Positions 1-64,000 of a stretch of DNA of 64,000 nt are shown here, in pieces. Made by a program: the position numbers and the translations under genes. Source of the DNA: Polytrichum commune (Eukaryota > Streptophyta > Polytrichopsida > Polytrichales > Polytrichaceae). How positions within the stretch are numbered: the first letter of the stretch is position 1; every line of letters begins with the position of its first letter. The DNA lies in the NCBI GenBank assembly GCA_950295325.1, contig OX485805.1:51236758-51300757 (forward strand), written 5' to 3'. The notes below the pieces were generated by a model, which was not told where the DNA came from, ran no database searches, and saw only the letters and a list, made by a program, of their open reading frames with translations.

Positions 1-643
1 CGTCAAACAACATGATGGGGTGACCCGGTTGATGCACTATCGGTTCATGCATATAATGCAAGAATTATAACATAAAGCGATAGTGGACAATGAACGCAAA
101 AGAAATCACGCGAACAAGGGTTCATCAAAGAGAATGACAAAGTCGGAGAAGGCATGACAACAATCAATTCTGCTACATGGAGAAATACTGAAGGATGCAC
201 CTGGTCCCAACCAGTTATAGAATTAAAGATGAGGCAAAATTTATAAGAATGATTGGGTTATCATGTGATGGATTTATTTTATTGCAAAGCATAAATAATT
301 TAAAGAAGGTAAAAAAACGTCATATTGAGAGTATTGAATGAGAGTTGAAGAAATATGACAGGTTAGAAGAAGATGAATTTGTATCTAGAGTGTTTAAAGA
401 ATCAAATTTGAATGATACAATTACTAATTTGCATTACTTATTAGATTTGGATTTTGAAGGTGGAGACAAAATCATAAACGTATATTCTGGAGGGATTAAT
501 GATGTGATCAAGGATTACGTTGATAAGCATGAAGTGTAGGTAGATATAAAATACAAGACTGTTGGGAAGAAGGTTAAATTAGTGGCGGTACTACTATCAT
601 TAGATTATGAAGAGACGATTGAAAGGGCTTCAATGCAACCAAT

Positions 644-1697
644 TTGAGAGATGCTAGGCACATAGGGCATAATTTTATGGATAGATCAACATTGGACGGA
701 TCAAAGGTTGGATGTGAAGATATTTTTACGAAGATTGAAAATGAATGTTTCAATGAGATGTTTTTACGTCATAGGAAGAAATTTGTATTTGAGTTGAATG
801 AAAAATGGTGCGTTAATCCAAATGTTGTGGCACCAATGGTTATTTTTACGGTTCCACATATATTATGGAATTTACAAGCGATTCCAATATCAAATGCTCA
901 ATTGCCTAAATTAATGGAGTTGTTCAATGAGAAGATTAAAATGGGAATTTTAGAGCTTTTTATTGCACCATATTCTAATAGATAGTTTACAATACCTAAA
1001 AAGAATGGGACATTTAGGTTTATTCAAGACATGCAACCAATGAATAAGTTAATTATTCAAAATATGGGTGCGAGTTTGATTGTGAATGAATTTGCTGAGG
1101 TATTTGCGGGAAAGACAATTTATTCAATAAATAACCTTTATTCAGGGTATCATCAATTTCAATTGGCAATGCAAAGTAAGGATTTGACTACTATGGGAAC
1201 ATTATTAGGTTTAGTAAGGATGTGTACATTATCGTAAGGAGCAACAAATTCCGTGGCTTACATGATAAATGGAATGAATAAGGTATTGAAAAACATCATT
1301 TAAGAAAAGACTATATCATTTCTTGATAATGTACCAATCAAAAAATGTGAGGAAAGCAAGAAGGATGAGACTTTGGATTTAAAGGGGTGCCGCAAATTCG
1401 TTGTGGTTCATATTGTTGATTGCGACAAGTTTGGAGGAGATTCATTTGACTTTGTTAAGAGCGAAGTCAATGTTTGGGGTGAAGGAGGATTTAGTTTTGA
1501 GACACATGTGTGTATCATATGGGCACAAACCTTCCATGAAGAAGGTTGATGCAATTCAAAGGATGAATGATTGTATAAATACAATAAAAGTTCAAAGGTT
1601 TTTAGGTGCGTACATGTTTTATCACATTTGGATTCTTCATTTTGTACACGTAGCAAATCCGTTATATTGCTTGTTGAGAAAATGACAAAGGTTTCAA
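644..1697 (+). pseudogene. Ty3/gypsy reverse transcriptase remnant
   Basis: The RT palm and fingers are recognisable: VAPMVIFTVPH, an IPKKNGTFRFIQDMQP stretch near 990-1040, YSINNLYSGYHQFQL near 1130 and GLVRMCTLS near 1210. A TAG at 983-985 sits where a tryptophan codon is expected, and a TAA follows MCTLS where a glutamine codon is expected. The catalytic box near 1318 reads FLDN instead of the FLDD usual in this lineage, so the second catalytic Asp is lost. A frameshift near 1415-1435 moves the thumb region (EEIHLTLLRAKSMFGVKE, then RFLGAYMFYHIWILHF) to another frame. This is a dead copy. Confidence 0.88.
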
Positions 1698-1761
1698 TGA
1701 AACAAGGAATACAGTAAGGCAATGCATAAGTTGAAGATTTTTTTTTTCTTCACCACCCAAT

Positions 1762-2281
1762 TTGAAGAAGATTGATTATGAATTGAGGAGGCTAGTGGTG
1801 TTGACTGCTAATATTAGTCTAATAGGAATTGGATGGGCAGTTGGACAAGTCGATAAGGATGGAAGTAGGTTCATGGTTAGATTTGGAGCAAAGATTTTGA
1901 ATTCTTCTCATCGGGCTTATGTACAAATTAAGAGGGAGCTATGGGGTGTTGTTACCGCTATGAAGAGTTAAAAAATATTTAATTGGTAAAAGGGTAGTTG
2001 TGAAGACAGATAGTCTACCTCTAGTAAGAATGATTGCTAGTTATTCTATACTGAACATTGCTACGTTGAGGTGGATTGCTTACATCAAGTCAATGAATAT
2101 GGAGTTCAAGCACATTGCGGACATTTTATTACAAACAAGATATGATGATGAAGAAGACATGATGGACGGTGAAGTGGATGTTGGCACCAACTTTTATTCA
2201 ATGATATTGGGAAGACAAGAAGGAGTATGTTTGGATACATATCTTGTGTTGTTTGTGGAGGAGTTGTATGAAAGTGAATGA
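1762..2281 (+). pseudogene. Ty3/gypsy RNase H remnant
   Basis: The translation from 1762 carries the RNase H-like segment LTANISLIGIGWAVGQ followed by RFGAKILNSSHRAYVQIKRE, which aligns with the usual gypsy order of first catalytic acidic region and Glu-containing helix. The first catalytic Asp (normally VDTS-like) appears replaced, since the copy reads TANIS. A stop and frameshift near 1970 shift the rest (LRWIAYIKSMNMEFKHIAD) into the 2000 frame. It sits between the RT and integrase remnants of the same element. Confidence 0.8.
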
Positions 2282-2461
2282 TTATACATCGGAAAGTAAT
2301 TGAGTACATTGGAAATGCAAGAAGGTTGGACTAATCATGAGTTTAAGAGGACTCGGAAAAAAAAAATCGGTTATTTTCTTCGAGATGGGTTTCTATGGAA
2401 ACATCCAAAACGAAGGGTTGGAATTCTGTAGCGAGTTGTTTATGGTCTTGAGGTTTAACAA

Positions 2462-3330
2462 ATGATCATCAAGGAGTTTCAAGAGAGTTGGTGGACTGGT
2501 CATCGTGGAATTTGGGCAACGTTTGCCAAAGTGAATGAGAGATATTGGTGGAAAGGCATGTACAAGGACGTGGCAGATCTTGCAGGGTCTTGTAAGAGTT
2601 GCCAAGTATATTCAAATGTTTGTCGTAGAGATGGACAACATCCGACTTATCCATTGGCAATTCATTATAAGTGGGTAGTGGATTTAGTTACTATACCTAT
2701 GGGACATGCACTAGAAAAATATTTGGTGTTTGCTTGGGAGGATTTATCCAATCAAGTAGAGAAGAAAGCGCTTCGAACCAAGTTCACAAAAGGAGTATGT
2801 TGGTTTTTTCTAAATGATGTTATTTGTCGTCATGGTTGTGTAGGCAAAATCATGGCGCATAGAGGTGAATTGGATGCTAAGAAAGCACACGAATTCTTTG
2901 TTAAGATGGGTATTAAACTTGCATTGACAATGGCATATAATCCAGAGGACAATGGTAAAAATGAAAGAGGCCATTCTCCAATTATGAAAGCTTTAGTAAA
3001 GGCATATAACGGCAAGATGAGTGATTGGCATAGGTTGTTGCCATTTGCTTTGTGGGCCGATCGCACTACTCATAGTACGGTCTCAAGATATATGCCGGCA
3101 TAATTGATTAATGAACAAAAACCAGTGATGCCAATAGAGGAAGTAGTGCCAACATGGAAAGTATTGCCATGGAATGATGATGTTAGTAGGAAAAAGTTGT
3201 TGGCTTTGAAGATTCGACAACTTGAGAGAAGACCAGAGGACATTCTGGTGGCTATTGAGAGGTTGAAGGTTGCAATAGAGAGAAACAAAGAAAGATTTGA
3301 TCGTAAACATTAGTTGCGATCAAAAGCAAT
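2462..3330 (+). pseudogene. Ty3/gypsy integrase remnant
   Basis: A 213-residue open stretch (2462-3103) covers the zinc-binding H2C2 module (GHRGIWATFAKVNERYWW, then CKSC) and the DDE core. The first core Asp is kept in VVDLVT. The second normally lies in an ADRGELDA-type motif, but here reads AHRGELDA, so catalytic Asp has become His. The Glu survives in PEDNGKNERGH. The first zinc ligand also appears to be Gln rather than His (EFQES). The reading continues past a stop at about 3103 to roughly 3313. Despite being the longest open stretch of the element, it is inactive by these substitutions. Confidence 0.88.
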
Positions 3331-3591
3331 TCAACAAGGTGATTGGGTGTTGGTTTATGATAGTAGTTTGGACAACCAACATATTACAACTAAGTAGAGT
3401 TGAGGTTGCCGATTGCCAGGAAGCGGATTAAGTTATTTCGAAGAAGATGTGACGAACTTGTGGTTGAAAATGATATTGAAATTGATGAAGACAAGGAGAG
3501 GGAGAGCTTTAATGAAGAATGAGGATGGCCTACATCTTGTTTGGTCTAAATTTGCACACTTTAAAAGACGTGCAAATTTAAAAGGGGTGGA

Positions 3592-4190
3592 TGTTGGGAT
3601 GCGTGCCGGTTAAGGGTCAAAATTTAGCAATTAGATGAGTTGGTAGAGTTTCTATATGTTAATAGAATGATGTTAGTGTGGTCATATTCTAGTTTATACT
3701 AGTTGAAGACCGGTCATAGTTTAAGGACCGGTCATTAAACCGGGTAACGTAAAGTTGAATTCAAGATGGATTAAGGTTAAGGTGGCGGTGGCAGCCGAGC
3801 CTTAGCCACAAAGGGGTTTTTGTGCCCTAATCTCAAAGGCTTTGTATTGGCCAAGGAAAGGGCATTTAAGGGAGGGAAGTTGGGGTGGTTAGCATTCATC
3901 TTCTTCTCCTTGTTTTTGTAGGTATTCGGGGTTTTGAAGCTTAGAGAGTTGGAGCTTATTGAGGTTTAAAGAGAGTTGGTTTTTTTTTAGAATTAGAGAG
4001 TTGGAACTTCTTGAAAGTTAGAGAGTTACTGAGAGTGTGAGAATTTTCTTTAGTGAATTTAAGCACTATGGAACTTAAGGGTGATAGGGTGACTAGAAAA
4101 CGTGTGGAGAGAAACTTGAGGCAGAGCGTGGACGACCAACGAACGGTTCCTACAAGCAAGGGTCACTTTTAGTTTCAATTTAGCCAGTGA
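3592..4190 (+). repeat. Probable 3' LTR of the Ty3/gypsy element
   Basis: The last readable pol residues (FKRRANLKG) run directly into an AAAAGGGGTGGA purine tract ending at 3591, and the next bases are TGTTGGGATGCG, a classic PPT/LTR junction. The stretch contains ACCGGTC motifs near 3710-3740 and short repeats of GAGAGTTGGA near 3945-4030. I could not find a clean CA terminus or target duplication, so the right boundary is approximate and the LTR may be truncated. Confidence 0.55.
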
Positions 4191-4367
4191 GAACCACTAG
4201 ATATAATCAATGTTGATAGAACCTGTTCACTGGTGGTGCGCACCAATAAGTGTAAGTGGACTATCAATAACTTGCGGCTACAAGCTTGGGGGCATGCACC
4301 ACTATTCCCCTTTGCCCATAGATCCAATTATGGATGATCTTGCACCCCTAACTCGTCATACAATCTA

Positions 4368-4503
4368 GATTTTTTTTAAATTAAATTATTTTTTTTGAGA
4401 CAGAAGGCCAAAAGCCAGCGCCAAACCATTGAAACCAAAAGAGAAAACGCGCCCACTTCGAGGGGAGGCGGGCCCCTCAAGCGAGTCACACCGCCACGTA
4501 AGA
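4368..4503 (-). mobile_element. 5'-truncated LINE copy (3' tail only)
   Basis: On the minus strand this reads as the 3' end of an L1-type LINE ending in an A-rich tail (seen as T-runs at 4370-4396). It matches in order the tail of the LINE ending near 10990, including the CCTCCCCTC box. The copy is bounded by a perfect 8-bp direct repeat, ACAATCTA at 4360-4367 and 4504-4511, the target-site duplication expected of target-primed reverse transcription. Confidence 0.75.
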
Positions 4504-4511
4504 ACAATCTA

Positions 4512-5053
4512 AACTATTCACATCCATGTTAATCACATAGCAACTACCTGATCGAAGTTGATGGTGGCTAATAAAGTGCATTGGAATTTCCTGAATTAGG
4601 TCGTGCAGATCACACTTGCTCAATCAGGATAGTATAAAGTGAAACCCCAAAGTGAGCTCCCCCGAGTCCCCCCCCCCCCCCCAAAAAAAAAGGGTCTTTC
4701 CAATTTTCAAGTCCCACACAAAAACCACCACTACAAATAAGCTGGGCTGTAACTAATTATTGTCTGCTTGTTCCCGAGATTGACGTGCAAATTAATTAAG
4801 GACTCTGCAGGGAGCAAGTTTTGGAGGAAGCAAAAGTCAGGGGGAGAACAAATAGAGAGCGATGCATGTGCTTTTGATGCCTCTTGCATCCTAAGGTGGC
4901 CATTGGTTGGCGTTGCCACCTTGCGCATGCACATGATTGAACTTTGCATGTGAGCTTAGCTTAGAATATGTGTATGATAAGTTATAAGGTTGATGCATCT
5001 AATAGTATAACTAATAAAATAAAAGAGTTTGCATCTCTTTAGGAGTAGAGTAG
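4512..5053. other. No gene seen; contains a C15/A10 homopolymer
   Basis: The stretch has a run of 15 C (4668-4682) followed by about 10 A. Two overlapping opposite-strand open frames near 4731-4953 have no recognisable motif. I see no element boundary here. Confidence 0.5.
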
Positions 5054-5433
5054 AGTAGAGGCGTCCATAACTGATCACTTAAGAAATTCTACACCAGAAT
5101 TGGAGAAGTACAAGGCAGAGAAAAAATTTCCCACGTAGAAAGATAGAAATGAGGAGGATGATTTTTTCGATAATTTTATTTCTTAGATTGAATTTTTGTG
5201 AATTTTTGAAGCCAAAAGTTGGTCCGAGCATATTACCAATGTCTGAAGTTTCCATAATCACTCATTCCTCCTCACTTTAGCATTCAAAATCAAGACATGA
5301 GTCATGGCATTATCGGTTGTGGCCTGATCACCATTTAGTCTTAGCCTAATCAAAATTCAATCCCAATTTAGTTGAAATTACACTACCCCATAGATTGCCG
5401 ATGGGACCCTGGTCGGGTATAGACACCTCTACT
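5054..5433 (-). mobile_element. TIR element, MITE family 2, copy 1
   Basis: The left end reads AGTAGAGGCGTCCATAACTG. The right end, reverse-complemented, reads AGTAGAGGTGTCTATACCCG, giving imperfect terminal inverted repeats of about 24 bp around a 330-bp non-coding interior. The whole unit is repeated in the opposite orientation at 11512-11862, with shared interior such as CATTGGTAATAT and GCTAAAGTGAGGA. No transposase is encoded. The exact target duplication is unclear because the left flank is itself a GTAGA repeat. Confidence 0.65.
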
Positions 5434-5684
5434 ATAATATATGGGGGTTAATTTTCTTACCTAAAAATTATGGATTTCATCCATGTTGGTTTTATATGAC
5501 CCTAGTGACCAGTTCAATGGACTTGGTCGACTATGAATGCCTCAATCTCACATAATCTTTCTGAGACTTGGAGTCGCGAGTGTGTGGGTTTCCAACGCAT
5601 GGTTTTGGGCAAGGGGCTGAGTTGGTAAGGCCGGTTCTAGATGTTTCAGGGGCCCACCTACATTATAACCACAGCCTTAACGAA

Positions 5685-5880
5685 CGGGGAGATTTGACCG
5701 CTAGTTACAGATGAAGTGGTTGAGTTTGAGGAATAACCAGTTGAAGAAGTTTAATACTTCAGGAAAATTACTGATCGTTTTAAAGGAATCTGTGGAATAC
5801 ACCTCAAATAATAAAGGATAACTGAAAAATCACAACGTGTAACCGATTGGACTTGGGAAGCACTAGGATTGAGAGAAAAA
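5685..5880 (+). repeat. Dispersed repeat family 3, copy 1
   Basis: About 190 bp recur in the same orientation at 16570-16810 and 19850-20095. Shared landmarks in order are GTTACA(G/A)ATGA, GGTTGAGTTTGA, AATAACC(A/G)(G/A)TTGAAG, ACTTCAGGAAAA, TGTAACC and TTGGACTTGG. There is no coding capacity. The element class is unknown. Confidence 0.6.
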
Positions 5881-6539
5881 GTAAGGGAGCCTCAATGGCT
5901 CCTCGGGAGAGGAAGAAAATTAGGCCGATGTGTAGGGAGATAGTGTTTCAGGGTGATGATCAGCTTCTGAGATCAGGTGTTCGAAATTAAAACAGACCTT
6001 TTAAGGTTTACAACATGCCGCAGGAGTGAGAGATAGGAATGAGAACAGATCTGAAACAAAGTAGTTGGAGGTGAATGCGGTAGATAGATGTGTAGCAGTT
6101 TTATGAACAGGCAAGGAGGTGACTTGATCCGAAGGAGACATTGCGAAAAGGTTACTGTTGCAGGCAACTGTACACAAGGAGGCACGTGAACAACCGGATC
6201 TGAGCATCGGAAAGCAGGCGAATCTGGTGGGTGGCCACAGGTAGGAGAAGCAGCCCAAGCATCGAGATGGAGTCTTTCCCGGATCGAGTCAGGAAGGGAT
6301 CAGGCCTGGCAAGGTTTGACCCTATCATGGGTGAATGGGGAGAATGGTACACAGGCCAGTTAAGTTACCACGAAAGACGCCGAAATGGAGGATGCACATC
6401 CAGAGGCGACTGCCGCCATCCAAGATCTACCATCAAGAAGCAAAATAAGTCCATTCAAACCTTGCCTCGTAAGATCTAACCTTTGGGAGTTGAAAAACAA
6501 TTGAGTGGTTTCCTTGTTAAAACAGTGGCCGGATCTGTA

Positions 6540-7170
6540 GCCATTGATGGGGGAAACTCCAAGAGAGGATAGAAGCATTAAATGGGGAGTTACTCATAGG
6601 TAAGTTTGTGGGGCCAAAGCCATCCCCAATGGCATTTCAAGCGTGGTTACGCTCACTTAACCAAGACATGAGGGCAGGATACTTGCATTTCTTAAGAACA
6701 TGGGGAATGGATACTTCTTTCTCAGATGTGATGACAAGTATGTGATTAATGAGGCACTGATGATGTCTTCACATAAAACACATTGGGGCACATGTATGTT
6801 TCAAGAGTGAATACCCAGCTTCAACCCGGCAGACCCAATACAGTTATCATTCCCTGCTTGGATCACTCTTACAAGTCTCCCATTTGAGCATGCTTATGAC
6901 ATAGTTGAACCCCTGGGTAAAGTGGTGGGTAAAACTAACACCATTCATCAAAATCCTCGTTTTTGCGTAAATCTGGCAATCGAGGGAGGCTAGGAGACCT
7001 CAGTAGAACTTAAAATACTGGGCAGTGATCAAATCCCAATCCAGGTCGAAGTTTCAAACGATCATATGCCACTTAGATGTTGGAAGCATCGGGCGAAGGA
7101 GTGTGGAACGAACAAGAGCAAGACAACTAGGACTTGGTAGCACGCAGAGCCCAATCACAAATCCAGAAGA
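6540..7170 (+). pseudogene. LINE ORF1 remnant (DUF4283-like, CCHC knuckle)
   Basis: Translation gives the pattern of plant L1 ORF1: a GKFVGPKPSPMAFQAWLRSL helix, then YFFLRCDDKYVINEALM, then IPSFNPADPIQLSFPAWITL and LPFEHAYDIVEPLGKVVGKT, and a downstream Cys/His segment PLRCWKHRAKECG that corresponds to the zinc knuckle. ORF1 proteins bind LINE RNA. Several frame changes and stops are present, so it is non-functional. Assignment rests on family pattern memory and not on a search. Confidence 0.7.
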
Positions 7171-7756
7171 GAAGACTTAATTTGCAAAGGGGAAAAACCC
7201 AGTAGTTGATGAAGACGGTTTCCAACAAGTCACTTACCGTAAGGGACCCATGATGGGCACTACGGCAGAAGCCCCGAGTAACACACCCGCACCAACAAGA
7301 AGGTTAGTGCGATGAACACAAATGGGTTGTGGCTACCGCTGCAACCACAAGGAAGATTCCGGAGCAAGGTAAGGATACTCAGGGGATTGTGAATGCTAAG
7401 CCACATGACACTGAAACAAACCAATCCACCGAAGTAGTTGAACATGGTGAATCAAAGAGACTACAAGCGAAGACCAACATATCAACAACCCTTGAAGAGT
7501 GACAAATGTGATAAGCATGCTCAAATGAGTGACAGAATTTGAAGAGTGACAGAATTTACCACCATGCAATGGTCCCCTCGTAAGCTTTGCAGAAGGAAGA
7601 GGAATCTGGAGTACAGTGCAGGAGGAGGGTCGGAATGGCGAGTTGCCACAAACGAAGGTGAGGAAGGCAATCATCATCATCATCATGGTGAAGGAGAGGA
7701 AAAGGTTGGGGAAGAAGAAGAAGGTGAAGGAGAAGAAGAAGAGAAAAAAATTTAAA

Positions 7757-8230
7757 TAAATGAAAACAAGGAAACGGTAGAACCGTGAGGCTCTGCCCTT
7801 TCTTATGAAAGACTACAACTGTAGTTGTTCAGTTTGCTCATGTCAATTCATGGTTATTTTCTATATTTATAACCAAAACTTTCTTGGATTTTGTGCACCT
7901 TCTTCTCAAATGCGGGCCAACAACTGAAGCTACTCATTTATCACTTGAATTTTTTAAATAAATAATTAATAACTACCAAATTAACTATACTTTTCTTGGA
8001 TTTTTTTCAATATATTTTAGGAAAAAATATTATATATATATATATATAAACTTTAACATCCACATTAAATTAAAATGGACCAAAAATAGCAAGAACAAGA
8101 AACATCCAAGTGTGAACGCAAAGTGGTTAGGAAATTTGCTCTTGAAACAGAGAAGTCGATGCATAGTATTTAATTTGTCCTACAGACAGCCAATATATAA
8201 ATGAAGTAGCGGGGGATTGCGAGGGCAATC
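7757..8230. other. AT-rich interruption inside the LINE
   Basis: No LINE-like coding signal can be read here. The stretch is AT-rich, with a (TA)n run at about 8032-8048 and no recognised element. It separates the ORF1 end from the ORF2 leader and may be a later insertion or the inter-ORF spacer. Confidence 0.4.
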
Positions 8231-8799
8231 AGGAGGAAGCGGAGCTAGTAAAAAAGGCAGCCTTTAAATTTCAAAAAAACTAATCGAACTGTTGGGCTTG
8301 TTGGTCAGCTGTGGGCACCCCATTTGAGGGCCAGCACGCCGTTGACATGTCTAGCGAGGAGCCATCTCAGGTAGTGGCCGAAAGGAGACAAATGGTGGCA
8401 GGAAACTTAGCACAATCACATGATAACCCCTCCGTAACACCTGAAACCCAACCCTTGGCTCAGGGCAGGTGAGACATCTCCTTAGGAGCCCCATCTTGGA
8501 AATGCATAGGCAACTGTTGGTGGAAATTGGACTTGATAGTCCCAACTCCTCTCCAACCAATATGGGTCATACTAGTCTTAGTGCAGGTGAAGTCAATGGT
8601 AGCCCAAAAGAGAGTTTGGGTGGAGATGCTGTGAGAATTGTCCATTCCCCACGGAATCAATCACCTACAGTGACTCCAACACTACCATAGCTAGGAGACT
8701 ACTTGATTTTCTGGGAAAATCTCCTCTAGGAAGACATTAATTCTCCTAATCCTTCTATATGAAATTAAACCTCATAACACTAGGGGGTTAAATGATATG

Positions 8800-9365
8800 G
8801 AAAGCATCAACAAGGAAAGGAGATTTTTAGGTTTATTTTCTCTTGAACCCAATGTGGTCATGATCCACGAACACAACTTTAGGGGTAGGCTCCTAGACTT
8901 TAGGACATAGACTCATGTCAGGTTGTGTGAGTTGGATGACTCTGGCGACTCTGGGAGAAAGGAGTTGGATTAATCCTAATGCAGTAGGAAAAAGGGGGTG
9001 GCCATTATTCTATCCAACAAGTATGCTAAATTACTTACTGCTCATGGGACACTTTACGACGATCGGGTGGTTTGGATCAAACTAGAATGTATTGAAGGAG
9101 GGAACTTAGGGGTGGCTTGTGCGTATGCTCCGAATATATTCCTATGGAACAAAGGCACCTATGTCACATCATGACATATTCCCTACCTAAAGATTGTAAA
9201 TGGATCATTGGAGAGGATTTCAATATGACAGAAAGGCCAAGAGAGAAATCCAGCAATTGCAGTAGGGGAATTAGTGATCTTGAAATGGGAATGAGCTACT
9301 TAACAAGTGCCAAATTTATGATTCATGTAGTCACTAAGGGGGCTTCAATTTTCCTAGAATAATGG
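8800..9365 (+). pseudogene. LINE ORF2 endonuclease (APE-type) remnant
   Basis: The endonuclease is readable across frame changes: PNVVMIHEHNFRG near 8845, KKGVAIILSNKYAKLL near 8990, DDRVVWIKLECIEGGNLGVA near 9058, then CAYAP, and WIIGEDFNMTE at about 9197-9230, which corresponds to the GGDFN catalytic box (first Gly pair altered to GE). This domain nicks target DNA for LINE insertion. Stops and at least two frameshifts make it inactive. Confidence 0.75.
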
Positions 9366-10289
9366 CCAATATGGCCCGGCACGGAGGCTAGCTAGACTTG
9401 ATAGAATTTACAACCCACAAAACAACTAGAATAGTGGAAGGCACATGCCATACTTTATACATGGATGTTTGGTGGGTTCAACCATGCACTAGTGCAAATC
9501 AAGTTTAGCTTTGGTAATGAGGCTCCTAACTTCCTAAGTCATTGTTGTTCAAATGGAGCATCTCTCATATGACAAGGGAAGTCCATGATTTACTTAAGGT
9601 GAGATGGGATAAATTGCCACACATAGCCTCTTTTCTTTTAAATTATAAAATGTGTTAAGGTTATAAAGAGAACTTAGTAAGAAAAGGGCTAAGGCATTTG
9701 GGAAGGAAGAATTGGATACTAAGGCTAGGCTAGAAGTGGCTACTGCACACTTACATGAGGACGTCTATAATGCATCCAAGCAAGGAGAGGTTAGCAAATA
9801 TAGAATTTGGAAAAGCTAGAAGGTGATGCAATGAGATCAAGGTATCAATGGAAAAAAATGGGAGACAAATGCATTGCAAATTTCTTTAAAATATCTTGAC
9901 AAAAAAACTTGGCCACTATCATCTCTATACTTAAGGGTACCCATGATGTAGGGAGTTCACCAAGCCTGAAGACCTAACTAGAATTTGTTGGGACTTTTAT
10001 CAAAGTCTCTACAAGCATAAAGAAAATTCGAAGGCAACTTTACAAGAGGTTCCTCAACTACAATACCAAATTTGGTAGATGGGAGATCATTAATAGGCTT
10101 CTTGGGACCACTAGGGTGATTGACAAATGGCAAGGCTACCTCTTAGGGAACTGCTCACTCCAACAAAGAATTCACCTTCATGTGATCGACCTGGCACAAG
10201 GCAATTGCAGTCAATGAATGAAGGCCGCAAACTACTCTAGCTTCAACCTCTAAGCAATGAGTTTTCTTACCATCCTAACACTAACGAGC

Positions 10290-10735
10290 TAGTTAAACTT
10301 AAGTTTTGGGATTGTATTCAAGCAAGGCGGGCTTGGAGGTGGGCGACCCTAATTATGCATGAGCTCCATGGGATTAAGACGGGCAACTTTCATCAATTTA
10401 ATTATCATCTAACCTTCTTTGGGGAAAGAATTATAAGAAATTTGCCAAAGATTCAAGATTTGGCACCTTCTTTGTGGCATCACCATTTGGACAATCTAGA
10501 TTGAACAAAATGATAGTACATTTAACGATGAACAATGGCACGAGTCTAAGATGAAAGACCTTATCTGAGACAACCTCATTATGTATGCCAAGGTGGTTTG
10601 GGCTTGGGTTATTAAGTTTGTACAAATTAGTGCCTACTCAACCAAAGCCCTCCTCAAAGGTTTTGACCAAACTTTGGATGATAGACATGTTTGTTGCAAA
10701 CATGTTAGAATGAGAATCATTTGGAATTGGAAATG
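10290..10735 (+). pseudogene. LINE ORF2 C-terminal domain remnant
   Basis: Two frame segments fit the C-terminal zf-RVT-type region of plant L1 ORF2: FWDCIQARRAWRWATLIMHE near 10308-10370, then IWHLLCGITIWTI and EQNDSTFNDEQWHESKMKDL near 10455-10565, ending in IMYAKVVWAWVIKFVQI. A TAG replaces a Trp codon in the WTIW motif. It follows the EN/linker part with no RT core between, so the parent suffered a deletion of well over 1 kb. Confidence 0.7.
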
Positions 10736-11106
10736 ACAACATACGTAGGTGATTTGACACTTTGGTTACTTGGGGGTTTGGGGGTTGTCTTTGGTAGGTG
10801 GGGTGGGGTGGGGTGGGGTGGCTTGGTGGGTTGTCCTTGTTGTTGTTCTTGTTCTTTGGCTTTTGCTACTTTTTATGTGGAGGTGTGGCGTTTCTAAGAG
10901 GTCCTACCTCCCCTCAAAGTGAGCATGTCTTCTTTGGTTCACAATGCATTTGGTATCGGTCTTTGCCTTCTATCTTTAAATAAGTTTCATTTGATTTTTA
11001 AACACACACACATGGATTTTGACCAATGATGTCCGGAAGTCTCCCTAGACACTACAAAGCTTTTCATGCTTTACTTGCAAAATTTGATCATCGAAACAAA
11101 ATGAAA

Positions 11107-11280
11107 CAAAATGAAATTAATATTTTTTTATTTTTTTATTTGATTTCTTTTAAGGGTGGAGACAAGAAGCTTAAAAAACCAATGGAAAAAAGAATTAAGA
11201 ACCAAGGAAAGCGAGCCCACTATGAGGGGAGGCGGAGCCCCTCGGACACATAACACCAACATGTAAGGAGTATCAAAGAA
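11107..11280 (-). mobile_element. 5'-truncated LINE tail, antisense
   Basis: Reverse-complemented, the sequence contains CATGTTGGTGTTATGTGTCC, CTCCGCCTCCCCTCATAGTG and TTCCTTGGTTCTTAAT, paralleling 10871-10960 of the + LINE. A T-rich stretch at 11120-11150 is the A-rich tail. The + LINE ends only about 120 bp to the left, so the two lie tail to tail. I did not find a convincing target duplication. Confidence 0.65.
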
Positions 11281-11511
11281 CCAACACCAAGGATAACACA
11301 CCAAACTAAAAACCATCAGTTAAGCAACATACATATCATGGTGCATTTTTATTTAGAAACCAAAACATGATGTTCCAACTCCTTCAAGTTGGTAGATGGA
11401 GTGCCTTTTTGAACCCACACCATCAAATTTGGAAATCTAAAGAAATACACATACATGCATAAAGTAACCATTCTTAATATTATACTCTAGGTTTCACTTA
11501 AATCAAGCTAT

Positions 11512-11862
11512 AATAGAGACTCCTATTCCCGATTAGGACCCCATTGGCAATCCATAGGATACCGCAATTTCGATCAAGCTTGGATTAAATTTATGGTCAC
11601 ACTAAGACTTAATTTCGATCAGGCCGGAACCTATAGTGCCATGACACATGTCATGGTTTTGAGTGCTAAAGTGAGGAAAAATGAACGGTTATGACAGACT
11701 CTAGACATTGGTAATATTTTCAAGTCAAAGAATAAAAGTACCAAAAAAAATTGCAATGCTCTTGAATTCCATCTTCCTACATGAGAAAAAATTGCACTGC
11801 CTTATACTTCTCCAAATTTGACACAAAATCTCTTAAATGATCGGTTATGGGCGCCTCTACTC
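11512..11862 (+). mobile_element. TIR element, MITE family 2, copy 2
   Basis: This is the inverted counterpart of the unit at 5054-5433. The left end is ATAGAGACTCCTATTCCCGA and the right end, reverse-complemented, is AGTAGAGGCGCCCATAACCG. Interior blocks such as GGCAATCCATAGG, TCATGGTTTTGAGTGCTAAA and CATTGGTAATAT are shared in order. There is no coding capacity. Confidence 0.65.
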
Positions 11863-12590
11863 TAGTTGGTAGGTGTGCTAAGTGAACCTCCTCCCAAAGG
11901 TAGATGTGCTATGATACTCTAAATTTAAATACCTCTATCGGCCCCAGACCAAATCTTATGATGGGAGAACTAAGAATTAAATACTAACTTAACATTCCCA
12001 AGCCAATACTGACAATGATTGAAATGGTTTATATTTTGATTGTTGTGCAAAAACATAAGTAGCATTGTCAAAGGGGGGGGGGGAGGGGGGTCCGCACAAT
12101 GAGCACCTCCATCTACCTATGGTATATGGACCACTACCACATCAAATTCAGGCATCGGTCTTATCCGCATTAAGCTTGGCACCCACAAAATGATAAAGGT
12201 TGAGTGGGATTTCCGGTTGCCAAATGTACTAGCTAATGGAATGTTTATTGTAAAGGCATTTAGCCATGCCTCTAAGATGACCATGGTACCCTACCTTTTG
12301 TAGATAAGACCGCAGAGAAGTCAATGGACTATAGTCCAAAATATTTTGGAGGTTATCATTTCTTAGTCCGAATCTAAATGGGGTTATAAAAGAGACCTCA
12401 CACTATTCTAATTAGATATGAGAATGCATCATGAAGGAGAGAAAGAAAGAAAGTGTCACAACTTTGTTTATGTATTGGTGTTTGTATATGTTGCTTTAGC
12501 AAGGTTTCAACACTCAATCTCTATTTATAGGGTATGATTTAGAGAATGATTTATAGAGTATGATTTATGACTTGATAGAGCCTCCCCACA
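11863..12590. other. No gene; G-run and TATA-like stretch
   Basis: A G11-A-G6 run occupies 12073-12090. On the minus strand a CTATAAATAG box lies near 12523-12535, preceded by three copies of AATCATACTCTATAA-like sequence and followed by a CT-rich tract. This looks like an LTR promoter area, but neither ends nor target duplications were found. Confidence 0.3.
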
Positions 12591-13560
12591 TCGTGATTAA
12601 AAAAACCACAAAGTTGACAGTAAAACATGATTGCAAATTACCACCCTACCTACTAGAGAAGTCTCATAATACTCCAATAGTCTAGTTTCCTAGAGATTTT
12701 GAAGTAGAGAAAATGGTCCACATTGGGAGTATTAATGCTAAGGCCGAAGGGGGTATCCAAAAGTTTGGACAAATCCCCTCCTCCACCCACCTCCAATCAT
12801 AACATGCCAACCATTCAAGTTTATGAGTGTACTAATCAAGCCAATTAGCGTGACTTATCCCATTTTATCTCCATTGATGATGCTCTGCTGAAAACAAGTT
12901 TGTGAATGTACTTCTTATCCCCACTAACCATGAAAGATGAGTCATCTGCATATTGCAATATGCTATGTTGTTTCTTTCCCCCGGTAGAACCACTCCTTTA
13001 AGTCTACCTTGATGACCGCTTTGTTAATAACATATGTAAAGACTTATCCAACGATCAAGAACAAGTAGAGTGCAAGTGGGCATCCTTGCCATACCCCTTT
13101 CTTAACTTTGAAATTCTCCCATGGACTACCATTTAGGTTGACCACAACATAATCATTGATAAAGAGTAGTTTGACCCATGTAAATAAATTGATCGCTAAT
13201 GCCCATTTTATGGATGGCAAGGAAGAGGAACTACCATGATGCCTTATTGTAGGTTTTTGAAAAGTATAATTTTAGAAAGACAAAGGGTTGTCTAGATGTT
13301 CTAGCCCAGTGGAGCATTTCATGCATTAATACTATGTTGTCTAAATGAACCTTTGTGGAAGACATGCAATTTTCTCCGAAATAATTACATCACTTAGTGT
13401 TGGTTGCAGCCTTAACTAAAGGGTTATGGGGAAAAAAAAAGTTTATAGATAATTGTAAGGATGGTGATCGGCCAATAGTAGCTAAGATCCTTAAATCAAC
13501 CCCCTTGTGAATTTCAATAGGTTGTATACGACTTTTTCCCAAAAAAAACATGTAAAATTA
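12590..13560 (-). pseudogene. LINE ORF2 reverse transcriptase core remnant
   Basis: The minus strand encodes consecutive RT motifs: WVKLLFINDYVVVNLNGSPW, then QGCPLALYLFLIVG (RT motif 4), then HSILQYADDSSFMVSGDKK with the YADD catalytic box intact near 12950, followed by a thumb-like stretch ending near 12600. This is L1-clade RT, the domain missing from the + LINE at 5890-10990. Stops occur after LIVG and later. It resembles the family of the C-terminal fragment at 25930-26860. Confidence 0.75.
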
Positions 13561-13599
13561 TTATTAGTTTTTAGATATATGGAATGTTTTTCAAAAATT

Positions 13600-13890
13600 T
13601 CCAAGCGATTCAACTATCTATCTTAGGCTCTTCATTTCCGTTACTATCTTTGGCTCTACAAACCTGCCAAGGCACAGGGCCAATTGACGTGGCTTACAAA
13701 ATGCCAAAAATCAGTCAACACGACCGTGGCCTTTAGCCATATCACATAGTGTGAAAATGATCACCAAAAAGGTCCTTTGGAATGCCGCAAAATTGGTTTA
13801 TGTCAAAACCAAGTGTGTTGTAGACACTCACACAATCCTTAGGAGTGTTACTTTTACTACTAGGATGTAAGGCCACGGCGACATCAATTT
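13600..13890 (+). repeat. Dispersed repeat family 4, copy 1
   Basis: This resembles 14870-15190 in the same orientation. Shared blocks include TCTTAGGCT(C/T)TT, GTTACTATCTT, CAAGTGTGT, CCTTAGGAGTGTT/CCTAGTAGTGTT and an ACAATCCT box. No protein signal. Confidence 0.5.
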
Positions 13891-13899
13891 TCAAATCAT

Positions 13900-14510
13900 T
13901 TTGTTTACTAGATGTGGTTAATGTGACCAAATATGACACCTCCAATCAAATAATTGTGGTTTGGGTCATTTTGCAATGACCATCATGGTCATTTTTGTAC
14001 ACTTTATGTGGTAAGTATATTATATTGCACAAATCCTGACACCATGTGTTGCGGGACCTGCTTCCATTTTATTATTTATTTTGATTACATTACAAATATT
14101 TTGAGAATATGTGTTGTAAGACCCCAATTTAATTATTATTTTTTGACTTTAGTAAGGTGAATATCACTTTAAATTATTTAATAATTAAAATACATACTTA
14201 TTAACTAATTAAATATACCAAATGGTAGGGATCAACATGGCATTTCCAAGTGCCTAGGGTTGATAGCCTAGGAGAAGTAGATGGCAAGGGGGCTTAAATC
14301 CGGTACCTTATAGATCCCAAAACCAAGCCCTTCGCCATCAACTCTACTCACATCACATGTGCACATGATTAGTATATAATGTAGTTATTGAGTAAAGTAA
14401 TTACAACACCTATTTACTCCACCTATTTATTACACATATTTATTTATATATACTTACTATGCATACTTAATATGAAAATATTGCATATAATTACTAAAAC
14501 TTTTGAAATT
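13900..14510. other. AT-rich, no gene seen
   Basis: The composition is AT-rich (TATTTATTTATATATAC-type stretches near 14440). A 68-residue open frame at 13954-14160 has no recognisable motif. No element ends were found. Confidence 0.4.
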
Positions 14511-14870
14511 TTATGTAGGTAGCATATGAATTAATTTTTGAAAATAACTATGGAATTTTTTGGTAATTATTCAAGCTATTTAATTTGCCTATAAGTTTCA
14601 CTTCTTAAAATAACCTTGGAAAAATGAATTTAGGTTGCATATGAATTTATTATTTTTTGAAAAAAAATTACATTCTTTGTAGGTTTAGATTCTATGGATT
14701 TTTTTTGAAATTTATTTCTTGCTATTTAACTAGCCTAAAAGGCTTATTTTTGAAATACTCTGCTAATTTTTGTAGGTCACATATGAATTTTTGAATTTTT
14801 GGAAGAAGAAAAAAACTTGTAGACTCTGTAGCCTTAATCGGACCTTTATATATGTATATTGAAAAATATT
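14510..14870 (+). repeat. Degenerate tandem repeat, about 3 units of 115-145 bp
   Basis: Three units each start with TGTAGGT then (A/G)CATATGAATT, continue through an A/T-rich core with TTTTGAAATT-like words, and end with CAAGCTATTT-like then TGCCTAAAAG. They start near 14513, 14628 and 14773. Units are clearly diverged. Confidence 0.5.
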
Positions 14871-15190
14871 CAAGCTATTTGACATGCCTAAAAGTTTGTC
14901 TTAGGCTTTTAGTTATCATTACTATCTTATGCTTTGTGGATATGCCATGGTTGTGGGCAATGGGCAAAACAAAAAGGAACTTACAATGTGAGGATACATG
15001 TGCATGAGTGTGCATATCTTTCTATAACTATGATGATGGGTTTAAACATAAACTTGCAATAGACCTACTAGTCCTTTGGTGTAAAAGTGGTCATTTGGCA
15101 AATGGCTACTTGAACACAAAGGCCCATTGTGTCAAATGCAAGTGTGTGGAAGTACCCACAATCCTAGTAGTGTTGGCTCCTACCTTCCAT
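14870..15190 (+). repeat. Dispersed repeat family 4, copy 2
   Basis: This is the second, same-strand copy of the sequence at 13600-13890. It directly follows the tandem repeat at 14510-14870 and may belong to one larger element. An open frame at 15008-15217 overlaps it but shows no motif. Confidence 0.5.
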
Positions 15191-15799
15191 AGAGTCATCA
15201 AGACAATTTTGCTATAGGAAGCCAATATATTCTCATCTTACTCCCATAGGAATCTAGGCCGTGTCTCAGTTCTCAACAAACAATGTCCCAAAGTGCATTT
15301 TAACTACCAACAATATGTTGTTTGGTTCATTTAAAGAAGAAGAAAAATAAATAAAATAAAAATCTAGACTTCTTGTCATCACAGTCACATGATTATATAT
15401 TTTTGTATACTACTTGATCTCATTTGATTACTTTCCAACATTAGCTTGGCCTTTGGAGGCTTCACATCATAGCTGTCCAAGTCGAGAGGCTGTGGCAGTT
15501 CATGGCCAAAGGTGTGGACTTTGGGCTTGGCCTTTCAAAGGCTTCATACTATCCCCAGTTGAAGGCTCCAATTCCTATATTCAATTGGTTGTTTTTAGCC
15601 CATTTCTTTGGACTCTCAAAAAAGTTTGGCCATTCAATCCCACGGCCTCTTGACTTAGACATCCATAGTGTGAAGCAACCCTAACATCCACATCAAAGTG
15701 AGCATGGCCTTGATCAATGTGGATACAACATGTGACAAAATTCTTCTACACAATATTTATTTAGTGTCAGCCAGACAAGACCTTCCGGTGAAATTTCTC

Positions 15800-16490
15800 T
15801 GAGAATGTTGAAAACATCAAGATCATTAAACTTAATCAAAACCACCGACCCTTGCATATATAATACTACTACTAATTTCTCCAACATCGAACCAACACTC
15901 GATTTACCGGTCATCAGCAAATGCGGTGGGGGGGGCATCACTTGCATCGTTTTCCCCTTGATGAACAACCCACGTTGTTTACGGCATTTAATAATGCCGG
16001 TTACCAATTTCGGTTTACTTTGTGCCGGGGGAGGTGTGGACCACCGGAACATTGTCGTATCATCACAAGGTGTGAATATTCACCACCCTTGGTGTAGGAA
16101 ACGGGGAGATAGAATGGCCAATGAGGAGCAAAGCATGCGGCGAAGCATTGGGGGAGGAGTGAGCATGTGATCATTGCTATGACGCTTGATTATGTATCTC
16201 GCATGCAAGCAATCACATTCGGGGCCCACCCTCCAAACCACAAATTGTGCCCGTTTAATTTGGTGGACAAACTCCGAGGAGCGGAGCGATACATTAGAAA
16301 ATGGGGTTGGGGACGCTTAAATAGTTGGCACCCCACACGGCTTTGTCCGGATCTTTGTCTTCGTGGTAATTCCTTGCATGGGCGTTTAGGTGCCGCTCGC
16401 TATTTGCACAGAGAATCAAGCCAAATTGCCAATCATTGGGTTCCTCAACTGCAATTGCACCACCCGAAAACAAGAATAACTTAATTTCCT
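15800..16490. other. GC-richer island, open on both strands, unidentified
   Basis: The composition is visibly more GC-rich than the flanks. A 121-codon + frame (15805-16170) and a 112-codon - frame (15714-16052) overlap, followed by a 105-codon + frame (16167-16484). The + translation includes LDLPVISKCGGGGITCIVFP and CLRHLIMPVTNFGLLCAGGG; the - translation includes KLVTGIIKCRKQRGLFIKGK and VVLIKFNDLDVFNILREISP. I recognise neither. It may be a captured gene fragment, a retroelement piece or a young insertion. Confidence 0.35.
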
Positions 16491-16569
16491 TGGGACAAAT
16501 TGCACAGTAGGGGGGCCACCAATTTTGTAGGTGAAGTTTATTATGATAGAATTAGGTGCTATCATCAAT

Positions 16570-16810
16570 GAACGGGAGGAAACAAGTGTTGGTTACAAAC
16601 CAACCGGTTGTTCCTGAGAAACAACCGATTGAAGTTAAAGACTTCATAAATATGATTTATTCTCGTCCCCACCCAATTTCCACACTTAGTTGAACAATAT
16701 TATAATCACAACATGTAACCGGTTAGACTTGGAAACACTATGAGCATGATCAGGTTATGCCCAAATATCTCCTTGGACGTTGCCTACGATTGTCCGCAGT
16801 TGGGAAAACG
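16570..16810 (+). repeat. Dispersed repeat family 3, copy 2
   Basis: This shares GTTGGTTACAAA, AACCGATTGAAGTTAAAGAC, CACAACATGTAACCGGTTAG and CCAAATATCTCC with the copies at 5685 and 19850, in the same order and orientation. The middle part has been replaced. Confidence 0.55.
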
Positions 16811-18180
16811 ATAAGCCTGCAACCCAAATTTCAACCATGTTGTAATACAACATACACTTTGAACCGATCAAGTGATTCAATTCTCATTGAAGTAATAGTT
16901 GGTGTATAAGTGCTTGTAAAGTGATTTTGGTGGCAATCGCTCACGACGTTGTATGTTTTGACCATACAATTATATTAAAGTCCATCCCCAATATTCCCCT
17001 TCGGAAGTCAACTCTACATAGGTCTTTGAATTGTGCTTTATATACGAGGTCCACTGCCAATGCTTATACGAGTGAATCCTCAATTATCCAAGAGGGTAAG
17101 TACTAAGCCTTCATGAAGTCCCAAACCAAACCATGTGAAAGAACCATTTAGTATATGTCATGGTCACAGTTGGTGGTCAAAGCCATGCACACGAGAAATC
17201 CGCATCACTTTTTGAAAGCTTTTGTCATAAGATGTAGTGCAAAGTGGACTTAGACCAAAGGCAAGGGTACGTAGTTTTTTGAACATCTACAACGGGAAGA
17301 TTCTAGTAAGATCAAATAAATGAACTCCATTTTAGATCCCTCAACTTGAGTGTTCATCACTCCCGTAGATTAAGGGTGAGGTTAGCACAAGAGAATGCTT
17401 TCAAAAGATGCCAATTATTATGGAAAATTAGTCATGTTTTGTTAAATGTTTATTTATTTATTTATCTTTTGGCAATTGCTGAGATATGATAATATTATCA
17501 CCTTCCAAATGATTATGTGGATGTTTGTGGGTAATTAAGTTTACGTGAAAGGTGGGGAAGGAGCTCTCCTCGCAATCAACTTCATCCGCTCTCATCCCAA
17601 AATATACAAATAGAATGACATGACATTGCAAGACTATGTAGAACTTGGCTTATGCTATCAAGATACTTTTGAAACTCAATTGCACGTAGATTATGAACTT
17701 ATTTAAAAATTTGTCCAACTAAGAAGGTTAAGAAATCAATCAATGTGCCACCGCTAAGGAATGACTTTACTATTTGAAATAATGTTCATGTGATATAAAC
17801 AAGTTCAACAAGCTTTTCAAGACATGTAGGAGTTTGAAGAAGAAAACGTGTCTTAACATAATTCTCAAGCTCAATTGTGCATAGAAGTTATTTCTTCGGA
17901 CTTTTGTTCAACCGTGGGGGGTGGGCTCTCCATTAGATAGCTAAATGATGTGCGTGGGTGAAATTAAACCCCTTATATACTAGAAGTTTATATGGAAAAA
18001 ATAAATGTATATGTACTAATGGCATGCCAGATAATGGAGTCACGCATTTCATATTAAGTTTTTCAACTTAATGTGATAAATGCCTGCACAACATATATAA
18101 AATATAAATCATGCATCAAATATACATCTAATACATGTAAAATCCATGTTCATTTTTGAATGAGAAAGTCATTGAACATT
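16811..18180. other. No recognised gene or element
   Basis: Only short open frames occur, such as 16921-17106 without motif. The sequence is AT-rich with no tandem repeat, TIR or protein signal that I can identify. Confidence 0.4.
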
Positions 18181-18189
18181 TTCATTCAT

Positions 18190-18325
18190 AACATGTTTCT
18201 CAATTATTGCATTACAAACAAACAAAGACAAGAGCACAACATCTTAGCCACAACCCGAAGAGAAAAACTCAAGGGCTCGAGGGGATGACTGGTCGAAAAG
18301 TAGAAACCACATAAGAACAACTATA
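18190..18325 (-). mobile_element. Possible truncated LINE tail, antisense
   Basis: It contains a degraded match to the LINE 3' tail in antisense, including the CTCGAGGGG box and a following CCACATAAGAACAAC that parallels CCACGTAAGAACAAT at 4490-4507. There is no clear A-rich end or target duplication. Confidence 0.4.
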
Positions 18326-19460
18326 AGGTGTTTTTTATTCATTGGCAAGAAAAAATATAGGAACTTTGGATCTACCATAGCCTACTTAAATTGTGAAACA
18401 TGTGATTATATATAATTTAGCATAAGGGTAAAACCCCCCACTTTAGGTTTGAGGTAGAAAGACATTAGTGTGACAAAAATTATAGAGGGATTTAAAAAAA
18501 ATAAAATGACTAGATTCACACAAAATACATGCAAAATGGATGAAAATTGAACAACTAGATTATGATGTGCACACTCTTCTTTCATTAATGTATAGCAACG
18601 TAAATATACGCCATGCCATATTGGAGTCATAAGTTTGCCTTTGTACATAACAAGTAAATCAAAAATTTATGAGTAATTTAGCATCATTCAAAACAATCTA
18701 GGTTTTCTTTTATAATTACCTATAGGGTGTTGAATATTTGGTGAGGTTTAGTTTTTTTCTACTTAAAGGGTTCCTTACATCCAAATGAGGAGGTAAATAA
18801 CCCCCATAGAAATTCCCTTTGTACACATGTGGCTACATAACACAAGAGGGAGTGACCCCCCCCCCCCCAAGCGCAAGGGAGTCCATGAGCATTCCAAGAG
18901 CCTCTAGCTTGTCCTAGAACCCAAATGCAAACCCTAACAAGAATGGACAAGGGGATCATGAAGGAGTATTACTATATGACAATAATGGATGAAAATGTGA
19001 ATCAGATGAAACTAACACATCTATAGTCAAATTTTCTCTACACCTTAGGTGCTTCCAAATTCTTAATAACCTTTCTAAATGTACACACTAGAGAAAATTA
19101 AAACCTCACCCTTATGTATACTATGTACGGTTATGCCTCACATAATACCCCTTCTTACACTCCTATTAGTTCATACGTAGTATGAAATATTCACCCTTCC
19201 TGTGTTCAACTAAGAAAGAATAATACATCAAGTGAACCTCCACCTCCTATAAGAAATTTGAGGTTTGAGGTATTTTTGCATGAGTTATGCACAAATATAT
19301 GGAAGAAGACTTCTAGGGCCTCATCACAAGTTTACATATCCGACATGCATTGTGGGGACTGCTCGACATTTGTATAATGAGTAGGGTTTTCCTCACAAAA
19401 GTTATTAGAAAGAACTTAATTTCATTTGATATGATGATAATTTTTTTTCTCCAGGTGGTT
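18326..19460. other. No recognised gene; C13 run
   Basis: A run of 13 C lies at 18856-18868. Minus-strand open frames at 18406-18648 and 18759-18959 show no motif. No repeats were recognised. Confidence 0.4.
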
Positions 19461-19468
19461 GGCCCAAC

Positions 19469-20155
19469 TTCCATGCTCTCAATGGCTAAGATTGCACAAA
19501 TTGACCTCAAGTGATTTGGGACTTAGGACTTGGGACCCGTGTGAACTGGTCCTTAGCAAGTCCCAACATGGAGGCAAAGTCCCAATTTTTAAACCTCAAC
19601 AAACCATTAAAATATGGTCTATACTCATTAAAGTCGAATCTTGATTACTTTATGAAAAGAAAAAAACTCATGGGACAGTGTTGAGAGTTGGGTCCAACTT
19701 ATGCTTGACCGAACTTTCAACTCAAGTCCCATGCCTCACCTCCAAAAATTGTTGCCATGTAAGCATCCATATCATACTTGAAACTTAAGACTTGGGACCC
19801 ATGTGAATTGGTAAGTCCAACTTCCATGCTCTCAATCAATAAACTGGAAGAACTGGTTGCTAGTTACAAATGAGCTAGTTGAGTTTGAAAAATAACCGAT
19901 TGAAGTTCAAGACTTCAGGAAAACGACCGATAGTTTTAGAGGAATTTATAGAATATACCCCACATCCATTACAAAAAGATATGAAAGATGTGAACATGTA
20001 ACCTCTTGGACTTGGAGTTACTAGGATTTTGACCGATTACATCCAAATATCTCCCTGGACACTACTCTCAACAACTAAGATTGTGTGGATTGACCTCAAG
20101 TGACTTGGGACTTAGGACTTGGGAACATGTGTGAACCAACCCTAAGAGGTGATGT
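19469..20155 (+). repeat. Composite repeat: family 3 copy 3 flanked by direct repeats
   Basis: Family 3 occurs at about 19850-20095. It lies between two near-identical blocks (19480-19562 and 20070-20152), both reading ATTGACCTCAAGTGA, then GGGACTTAGGACTTGGGA, then TGTGTGAAC-like. A shorter third copy (AGACTTGGGACCCATGTGAA) is at about 19788-19808. The flanking blocks are about 590 bp apart and could be a duplicated unit. Confidence 0.5.
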
Positions 20156-20159
20156 TGGC

Positions 20160-22560
20160 AAACCAATACACCCAAATACAAAAATCCTTGAGAATCTTAA
20201 AATGATTGTTTGCTTGTTGATTACATCACACTTTATACTTATGAATAATATCCTTAAAAATACCAAATGATGAGAAGGTCCATACCTATGTGCAATGGGA
20301 AGGCTTCCAATTCAAGAGGCGACTTTGGTCACCTTAGACAATGCATAGTAAAGCTATTAAATTATTGTTAAGGCTCTATCATGCCAAATTTTGTACTCAT
20401 GTTAGCTTTAGAAGTAAATCTTCACATTAGTATGGATTATTGAAGTATGTATTTTCATCCAAGTGAAAAATTTGTAGTTCAATTTCACCAGATAAATAAT
20501 GATTCCTGGGCTCCTATTGCAGTGTAATACATTGGGAAGAAATGAAGAAGTACATACAATAAGTGCTCAATGATGGAAATATGCACACTATATATGGTTG
20601 CACTTGTGGTGCAAATTACATTAACAAAAAGTGAGCCACTTCGGGGAATGGATCATTTTTAATTGGCCAAACAATAGATAGGTGCAATGAACCAAGTTGT
20701 AGCTCAGTCTTCAAAGCTCAAATAGAGGAATTTGGGATGTCAACCCATTAAGACACGGGGTTGTTAAATTGACTATAGAGACGCGTCGCATGGTCATGTT
20801 CTATCACACACATGAAGAACGCAAGGTCTCGACTTTGCCCTCTCTTTCATTACTATCTACATAGAGCTTTGCTGGGGTGGTCGTTTTAACCAGTGTGTGG
20901 ATGATTTAACAATCCCATTAAATATTGTTAATTATAATACCGCTCATCGAGTATGCTTTACTTAATTCATATCTCTTGCCACCTTTGTTTTGTTCTAATA
21001 CGAGTATCATCTTCATGAATCTATTGACTTTACCATGGAAAAGTAGGTTCTTTATAACACATTCAAAATTTGAGTTATCATTCCCCAAGAAGCAAGCGAT
21101 ATCATTATCCTGGAAGCCAAGAGAAGAAGAAAAATAGAAGTAGAAAAAACTAACAATAGCAAAGTCACCAACGTAAAATTTGAGTATGTTGGCTTGACCA
21201 TGTTCAAGAGTCCACTTGGTACATGATGGGGTTCACGCCCTATTTTGCAATAGGTGGGCTTCCTTGTAAGCTTATAGTTTGAACTTCAATTGCATTCATA
21301 AAAATCATTGTTGGGGAGGTTTGGGTTGGTTTTCATTCAACCCCTAAACACTCAAGTCTTCATATTCCATTTTCGGGCATTTCCAACACCATTGTTGAAA
21401 AATTATATTACGTAGCAATATAAAGCTTGTTTCCTTGAAATCTAACCATATGGATGTGAACTACACTACCATTTTCTTGTTGTGAACATTTCAAGTCAAT
21501 CGGACCACATTTGCTAGGTTAGATTAACATATGAACAAGGCCTTCATTTGGGAGGTTGCTAGAGAAAATTTTGAATCTTTTTGTTGCAAAACCATTTTGG
21601 TCATGCCACAAATTTTAGAAAGTTGGCAACTTTCCCATAATATTATATCTTATGTGGTTGCCAAATGAGCCACTCCCACAAATTTAGATGAAGTCCATCA
21701 CCCTCAAAGCTGGAGGGTCAAACAAGGTCATTTTTAGGAGATGTCCCCTTTTTCATGGAGCAAGCAACATGTGCATTAATTTTCTTCTTCCAAATCCATA
21801 TAGTCAAGTTGTGCGCAACCATCACCTTATCCCAAGGGGAAAAATTGCCACCCGAAATCAGGCATCAAATGTGAAAGATATTAGCTCCTAAATTTGGCTC
21901 CTACATATGGGCATTTCATGGGACCACCTCCCAAACCAAGCAAATGGCACCTAACTTAAATTCCTTTATGCTTGGAGTATGAGAATTTCATATGTTATGT
22001 TGGATCACATGGTAGTGGGCATCACCCTATACTAGTAGATACCTGCCATCTACTAGATTGCCACCTAGTGAGTCGCAAACCCATTAGAATATTAGGTGGC
22101 AAAGCATTTCGAGTTGCATGAGCACTTAAGGGTTACAAGTCTGTCACATCATTAGAACAAAGTTCAACTTACTAACTTTCCCAGATTCTATATGGTAACA
22201 AAACATTGCATTTCTTCAAGCTAAAAGGTGCATAGATGAATTGAAAATTTACTATTGCAACAAAAACACGAGGTATTCTACAAAATGCATTGTATGGGGA
22301 GGTTGATTTGGGAAGGTTCCCCGTGAGAATCAGTTGTCAGGCAGTTACTTTTGGAAGGTTCCCCCAGCAGTTTAGCTGTAATGCTAATTCACATACTCAA
22401 AGTCTCAAACCTTCATATCTTCTATCCTCCTTCCATCCACTGTCCAATAAACACTTATGAAGCTTCAACAATCACACATTGCTCTATTAAATGCACATCT
22501 TTTCATGTGTTTTTTGGAGGAATATCTATCAGAAGAACAGTTGACAAAAATCTCACATTT
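20160..22560. other. No recognised gene or element
   Basis: The sequence is AT-rich. Short open frames (20925-21137, 21688-21891, 22351-22590) carry no motif I can name. A weak coding-like stretch on the minus strand near 20930-21120 is not assignable. Confidence 0.4.
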
Positions 22561-22567
22561 GACAAGT

Positions 22568-22613
22568 GTTTTTTTTTTTTTTTTTTTTGAGACAGGAGGT
22601 CAAACGACCAACG
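22568..22613 (-). mobile_element. Very short LINE 3' tail with T19 (poly-A of minus strand)
   Basis: A run of about 19 T is followed by TTGAGACAGGAGGTCAAACG and ACCAACGCC, the same words that begin the tail at 4388-4425. Only the last few tens of bases of a LINE were copied. Possible 6-bp duplication AAGTGT on both sides. Confidence 0.55.
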
Positions 22614-22764
22614 CCAAAATGAAAGTGTATATTTTTGTTTTGGATGATGATGGGTGTGGCAAGTTTGTCCCTTGACTTCATTGCACCTGGTGCCACATTC
22701 AAGTCATTGGGCTGTTTAGAGTTTGTATTTGAATAAGCCATATTTTCCATATTCTCTCTTGCTC

Positions 22765-22870
22765 AAGATAAAAAATAAAAAAGAGGGTGGAGACATGATG
22801 CCAATAAGCCAACGCCAAATGAAGTAAGAATCAATAATAAAACAACCACTTCAAGGATAGGTGGAGCTTC
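22765..22870 (-). mobile_element. Truncated LINE tail, antisense
   Basis: GGGTGGAGACATGATGCC, AAGCCAACGCCAAATG and ACTTCAAGGATAGGTGGAGC match the tails at 4388-4480 and 11154-11240 in order. This is the second such tail within 200 bp. Confidence 0.5.
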
Positions 22871-22899
22871 TTAAGTGTGTGACACTGTCACACAAAGGG

Positions 22900-23718
22900 A
22901 ACTGAAGCACAAGAACCTACCAGATTTCCCTAGCTTGAAAGCAGTCCTAGAATTTGTGTTAAACAAACTCATTTGTGTTGGGGAGACAAAATATGCATTG
23001 TTGAAAATGGAAGTTTGGGCAATGCAAGCTCTTTGTTCATTAACCACAACCACTTCATGTCAAATTAACCACATGAAGGCAACCTCCTTACTAGAGCAAA
23101 GAGGGTCTCAAACTTTTGATCGATAAAATCTATAGTTTCCATCTAGATAGCCTTGTCACTTCTCCACCACATGGGAAAGGGCATATACCTTGTTGATGAT
23201 GGAGTCTCTATTGAACCTGGTGGTGTATTGAAGAAGCCAATGATCATCCAACCATCTCCAATAATCGGGATCCCAAGTAAGGGTGAAAACCTCCCCATAT
23301 AGAAAAACATTTTCATGCTTCTTTTGCCTTGTAGTCGTGTGTATCACTCCAACCACTTGTAAAAAACTATGCCAAAAAGATTTGCAGTTGAATTCAGCTG
23401 AGGGTTTTATGACTAGCCGGTTTGCAGTTGTTAAACGATTGCATATTTGTTTTGGTGGGTTTAGCATATGAAATTTTAGGAATTTGTGGGGCATGTAGTA
23501 TACCGTTTGAAAGGTCTTGAAAATATGTTTCCAACAGTATATAACACGCCCCATATAAATTTAAGTCATAGTTGAAGAAAATAAAGTAAATTATTCTATA
23601 GTCATTTAGTGATTGCAAATTACGCTGGTCAAGAAAGTTGCAACCAATTTCAGTTGCAATTTGTTTGAGCATAGTTTACTACTAGTGAACATTTTGAAAG
23701 TAGCCAATTATGTCAAAT
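22900..23718. other. Unrecognised, with a 132-codon minus-strand open frame
   Basis: The minus frame 23554-23156 is unusually long for this area and includes EVFTLTWDPDYWRWLDDHWL and TRFNRDSIINKVYALSHVVE. The Trp-rich segment looks protein-like, but I cannot assign a family. It could be an old retroelement piece that the adjacent LTR-like element A has cut into. Confidence 0.3.
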
Positions 23719-24088
23719 GTGGGTATGAGCCCAAAATGAGTGCTCATATTTGTTTTATGTTTAGAATTTATTTAGAATTGCATTTGGAGTGTTATTGAAA
23801 CAATCAAAAGTATAAAAAGAGTGAGGCTTGGTGTGGTTTATGTTTTAGGCTTTAAGCCTATTTTGTGTGGTTAAGTAGAAGCTTAGTGATATTAGGGAGT
23901 GTTGTGGTTAAGTGAGTAGTGGTTGATGAAGCAAGAGGAAGGTCCTTGGATTTAAATGTTTGAATTAGAACATGCTCTTGTTGGTTTAAAGGGTGAAGGT
24001 TTAGTGGATAGGATAAGGTCCTACTAAGTAGGAGAGTGCTAAGGGGCTTGTGGTCTTGGGTGCCCTCTCCTCCTCCTCCTCCTCTCCT

Positions 24089-24092
<4 letters not shown>

Positions 24093-24139
<47 letters not shown>
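24093..24139. repeat. (CT)n microsatellite
   Basis: About 23 uninterrupted CT dinucleotides, preceded by TCC repeats, lie inside element A at the same relative position as the CT-rich tracts of element B (about 34824-34850). Confidence 0.9.
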
Positions 24140-24140
<1 letters not shown>

Positions 24141-24242
24141 GGAGTGGGAGCTCTTAGATTAACAAAAAAGAATGTGTGAATTAGGAAGTATTTTAGTAGA
24201 ATTAGTGAGTTGTTGTTAGAGTAATTAGTGAGGGGGCTCGTT

Positions 24243-25326
24243 TGACCTTAAGTCGGACTTGTTTAATTCGGACTGGGAAGTCCCATGGTAGCGGCTGGAC
24301 TTGTTTACTTCGGACTGAGAGGCCAAGGGGCAGCTGGACTTGTTTACTTCGGACTGAGAGGCCAAAGGGCAGCTGGACCTGTTTACTTCGGACTAAGAGG
24401 CCAAGGGGCAGCTGGACTTGTTTTCTTCGGACTGAGAGGCCAAGGGGCAGCTGGACTTGTTTAATTCGGACTGAAGGCCAAGGGTAGCAGTTAGACTTGG
24501 TTAATCGGACTGGGAAGTCCCAAGGGGCAGTTGGACTTGTTTAATTCGGATTGGGAGCCCAAGGGCGGCAGCATGACTTGGTTAATCGGATTGGGAAGTC
24601 CTATGGTAGCGGCTGGACTTGTTTACTTCGGACTGAGAGGCCAAGGGGCAGCTGGACTTGTTTAATTCAGACTGAAGGCCAAGGGTAGCAGTTAGACTTG
24701 GTTAATCGGACTGGGAAGTCCCAAGGGGCAACTGGGTTTGTTTAATTCGGACTGAAGGCCAAGGGTAGCAGTTAGACTTGGTTAATCGGACTGGGAAGTC
24801 CCAAGGGGCAGCTGGGCTTGTTTAATTCGGACTGAAGGCCAAGGGTAGCAGTTAGACTTGGTTAATCGGACTGGGAAGTCCCAAGGGGCAGCTGGACTTG
24901 TTTAATTCGGATTGGGAGCCCAAGGGCGGCAGCAGGACTTGGTTAATCGGATTGGGAAGTCCTATGGTAGCGGCTGGACTTGTTTACTTCGGACTGAGAG
25001 GCCAAGGGTAACAGTTAGTCTTGGTTAATCGGACTGGGAAGTCCCAAGGGGCAGCTGGACTTGTTTAATTCGGACTAAAGGCCAAGGGTAGCAGTTAGAC
25101 TTGGTTAATCGGACTGGGAAGTCCCAAGGGGCAGCTAGACTTGTTTAATTCGGATTGAAGGCCAAGGGTAGCAGTTAGACTTGGTTAATCAGACTGGGAA
25201 GTCCCATGGTAGCGGCTGGACTTGTTTACTTCGGACTGAGAGGCCAAGGGGCAGCTGGACTCGTTTAATTCAGACTGGAAGGCCAAGGGTAGCAGCTGGA
25301 CTTGTTAATCGGATTGGGAGGCCGGG
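24243..25326 (+). repeat. 39-bp minisatellite array with 78-bp dimer structure
   Basis: The base unit is 39 bp, starting GGACTTGTTTACTTCGGACT and ending GAGAGGCCAAGGGGCAGCT, present roughly 28 times with variants. In the middle part, two variant units alternate as a dimer of about 78 bp (one with TTGGTTAATCGGACTGGGAA, the other with TTGTTTAATTCGGACTGAAG). GGACTGGGAAGTCC in one variant can fold back on itself. An 81-codon open frame at 24242-24487 is just translation of the repeat. Confidence 0.9.
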
Positions 25327-25929
25327 GATACTTAGCTAGTGGGTAGTAGAACGGGTTGGGCTTGGAGCAAGGTTACATACCTTGGAGTAGTATGGGATTT
25401 AGGCAATTGCCCAAAGGGTTGAATGTGCAATATTATGAAGGGAGAAGGAGCCTACGAGATGGACAATAGATTAGGTTATAGCTAGTTAATAGAGTTAGCA
25501 CATAACGTTAGTTAGAGGATTAGTCATTAGCAAGTTGATTGACCACTATACATTATAAGGTGGCAATAGGAGATGGACTTGTGATTGAGTTGTGTGGAAT
25601 TGTACTTGAGTGTGCTAATAGTGCCATGATATAGAAGAGTGTTTCTTAACACTTGTAATCTTGTTATGGAATAAATTGGTGTGTACGGATTGATGGGAAA
25701 TGTGATGGATTCTCACGAAGTTGGTAAGAGGGAGCTATGTGAAACGAATGTGATATCCATTCCCACACCCGGACTAGGACGCTTAAGGGTGTGTGGTTTG
25801 GCCTCACAGTGGGAGCCTTCCGTTCCCTCAAGCTCGGCAATTGGATTTCAACCATGAAGCATTGAACTGGGAGGGGAATGGAGAAGTATAAATATGAACA
25901 CATGGAGGGCAAAAGGTAGCCGAGCATTG

Positions 25930-26860
25930 CAAAGACAAAATATGATCAGTCTCAAATTCTTTGTAAGATCCAACACATCGGTTGGGATGAGGGAGGTTTG
26001 GATCACTTTCAAGGAACTAATGCCAAAGGCTATAACTTTGGCAATGATTCTAATCTAGTCATCAACAATTGTTGAACAAAGATTGAATTTTGTTTGAGCC
26101 ACAACCCAAGTACGAAAAATCTAACCTTTGGTGTCCCAAACATCATCAATGCATTGAATGGTCAATAAGGTCAAGATCCGTTGTCCACCAAATATCGGCA
26201 TGCAGACCATCAATGCAATCACGTGGTGGCAATTGGTATGTCCCTTTGACAATCACTTTCTAAGCCACACTAATATGCCCCATATTTTGGAGTTGAAACA
26301 ACTCTAGTATTGCTAATTAATAGTAAACCAATGAAGGATAACACCCAACTCCCCCCTCTGATGGGTTGCACCTCGCAAGTCATGAATAAAGCATGAGTTG
26401 AAGATTAAATTTCCCATGATCCATGGCATGAACATTCCATTTGCACAAAGGACTCATTCTGATGGCATCAAGGTACACCAATCCTAAATCATCATTTTTT
26501 TAGTGCAACATTCCTTCCAGCTAACCCTAGTGCGTGTTATGTACTCTTTGTTGAACCAAAGGTAGTTGCGGACAATGGTAAGAACTGATGGTGGACAACA
26601 AAATATGATTGGCAATTACAACCTCCTAACCATGGTGAGTTTCAGAGCTATAATAGTTGAGTTTCTTAGACATTCTTGTTGAAGAGAAATTGGTAAACAT
26701 CCAAAGTTCTAAGGTTGAGATCAAATGAAGTGTCAAGGAGTTTAGACAAGTCTCCCTCCTAAACCCACTTCCATCATATTTGGCTAGCAATGAATAAAAT
26801 TTGGGACTACCAAGGATTTTTATTATTAGTATTTTTTTTCAAGTTTATATTGGGTGTTTG
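25930..26860 (-). pseudogene. LINE ORF2 C-terminal (thumb and beyond) remnant
   Basis: The minus strand reads EVVIANHILLSTI near 26640, WFNKEYITRTRVSWKECCTK near 26550, then LGLVYLDAIRMSPLCKWNVH, matching the post-RT pattern of L1 ORF2 (W-rich hinge, VSW, then a GGLG-like and L.KW motif). It resembles the end of the RT fragment at 12590-13560. A G12-A-G9 run lies just upstream on that strand (26874-26895). Element A was inserted just to the left. Confidence 0.65.
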
Positions 26861-26895
26861 ATTAGTTAGAAAAGGGGGGGGGGGGAGGGGGGGGG

Positions 26896-27250
26896 ATGGG
26901 CACCTCAACAAATAAAAGCCAAGATAAATAAACACGTCACCTTTCCCATACAAGAAATTACTTTATTCATATAAGCAACTTTACAAGTGAAAGGCTTCAA
27001 AAACCTCATCCATAATATAATTGTGCACAATGACATATTCAAGGTGGTTGCATTGGAATTGCTAGACCCTTGCTCAAAGGATGCCAATGGCATACCACAC
27101 CTGATAGAAACAACATCACTAGAGGTAACATGTTGTGAGGGCAATTGTTGATGTTGGCAAGGACCAACATCAATAGGTTGCAACACTTACATGCACACTT
27201 CGCGTCTGCCCACTACAACCAACATTAGCAAGGCCATCGGCGACACCTTC
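26896..27250. other. No recognised gene
   Basis: A minus-strand open frame at 26905-27186 continues upstream of the LINE remnant but has no motif I recognise. It could be a further LINE part. Confidence 0.35.
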
Positions 27251-27289
27251 CATCAAATCCTCCTACAACCAACTCTCTTCTAAATCCCT

Positions 27290-28330
27290 CCTACCTAATA
27301 TCCATATTGATGGACCTCAATGGAATCACCCATGTCGGATAGGAGTAAAATTGATCACTCTTGCACATGTGATAGAGCATCCCAACAAGAGTAACACCCA
27401 AATACTTCTTCATATGAAAATGTGCCCATTGATGGGCCCTTTGCAAAATATTGATACGAGAGGGACTCAAATGATTGTTCAAGCCCACCTTCCCAAAATT
27501 TCCTTATTCTATCTTCCCTTCATTCATGTCATTGACAAAGACATTGTGGTGCATGAATTCAAAATGCTCGTCCCCGTAGTTGAAAGTATGCAACCCTCCA
27601 TCTCTCAACCTCTTGCAAGGAACAACATGGTTGGTCAGAGAATTCTCATCTCACCTCAAACAAAGCTTGATTTTCTTATTCAACAACGGTAGACTACTAA
27701 AATTCCCCTTCACAATCATTTGAAAAAGTTTTTGCGTCATTGTTTTGCAACATTCCATGGAGCACAAGCCCACAATGCATTCCTCCTCAATGAATTTTCT
27801 CAACTTCAAAAGAAGCACAATGTCACTATCCATGCCGCCCACCATAGTTGTCACATATGCCTCAACATACTTGAGAGGAGAATGAGCTCGCTCTTGTGCT
27901 TGAGAGCGAGTGAGCGCTCTCATCCACAAAGCCATGACAATTGCAATCAAAATCAACACTCACATGCAATATAGGACATTCAGCCTACAATAGAGAATGT
28001 GCAATGTCTAACGCGCTAAAAAAACATTGACAACATGCAAGCCATAATGTTGGAGACATGGGAGTAACTGGAGACGTTAGAGATGTGGGAGTCGTTGAGA
28101 CATTAGAGACATTGGTTTTGTTGGAGACGTTGGAGTTGTTGAGGAGCTTGGATATGCAAACGTTGTTGCCTTCCAAAGCAACATAGAACATTTGAAAGCA
28201 TTTGGTGGCATTTCCGCGAGATCTCCACATTGCCCTTGTTGCCATCATGACTAGGCTCCCATCCAAACCAACTACACAATTCAACCCCATAAACAACCTC
28301 CCCTTTCTTTCAAAATACACACCCAACTTT
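27290..28330 (-). pseudogene. Uncertain transposase-like remnant
   Basis: On the minus strand the 113-codon frame 28326-27985 contains LNCVVGLDGSLVMM and, about 30 residues on, MFYVALEGNN. This is reminiscent of the GLDG...VEGEN spacing around the first Asp of MULE transposases. Further minus frames follow (27959-27651, 27488-27291) with stops between. A short run of GTTGGAGAC(G/A)TT-like repeats interrupts the frame near 28070-28140. The family call is a guess. Confidence 0.25.
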
Positions 28331-31189
28331 CAAAATAAGCTCTGGAACACAAAGAACTAGCAAACTCTCAATAGAAAGTTTTCTCAAAGAAGGATGAAAC
28401 CCAAGATTTTGTCTCTCTTTGAGGGACTTTACGGATAACTCCAGTGTAACTTGTGATTTTTTAATTGACATATGTGGGACCTATATTTGTAAGATCTTGA
28501 CCAACATCGGACATAACCGCTCCTATTTTTAAGTTTAAAATGTGGAACTATAAACATGAAATGAGTCATGATGTTAATCCAAGAATGTAAACATCAATCA
28601 ATCAAACTAACGGAGCAAAGTCAACCATTTTGTAGATGTTTGATGCAATCCATTTTGGGATCCCTTTGCATAACATAGGAATGGGTGATCAAATTATTTG
28701 TTCAAGAAAGCAAATAAAGTTTGTCATAACATTATCTAGCTAAATATGTACGTTTGGTGGGACCAAGAATAAGTCAAATTTTATTTGGAATTATACTCTA
28801 TTTATTATTTCAACATAGCAATACACTGACAAATTCAATCTGATAAACTTGAGTGAAGTAGTGTCAATGATATTATTAGAATGAAACATATAATAGCAAC
28901 CAAGTGATGTTTTGGTCATTGCACCAAAAAAATACATGGGTTTAGAATTAATACAAGGATGTACGAAAACCTTTGTCAAAGAGCCATGTCAAAAGGGGAC
29001 TAGACTGGACTCTGGAGACACGACCAATGGACAAAATTGATGATTATTTCTAGGATCCTTGTGATCTCCCTCTCAGCCTCGGCTCCAGGTAATTGGGTGC
29101 ACATGTGGTGTATTTATTAATGAATAGAGTCTTCGGACCATATTTGACTGACAAGAAAGAAAGAAAGAAAGGGATCATATCTCCCATGTTTTAAGCATTT
29201 ATTGTTATTTGATTTTTATCATACAATGTTGGTTTTCCAATACTCAGGGTTGTTTTACACACATACCAAGAGTTGTGATCATCAAAATCTAAGGGCTTTT
29301 AAAAATAATTCATAGGTTGTATTATGTGAAATTGATGGGCCCTCAAACTAAATGTAAAGTGTAAGGTGGATAGTGTTGAAGGACCGCAACATAATTTCAA
29401 TTTCGGGTTTCCATTGTGATAATATAATATTTTTAGAAGCCAATGGTAATATAATTCATTATCATGGTCCCAAGATTTGTGTTAGGCCCAACTCTTTTTG
29501 AAGAGCCTAACACAATATCTGGTAGACCATGAAACATTAACCACTTGCTACTATGTAGGAAGCCATGTAGACTTTCATCCATTCAAATTTCTTTGGTCCC
29601 TTAGGCCTTCAAGGTCTTGTTTGAAGTGCACTCATACCATCTTTGGCTTCATGACCAATCACATGATTTGGATATCAGGGGTCAAGGACCCTCAAGCTCT
29701 AGTATAAAGTGACCCTCATATTTTAGGACATTGTAGAATTGTTGTAGTGTGCAAGACATTACTTATTAGAAATTAAGATAGAATTGAATCTATGTGCAAT
29801 CACTTAATGTGGACTTTAGATTTCTAGAGAGATTGTTTTCTTTGAAAGTGGTGGCAAATACTATGTGCAAGAAGTCTCAAGATCTTTACAAAGCGAGAGG
29901 TATTTTTATGCACATTGCTCACTTTAATAGTGTTCTTATATGCATGTGCAATGATGCATGTAGAAGTCCCCATTTTTGGGTGACAAATATTTTAGTAAAA
30001 CACTTTATCTCACAAAAATATTCAATTAAAACAATCATAACATTATTCAATTGCATGTTAGTATCCCATTCTATATTGAGAATGTGACATGGGCAACCAC
30101 TGTATTACCTTCATGGGAAGAATATGATGCCGGCACAAATAATGAATAGTGATAGTATGAATAGTATGAATATTGTGAAGAATATTGGTGTTTCCAATGA
30201 TAGTGTTGATATGCATAATATTTGTAGGGAATAATTATGAGATGAACAATGTCTCTTGCGAGTATTCATGGGATGAATAGTGTTTCCTGCACATAGTGCT
30301 TGAAGTATAACTCTATCAAAATTTCCAAGTTCAACCTTGATGTGTGAATACCATATGAATATTCTTACTATGTTTGCAGCCACAGAATATATTGGCATAT
30401 TCCAAGGTCATGGAACCGACTCACATGGCTGAATAATGTTATGCTACTTTGATGGCACTCAAATATGTCTTGACAATATTAGGTAGAATGATATGTAAAG
30501 AATACACACTAATATGTGCAATTGGGTTGCCTCAAAGTAATATAATGATATTCCATACTATCTTGAATTTTTACTTCCACAATTTGAAAATTTTATTTAT
30601 TTATTTACTGTGGTTGCTATATGGATGAATAAACAAAAATATTAGTTTTTGTGCTAAGGTTTTGACCCATGGTAAATTGCATGTATATAGGGGCAACCTT
30701 TTTGCGAATGCAACCTAATGTAGAATGTGCTAATTCCAACCCCTACTTAGAGCGTCTTGATGCATGCCACCTAATCCCGTACACATGAGCACACCTACAA
30801 CTATCCAATTTTCTTTGGCACAAAGCAGGCGGATTTGGGTGAAAAGCGGGGACGTTTTGGTATAATGTGGGGTAGGTTTTGGTCAAGTGTCAGAATGTAG
30901 CTAAGGATGGATTACTTATATGTTTTAATCCCGCATCCAAGAACAGCCAAGGGATCAAATTTTTATTGGGTGGAGTGTTAGTTTCAGTGTGAAGATGGTT
31001 TGAACAAAGGTTGGGGATGGTCTAGGAGAAAGTGAGGATGGTTTTGGAGGTAAAAATGGGGGCCATTTGCAATGGGAAAACCAAACCATTGGTCTACAGA
31101 GGGATTTAGGAGGCTAGGGGTAAGTCACAACTTCAAAATTTTGTAGTATAATGATATGATATGTAGTTTATTCTACTTGTGTTTCTAAC

Positions 31190-31190
<1 letters not shown>
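28331..31190. other. No recognised gene or element
   Basis: The sequence is AT-rich. Open frames at 29498-29707, 29794-30087 and 30398-30111 (minus) have no motif. The region around 30150-30310 has loosely repeated ATGAATAGT words. No ends or duplications were found. Confidence 0.4.

Positions 31191-31191
<1 letters not shown>

Positions 31192-31221
<30 letters not shown>
31192..31221. repeat. (GA)n microsatellite
   Basis: About 15 uninterrupted GA units. Confidence 0.9.
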
Positions 31222-31223
<2 letters not shown>

Positions 31224-31725
31224 ACGATTCACCTTGATCATAATTGCTTGCTCATATGTAAATCCCATAAGGGTTTATTGAGCATGGTATGGGGCAAATG
31301 CTATTGCCTCTTGTTGAAGGTGGTCATTATGAGTAACCAAATTAAGAAGAAATTAAAGTGTGTATCACTATGTGTATCTCTAGAGTGGATTTTATGAGGG
31401 TAGGATATTTATAGTTCTCGTAACATGTGTTGGATTTGATTCCAAGGGTTGGTAGGTTAATTTTGTGTCTAAAATAATTTCTTGGACACCTGGTTGTAGG
31501 GTTCGTTCTTGGAATTTTGGTGTTGGTAGAGGTTTTTGGTGGTATCTTAGGTGGGGGTTATTGGTTGTTGATGGTTTTGTCAATATGTCTTGTACCCCTT
31601 GGGTCGCCTCAGATGTCCTCCTAGCCCTATTTCCTACTAGTGTTGTGCACACCCTACCTAAAACATTGTAGGTATCTTGTAGCTATCTTCACACATTGGT
31701 GCTCAAATGTTGTCGCGCTACTCCT

Positions 31726-32065
31726 CGTAGGTCTCCACGGATATAGGGCCACGAGTCTTTTGCCACGATCCCCCCTTTGGAATACCTTATTTACTATATG
31801 CTTCCTCCAGAGATAGATAGATAGAAACTCCGGTCCCTTTTAAGGGGCCGGCGTGAATAAAGTGTCCGTTCGTAATGCCAATGACCCGATGCCCACGTAG
31901 GTCTCCACGGATATAGGGCCACGAGTCTTTTGCCATGATCCCCCCTTTGGAATACCTTATTTACTATATGCTTCCCCCATAGATAGATAGATAGAAACTC
32001 CGGTTCCTTTTAAGGGGCCAGCGTGAATAAAGTGTCCGTTCGTAATGCCAATGACCCGATGCCCA
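31726..32065. repeat. Two tandem copies of a 170-bp unit
   Basis: The unit begins CGTAGGTCTCCACGGATATA and ends CCCGATGCCCAC; the second copy starts exactly 170 bp after the first (31896). Only a handful of substitutions separate them, so the duplication is young. Each unit contains (GATA)3-4 and a CCTTTTAAGGGGCC inverted motif. The unit overlaps the presumed 3' part of the SINE to its right. Confidence 0.85.
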
Positions 32066-32345
32066 CCGGACAAGGGGACATTGGGACAATACTACTCTCC
32101 CCTTTCGAGGATGGACACTATAGTGACACACTATACTAGTTCCTAGCTAGCCACTAGTGTCTTGAAGATACCGGACATGGTAATCCCCCCAAAGGACTTT
32201 AGGTACCCATACAACAAGGTCCAAGGACCCCCCACCATAGTTGGGTGGACTAAGGTGGTGAGCACCACGCCGGCATGGGGAATAGAACCCACAACCTCCT
32301 CATTGGGGGCCATGAACCCTAACCACCAAGCCAAGGCCCGTGGTG
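31870..32345 (-). mobile_element. tRNA-derived SINE
   Basis: On the minus strand the head has an A-box-like TGGCTTGGTGG (32323-32333) and a B-box-like GGTTCTATTCC (32279-32289), spaced as in tRNA genes, within a weakly tRNA-like 5' part starting near 32345. The body continues leftward, and the likely 3' end is the TTTCTATCTATCTATC tail near 31978-31996. Boxes A and B are internal RNA polymerase III promoter elements. Each box has about one mismatch to consensus. The left limit is approximate because of the 170-bp duplication. Confidence 0.6.
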
Positions 32346-33120
32346 CCTTATGCTTCCTCTATGCATACTTGCTGTGCTTGTTGTTGCGCATAATCACAAG
32401 ATGATTATGCTTTAGTTCCTATAGCGGCGTGGCATGTTGATTTGAGTGTCCTGCTTGAGAAGTGGGGGATTCTGTAGCTTCGTAAATTTTAAAAATTTCC
32501 ACGAAATCCGCAACATCTTTTTGGATGGTGGTTGCTATCCTTTTTGGGTCACCATGGCCAGCTAAAAGCAGAGAAATCACTGAAATGGTCATTAGTTAGA
32601 TAAAACTTTGCAATTGACCACCCAAGTAAATGACCTTTCCGTTGTGCCACCATTTTGTGGATAGTATAGGCAAATAGTTTGAGTACTTAGACCTCGGAAT
32701 TGAAAACTGCTTGAAGTCATTTCCATTGCTTATTTTGGGGTTTTAATAGCTACAAAAGTGTAAAAATAGTCATTGCTTACCCGTCTAGGTCAATTGCAAG
32801 ATTTTTGAGTTTGAAACAAAGTAATAGATGTTCTTATGTGTGCCCATATCTGGAGTTGGTCATATTGGTTGATTATAGTACATTTTTGAGTCAAACACAA
32901 CCACAAATCATAGTCAAATAATAACATGGATGTCAACCTTGTCCTTCGAGAAACCATTCAAAGAAACCAGGTTAATAGTGGTGAGATGGTCCCACAACTG
33001 TTGCAAACCTATGTTGTCACATGCTTATTCTAGTTGGCCATGCACATGGCTTGTACCAGAGCTATGTTGTCCATATTTGGTCTTGCTTGAGACGTTTCTT
33101 GATGTTTTTGCAGGTGCTCC
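32346..33120. other. No recognised gene
   Basis: A short open frame at 32930-33187 has no motif, and no repeats or element ends were identified. Confidence 0.4.
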
Positions 33121-33123
33121 AAC

Positions 33124-33955
33124 TCACCTACATGCAATGGGCAATGTTTTCATACATTCCCTTATGAAACCCAATTCAGACTTTTGAGTGTTAGTTTTGG
33201 CAAATTTGGATGGCACGTTGTCAATGAGTGACAACATTGAAGCCATTGTTTGGGTTGAGGTGGCTATGGGTAGAGGCCCGAGACTAAAGGCATCTGGTGA
33301 GGATGGAACCATGAACTTGGGGGGGGGGGGGGGGGGTTTGACAAAATAAGGCTTACCATAACTGGTGGTCGATGGGGGCCTCTTTGGTTTGGAGGTCGTG
33401 CTGCATGTAGCCATGCATATGAGAAGAGCTTCTCCCAAGTCCTAGTGTTATTGCTTCTCTTCCTTTTTAGCAAGGGCCATTGATTTTCCCTACTTTTGTA
33501 GAGGGGAAGATCCTTGCTCGTGGTTTGGTATCTCTTTCCTAGTCCACGGTCTGTCCCATTGCTTAAGGTGCCATTGGGTATTATGGGTGCAAGAGTAGAC
33601 TGAAGGCAATGCCCCCCCCCCCCACCCCTTTGGATAAGATTGATTTCTTTCAACATATGATTTAGCAACATTATGTCCCAATTCATGCATGGTTTCAAAG
33701 TACTGTGATGATTTTTGCTAGGGTTTGTTTACTAATGTAGGTGTACTTCTTCTTCATCCTCATCGACTCATTCAATGCTTTGAACATGTATTCCCACCAG
33801 TCTAGCACTCTTGTGCAATGATACCCACTTTGGTCCTTGTAGAAGTTGCTAGTATTGAAGTAAATATTCTCAAACCGTTCCTCCACGTGTAATTTAGGGA
33901 GATGAAGAGGGTTGGGCCAATTAGAGAGGATTGCAAATCTTACCCTCTCTGCCAT
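33124..33955 (-). pseudogene. Unrecognised minus-strand coding-like remnant
   Basis: A chain of overlapping minus frames runs from 33955 to 33124. The first (86 codons) contains RFAILSNWPNPLHLPKLHVE and YHCTRVLDWWEYMFKALNES; a later one ends with TMASMLSLIDNVPSKFAKT. Two homopolymers (C12 at 33612-33623, G18 at 33319-33336) interrupt the chain and probably shift the frame. It could be an old gag-like or host gene piece; I cannot name a family. Confidence 0.3.
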
Positions 33956-34265
33956 AATTCGGGGAGTGAGATGTATGGTTTGACCTCCTATTTGGGAGAC
34001 GACTTTGGCTAGTCCGAATCATACTAATCCCACCATCAATAACCCGAGCTGTTACATTTGGTTTCATTTGTGGTTGTATAGACTTTGTTACCCAATGGTG
34101 ATAACAAACTTACCACCTCCAAGTCCCTACCACTTCAATGTAACCTCAATGTCTGTCCAAGTAGGGATGTTCATGCAATATGGAGAGAGGTTTCTGGGTT
34201 ATTTAGGCATAGTGATGAAATGTTCTTTGTTTATGGCCCCTAAGTTTCTCTCTGTTTACCCATGG

Positions 34266-36582
34266 TGTGAGCCCAAAGCGGTGCCCACATTTAGTCTTAG
34301 CGTTAGAAAATATTAGTTGGTGTGCGTTGAAGTGGTGTATCACTTCACAAAAATATAAAAAGAGTGAAATGTTAGCCTTAGAAGTACAATGTTGTAAGAG
34401 GCTAGCATGTGAGTGGTTATTGTATTTTTACCTTAGAAAAGGATTGGAGTGAAGTAGGGTAGATAGGAAAGGCTTAGATCAAATGGTTAGTGAGTAGGCT
34501 AGTACAATGGATGGAGACAACCAAGGTGACTCAAGAAGCAAGTGCATTCGAATTGGGATGAATGGAGGATCACATTGAGCGCACAAGTGGACCACCTCGT
34601 CGTGGCCACTTAATGGGGAAGGTCCAAGGAAGAATGCAAGATGGAGGATAAGCAAATTCTAAAAGCACCAATCAAATTACGATTTAAGCATCGTGGTTTG
34701 AATTAAAGTGGTGAGTGACAATTTGGGAAGGTAAGGGGAGAAAGTTATGGCGGCGGAAAGTGGAGGAGGCTAAGTTTGGGTTGAGCACTCCCAAGGGGGT
34801 CCGAGGTAAGGTGGGGGATTGCTCTCATTCTCGCTCTCTCTTGTTGATGTTAGGAAGTGAAGCTCTTAGAGCTCATGAGGAGGATGTGACTTAGTTAGTA
34901 GGAAAAACTCTTGTACTTAGAGGCAATGTGTGGGAAATTAGTGGGGTGAATTAGTGTAGTTAGTTAGTCTCTCTCTCTTGGCTCTCTTTTCTTCTTGCCC
35001 TCTTGGCACCTCATGTGGTGTGTGTGGGTGTGTGTGGAGTAAGAAGGGTGCACGTGTGGTGCAAGGTTCTAGGTAGAGAACCGAGGCAAACTAGTTTTTA
35101 GATTGGTTTTGCATTGCTTAGATATAGTATTTGACTTAAGGCATTTAGTGATAGTGTTTAGTTCATAGTGTTCACCTCATAGCATTTAGTTTATAGAGCT
35201 TAGTTTGAACCATTAAATTGGCGCACTCAGTTGGTATTAGATGATGGTACTTATTTTGAATGGTTTAATATTTGGCCAAAGGCCCGAATTGTTGAAGAAG
35301 GAACATGACTTTTGGAGAAGGTGCTGGGAGTCCGAGACTGGGTAAGCTGTAAGCTGGGATTAGCTCTGCAGCTGGGCCTAGTTAGCTGCAGTTGCTGGTC
35401 AGGGCCACTTCACACATGAGCCAAGAGCTGTGACCTTGTAATGTTGAGCCGAGACTGTTGGTGGCAACTGAAGCCGAGACTGGGAACTGCATTAATTAAA
35501 TCAAGGGAGCTGCACTAACCAAGCTGAGATCAAAGGAATCACCAGACGGCAGCTAATTAGGGGAAGGTGGCTATGATCGGGGAGAATCGGCAGTTGGTTA
35601 CAAATTGTTTAAAGGACATCTAGGCCAATCATGAGCCATGCTAATTAGGAGATAGGCTAATTGCGAGTTGAGCTAACTAAGGAGCTGGCAAATTAGAAGC
35701 CGGACTATTTGAAGTTAGGCCAGAGAGGAGCTAGCTACGTAGGAGCTGGCTAATCAAGGCCAAGCAAATCAGGAGCTAGCTACCGTACTTAGGAGCAGCT
35801 TAATTAAGGGCCGAGCAAAGCAGGAGCTAGCTAATTCGAAGCTAGCCTAACTAGAGGAGGGCTAACAAGGAGCTGGTCTCTGTCTGCGGGGAACAGGTGC
35901 CTCAAGGAAGAAAGTGACGGGCGATGACGGGCGGAACAATTGGAGAACAACGCAAAATTACACCCGGAGATTTGAGACTGAGACCTCGGGAAGGGTCTTG
36001 TTGGAGACTGCCGGGGTTCTTCTATGGGGGAATCTACTCACCTTGAATGAAAAAAATGGAGGAAGATAGAAAAATGAGGATTTGGTGATTGTGATGGACC
36101 AAGAGCCACATTCCTAAGTTTTTGAGGTTGGGGTGGTTGTGTTTAAGTGATTGGTAGGGTAGGAAGCTTGAGGAGTAGACTCGTTGGGCTTGATGCTTTG
36201 ATTGTGAGACAATAAGCCTTGGAGAAAAGTATTTCTTAATACTATTCACTTGGATTGTCAAATAAAGATTTGTGTGTTTGGATGCTTCCATGCCATGCAT
36301 GGTGTATTGAATTATTAAGTAGAGGTTAAAAAGTTGATCCTTGCACTATGGACTCAACAACCAAACCTAGTGAGGAGCTCAAGGACCCTAAAGAAGTGAA
36401 GGTAACCATTGGTAAAAGGAAGAAGGGAATATCCGCTTGGGCTTGCGCGTACAAGGCAAGGAATTGGACACTTGAGTCATCAAAGGACACATCCAAGCCT
36501 AAGGCCAATGCCACGGAGGAATGTGAGCCCAAACCCACTACTCGGACTACGAACGCTTAAAGGTGGGGGGTTTGGCCTCACA
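34266..36582 (+). mobile_element. LTR-like element B, 2317 bp, TSD CATGG
   Basis: It begins TGTGAGCCCAAAGCGGTGCC and ends GGTTTGGCCTCACA, flanked by perfect CATGG duplications (34261-34265 and 36583-36587). TATAAAAAGAG starts at 34354, 88 bp from the left end. AATAAA is at 36261-36266, farther from the end than in A, C and D. A degenerate tandem stretch with AGGAGCTAGCTAAT-like units fills about 35640-35890, the same relative place as the minisatellite of A. TGACGGGC repeated twice near 35918 is shared with element C. No proteins are encoded. Confidence 0.85.
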
Positions 36583-36587
36583 CATGG

Positions 36588-36915
36588 TAAGGGTGAAAGA
36601 GTTACAAAATCTTTGGCTTCTACTTAGTAGTAATACCTAGAACATTAGCAAGTTTTGGACTAGTAAGTAATGTGTAGTCCAATCAATGTTTCATGAGCAA
36701 CACCAATAACTTATTGTTTACCATAGCAATAGCTTATTGATTTATTGACTAATGACTTTTGGTGTTACTATGATAATTATTGGTTTCACTTGGGTAAGTT
36801 TCAATAACTAGGGTAACTTCTAGTTAGGCTTAGGTTTAGGGTTTTGCTACATAAGCCAAGGCAAAGGATTTTGGACGAGTTAGTAGTATTTGTTTGAGCT
36901 AGTAGTTTGAGTTAG
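36588..36915. other. Spacer between elements B and C
   Basis: About 330 bp with repeated ATAACTTATTG/ATAGCTTATTG words and no gene. Confidence 0.5.
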
Positions 36916-36920
36916 TTATG

Positions 36921-38491
36921 TGTGAGCCCAATATGGTGCCCACAAGTATTCTTACCCCTTATAAATCAATTGGACGTCGGTGGGATTTTTCTTAATTATT
37001 TTAAAGGCATAAAAAGAGTGGTGTTTTATTGCTTAGTTTAGTGGTAAGTTAAGGACTTATTCCTGTTCAAGTAGCTCAGTCCTTGAACGATGATATCAGA
37101 ATTAGTAGTGTGAAGCATAGGCTTGAGTTTTAAACCTTGCAATTGAGTTAAGTGTGCGGAAATGTTGAAGGAGGGAAGTTTTTTAGTTAGGCTGGGGAGG
37201 AGTAAGAAGGGCAGCTAGCTTCACAGAAATTGAGCTGGCAAATGGGATCAATTAGGCCAATGCAAAGAGGCAAGGGTTTTAGAAGCGGAATAGGGGTCTT
37301 CCCTTGTCTGATTAAGGGTAGGGGTAAGCAGCTGGAGGGTTTATCCTCTACGAAGGAGGCTTGAGGCGGAGAGAGGAGTTGACAGGCGGCAATGAGAAGA
37401 GGAGGATAACACACATAGGGTCTGGGATTACGGCAGGGAGAGATTTCGATGTGAGAGAGGCGGCCTCAGACCCTCAGGAGATTCTGGCAGCAAGAAAAAA
37501 AAACATGACAGAAGGAGTGGCTGTAGTTGAGGAGGCCAAAAATGGTAGAAGGGATTGGAGGCGTTGAGGGAACAGATCTGGATGGGTTGCCAAGCTGGGA
37601 GGCAGTCCTCGGAGGGGAGAGCCATGAGGAAGGAGGGCAGTTGGAACGAAGGCATTCGGGTAGTGGTTGGGGGCAATCAAACACAACAAAATGGCTGCGA
37701 ATTGACATTGAATTATGCGGAGAGGTCGGACAGATTGAAGGGCCGATTGTAAACACTTACAATTTGGGTGTAAAGGCACGGAGGTATTGTGCCTCCCTGG
37801 TGCTAATTGGACCGAGAATAGGTGGCAGGCTTAGACCATAGTTATGCTTAGTTACGATCTGGCCGAGGGTGATGCCTGAACATGTTTAAATGACGGAAAG
37901 TTGGATTGGAAGGAGGGGAAGGCTTGAGGCAGACTTGAGCGGAGCAGTTGGCTTTTTCCTCCCACCTGGCTCTTCTCTTCCGCAGTGAGAAGTCTGGATG
38001 GTAGCTGACCATGAAGGGGCACTGTGCTGGGGGGTGAGTGACGGGCATTGACGGGCCAGGGGAAGCCATGAACAACGCATATTTACAGTTTGGGAACCGG
38101 GACTGAGATCGATCCAGGGGATCAGCTGGGAGCTATTAAGGATTTGGGAGGTGCCGGATGATTAGTTAGGTGAAATGGGGAAGATTAGGTTAGGTAATTA
38201 GGGGGTTTAGTGACTTAAAGGACCACAAGGTGTAAGGCTTAGGCCCTTAGGAGGGGAGAAGAAGGGAGTGTGTGTGAGGTTAACATGGGAGAGAGTGGAA
38301 GGGAATGACCACAATTGTAAAAAGCATTTCTCAATGTTTGTACCAGTTATTATGGAATAAACTAGTGTGTTGATGGTACTATCGAAAGAGCCTGAATGAG
38401 ACTAAGGTAGAAGAATGTATTAAGAATCAAATGTGAGCTACATGCTCTCACCCGGATTACGACACTTAAGGGTGGGGGTTTGTGGCTGACA
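36921..38491 (+). mobile_element. LTR-like element C, 1571 bp, TSD TTATG
   Basis: It starts TGTGAGCCCAATATGGTGCC and ends GGTTTGTGGCTGACA, with TTATG at 36916-36920 and 38492-38496. The promoter-like CATAAAAAGAG starts at 37008 (87 bp in). AATAAA is at 38356-38361 (135 bp from the end). It is the shortest copy and lacks the minisatellite. Several overlapping open frames at 37350-37850 are GC-rich by-products without motif. Its duplication differs from that of B, so the two are independent insertions. Confidence 0.85.
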
Positions 38492-38496
38492 TTATG

Positions 38497-39650
38497 GGAG
38501 TTAGTTCAAGTGGTCTCATAGTTGAGTAGTGGAGTTAGGCTCTTAGCTCCAAGTAATGAAGATGCTAGAGGATACTTTTGAGAGAGAATATGATATCCTT
38601 GTAAGAGGTTTTCAATAGCATATAGAAAGTAAAGGTTTGAGGAAACCAAATTTGAGGCAGTCTCATAGTGGTAGTATTTTTGCAAGTATTATGGTTGATG
38701 TTTAGGATTAGCAAACTTCCTTCTCATATTATTATAATGGTGTGTAGATTAGAGTGTTTCAATTGTGTGGCGTGATAGTCGTATAGGACGTATAACTAGG
38801 GCTGCAAGAAGTTAGAGCTAGGGATATATATTTGGACCATATTATAGCATATCCAAGACCAACGATAGTTAGGATGGGTAGATTAGGACTAGGTGTAGCT
38901 TAAGAAAAGAAAAAAACGCCTCCTGATCTGCCATCTAGGAAAATTAGGAACGAAGAAAACATGTTCATGATTAGGTTTAGTTTACATCAAACGATGAAGT
39001 TGCGATCATGGTAGACCATGTTGGGATCTATTGAAACAGTAGGACAACAAATTGATTCTCATCGGCACTGGTCACGTCTCATAAACTAGGTCACGTTATA
39101 AAAAATTGTCGACCTGCATTAAGCATTAAAGAGACCATGACCACAATTTGGAGGGAGAACCATGACTATGAGGCTAGGGGCGAGAATCAACATTTACATT
39201 CGACGACCATGTAGTGGATCCACCCCTTTTCTCTTGTTAATTGGTGCAAGTTAGGGTCACATGGTTAAGGTTGCGATGGAATTATAGATTTGATCAAGGG
39301 GACACACATCAGTACAGGGTTGGTGTAAGTGTTGCTCTTTTCTCATGCAAGAGGAACTTGATGTTACAGTGGGGGTGTGGCATGGATTCAAGAGGTAAGG
39401 GCATAACAAATCCTAGCCGTTGATTGGCAAGCTGGCCATAGTCATTTCATTGATTTCTCATGGTTTGAAGACGTCCTAGGGTGACCAATCCACCCGATGC
39501 GAGTTAGGACACATAGAAAAGACCACGGCAAGGTGTGTAAATACCAAGTTCTGGTAGGGCAAGTTCAACAAGTGTAACATGACACAAGTGCAAACTAGAA
39601 GTATGACTATAAGGGTTTTTCCTCACAAATGGAGGAGCAAGGGACTTCAA
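38497..39650. other. No recognised gene
   Basis: A 60-codon frame at 39241-39423 has no motif and no repeats were recognised. Confidence 0.4.
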
Positions 39651-39651
39651 C

Positions 39652-39879
39652 CACTACTCTGTTTATGGTATGTAGTGTCACTTACTATTCGGAGTTATGT
39701 ATGGCTGTAGCATTTTATTATTAAGGTTTTTTTTTTCCCAATTAAAGATGGTAATGTTTTACAATGTCCAAACAACCAATTTGACATTTGTTGGTAAAAA
39801 CTGAGATCTTTAATATAATTTTATAACATAATGTAATTCCAAATAGTAAGTGACACTGAATACCATAAACGGTGTAGTG
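39652..39879. mobile_element. MITE family 1, copy 1 (228 bp)
   Basis: The left end is CACTACTCTGTTTATGGTAT and the right end, reverse-complemented, is CACTACACCGTTTATGGTAT, continuing as (T/G)(C/T)AGTGTCACTTACTATT in both. Inverted repeats are about 40 bp. Ends of the form CACTA...TAGTG recall the CACTA superfamily, although matching 3-bp duplications are not seen. It is non-coding. Confidence 0.75.
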
Positions 39880-40984
39880 GATCTGAAGAAGAAATGTTGG
39901 GGCTAAACATGCAGTTTCAATCCCCAATCCAACAGGTTGACGCCATCACTAATACTTGAAGTGATGAGGATAGATACCATCATTATATTTCAATAATTTT
40001 GAATGATTATTGTTAGAAAATTTCTCGGGGATTGATTGCACCTCTGCATTCAAAAGTTATAACGTTCAAGTTTTTGTCGGTAGACAACCCAAAGCCAACA
40101 TAGGAACTTGATGTCAAAGTGGTGGTAGTTTTAGTAGGTTGTACCTTGTAGGAGGCAATTTTTGTTTAATATCGATGGATAGTCGTACGCTATGATGCAT
40201 ACAAAATTTCCTTGCACCCACACATCATGGGGCTGGGGCGAAACAACCCGTACAGTGGTTCCTTGGAGGCAAGGGTTTAGGCATTCAACAAGAACGAGTG
40301 TATGGGTTGGTTTGCCCAAATCCATATCATGGTATCCATCATAAGATGACAATGAATAAATTATTTGCTATTTGAGTTGGGCCCACCAATGTTACCAAGG
40401 TAAAGAGAGTTTAGAAACATGTGACCCCCATAGGTTTGTGTTTAATTCATCTCAATTGTGTTTCCTTAAACTAAGTGAGTACTTTGATGCTAATACCAAG
40501 GTGAAAATAATCTATACAATGTATTTACATGGTATAATATGATTGATAGTGTTTTCATGGCCATGGCTGGACACCCACCTCCTTTGAGCCAGGCCCCCAT
40601 CACTATTACGAAGGTAAAGGGGATCTAGTGAAAATAGGACCCATATATTTATAATTCACCGATCTCAAGTGGGTCTCTCTAGATTGATTTGTCTAGATGT
40701 TAATACACGGGTTAGAGTATTTAGAATAAGAAAAAGTATAGGCTCTAATACAATCAATTGAATTTTTGTTTTGGGTAGTATTTGTGGGGGCTAAGCTCAA
40801 AGAGGCGGGTGTTTAGGCATGCCCCATTTTCACCTTAGATTTCACGGGTGAATGTTCACAACACTTATCGAGAGGGATGGCGGGCCAAGAAAGGGGAGGG
40901 TGAAAACACTCATTTCTATTATATAGCCTCAAGATTATTATTTAAAGCTAAAATAACCCCTAAATTGGGGTCAAATACCTCAAA

Positions 40985-41530
40985 TTAGTCTATGCAATTT
41001 ATGGTATTTAGTGTCACATGAGTAATTGTGTCAGTTACCCCACTTTCATGCATATGCTAGGTTACACTAATGATTGCCAACTTCATCATTAGTGTCACCT
41101 CATGACACTTGTTCAAGTGCACTTACTAATAACTTTTCACGAGATGTGTTCAATATTGTAGAAGATGTATGCTTATGTTACACAATGGTCTTAAAGTTGA
41201 CTAAAGTGTACACAAATGACACTTGGCGTTAGTATGCTCAAGAATATCTTCCTCTTATGTACTAAAATGTAAACACATGACACTTGCCATTAATATTCTC
41301 AATAATATCTTCCCCTTGCATATTAAAACACAAAACTATTATCTCAACATGCATCACAATGTGCTGCGCTAAATGTCATGATTTTTTTCATTTCATTTTT
41401 TTACTTATGTTGACGAACAATACGATATTGACAATTAGCGGGCATGACATTGAGACCTCTAGACATCTAGTTTAGACCCTTCGCACACAATGTATGTGAC
41501 ACTAAATACCATAAACATAAACAATATAGT
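40985..41530. mobile_element. MITE family 1, copy 2
   Basis: TTTATGGTATTTAGTGTCAC at 40998-41017 faces its inverse at 41496-41515 (GTGACACTAAATACCATAAA). The interior contains two tandem copies of a block with TGACACTTG, then ATCTTCC (41218-41262 and 41278-41320). Outer limits are approximate. Confidence 0.65.
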
Positions 41531-41663
41531 AAACTTGAATTGGGATGCATTAATAACCAACCTATACGGGTCAGTTTTTACTCTCATCCACTCGGTAGGC
41601 GTTACGAAACCAAACCGGAGTAACAGTGGTGGGACCCACCTACATCTACTAAAGGGAAAGACA

Positions 41664-41670
41664 TATAAAC
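41664..41670 (+). promoter_or_regulatory. Candidate TATA box 1 for the NAC gene
   Basis: CATATAAACA lies in a non-MITE segment between MITE copies 2 and 3, followed by a GC-richer stretch. It would give a leader of roughly 1.45 kb before any 5' UTR splicing. Not supported by other evidence. Confidence 0.25.
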
Positions 41671-41833
41671 AACAATAAAACTTTAAAGTACTAGGATTGT
41701 ACAGCCTCCCTTTTTCCCTTGGCACGGCATGGCCCCCACAGCAGAGAGAGAGCGGCTGCTGTGGCTGAGACGGACTTCGCCTGTTCCTTGCTACAGAAGT
41801 CTAGGTGACCCAACATTACTACTGGTCGTACTT

Positions 41834-42212
41834 CACTAATTATGATATTTAGTGTCACCAATTCTAATTGTCTTGCTCAATATTAATTGTACGTCGTGGT
41901 GTAGTGTCACCAACACTAAATTTTAACCCAAAATTATTTGTTATTCCTTGTGATTTATTTTGTTGGGGGGGGGGGGGTTCAATCATTCATGACAATATTT
42001 CATCACGGATGTGTTAGGATGCAAATGATACCAAACATGAGAAGATTTACCGTAGGGTGGAGGTGGAACCAAGAGAAGGTGGGGTTTTGGCCAATGGATG
42101 AGCTCATCAATCATCCATGACAATATTTGTTTACTTATTCAGAAGAAGTGTCATCCGAAAAGCTACCACAGTGACATAAAGTACCATATGACATTAAATA
42201 TCATATATAGTG
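41834..42212. mobile_element. MITE family 1, copy 3 (379 bp)
   Basis: The left end CACTAATTATGATATTTAGT and the reverse-complemented right end CACTATATATGATATTTAAT match at 17 of 20 positions. It carries a G13 run (41965-41977) and CATCCATGACAATATTT near 42110 repeated from 41975. It is the MITE closest to the NAC leader. Confidence 0.65.
42203..42209 (+). promoter_or_regulatory. Candidate TATA box 2 for the NAC gene, inside a MITE end
   Basis: CATATATAG lies in the right terminal repeat of MITE copy 3 and is followed at once by a CT-rich tract typical of plant leaders (CTTCTCTCCTTCCTTCTTTC). A start near 42235 would give a leader of about 0.9 kb. Confidence 0.35.
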
Positions 42213-42279
42213 GACTTCTCTCCTTCCTTCTTTCCTCATACTTAGCTAACACACTTTGAGAGTGGCTCCCCCCCTGCAA

Positions 42280-42526
42280 ATGCATGTCCCACACCCCCGA
42301 GTCTTTGCCTGCCTCAATTGCAGCGCCTGCAACTTCTCTGCCTCGCCATTCCCCTGCTGCCCAACACTCCCCGGAATCACTGCACCCCTTTCATCTCCAC
42401 CACTCTCCCTCAGAATCTTCAAGTTCATTCCCTCCCCCCTCCCTCCAACTTGCAGCATCAGCGCAGCACTTATTAGTACATACTACTAGTATCATTAGCT
42501 ACCTTCATGACTCACCACACTTGTAA
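42280..42526 (+). other. Two overlapping upstream ORFs in the NAC leader
   Basis: ATGs at 42280 and 42284 open frames of 69 and 80 codons through a C-rich, Pro/Ser-coding stretch, ending at 42489 and 42526. A third, three-codon uORF (ATG ACT AGT TAG) lies at 42639-42650. If the leader is transcribed unspliced, these would be expected to reduce NAC translation. They may simply reflect C-rich composition. Confidence 0.35.
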
Positions 42527-42579
42527 ATTGTTGACAGGGTTTAGATAGATCAGCAGACTAGCTGCTCAAGCCCTGCAGA

Positions 42580-43080
42580 CTGTTTGATCTTCACATATAA
42601 CACTAAGTAGTAGGTGAAGCTTTTTGCAGGCAGACTATATGACTAGTTAGGTTGGATTGATCACGCTGTGAAGTTAGTTGATCTTGAGATACTAGGTGAA
42701 TCAAGCTTTTTGATTTGCAGGCAGTGTGTTTTGTAGTGTAAATTGCATCAGGCTGAAGTCTGCTTCGTCTTAGAATACAGAGTGAATATTTTTGACAGTC
42801 GAGGTTGGATAATTTAGACTGAAGTCGACTTCTGCTTGATCTTGACATACTAGGTGATTCAAGCTTCTTGGCAGCGAAGCCTGCTTGATCCTGGCATACA
42901 GGGTGAAGATTTTTGGTAGTGTGTAGTTAGGTCGGATTGATCACACTAGAGTGGACTTCTTCTTGATCTTGACATACTAGGTGAAGCATTTTGGATCACA
43001 CAGTGTACGTTGGATCAGACGAAGTGTGGTGGATCTTGACACACTAGGTGAAGATTTTGGTTGGGCGCAGTGTGTAGTGT
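42580..43080 (+). repeat. Seven-fold degenerate repeat in the NAC 5' region
   Basis: A motif close to GATCTTGACATACTAGGTGA followed by AGCTTTTTGG recurs near 42585, 42668, 42763, 42835, 42883, 42962 and 43031, spaced 48-95 bp. Between copies a second word, AGTTAGGTTGGATTGATCAC, recurs at least twice clearly (42645, 42915) with weaker versions. The array ends about 70 bp before the start codon. Confidence 0.75.
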
Positions 43081-43151
43081 ATAAGGTCGTTGGGTCGTTG
43101 AGTATCATATAGCTAGGCGGTGTCCAGAGAGTGAGATTGGGGGTTGATTGG

Positions 43152-45270
43152 ATGGGAATATCAAATGTTCATGAGGGAGGGAATTTGGATCCGAGTGGGC
43201 TGCCGCCTGGGTTTCGGTTCCACCCCACTGATGAGGAGCTGGTGAGCTACTACTTGACCAAGAAGGTGACCAACAGCAGCTTCGCAGTGCACACCATTGC
43301 TGAAGTGGGCCTCAACAAATGCGAGCCTTGGGACCTTCCTGGTATGGACCATCACAGACAGAGAATCACTTGCTTCTTAATCTCTGCAGAAAGGCTGGCA
43401 CAGGAACTTTGGGTTCTGGGAATGGCCGATACCTTATGGGATGGCAAGTGCCGTCAAATGATCGGGAAATGGGAGTGACTTATAAACACTGATTGTTTGA
43501 AGCTGGCAGATTTTCTTTGTTAATCACTTGAACTTGCTGGCTTTGAGCTTAACCGGCTTGCACCACCAGAAGCCAATCTCTGGGTTATAAGATCCCCTCC
43601 AACCCATAAAAGATTTGCTAAAGTACTCTCTCTTCAAGAGTTCGTTGATATATTATATCTGACTGGTGTCGACCGCATTTTGCGACATCCAAAGTGACTG
43701 AATTTGAAAAGTAATAGGAGCTGAAAAGTCCAGCTCCAGTCATCGGAAGCGTATTAGTCTTCTAGAAACATAATTCTCCCCTTATTTCATATCGATCCTC
43801 AAGATCAAGAATGATCACACAATCTGTAAGCCAGAAATGATGTTTTTCGTCACTTTGACGGTTGTGTGGAGCTTCAAAACTGCAAAGTGGAAATGATTTG
43901 GAATTTTTGTTTGGTTGTGCAACAGAGAAAGCCAAAGTGGGGGAGAAGGAGTGGTATTTCTTCAGCCTGCGGGACCGCAAGTACCCCACTGGCATGCGCA
44001 CGAACCGAGCCACCGACGCTGGCTACTGGAAGGCCACCGGCAAGGATCGCGATGTCACCAACTCCCGCTCTCGCGCGCTAGTGGGCATGAAGAAGACGCT
44101 CGTCTTCTACCGCGGCCGCGCACCCAAGGGCGAGAAAACCAAATGGATCATGCATGAGTATCGCCTCGAAGGCGACAGTTGCCCTCCCGGTATCAACAAG
44201 GTATATAGGCCATACCGTCGAATTGTTCTGTAAAGTGATCGATTTTGATGCCCCGAGACGAATGCCTGCCAACCACGCTATGTGACAGATTTACGAAAGG
44301 CTTACGTCTGGGCAGCTCCCTATGGGACTCTCAGTGCTTCCCAAGATTGTTGCTGCATTTTGTATTCCTCAGCATATGATCGCAGTCTGCAAAATCACAC
44401 ACGATGGACGAATGAGAGTGATGATGCTTTTAAATGGTTTTGAGGTCCATTGTTTGACTTTTCTTGTTGGTTTGTTTTCTGAATGCACAGGATGAATGGG
44501 TGGTGTGCCGGATCTTTCAAAAAAGCTCAGTAGCAAGACAGAGCTTCCTGTTTTCGGAATCCCACCTGATACGGCAGTACATGAGCCGGCAGTTTGAGGA
44601 GGGACGATTCTCTCCCTCCTCTGTCCTCGATCACACGTTCAACTCCACCGGACTCAGTGACGAAGAGAATTGCACCGATTGTGAAACCGACCATATACCC
44701 TCCTGCCAAAACAGAGCACCACCGGTGCAGCAGCCGCCGTGGAATGTTAATGCAGCGAGACCGAAATCTGAGACCGAGGTTCTACTCCATCAAGTCAGCA
44801 TGAACATGCCAGCCTGTGACAACGCTCAGGAAGGCTATGCTGCAACCAAGCAAAATCTCTCAATATATGACATGTATGACTCCATAGCCGCCAAAAATTG
44901 CAACAACACGGCATTATTAACAAGGCCGGTGATGTCGATCGCTCCACAAGACTTTGTACAGCCAAAGACCGAATCCTCCTCGTTTTGTAGGCTTGCTGGC
45001 GATGATGAAGCGCAGAGCTCCCACCGGGATCAGGTGGACTATGGCAACTCATGGGCAGAAGAGGCAGCTTTCTACTTCGGTGCTGACGCAGGGCAACGTG
45101 TGCAGACCGACCCGAATTCGACTTGTACTGCGACCGCTCAGAGTATGTTGTACAGCGGAGTCGATCACTCCCACAACTACAACAACAACAACCACCTCAG
45201 CTTCCCTTTCAAGTACGATGTTTCCATCCCTGTGGAATCCGGCATCCAGGAGCTCCTGTGGGCTTACTGA
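43152..45270 (+). CDS. NAC-domain transcription factor (NAM/CUC-ORE1-like), three exons
   Basis: Exons 43152-43341, 43926-44200 and 44491-45270 join to 414 codons. The ATG at 43152 is the first in frame after a TAG at 43110. Introns are GT-AG (584 and 290 bp); the first splits a Glu codon after EPWDLP, the second is phase 0 before DEWVVCR, both classic NAC positions. All five subdomains are present: A ([19 protein letters not shown]), B ([15 protein letters not shown]), C ([25 protein letters not shown]), D ([30 protein letters not shown]) and E (DEWVVCRIF). The domain binds DNA as a dimer in the nucleus. The C-terminal 250 residues are Asn/Ser/acidic-rich, as in activation regions, ending [10 protein letters not shown]. 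Exon 2 is much more GC-rich than its surroundings. Exact orthology is not decided; no miR164 site is evident. Confidence 0.95.
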
Positions 45271-46870
45271 ACAACATCCATCTGTACAGAATTGTACAAA
45301 CAAACGGTGCTGATGATGGAAAGGGCGATCTTGAATTATGCTGAAAATTGAGATTTACGGCAATGATAGTTGCTCCTTATATGGGTACTACCTCTTGCAT
45401 CTGAGCTTATGACGATCCTGTTCTGTACAATACATGATGGGAGGATGGATGCTCATCATGGCGGTGTTCGTCACCACCACTTGTAAACATAAGTTTGGGC
45501 TGATCAAGGGCATAGCATAAATGCCCAAACCGGTTCCAAGGTGTACAGATAGCAATACCGGTCGATCCTCGGCCTGCAATGCACGCCCGATCTACTCTCT
45601 TTTTGGTAATTCCCGAGGTTTAAGGCTAGGGAGAGGTTTAAGTAGAAGGTAGGAGGAAGGATACTTCGATAGAACCAGGCTGAGCATCAGACTCCCTGTG
45701 CATAGGAGTGGAATCTATCTCTTGAAGCCACCCCAAAATCACTGCAAATCGAAGCACACAAGTGTAAATTTGACAAGCAGTGAGCAAATTCGAATCCAAA
45801 CTTTGGCAGTCCATTGTAACAATTATCTGCACAACATTCTGATTCGGCTCCCACTTTGTAAATTGCGTCTGATCCACATGATGTCTTTGGAAACAGGAGG
45901 TTCATATTTCTCTTTAGTCAGAGTTTGGCTCTTCACCCTCAATATCTTCCAGCTCTTAAGCCGAAGCACCTTATGTCCATCAGAAACCTCTAAATTCATA
46001 CTTCAACCCTGATTTCTAGTTGATTCACATCAACTAAAGTACTGAAATAATGCCTACTGTATGAAACATAGGGTTACAATTCCAATCTCTTAATAATGAT
46101 CGATAGTCAATCGTTAAGAGATGGAAAAGGTTGTTGAACTGTCAGTTGAATCCATACTGAAAGGAATCATCACCTAAAAGTTGACTTAGCACTTAAGAGA
46201 TACTAAACCATGAAAGGTATTTTTTAACACTGGCTTGACATTGAATGCTGGTCACTTGTATTTTGAGATGTCGTCCAGTGTCTGGGGAGATTTTTTGGGC
46301 ATAATCGGTCATTACATAATAAGTCACCTTGTTTTTTGTAGACTCTAATTGGGCCAAACTTGATGGTAATATATAGAAGAAAAGATTTCTATCTGAATAA
46401 AAAAACACAAGGAGATATTGGAAGTGCTCAGACATCACTTGGGTGAGCAACCACTTGTCATTGATTATTGCATTTTCAATTTCTCTTGCATGTTAACTTT
46501 GTCCTATGATTATCATAACAAGATGGATGTAGACATGAATATCAACTTAAGAGACAAGCATGAAAAAATTGTGCATTACTTTTTGTTGTACACATGCATA
46601 TTGTATAGTGCATATTACTTCAGTCTTTACGAATTCAAAAGAATGATCAATCTAATAGCATAAATAAGAATCTGTAATTTTTTAATAAAAACATAGCACA
46701 AGTAAATCACAAGTTGAAAGACAAATAATTCCAATCAAATGTAGAAAAATGGATAGCCAATGATGGTTATTGTTACCATTTACATTGCTTGCCTCATTCA
46801 ATGTGATGGAATTGTCTAGTCCTATACTAGCCAAAATGCCATTGTGTACATATATATATATATAGTTCCT
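45271..46870. other. NAC 3' UTR and following sequence, no other gene
   Basis: No strong AATAAA appears soon after the stop. A CATAAA variant near 45516 is a possible poly(A) signal. Open frames further on (45698-46012, 46193-46450) have no motif. Confidence 0.4.
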
Positions 46871-46871
46871 A

Positions 46872-48300
46872 CTACTTGGATTTAGTTGAATCTTGGGAAC
46901 AAATTCTGAAAGCACTTAATTGACGGGAAGGTGGGTCTACATTTGTGTAAGCGTCCCCACAATCCTCCATTACAATATCAAGGGGAAATTTGACATACAT
47001 TTCTAGCCCTTGGGCCTCAAATCCGGTCAGGTAACTAACAGGCATGCTCGGCTGCTTCATTTTTTTGTCTCCAAAATATGCTCTATCAAGGAAGGAAACT
47101 CCTCCCCCTTCCATTTCGGCCTCTCTTCCTAGGATTGCTCATGCTCCTTCTTTATCAACCTCTCCATCTTCTCTTTCTTTCTTTTGCTCCACTTCTTCCT
47201 CAACAACTCTCTCATCCTCCTCCTCTAAAGTTGGCTCGCTCCTTTTGTCTTGTTATTTTTCATCTTTGCCTCCTCCTTTCTTTCTTCTTCCTCCGGACCT
47301 CCTTATGGTCTCTTTCTTCATGTTTGTTGCCGACATTTCCATCTCCTACAGGGTCTTCGGCTTCAAGGAATACCTCCAGCCCTCGTTTTTGCTTAATTAG
47401 TTTCCTTGAAAACCACATCATGATGGAAGGGGTCTTTAATTATGCTAGCAGTGTTTCCAGTGACTTACTCCTTGCATGCAAATGGAGAGTGGTTTGTTGA
47501 TTTGCGACTTCGACATCAACCCTTATTGGTGTAGCAACTCCTTCCGCCGCTCCTGCTATAGTGGCATCCGCATTGGTGCTACCTTTGGTGATGGCTCCTC
47601 CAACATCAACTGAACACGTGTGAGGACCTAGTTGACACCAACATTTGTTGTTGCATTATTTGAGAATATTGTAGCACCTTTGGTTGTTGCCATGTCTTTA
47701 ATAACAACATTTGATGGTCTAGATGCCATCTCTAAGCCTTGATCCCCTGGCTGTCTTTATTGAGCCAACACTTTGTACACATGGCCTTTGTTTGCTACGT
47801 GTATGTTCTTGCCTTTACTTGAATGTTGTCTAGATTTTCTTCGGAGGACCCAACATGTCTTTTTGTCTAGGTTATCATCCTACCCTAGTGATGATGCAAA
47901 TCTTCGACCTATGGTTGCTTTATTTGTGGTGTCTATTCCTATGATCTCTCCAAGGGTTTGAATAATAGCATACACCTAATCATGATGCTCATTAGACAAA
48001 TCCTAAGTGAAATCCAAGTAGGAAAGGCTAGATTCGGCCATGAGTCCAAGGCCTCACCTTCCAACTCAAATGGGGGCACGAACCATCGTAAGGGTTACCT
48101 TGCAAACAATGAGCACCAAACGAGCCACTTTAGGCCGAGGTCCCACTGTTGGTGGGAGAAAGAGGCCCTCATAGGAGAGGCGGTGTTGCGACATCATGGG
48201 TCACTTGGCATATGGGCTTTGAACACGGAACCTGAGGCCTCCGGCACTTTGCTTACACCAAGTTCATCTGAAAGGCCATAGAAAAATGTGGGATTGAACT
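46872..48300 (-). pseudogene. Unrecognised minus-strand remnant, possibly retroelement gag
   Basis: The minus translation shows LSDELGVSKVPEASGSVFKA near 48270 and SHQQWDLGLKWLVWCSLFAR near 48130, then lysine/glutamate-rich stretches, and GFEAQGLEMYVKFPLDIVME near 47010. The plus-strand frames at 47044-47500 are Ser/Pro/Leu-rich antisense shadows. Charged low-complexity and order are gag-like, but no zinc knuckle is visible. Confidence 0.25.
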
Positions 48301-48453
48301 TAAGACCAAACTGAATCATGATTTGCTCAATAACAAACAAACAAAAAATGATTTAGATTGATATCTTGAAGGTATCTCTGAATTCATTTCTCTCAAGTTT
48401 CGAGGAGTCCTTTGGATGACAAACTAAAAACAATCACACAATAGAATAGTACA

Positions 48454-49825
48454 TCATAAATTTTGTGATACTTGAGGAACTGCTAATAGTTCTAATTGCA
48501 CTAATAGTAAGAGTTGCTTCAAATCCAAGCAAGATGATTGTCTAATTGTGGTTCTTAATAATATGACATAAGTTAATCGAGGTGCAAATATGTTTCGAAT
48601 ATCAACAATATCCTTGGTTGATATTGTAGCACCTTGTGATTTGAAGTCGGTCATTGCATATGCTAGATTTATTGGAAACGATGCTTTGTAATAGTATTGT
48701 TCATATGTGTTCTTGAGTTGGCAATTGTGACATTTTAAGAAAATCTACGTTGATGCACCTATGAGTTGAACAACCAATCGTTGTGACCACACCGTGGTTG
48801 TGTGTATGGACCAATGTTAATGTTGTGGTTGTACCGTTAACAATACGTTTTGCAACATTGACATTGGATGTAAACATAACAAGCGCACCTACAGGCTCAT
48901 GATGAAGTTGATCAAATTTTGTGTTAGTCAACCATGTCGATACATTGTGAGCTTCGGTTGCATTTGTATTAAGTATCACATGAATTCTTCCTCCTAGGGC
49001 AAAAATTGCTTTGAATATGGTGTCATTATCTACGGTGACATCTTCGTGGTGTGAACATAAGATTGTCGTGGTTACATCTATAAAGTCCGGGAGCATATCC
49101 TTCTCAATGAAACATGTGATGAATGTGTCTTCAATCTCTACTTCTGTAGGTGGTCGATGTCGTATTATATTTAGAAAATTGAGGTACATTGGGTCGGATG
49201 TATGCCAAACAAATGTTTGAAGCGTGTGTTGTTTGGCAGCTATCTAACATAGAACGAAAGTGATATGGCATACTTTATAATTGACATCTGGAACTTTAGG
49301 TGTGTGCATACATATCGCAGGTAGTTGGACAAGTTCCCCAACTAATAGCAACAACTTGTTGTAGAAAAAAGATGTGTCCGTAATGCAGGTTTTTTGTTTG
49401 AGGCATTGTTCCACTGCACACAACATAATACTAGTCATCATCGATATTTTGTCAATGATTATGATGTCTGCGTTCTTTAATTTAGTCAAAACGGAATTAG
49501 GTTCACGTAACACAAACAAATAGGCATGTGCAGGTATACAAAATACAGTGTGGACTTGAAAAATTTGGATGCAACTGCTCTTGTCGTTGTTGAAAAAATG
49601 ATGATTTTATTGTGATTTAATAAAAAATTGGCAATATATTTCACAAAAAAATGTTTTTTCACTTCCTGGAGTGCCTAAGAGAATGTATAGTCTTTGTGGA
49701 CCTTGAACAATGTTGTCCATAACATGTTGTTGTTTCTCAGTGAGCATCATATCTACAATATCAATATCGAACACGAGGTCATTAGGTATAGGTGCTCGTC
49801 TTGAATTCACTCTTGCATGATCCAA
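48454..49825 (-). pseudogene. Pif1-like Helitron helicase remnant
   Basis: The motifs in order are LTEKQQHVMDNIVQGPQRLY, Walker A as LGTPGSEKTFF (GSGKT expected, Gly to Glu), Walker B as IIIDKISMM (DE expected, Glu to Lys), LLLLVGELVQLPAI, a nearly intact 162-codon segment with LNIIRHRPPTEVEIEDTF and LCSHHEDVTVDND, VNGTTTTLTLV, and the C-terminal MTDFKSQGATI. Both nucleotide-binding motifs are damaged, so it is dead beyond its frameshifts. Confidence 0.85.
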
Positions 49826-50572
49826 TGAAGGAACTAAGACATGAATATCTTGTGGTATGTGTTCAGGTTTTAATTATGAATGGTCTTTAATAAGTTGCTC
49901 AAAAAGTTACGATCGTTTCTCTGTGTTTATGAGGTTGCGATGTGCATAATCCAATAATATCTCTTGAATGGTGTCGAAGTTCAAAATATTTCCACAATCT
50001 TGACATTCATGGATATAGCTTTTATTCTTTGGTATGTCAAAGAGAATATCATTTTCATTTTAAAAGGAAATGGTACGAAGGAGGATGTTGAAAAAAAACA
50101 ATCTCTAAATTGTTGGTTGGGTGGAAGTCTATGAATCTCATGACTTTATAGGTCTTGTATATGTGGAAACCAAGCATGTATTTCCCAAAAGATGACACGT
50201 TACATTGGCCATTTTTTTCCATGTCAAACCTCCCAGAAAAATGAGTCAATGTCATATCCTTGCATCCATATGGTATGTTACAATAAATATCAATAGGATG
50301 AAAACTCTTGATCTAGTGACTAGTCTTGTTAGTAGTGTTGGTGGCTTGGAACCGATGTATTTCATAGCAATGTTTTTTTGAATAATCCGTATTTGCAAAC
50401 ACACAAGCGTTGTTTCTGAAGGTGACACCAGTCTAGCTATTATAATAGTTGATATGAATTTAAGTTGTGTGTTAGAAGCTCCGTGAAGTCCCAATCATTT
50501 GGCATTCTTTTAGTATAAGTTTATGGATCCATGGGGCTCACATTCCAGTTCTTATTACAATAGATAGTACGA

Positions 50573-51057
50573 TCAATATGTTAAGTTTATACGTTGCGAA
50601 TTAAATGGGCACCCCATACCAACAAGAAGGATGCATGGGCATGTAATACTCCCACCTTTTAGTTTCGGGGTTGTACATTGTTTTTCTTCAATATGTGGTT
50701 TGGAAGGGAATCCATATTTGCAATTTTTGCAATTAGTTCTTTGTTGCCATTGAGAATTGCATGTATGCAATTGCTTTTTCATCATTATCCTGAATAAATT
50801 ATTTTGATATATGAGTCTATGGGCTCCAAAAATTCTCCAAAGGTTGTCTCAAAGACAGTTGATGTTATCGCCGTTATTTCATTGACTATTGATTCTTTGT
50901 CAACTTGGTTCACCCACAGAATCATATAGGCATGTATAGAGCCTCGCGACTGTAATTTGTATCGTATGAAGTATTGATCGATCGTACCCAAGATTTTGGG
51001 CCCATGTAACAAGATGTCATGCATGAATTTTTCAACACCTACATGAAATAAAGTCAT
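50573..51057 (-). pseudogene. Helitron Rep (HUH) remnant
   Basis: The segment YKLQSRGSIHAYMILWV matches the Helitron HUH motif context (usually RG.IHAHMILW). The second His of HUH is Tyr here, so the metal site would be broken. Downstream LHTCNSQW and CKNCKYGFPSKP match the Cys-rich motif that follows Rep in this group. Confidence 0.75.
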
Positions 51058-51913
51058 ACTTTTGAGTAGGCAATCTTTTCACGACATTGGTGGGTCTATT
51101 ATTTTTGCTATGTCCTCAATATCTCTTTTCAATAAAGAAAATATTTCGTGTACAGTTAAGATAAGAAAGAACTACAACATTTTAATTTTTCTACCATAAC
51201 GAACAAGTCTTATAAATGTGATTTTGTGCCAACGAGGGGTCCTTAGATTGATGCAGCTATATGGAAAGCTAAATCCATGCTGATAAAAAATATAACAGGT
51301 GATCATGCACCCTTTCAAATGTTTTGTTTTTATAATTCTTTTTGTGTCAATGACACCTCTATATAGGTTGACTTGTCATTTGACAAAGCTAAGGAGCTAT
51401 TGAAAACCATGGTTGCTAGCAAGGATGGTGGCACTACATCGTTGTTCCCAACAGATTGCACAATCCCAATCATATTGTCTAAACTTCTAATTCAACAAAC
51501 TTCCGATCCTTTGATATTCTGTCCAAAAAACGTGAGGTGATCATAAGTTTCTACACACTCATATGTAGGTAAGTAGACACAATATTCACCTTCTTTAGAA
51601 TCAATTATTTGGTTCTTTCTTGTTTCCATATTCATTGATATTTGTTCTTTGTAAAGACAATGGACATGTGTATATGTTAGACCATCCATACAACCACAAG
51701 ATAGGTATCGACAACATGCTCGAAGCCCTCCTCTCTAGATAAGAGAAGATTCAAAAAACTTCTACCCATTTTTAGAATATTTTGACATGACAATACTGTT
51801 CAATACGGCCAAAAAATATTTAGCAGATAGGAAGGAAAAACAACTCATTCGACAATATCAAAGTGAAGTAGGTCGAAGTTATAACATAATGAGAGGACGC
51901 CCATCCTCAGACC

Positions 51914-52408
51914 CCCAGGGAGTGCACTGTTCAAGTACTGTATTTATACACGTGGGTGCACAAAAGGGGTATTATTTAAAACAAGCATGTACAAAATGTA
52001 CGTACAAGAGACATATTGCTATTAAGCAAGAAGTAGATATACATGAGGCTATAGAAAAATATATGTAAAGTACGCATTACGCGTTTACGCGTTCAAGTTA
52101 GACATGGACCAAGAATCATGTGTTTTTTCATCCACTAAGTAACGACTTTATAACTAAAAATCCATGATTTGATATTATACATATAATAGGGCCATATTTT
52201 TGCATTTCCAAACATTTGTACACATGTTATATACAATTTCTGTATTTGTTTTTGGACCCTTGTGTATGTATGGAAATGTATTTTGAAGCAATGAGATTTG
52301 TAAGTATATTGCTTGATTTTAGCAAAAATAAAATGTATACAGGGGTATTTTAATAAGGGGCATGCACGCACGTGATGCTTGGTTTTAATGAATAGTGCAC
52401 ACCCTGGG
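51914..52408. mobile_element. hAT-like MITE, 495 bp, 8-bp TSD CTCAGACC
   Basis: The left terminus CCCAGGGAGTGCACTGTTCA and the reverse-complemented right terminus CCCAGGGTGTGCACTATTCA match at 18 of 20 bases. The direct repeat CTCAGACC lies at 51906-51913 and 52409-52416. Eight-bp duplications are typical of the hAT superfamily. The interior has no transposase; a 93-codon frame (51787-52068) crosses the left end and is not meaningful. Confidence 0.8.
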
Positions 52409-52419
52409 CTCAGACCCTT

Positions 52420-53675
52420 TGTATTGGACCATACGTAAATAGCAATTGAATAATAAATGACATATTTTGTTCATCATAATTTTTCAAGGGGTCTATATAT
52501 GTTGCACCTTTTGATCATATTTTTTCTTGCTTATGCGCAGTAGGTTTTATTATTTGTTTAGATCATTTTGAAAACTCGTGGGAGGATCATCTTCATTTTC
52601 AAACCCTAAACAAGTGTCCACATCCCTTGCATTGCAATTGAACTCAGATTATGTGTTTTCACCATTGCCAACTCCATTGCTAGGCTCTGGAATTTAATTT
52701 TCATACCAAATTTGTTAATGTTTTATCATGAATTTGCTAATTCAACATGAATTTTGAAAACAATAAAAGATCGAGAACAAAAAAAGCAATTGAATTACAC
52801 CCACACACCTACTCTTATATCAAAAGAGACATGCCTAATTCAATAATTTGTCTTAATTATACACCTATATTTGAGTGGTGCATGATTTGATGTGGGTACA
52901 CCAACTAGGCATGCTTTCAACAAAAGAAATTAGATTAAGTGCTCAAAACATCTTACTAAGACTCAATATAGTGAACATACTTGGAGAATCATTTAATGAG
53001 CATTCAATGAGCATGAGAATCTCCATTTTGATGATGAATATTCAAACCACCAAAAACCGTGAGGAAAGTGGCTCCGGCCTCAATTTAGATTTGCTAACCA
53101 TTTCATAACCTACTAATCGCATGTTTCAATCCAAGGAGAAATGGACTTGTCACAAAAATAACAACCATTTCAAAGCAATCTACCTTATTAATTATTGTTC
53201 ATCTAACACCCTACACATAGACCACTCTTCATAACTAAACCCTGGCTAGCTAGTCAACAATTTCTATAGATGAGGGAGATGACCGTCCTCCACATCCACT
53301 TCCCAAGTGCTTCAAATTCATCTCTCCACATTACCATTGCATGCTCCATGCACACTTCGAACACGCAACACAACACAATTACACAACACAAACATCACTC
53401 ATCTCCAACAAAAAGGAAGAAACAAAAGAAACAAACAAAACAAATGAAACTTTGCTCTTCACCATCTCATGTTCACCAAGTGCCGCCAATGCCATTCCCC
53501 TACCACCACCACCACCACCACCACCACAAATCTCCCCACACATATATTTGCAACCTCAAAAATCAAAATCGTTAGGGTTCATTATTACTACCGTTCCTAA
53601 AACCAAGGGGTTGAATTTAGACCAGATCGAGGGCAATATAGTTGTGTTTTTACCAAGAGAAGTTGAGTAGGCCAA
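52420..53675. other. No recognised gene; (CCA)n tract
   Basis: An ACC/CCA microsatellite at about 53501-53527 produces Pro/His-rich open frames (53270-53670). Nothing else is recognised. Confidence 0.4.
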
Positions 53676-53680
53676 CATAT

Positions 53681-55965
53681 TGTGAGCAAGAATCCCCCCA
53701 CCCTTGATTGCATCCTCGTCCGGCTGAAAAATCCTTTTCTCACAAATATTAGCTAGGTTAGTCATCATGTATGCTTCCATTCAAGTCAATTGAGGGGGAG
53801 TAGTGTCCATGACATCATTTTATTAAGACATACAAGCATTTACAAATACTTGAGTCACCTTACAATGTCAACACAACACTAAACCAAATGAATCACTCTC
53901 ATACCTTAGTTTAATTGCCCTACCCCTACATATCTAGCCATTGCGCCACTGCTTCACTCACACTCTCACTCTCTTGTTGACGATTCAAGCTCCACATCTA
54001 ACCAAACTTAGAGTCCTTCTAGCAAAACAAGGTTGAGCTTCGCTACCACTGCCAACCTAAAAAGAATGGTCATAGTTGTAACTTCAGCACCGGCTCCTAA
54101 AATTGTCTCAAGCTTATCCTTCTTCTTATCTGCTCATCCTCAATTTGGTCCTCCAATCACACTAAATTCCATGCCACAGTGTTGCCTCAAGGATGGCTCC
54201 AAAGCCATTGACCACAACTTGGAGAGTGTTGCCAAGAATCGATCTTTCCCTCCCCACAGAAAACGCTCCCCAACACGACACCAAAATTTGGAAGCCAATT
54301 TCATCACCTTCCGCAAGTACACGACCTTGAACAAGACTTGCCAGGTTGTCATTTGATACCACCGTCGCTAAGAATGAGGTGTGTATTGTCTTGGATCGCT
54401 CTCACAATCTTGTCCTCCGTGTGCTAGTGTCTCCTCTGTAGTGGTCCGCGAGAGGATTTCACTCCACTATCCTTGGTTTATTACTAGTCTTACGCTTTCA
54501 GAGGTTGGGAGACTTCTTATTGGGAGTGGGTGGTGCAGTTATATAACAATTGGGAGCAGGCACCTACTTCCTTGTTCTGAAAGTGATTCATTGCCCATGC
54601 TCACAAACTCAAGCGGTTGAGGCATGATTTCCAAGAAGTGTCAAGTAATTGATGTGCATTCAGCTACCTCATCTACTGAGAGAAAACATTTCTTCACATC
54701 ATGACTCGCTAACTTCCTCATCTAATGGTTTTCTTGGACTTGCAAGGGGTGTACTACTTTAATTTTGTTAGTCCTTCATTGCAGGCTGAATACTTACCTC
54801 TTGAACACCAGCTTCCTCCTCATAAGTCGTCACCTATGTTCAACACTAGGGGAACTCTGCGGAGAGAGGTTGAATATTTTACTACTCACTAAACGCCCAA
54901 TTCTACTACTAGACATTCCAGAGATTTGAGCCAACCAGGTGCTGCATATTGGTTCCTTCTACTTGTTCAATTAGGATTTAAAGAACCACAAAGACGCTCT
55001 CAGAGATGAAGTGCTAATTGGTTGTAGCACTAGATCTGTGGACTGTGTGCACCATTCAAAATGACGCGATGCCCACTTTGTGTGCTCTAGCATCGACAGG
55101 CTAACCCGGACATGTTACTTTGTCCATCATCCTTGCAATACGCAGATCAGCTTACGCATAATTTCCCCAAAATGTCTACCACACTCTCAGGTTGTTACAC
55201 ATCACCATTTATTGGTGCACAAAGTCAACCACCAGAATAACAACCTCCTAACTCGCATGACAGTCTCATCCAAAGAATTGCAACATTGGCTCTCTTGGGT
55301 GACGAGCACAACGCCATTAGCTTCCAACCTTATGGGGATTCAGATGCGTTCTCCGATCCATACCGGCCATTGCCTGGCACTGTCAACACCCTTCTTGCTT
55401 TCTCTCTCCCCTACTTCCCCTACCTAACTTGTGCATCCCCCCTTCTCCCTAGAATATTGAAAACCCTACCGATCTGACTTTCCCCACCTAACTCGTCATT
55501 GGTGTCCACTTCTTCGCCCAACTTCCTCAAAGAGAACACCTCAATTCTCACAACATTGCATCACTCACCCACATACCCCAGTTTCCACAATCTATCCAAC
55601 GCATACTACAACAACACTACTACTTCCACGCTCCACACCACGGCAAAGTATTTGTGCTTCTCCTCTCTCCCTCCTTTACTTGCCTAGCAGCTCACCCAAT
55701 GAGCCTCTCTTCTCTGGCTCCTGAGACCCCTCCAACTCCATTTTTTTTCCTGTGCTACCTAGCATCTTGGGGCAACCCAAAGAATAAAAACGAGCTCTTT
55801 CCTTTTCTTCACCCTTATCCTTCTTTCTCTTTTATTTTTAGCATAACTTAACTTTTAGTTGCCCTTACCGTTCTAATGTCCTTCCCATTTTTAATTATGT
55901 TTTTCACCCCTAGATTACATTGTCTTTAAATCAATTAGGCATGGGGGCACAATCATGGGCTCACA
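53681..55965 (-). mobile_element. LTR-like element D, 2285 bp, minus strand, TSD CATAT/CATAC
   Basis: On the minus strand it begins TGTGAGCCCATGATTGTGCC (from 55965) and ends GGGGGATTCTTGCTCACA at 53681. Flanks are CATAT (53676-53680) and CATAC (55966-55970), one mismatch. The right-end block CCGGACGAGG...AAGGGTGGGG parallels that of A-C. An AATAAA (minus) lies at 53819-53824, 138 bp from the end as in A and C, and a TAAAAATAAAAGAG promoter-like word lies about 125 bp from the start. No coding remains. It is the oldest or most diverged copy by eye. Confidence 0.75.
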
Positions 55966-55970
55966 CATAC

Positions 55971-58960
55971 TTAGTTGTGTGAAGATCCCTTCATCTGCAT
56001 CCCTAGTATTACAAACTTGCTTACAAAGACCAAAAACACTAGAAATAATGTGTACAAACCTTTGTTATGGATTTCACATTCATTCTTTTACGGATCGAAT
56101 CTTCAAGTATTACAACCTCTGGATTGAGAGGTATATGGTCACAACACTTCTCAAATTCGTCCAATTTTTGAAAATCATGCATCTTTGAGGTTGGAGAGAG
56201 CCCAATGGTATTTTCTTTGTTGATAGTTGTGTCAGCTATAAGCACAATGGTAGAACACATCTACATCTCATTCTAAGTGCTACAATTTTTTCATCACAAT
56301 GTTTCGAATATTGATGTATCATCAAATCCCAACTGGAAGCACAAATTTCTAAATATATCGGTATTGCAAGAGAACATTGTCATCGTTGTTTGGTCTTCAA
56401 CAATTTCATACACCTCGTTGAACTAATCAATTGCGTTAGGATAGTTTGTATGCCTACGTACTAGTAAACAACGTTGATAAGATGAGCCTAGTGCAACTAT
56501 CTTGTTTATGTAGAGGCTTTGTCTTCAAGTATTATTTCAAAAAAATTGCGCCTATTTTATGACATATGCAATTTTCAAAAGAAAGAAAAACGTTCTCCTA
56601 AATTGACTTAAGGCATGCAAAAGTCGCATGCCAATCCACACATACTCCCAATATCTACATACCTATCTACTTGTTGATTAACGTATAAACCTCCCTGGAC
56701 ATCTCCCTACCTACTTACACCTAGCCTATGATCAAGTTACCTTGACCCCTTGATACTAAACCCTAGGAGCATAGGACCTTCAACTCTTCACCTTGGATCT
56801 TGACCCTAGTACCCTATGCACCTAGGACCCCTACCCTTGCCCCTATACCTAGCCATCTCCCCTAGCAACCTAAGCCCTTACCCCTTCCTCAAAGGCCCGT
56901 CTCTGCCCTTGCTTGCCGCCAACCAAGCCCAACGCAATCTCCACCCACCCCACCCCGTTGACAAGTAAGGGCATTCCCCTGCTCTAAGGGTTGACATGTG
57001 GTATAGCCCACCTCCCCAACCTTCCTTTTTCATTTTTCAAATTTTTGGTAATTGTTCATGTGGGCTTGCTCATGTTTGGGCAATTTTATTTGTGGAGTGG
57101 GTTTCAATGATCAAATTTCTTAAATTTTCACGGGCATGTGAAGGAGGTGTTTATAAAAACTTGGGAAATGTAATTTTTTACGCATTTTTTGAACTGTGTT
57201 TGGACAAGATTAAACTTGAGTACAATACTTCACAAGTCTAGCTTCTACATTGTGTGTGGAAATAGCTTACCTTCACAAATTAATGTCCTATATGCCCATG
57301 CAAATTACCTTGGGTCAAAATTAGATTAGAAAAGTAATCCTCTTCAAGTGGTTTGGTATTAAAATTTTTTTAAATACATATATACACACATACATTCCAT
57401 TTAGGCCAATCCTTATCATTGGGATGTGTTTTTCTTTGATAACAAATGATTTGTTCTTGCCAAAATTGATGTCTTGTACAATGACAATAAAGAAGGACAA
57501 AATTTAATGTAGAACCAAAAATAAACACTGAAATTAAAGCTATGAGTTTTGGATGCCAATTATTCAAATGGGATACTAATGACAATAATAATTGCATCAT
57601 TTGAAATTATTTTTCCAATTTTTGGATATATTAAGGTCATCAAAATATTTATACTAAAATTTAATCTTTGCAACAACAACTTGCAATTACATATTGCACT
57701 TTACTCGTGCATTTAGTTTGACTGTAAAAAATATTTTCTTTTAAATTTCTTTTGAAAAATTGACCATCTACGAATTTCCATAAATGATGTATATTGATGC
57801 TCAAATAATTGCATTTGCTCAAACGTGGATGACATTGTAACAAATTTCTCTTCCTAATGTTTATATGTGATGCAATATGCATGCATTTCCAAAAGCATGA
57901 ATGAAACGAGATTTGTAGATGCTAAAGAAAAATAATTATAGGAAGGGGTGGTGACTAAAGACATCTAGGATAGAAAAGAAAATTGAATTTTCAACAACTA
58001 CATTGTGTTTTTAAGCATAAATTGACATTTAAGTATACTGGACAAACCACTTGTCCAAAAATAACAAGGGATGTACACTTGCAAGGACAAAAATATCAAA
58101 CGACAACAACAAAAGCAATAACACAACAACCACAATTTTAAATATTTGTATTTTGTGTTTGCCAACCACCATATTTGTGTAGTTTTGCGATCTAGTGTAC
58201 GTCGTGTTGGTGGTTGGAATTGTCCAAAATTCATCCATAAATCCAAATATACTTAAATCCTAGTTCATAGTAGCCATGTAGGCGAGACGTAGGCATGATC
58301 CTTAAGAATGTGAACACAAAAGGCATTGAGGTTCATAAATTGGATAAAGAAGCAGGGGTATGGTTTAGAAAGAAGACAAATTGATTGACCACCACCAACC
58401 AATTGTTGTTGCCCATCCTCCCAAGCAAGACCTCGATCCTTCAAAGCCATTTTCACAACCTGCCATCAACTTAATTAAGCCTATAATCTTGCTATAATTT
58501 ATCAAAAAAATAAATCTCTCATCATACATGAACTGGTGATGAAATTGGGTTGTGGGATGAAATTGATGTTCTTATTAACCAAGATGTATGTTTGAAGGTA
58601 TCAATCATGGGGGCATGAATCAAAAACAATGAGGTGAGTTGAATTTTGAAGGGCTTGCGGCCTTCAAATCCTTGTTGAGGTCATTGTCTAGGTCTATGGA
58701 TTCCTTTAGCTTTAGACGGTGTATCCCACTGCTAACTAGTGAACACAAATCTTAAAACTTAGGAGGATTATATTAATTATAGAACCTTGATGTCTTGAGT
58801 TCTTCTTTTCCCTTTTCTTCTAGGAGATCTCTTTATGAATGTAATAGGTTTGAGTTGAGATTATGGTGTCTTCTAGGTATATTATGAACCCTTCTGAGTT
58901 CAAAGAGTTCAAAAATATTTTTATTTATTCATTGGAGTTAGACAACTCTCAATGACTAGA
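55971..58960. other. No recognised gene or element
   Basis: The sequence is AT-rich. Short open frames (56039-56260 minus, 56996-57241 plus, 57998-58246 minus) have no motif I can name. A CCCTA/CCTAG-rich stretch at 56700-56880 stands out only by composition. Confidence 0.4.
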
Positions 58961-58966
58961 TAGATT

Positions 58967-59095
58967 TAGTTGGAATTAGATAGTTCCAACTAGAAGAATG
59001 GTTGGATGAACCAAGTTGGAATTAGATAGTTCCAACTAGAAGGAAGGATGGATGAATCCAATTGGAATTAGAGTTTCAATTGGAAGAATAAGATT
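58967..59095. repeat. Tandem repeat of about 48 bp with internal hairpin
   Basis: About two and a half units carry GTTGGAATTAGATAGTTCCA then ACTAGAAG and GGATGAA. GTTGGAA and TTCCAAC within each unit are inverse, so each can fold. Confidence 0.7.
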
Positions 59096-59402
59096 GAGAT
59101 AAAAGATGGAAGAAGGTTCTAGGAGAACCAAAGATAGAAGATTCATAGTAGAACTAAGAGATAGAGCTATGAATAGAATACTTTTACTATGTGTGAAAAT
59201 TTGGCATAAGAGGAAGCTCGGGGGAGGAGAGACGATATTTTTGTCTCTCTCCTATGGTCGGGTGGTTGAGCTTAGACCAAGACCTACTTGGTCTATAATT
59301 GTAATTTGACATTACCAAAAAAAAATTGAGTTCTTCAACTCATTGTTTTGGTTGATAAGTGTTAGTGTGAAAATTGGTGACAAACCTTTGAGAGGTTTGT
59401 TA

Positions 59403-59415
59403 TAGTATCAGAGTA
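59403..59415 (+). other. Possible retrotransposon primer-binding site
   Basis: TAGTATCAGAGTAAG resembles the TGGTATCAGAGC word complementary to initiator tRNA-Met used by many plant LTR elements. The upstream 58740-59400 could be an LTR, but no TG...CA ends fit, and no gag follows. Confidence 0.25.
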
Positions 59416-59929
59416 AGATAGACTCAAATTTCTCTCTCTATTATAAAGTTTTGGCATAAATACGGGATTAAGTAGATCCATCATTTTCATAGACTAAATC
59501 CAAAAATCTAATTATCCTAACATTAATTCCAAAATTCATTTGGTCATTACCTCTCAAACTTGCCTTATAATTCACCGATCATAATGAAAGGCATGTCCCC
59601 TCATCCTTCAACAAAATACCTTTATTGTAGTTCTTCCCATTGTGATGCGAAATTTTAGCTCATTTCGACGCGAGGGGACGGACAATATGACCCACTAGGC
59701 GGCCTCTTGTAATTTTCTTGTCACAATTGAGTCATCTTTCTGATCAATGGCCTTTTTTTGAGTTGATTTAATTTTCTGTAAATCGAATTTGTTTCTTGAA
59801 TCGTCATGCTTTTGAATCTCAAGTCTTCCCATGACCTCCTTTTTTTTATATGGGTCTAGTAATCTTCCAAGTCTTTATGTTTAAACACCTTTGATGAAAT
59901 TCTCTAAATATTGATGCCAAATGTTTTGG

Positions 59930-60235
59930 TCAATCTCCAAGTCTTGAAGCTGTGAAAAATCTCTAAGTCTTGAAACCGAAAATCTTCTAAGTCTTGAAGC
60001 CTTGGAAAAATCTCTAAATGTTGGAGCTATGAAATGTTTTTGAGGTCTTGAAGCTGGAAAATTTCTAAATCTTAAAGCGGCAACTCGTCTAGTGAAAACT
60101 CTGAGTCTTTTGGTCTTCAAGGGTTTCCAAGTCTTCAAGGGTCTTCGAAAATGCGCTCATGACAGTCTTGAAGGGTTTTTATAAATACGCTCTTGATAGT
60201 CTTGAAGGATCTTCACAATGCACTCTTTATAGTCT
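59930..60235. repeat. Degenerate tandem repeats around GTCTTGAAG
   Basis: Units of about 35 bp (TCTCTAAGTCTTGAAGC-like) pass into units of about 45 bp (AGTCTTGAAGGGTCTTC, then GCTCTTGATA). They yield an Arg/Phe-rich minus frame with no meaning. Confidence 0.6.
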
Positions 60236-60239
60236 TCGC

Positions 60240-63200
60240 AACACTTACGTGAGATGTTCGATATTGAATGATGTGCTTTAGGTGCTCCATGTGGTTCCTT
60301 TCTAGTCTTCAAAATCTACAAATTATTGAGTTTTGGCAGTTACTCTTCCTTCCCCGATCACTAAATGTTCAAATTGCCTACTTTAAACCTTGTATGTTAT
60401 TGATAATTAATTTCATCCCTATAAATATATTTTTAGGAATTAGCTTATCTAAATTCCCATGTGCGTATGAGGTACATGGAACTCATTTTATACTCACTCA
60501 TAGACGTGATTTTTATATCATGAACTTCTATTCATTGTATTCATCCCAAAATGGTTAAGGTAATTACGTTCATCCAAGGAATGCCATTTAGAGAGTTAGT
60601 TTCTCATCTACTGAACCAAAACCATAGTTCATTATAAATGGATAAATAAAGCTTCCAAGCTCCCTAAGTTCCTCATTGTTTGAGTTCCCATTGCCTACAA
60701 TCTCAAGTTGTCGTTGCCGTTCCCAAGCCTTGTTCCGAGTTCTTGAGCATCTGGTATCGTTCAAAAGTCGTTCCTAGTTCTCAAACCTTCAATGTTGTTC
60801 CCATGATAGGAATTGTGTCTTCCTCCCCTAGCCTCTCATTGTGGCAGCTCTCCTCATCTTTACTCCAACTTTTGCAATCCCTCTTCCATTTTGTTATCTG
60901 GGTTGAGTATCTACAGTGGGGCCACTTAAGAAAATCTTGAAACTTGTGAAACGAAAGCAATCCATCATAGAGATGATTTTGGGGCCTCATGGGTAGGTCA
61001 CTCTATGAGGATGTTTGTGCACCACATGCAGTTGAGGGGTATTTGTGTCAAGGCTATTTACCTCCATGATATGATTTAATATGGTTTAATATATGTGACT
61101 TTCTTAAAAACTAGGATGAATGAAGATCCTCTTCCATCAAAAGATTCTTCCTTTTAAAGCTTGATATTCTAACCAAGTTTGAAGAAAACAAAGCAACTAA
61201 GGTGCTGATTATATCACGCTAGATAAACCTTTGGTATTGGACTAAGTAGTGGCCACAAGACTCAAAATGTTTGAATTATAACTCAATTTCTCACATAACT
61301 CTTATCCCTTAAAAGACGGAGTGGCCCTCTTAGTGTTGTGTAGACCAATTCTGTTCATTTGCTAGTTACTAAAAGTATTTTTGACCATTTCATGCTACAC
61401 AGGGGGGAAGAATCTTGCATATTGATGAAAGGGGATTGTTAAATAACATTGCAAAGGACCCTATGACGATTTGAAGTGGTGGAGAGTCATCAAAAACAAC
61501 AATTTCCTCGACATCAAGCATGTCCATGCTTCAAATGTCATCAATTTGGGCAAATGATTTCATCTGCCATTCCTCATTTAAAGTTCATCTGGTGGTTTTT
61601 TGAGGGGTTTGATAGGTTTTGCAAGGTTGGGATTTGCATGTAGATGTTGCAAAAGGGTGCATTCAGTTGACATGCAAGCTCTTCCTTGCACACTACATTC
61701 TCCACTACCGCTTGGATTTCTTATCCTTGATTTAGTGTCCACAAAGAATCAAGATGTAGTATCAAGAAGGATTTCAGGTGTTTGCAAGGGTGAGATACCA
61801 ATTATCGAGGTTGGGGGATTAGGACTAAAGGATTTAAGTGGAAAGAACGTTATCAAAGGGGCATGTCATCTATTAGCATTTATGTGGTGACTCATGTAAG
61901 GCTAGAGAGCACGAATGAACAAATGTGTCTATTCGCCGCAGCCATTGATTTGATTTGTATGAAGTGGATGTAACGTATAAGCAATTAAGGTTGATTGCAT
62001 GTTGCAAGTTTTTCTGTGTCTGCTCCTTTGACTATGAGAAGAAAACTTGTTCTGTCCTCTTCCTTATCCACCAACTGAAGGTGGGGACTTCATCTAAATT
62101 CGTTTAAACAACAGGGGCCCAAGCAGGGAAAAGTGAAACAAGAACAGTGATCTGAGTAGTGTTGAAATGGACAAAACATTTTTGTTGTTCACTTTTCCCT
62201 ACTTCAATGCGAAATCAATCCTCCAAAAAACGAGGAGAATTATTCGACCTACATTGAAGATATTTTTAAAGAACTTGGATGACAAATAAATTGTAATTAT
62301 GAACCACTTCCTCATCACTTTCCAAAATTGCAGAAAATGGCAGATTGAGGGACAATGGCATAATAGGTGCCGTGTGTGAGACATACTGGTGCGTTTGATC
62401 CATGGTGCACTACATTTGATATTAGCCTACACATTTATGATGGTCCGACAACGGTAAAATGAAAAGAAGTGTGTTTTGGGACGGAAGGAAGTGGAGGGTG
62501 ACCACATCAGGAGAATTGGGAGGAGGGCGACGGGATCTCGAGGTTGGAGGAGGGCGACCACATGGGGAGGAAGGCGATCAATGGAGGAGCAATGTGAACC
62601 TCGACCGTATTGGTGAGGCCTGGTTGATTGGAACATTGCTTGAGGGGGTTAGGATTTGCAGGTACCTCAAAAGGCAAACTTTGCATATCTTCTATACCTT
62701 TAAATGAACGATATCTAATTCCGAAGTTACTTTTAGAGGAATCCCGTAAGTTCTGAAACCTCTCTTTTGAAGTTTACATAACATTCGAAGTCGTGTGTGA
62801 GATTGTAGTTAGGGTGCCCTCATAGGGTTTTGCATTTTGAAAGATTCCTGCTACTACAATTCAAGAACTTCAGGAACTTTCATTTTGTCTGCTTGTACCA
62901 ATTTTCGCGTGCTGATTAAGTGACTCGGTGTAAGTATAACTTCAGCTCCCTGATTTGAAGGACGTGTAAGGTTTGCATTCGATGTTATTGACGATCCTCC
63001 AAGTTTCATGCTAGATTCTGTCAATTTGCTGCAAGTTTCTGCACATCCTCTGAGTTATGACCTGAAGGATTTCATGTTCTTGAGAGGATGTTCAATACTC
63101 TTCTGACTTTCAGCTCGTTTATCTTCAGGTACAAGGGCTTCCAAAAGGTAAGGTATGTGGGTGTTATTTGGTTTGTTTCTAGGGTCTCTAACTTCCAACG

Positions 63201-64000
63201 ATTAGATGCACACAACAAAACTCGTGTTACATTAGCAAATCTGTGATGAAGCATCTGCAAATACCGGATTGAAAATCAGACGTCCCATGGGTTAGTTATG
63301 GTTATGGGAAGTACACATTTGTTGATTTCTTAACTGGGTACATAGATCCTCCTAAGTGTGTTCACTATCGAGTGTCGAGTAGTAATTAATATTCGAACAT
63401 GTAGTCCAATCTCTTTAAAACTGTATCTTTATGTTTGCTCTTTCATCCTCACCAAACCACATACCACTGAAATCTAGGGGTTCAATTAAGAAAATCAGCC
63501 ACTTCAGACCCATCTACCTTAAGTGGCATCATGCTGGAAAGTACTTACACATTTTAGAAAGGTTCAGTTCACATGGTGTTGTCAAATCTTTGATCCAAAT
63601 AGGGTAGGGCCCCTTGCTCAAATTTTGTGCTTATGGGGTAAGAAATTATGGTTCATATGGAATGCGACGATCATTGAAGTTGACGTTCGTTGCAGGTGTC
63701 CTAATGTTCTAATGCAAAGCCAAATTAATTTGCTTGCTCTTCTGGTTTGGGGAAGACCAAATTTAGCATATGTCTGCGGTTTCACATTGTCGTCATTTTC
63801 AAATGTTTGAATGTCTCGTCAAATTTTCATTCCAAGACCCTAATAGGGTCTGTAATTGACATGTTTTTGCTTACACATTATTGACCTCATGTGTTAATGT
63901 CTGTAAGGGGGAGGACCTCAAACTTCCAGAAAGCATCCACGGTCCTCATTTGCCTAGTCCATGGGTGCATCACTCTAAGGCACTCTGGAAGAACTCGCCA
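60240..64000. other. No recognised gene or element
   Basis: Open frames at 60268-60558, 61600-61890, 62459-62707 and 63523-63810 are short and without motif. GTTCC/GTTCTC words are repeated near 60680-60800. I see no element ends. Confidence 0.4.

Follow-up and report, generated by a model that had tools for sequence, protein, structure and literature searches.

In the 64,000-nt window of Polytrichum commune DNA that was analyzed, four elements, A to D, were delimited by reading their ends and target duplications directly. Element A (23724..25808, plus strand, 2,085 bp) begins with TATGAGCCCA, ends with CCTCACA and lies between perfect copies of GTGGG (23719..23723 on the left and 25809-25813 on the right). 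Element B (34266..36582, plus strand, 2,317 bp) runs from TGTGAGCCCA to CCTCACA between perfect copies of CATGG (34261..34265 and 36583-36587), and element C (36921..38491, plus strand, 1,571 bp) from TGTGAGCCCA to GGCTGACA between perfect copies of TTATG (36916..36920 and 38492-38496). Element D (53681..55965, minus strand, 2,285 bp) likewise starts with TGTGAGCCCA, ends with GCTCACA and is flanked by CATAT (53676..53680) and CATAC (55966-55970), which match at 4/5 positions. Fixed ends and a 5-bp duplication of its own, as proposed for each element in the initial annotation, were consequently found in all four, while the shared start proposed there applies to B, C and D and not to A. The elements had also been described as lacking coding content, and the list of open reading frames agrees, by position and length: only two frames of at least 120 codons fall within A-D, namely 23858-24247 in A and 55065-55427 in D, both antisense to the element.

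A TATA-like box had been placed 87-88 bp inside the left end of A-C and about 125 bp inside that of D. The strict TATAWAW motif is present in A (TATAAAA, 23811..23817, plus strand, 87 bp inside) and B (34354, plus strand), and C carries the related ATAAAAAGAGTG at that place (from 37009, plus strand), whereas the region next to the left end of D yielded no box of this kind. AATAAA occurs at 25670..25675 (plus strand) in A and at about 36261 (plus), 38356 (plus) and 53824 (minus) in B, C and D, i.e. at a distance from the right end of 136-144 bp for A, C and D and of about 322 bp for B. Judging from the motifs, the one near 90 bp and AATAAA would mark a transcript. An R region taking up most of the element, as proposed, would follow from these motif positions; however, only 4 of 22 copies have a strict TATA box at the 87-88 bp position, and a further TATATAA lies at about position 701 in the LTR of the coding family described below.

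By searching the 408-Mb genome for the termini, we found the right-end pattern at 1,442 places and the left-end pattern at 2,367, with 0 hits for both reversed controls, so that the ends are fixed genome-wide and are not chance matches. As an unselected sample, we took the 20 left ends that head the list for contig C1 and looked for a right end within 2.2 kb of each. It was in range for 17 and missing from that range for three. Sixteen of the 17 paired units lie inside a 5-bp duplication (15 perfect, one with one mismatch), and the remaining one has a primer-binding site next to its right end. Duplications were also present in 11 of 12 left/right pairs of another set (four of them also in the C1 sample) and in 19/19 copies with both ends read in the set of subfamilies B and L040, one with a mismatch. 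Among 11 single copies in a separate right-end sample, nine had a perfect duplication and two had none. Both marks of a solo LTR, i.e. TG/TA ... CA ends and a lone unit enclosed by one target duplication, are present.

A tRNA-type primer-binding site (PBS), 18 nt long, beginning TGG and located 4 nt past the LTR, comes after the right end at 563 places (at most 2 mismatches; control 0). The primer is presumably tRNA-Gly; no tRNA genes with which to compare the site were found in the window or in loci L012-L015. Past the PBS, L012, L013 and L015 are alike over about 1.4-1.6 kb at 76-84%, and L014 resembles the coding elements over only about 140-160 bp past the LTR. In L016, Pfam RNase H was matched above the cut-off, and gag and protease below their cut-offs, with E-values of 1e-4 to 1e-3. 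The last 162 codons have by eye the look of a gypsy integrase tail; they gave no Pfam match, including none to the chromodomain that would mark a chromovirus. More than 50 of the 150 scored gag matches belong to open frames that are 2,086 codons long. L044 contains no frame of 200 codons. A separate genome listing of LTR ends was used as a set of ends not followed by TAA, from which about a quarter of such ends are missing.

Identical LTRs around gag-bearing elements, of the kind that the initial annotation had suggested looking for, were found. A tandem copy has three identical 1,830-bp LTRs within ACCTA duplications. Element B matches this LTR at 89% over the first 530 bp and 91% over the last 98 bp; the link of C and D to the coding family consists of the terminal tens of bases only. 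Units of the type represented by A-D accordingly also serve as LTRs in elements that carry a PBS and gag-pol. Where a gag copy was listed upstream of a fetched right end, internal flank preceded the LTR in 8/8 cases, and of 12 right ends without a listed gag copy, 11 were single and one was a 3' LTR. L009-L011, the three loci that were fetched first, contain no direct LTR pairs. Nor was a 3' LTR found for the older LTR-PBS copies L031 and C6:25674600 within 16 and 20 kb, respectively, which means that PBS-bearing copies are not all complete elements.

The LTR-PBS junctions, the internal gag, protease and RNase H, and the identical LTRs around gag-bearing elements back the suggestion that these are solo LTRs of a large retrotransposon unseen in the window, and we consider it very probable that a single high-copy Ty3/gypsy-type retrotransposon superfamily gave rise to A-D as solo LTRs. 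The other suggestion, that they form a non-autonomous class of their own, found no support, as elements with LTR, PBS and gag-pol exist; a little room is left for it in the subfamilies known only as solo units. A complete element consists of an LTR, a 4-nt spacer (TAAT or TAAA), the 18-nt PBS, a leader, one long gag-pol frame, a junction ending in GCCAATTA that lacks a polypurine tract, and the second LTR. Integrase would put the cDNA in, making the 5-bp duplication, and recombination between the LTRs within an insertion would then drop the coding part and leave one LTR in the original duplication. Each solo copy presumably arose in this manner. Linear DNA ends at ATTATGTGAG and CTCACATAAT would mark both priming sites.

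A polypurine tract was absent before the 3' LTR in 9/9 copies (9/24 bases are purines), for which reason the family is filed as a gypsy-type variant and not as a typical Ty3/gypsy member. A tRNA-like plus-strand primer at this place was considered and rejected: the resemblance to the PBS complement is weak, being equalled by 460 of 20,000 shuffles and 38 of 21,566 other 19-mers. In the part of the literature covered by a limited search, no report of plant gypsy elements that lack a polypurine tract, or of integration of LTRs alone, was found, and a printed account may still exist.

The interior of the elements had been called hypervariable. This holds, and part of the variability is due to tandem repeats that are not the same from one lineage to the next. 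A GC-rich tandem repeat occupies the LTR middle in 12 of 17 sampled copies, its unit mostly differing from lineage to lineage; in A, a tandem repeat spans 24255..25323 (plus strand) with a basic period of 39-40 bp and higher-order periods of 80 and 201 bp. When units were compared in pairs, 16 of 136 pairs stood out (z over 4), near relatives leading. A and its copy in L011 are 87% identical over the 5' 372 bp and 93% over the last 43 bp, and among 40 scored candidates no second full copy of the interior of C was present. Turnover of the LTR middle is rapid and in many lineages takes the form of tandem repeats with units of about 40-90 bp; the termini, by contrast, are conserved. RNA structure was tried as a constraint on the repeats and discarded: pieces of 116-160 nt from 17 arrays were as a group no better folded than shuffles (sense-strand z from -2.7 to 2.5).

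Certain observations count against recombination as the origin of every solo copy. In the coding family, solo copies are not older than the full-length ones, contrary to gradual conversion: mean pairwise difference is 0.51% among 11 solo and 0.79% among 9 full-length copies, and private changes number 1.6 and 3.9, respectively (p = 0.057; one full-length copy is an outlier at 17). Two subfamilies also lack LTR pairs, namely that of B, with no direct pair among 24 copies that are 97-99% identical, and L040, with none among the 40 scored candidates listed. Among ten B copies read at the ends, the duplication was seen in nine, in 8 of them without a mismatch, and one left end was not picked up; all ten L040 copies read had perfect duplications. 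L031 and C6:25674600, without 3' LTRs over the 16 and 20 kb covered, also count here. Moreover, in the GGTGGATTTGGCCTCACA class the PBS followed none of 100 listed right ends, one PBS-like case apart.

Such data could suggest that the enzymes of the coding family mobilize single LTRs of some subfamilies in trans. A double-stranded reverse transcript of LTR length, bounded on one side by the 3' junction, where the plus strand would start, and on the other by the tRNA site, would then be integrated directly, a reading that we hold to be improbable. The corresponding proposal, to which we give equally little credence, is that the solo LTRs of some subfamilies were born as such, from reverse transcription between two matching CCAATTATGTGAG junctions that replaced the pair of primer site and polypurine tract. 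The low standing of LTR-only mobility follows from age: two B copies differ at 26 of 2,317 bases, making B older than the coding family (0.5-0.8%), and the greater age of B and L040 can explain their missing LTR pairs. At a constant loss rate, the chance of 0/24 full-length copies comes arithmetically to an estimate near 0.05. In addition, a tree of low resolution shows solo copies scattered among full-length ones (7 label changes versus a shuffled mean of 7.2), and these data show no LTR-only intermediate.

Still less likely is a source in a TRIM-like or LARD-like element, non-autonomous and with very little sequence between its two LTRs, that recombines readily. It would fit B and L040, of which only single units are seen, and L014, with only its first 140-160 bp past the LTR in common with the coding elements. 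However, only single units were found, with no LTR pair enclosing a short or non-coding interior; what recurs behind the 200 right ends listed is PBS-type (4/100) or a few look-alike pairs, with no other common short interior; and the two neighboring copies in L020 are flanked by separate duplications. A DNA-transposon origin, with TGTGAGCC / TGTSAGSC as short inverted ends, would fit the single units, the constant 5-bp duplications and the imperfect inversion of about 8 bp at the ends, but can practically be dismissed, as the unit forms the LTRs of gag-bearing elements, has a PBS next to it at the 563 places and is identical in the LTRs of the tandem element.

Among known systems, plant Ty3/gypsy non-chromoviruses (OTA, Phygy, Selgy) resemble the moss family by their features, i.e. 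gag, protease, RNase H, a primer site not of tRNA-Met type and a 5-bp duplication, and in Phygy and Selgy a long frame also takes up nearly all of the interior; the same source names the polypurine tract, missing in all nine moss copies, as a common feature (PMC6317226). Plant solo LTRs are likewise single LTRs within a 5-bp duplication, and their regression value of about 2.7 per full-length element is close to the roughly 2.5 solo copies per full-length copy estimated for the coding family (PMC7251063), whereas the solo share is much higher in the older groups here, where 3 of 100 listed left ends resemble 3' LTRs and 0-1 of 100 right ends carry the PBS. Polymorphic tandem repeats are shared with soybean Gmr9/GmOgre, where they sit between coding region and LTR, not inside the LTR with a mostly lineage-differing unit (PMC3305785). 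TRIMs, thought to be mobilized by related coding elements, are also non-coding with 5-bp duplications, but have two short LTRs and subfamilies averaging 685 bp overall, compared with single units of 1.2-2.3 kb here (PMC4717578). By its description, the copia-like tomato TARE1, with 194-bp LTRs, has an LTR start of TA, as in A (PMC3701649).

With A-D identified, very probably, as solo LTRs of a recently active family, landmarks are available for annotating thousands of copies. Two side results bear on reverse transcription, namely the many long open frames without a recognizable polypurine tract and LTRs in which lineage-specific tandem repeats have taken the place of the middle between unchanging ends. 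If integration of LTRs alone were true, the recombination reading of solo LTRs, and the DNA-loss rates built on it, would need revision. What stands out is a tandem repeat, varying by lineage, in the LTR middle of a very numerous family whose complete, young copies survive elsewhere in the genome.

Direct reading bore out, small corrections apart, the ends and target duplications that the initial annotation had given for the four LTR-like elements of the window, namely A (23724-25808, +), B (34266-36582, +), C (36921-38491, +) and D (53681-55965, -); the start of A is corrected to TATGAGCCCA. Of the TATA-like boxes described in all four, strict ones are present in A and B, with the related ATAAAAAGAGTG in the corresponding position of C, but in D no such box turned up near the left end. 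In B, about 322 bp separate AATAAA from the right end. On contig C1, the ATAAAAAGAGT motif (at most two mismatches) is situated 88-91 bp inside 17 of the first 20 left ends listed; 13 of the 17 paired elements have AATAAA at 136-146 bp from their right end. The promoter, the poly(A) site and a long R region filling most of the LTR are predictions from such motif positions.

The family is large. In the 408-Mb assembly the right-end pattern occurs at 1,442 places and the left-end pattern at 2,367, with none for either reversed pattern; genome searches scored best candidates only, so copy numbers are lower bounds. Seventeen of the same 20 left ends have a right end within 2.2 kb, with none in range for the other three, and 16 of these 17 units are surrounded by a 5-bp duplication (15 perfect). 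Matching of listed ends on C1 gave 12 pairs, four of which overlap with this sample, with 11 perfect duplications and one with two mismatches; 9 of 21 right ends there lacked a partner among the listed left ends.

Right ends of two classes, GGCTGACA and GGTGGATTTGGCCTCACA, were compiled with the bases that follow. TAAATGRTRCGTC comes next in 4 of 100 listed right ends of the former class and 0 of 100 of the latter, which has one additional case resembling a primer-binding site (PBS). A dedicated genome search found 563 right ends (at most two mismatches) followed by TAAATGRTGCGTCYGCC, and none in the control. Among exact LTR-PBS junctions, 42 of the 100 listed are on contig C4, 33 of them within about 41.7-58.8 Mb, which may be a region preserving old elements. 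Downstream of the PBS, the loci L012, L013 and L015 have about 1.4-1.6 kb in common (76-84%), including a gag-like frame, and L014 shares just 140-160 bp with them; the LTRs of the first three align only over roughly the last 40-60 bp. The continuation of L013 (L016) contains RNase H above the Pfam cut-off; its gag and protease matches fall short of that threshold. A search with this gag scored 150 matches out of 725 candidates, more than 50 of them in a 2,086-codon open frame. This coding family, of Ty3/gypsy type, includes a tandem LTR-internal-LTR-internal-LTR element (L046-L048, C1:23574010-23593919), whose three 1,830-bp LTRs are identical and which is bounded by ACCTA at either end. Such tandem elements are reported to be common in plants (PMC11899658). 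Identity between window B and the tandem's LTR is 89% in the first 530 bp and 91% in the last 98 bp. Because of the PBS junctions, the relatives with gag and RNase H, the identical LTRs of the tandem and the similarity of B, the window elements are solo LTRs belonging to a Ty3/gypsy-type superfamily, some members of which were active recently, in line with one of the two readings offered by the initial annotation, that of a large unseen retrotransposon; for C and D the link is through their ends.

In the coding family (L047:490-551, L046:1930-1965), the two LTR-internal junctions show CCAATTATGTGAG on opposite strands, within which TGTGAG is part of the LTR ends. The 24 bases 5' of the 3' LTR are identical in 9 of 9 copies and contain just 9 purines, so none of the nine has a polypurine tract there. 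The site before the 3' LTR weakly resembles the primer tRNA, which we take to be tRNA-Gly. Of 100 left ends listed, 3 have CAATTA in front of them, as 3' LTRs from other lineages should.

Older PBS-bearing copies are not all complete. For the element at L031, the 3' LTR is missing from the next 16 kb, which include other coding sequence and a nested solo LTR from subfamily B; the LTR at C6:25674600 is 98% identical to that of L031, with about 1.4 kb of shared interior and none beyond, and its 3' LTR was not found in 20 kb. Coding remains downstream of L031 (L043:1-714, L042:7726-8950) carry DUF4218, presumably linked with CACTA-type transposons. Copia-type pol frames were recognized by eye at L021:1548-6178 (-), within the C1:77.73-Mb stretch, and are probably a nested element. 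The window itself also contains degenerate gypsy-type pol remains (623-3310, +), with an H2C2 integrase zinc-binding domain and an RT-like piece seen by eye without Pfam match, a 170-bp unit in two direct copies (31723-32062, 96-97%), a NAM/NAC-type transcription factor gene in exons (43113-45270, +; Pfam NAM on two exons) and PIF1-like helicase remains (48704-49606, -; weak Pfam match below cut-off), possibly derived from a Helitron.

In the group starting with TGTGAGCCCAAAATGG, identity is about 85-95% over the first 390-730 bp (78-84% for L034) and about 67-89% over the last 230-580 bp, and most copies cannot be aligned with each other in the middle, in agreement with the hypervariable interior described initially; the exception is L026 versus L040, at 96-97% along the entire length. 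Tandem repeats, beginning at about 700-850, occupy the middle of 12 of 17 sampled elements, all but L029, L033, L034, L035 and L039; the basic unit measures about 41-91 bp, and the GC content of the arrays is 0.53-0.61 versus 0.41-0.45 in the surroundings. Close relatives have a unit in common (L026/L040, L031/L020b, L022/L020a), and across all 136 pairs of units 16 show conspicuous similarity; a search for a conserved fold of the repeats found none. Copies of the coding family vary in array length, and some lack a segment of about 330 bp ending 139 bp from the right end. Among the best 40 of 738 candidates for the interior of window C, no second full copy was found, the best other match being 454 bp at 79%. 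We infer that tandem repeats turn over rapidly in a non-coding region of the LTR.

At 454 places, the right end specific to the coding family is not followed by TAA; of the first 100 of these listed, 76 are on C1. Seventeen of the 76 were matched by hand to a gag copy 6-8 kb upstream, with internal flank before the LTR in all eight fetched. Of the other 59, the first 12 were fetched: 11 are single copies, of which 9 stand in a perfect duplication and 2 lack one, and the twelfth is a 3' LTR. This suggests about 2.5 solo copies per full-length copy, the full-length share being a lower bound as gag matches come from the best 150 of 725, and is near the published plant average (PMC7251063). Solo and full-length copies are intermixed in a tree of poor resolution, with 15 of its 18 inner branches open, and the solo copies are not older: the mean pairwise difference is 0.51% among 11 solo versus 0.79% among 9 full-length copies, with on average 1.6 versus 3.9 private changes (p = 0.057; 17 come from one full-length copy).

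Two subfamilies were represented by solo copies only. For window B, 24 copies at 97-99%, of which 19 are nearly complete and 5 interrupted or partial, were found among the best 40 of 2,255 candidates scored, with no direct-orientation pair at element distance among the matches listed. Ten were read at their ends, giving nine duplications (8 perfect, one with one mismatch), the tenth's left end being outside the fetched stretch; an eleventh, in L042, has CGTCT on one side and CGTCC on the other. Likewise, the L040 subfamily showed no pair among the best 40 of 1,779 candidates, and perfect duplications in 10 of 10 copies read at both ends. A minor reading is that such subfamilies spread as single LTRs. 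At 29% full-length copies the absence of any among 24 would be unlikely (about 0.0003). However, subfamily B, two copies of which differ at 26 of 2,317 bases, is older than the coding family, and by our own arithmetic this raises the chance to near 0.05 if loss is constant. Ordinary LTR-LTR recombination remains the best reading of the source of the solo copies.
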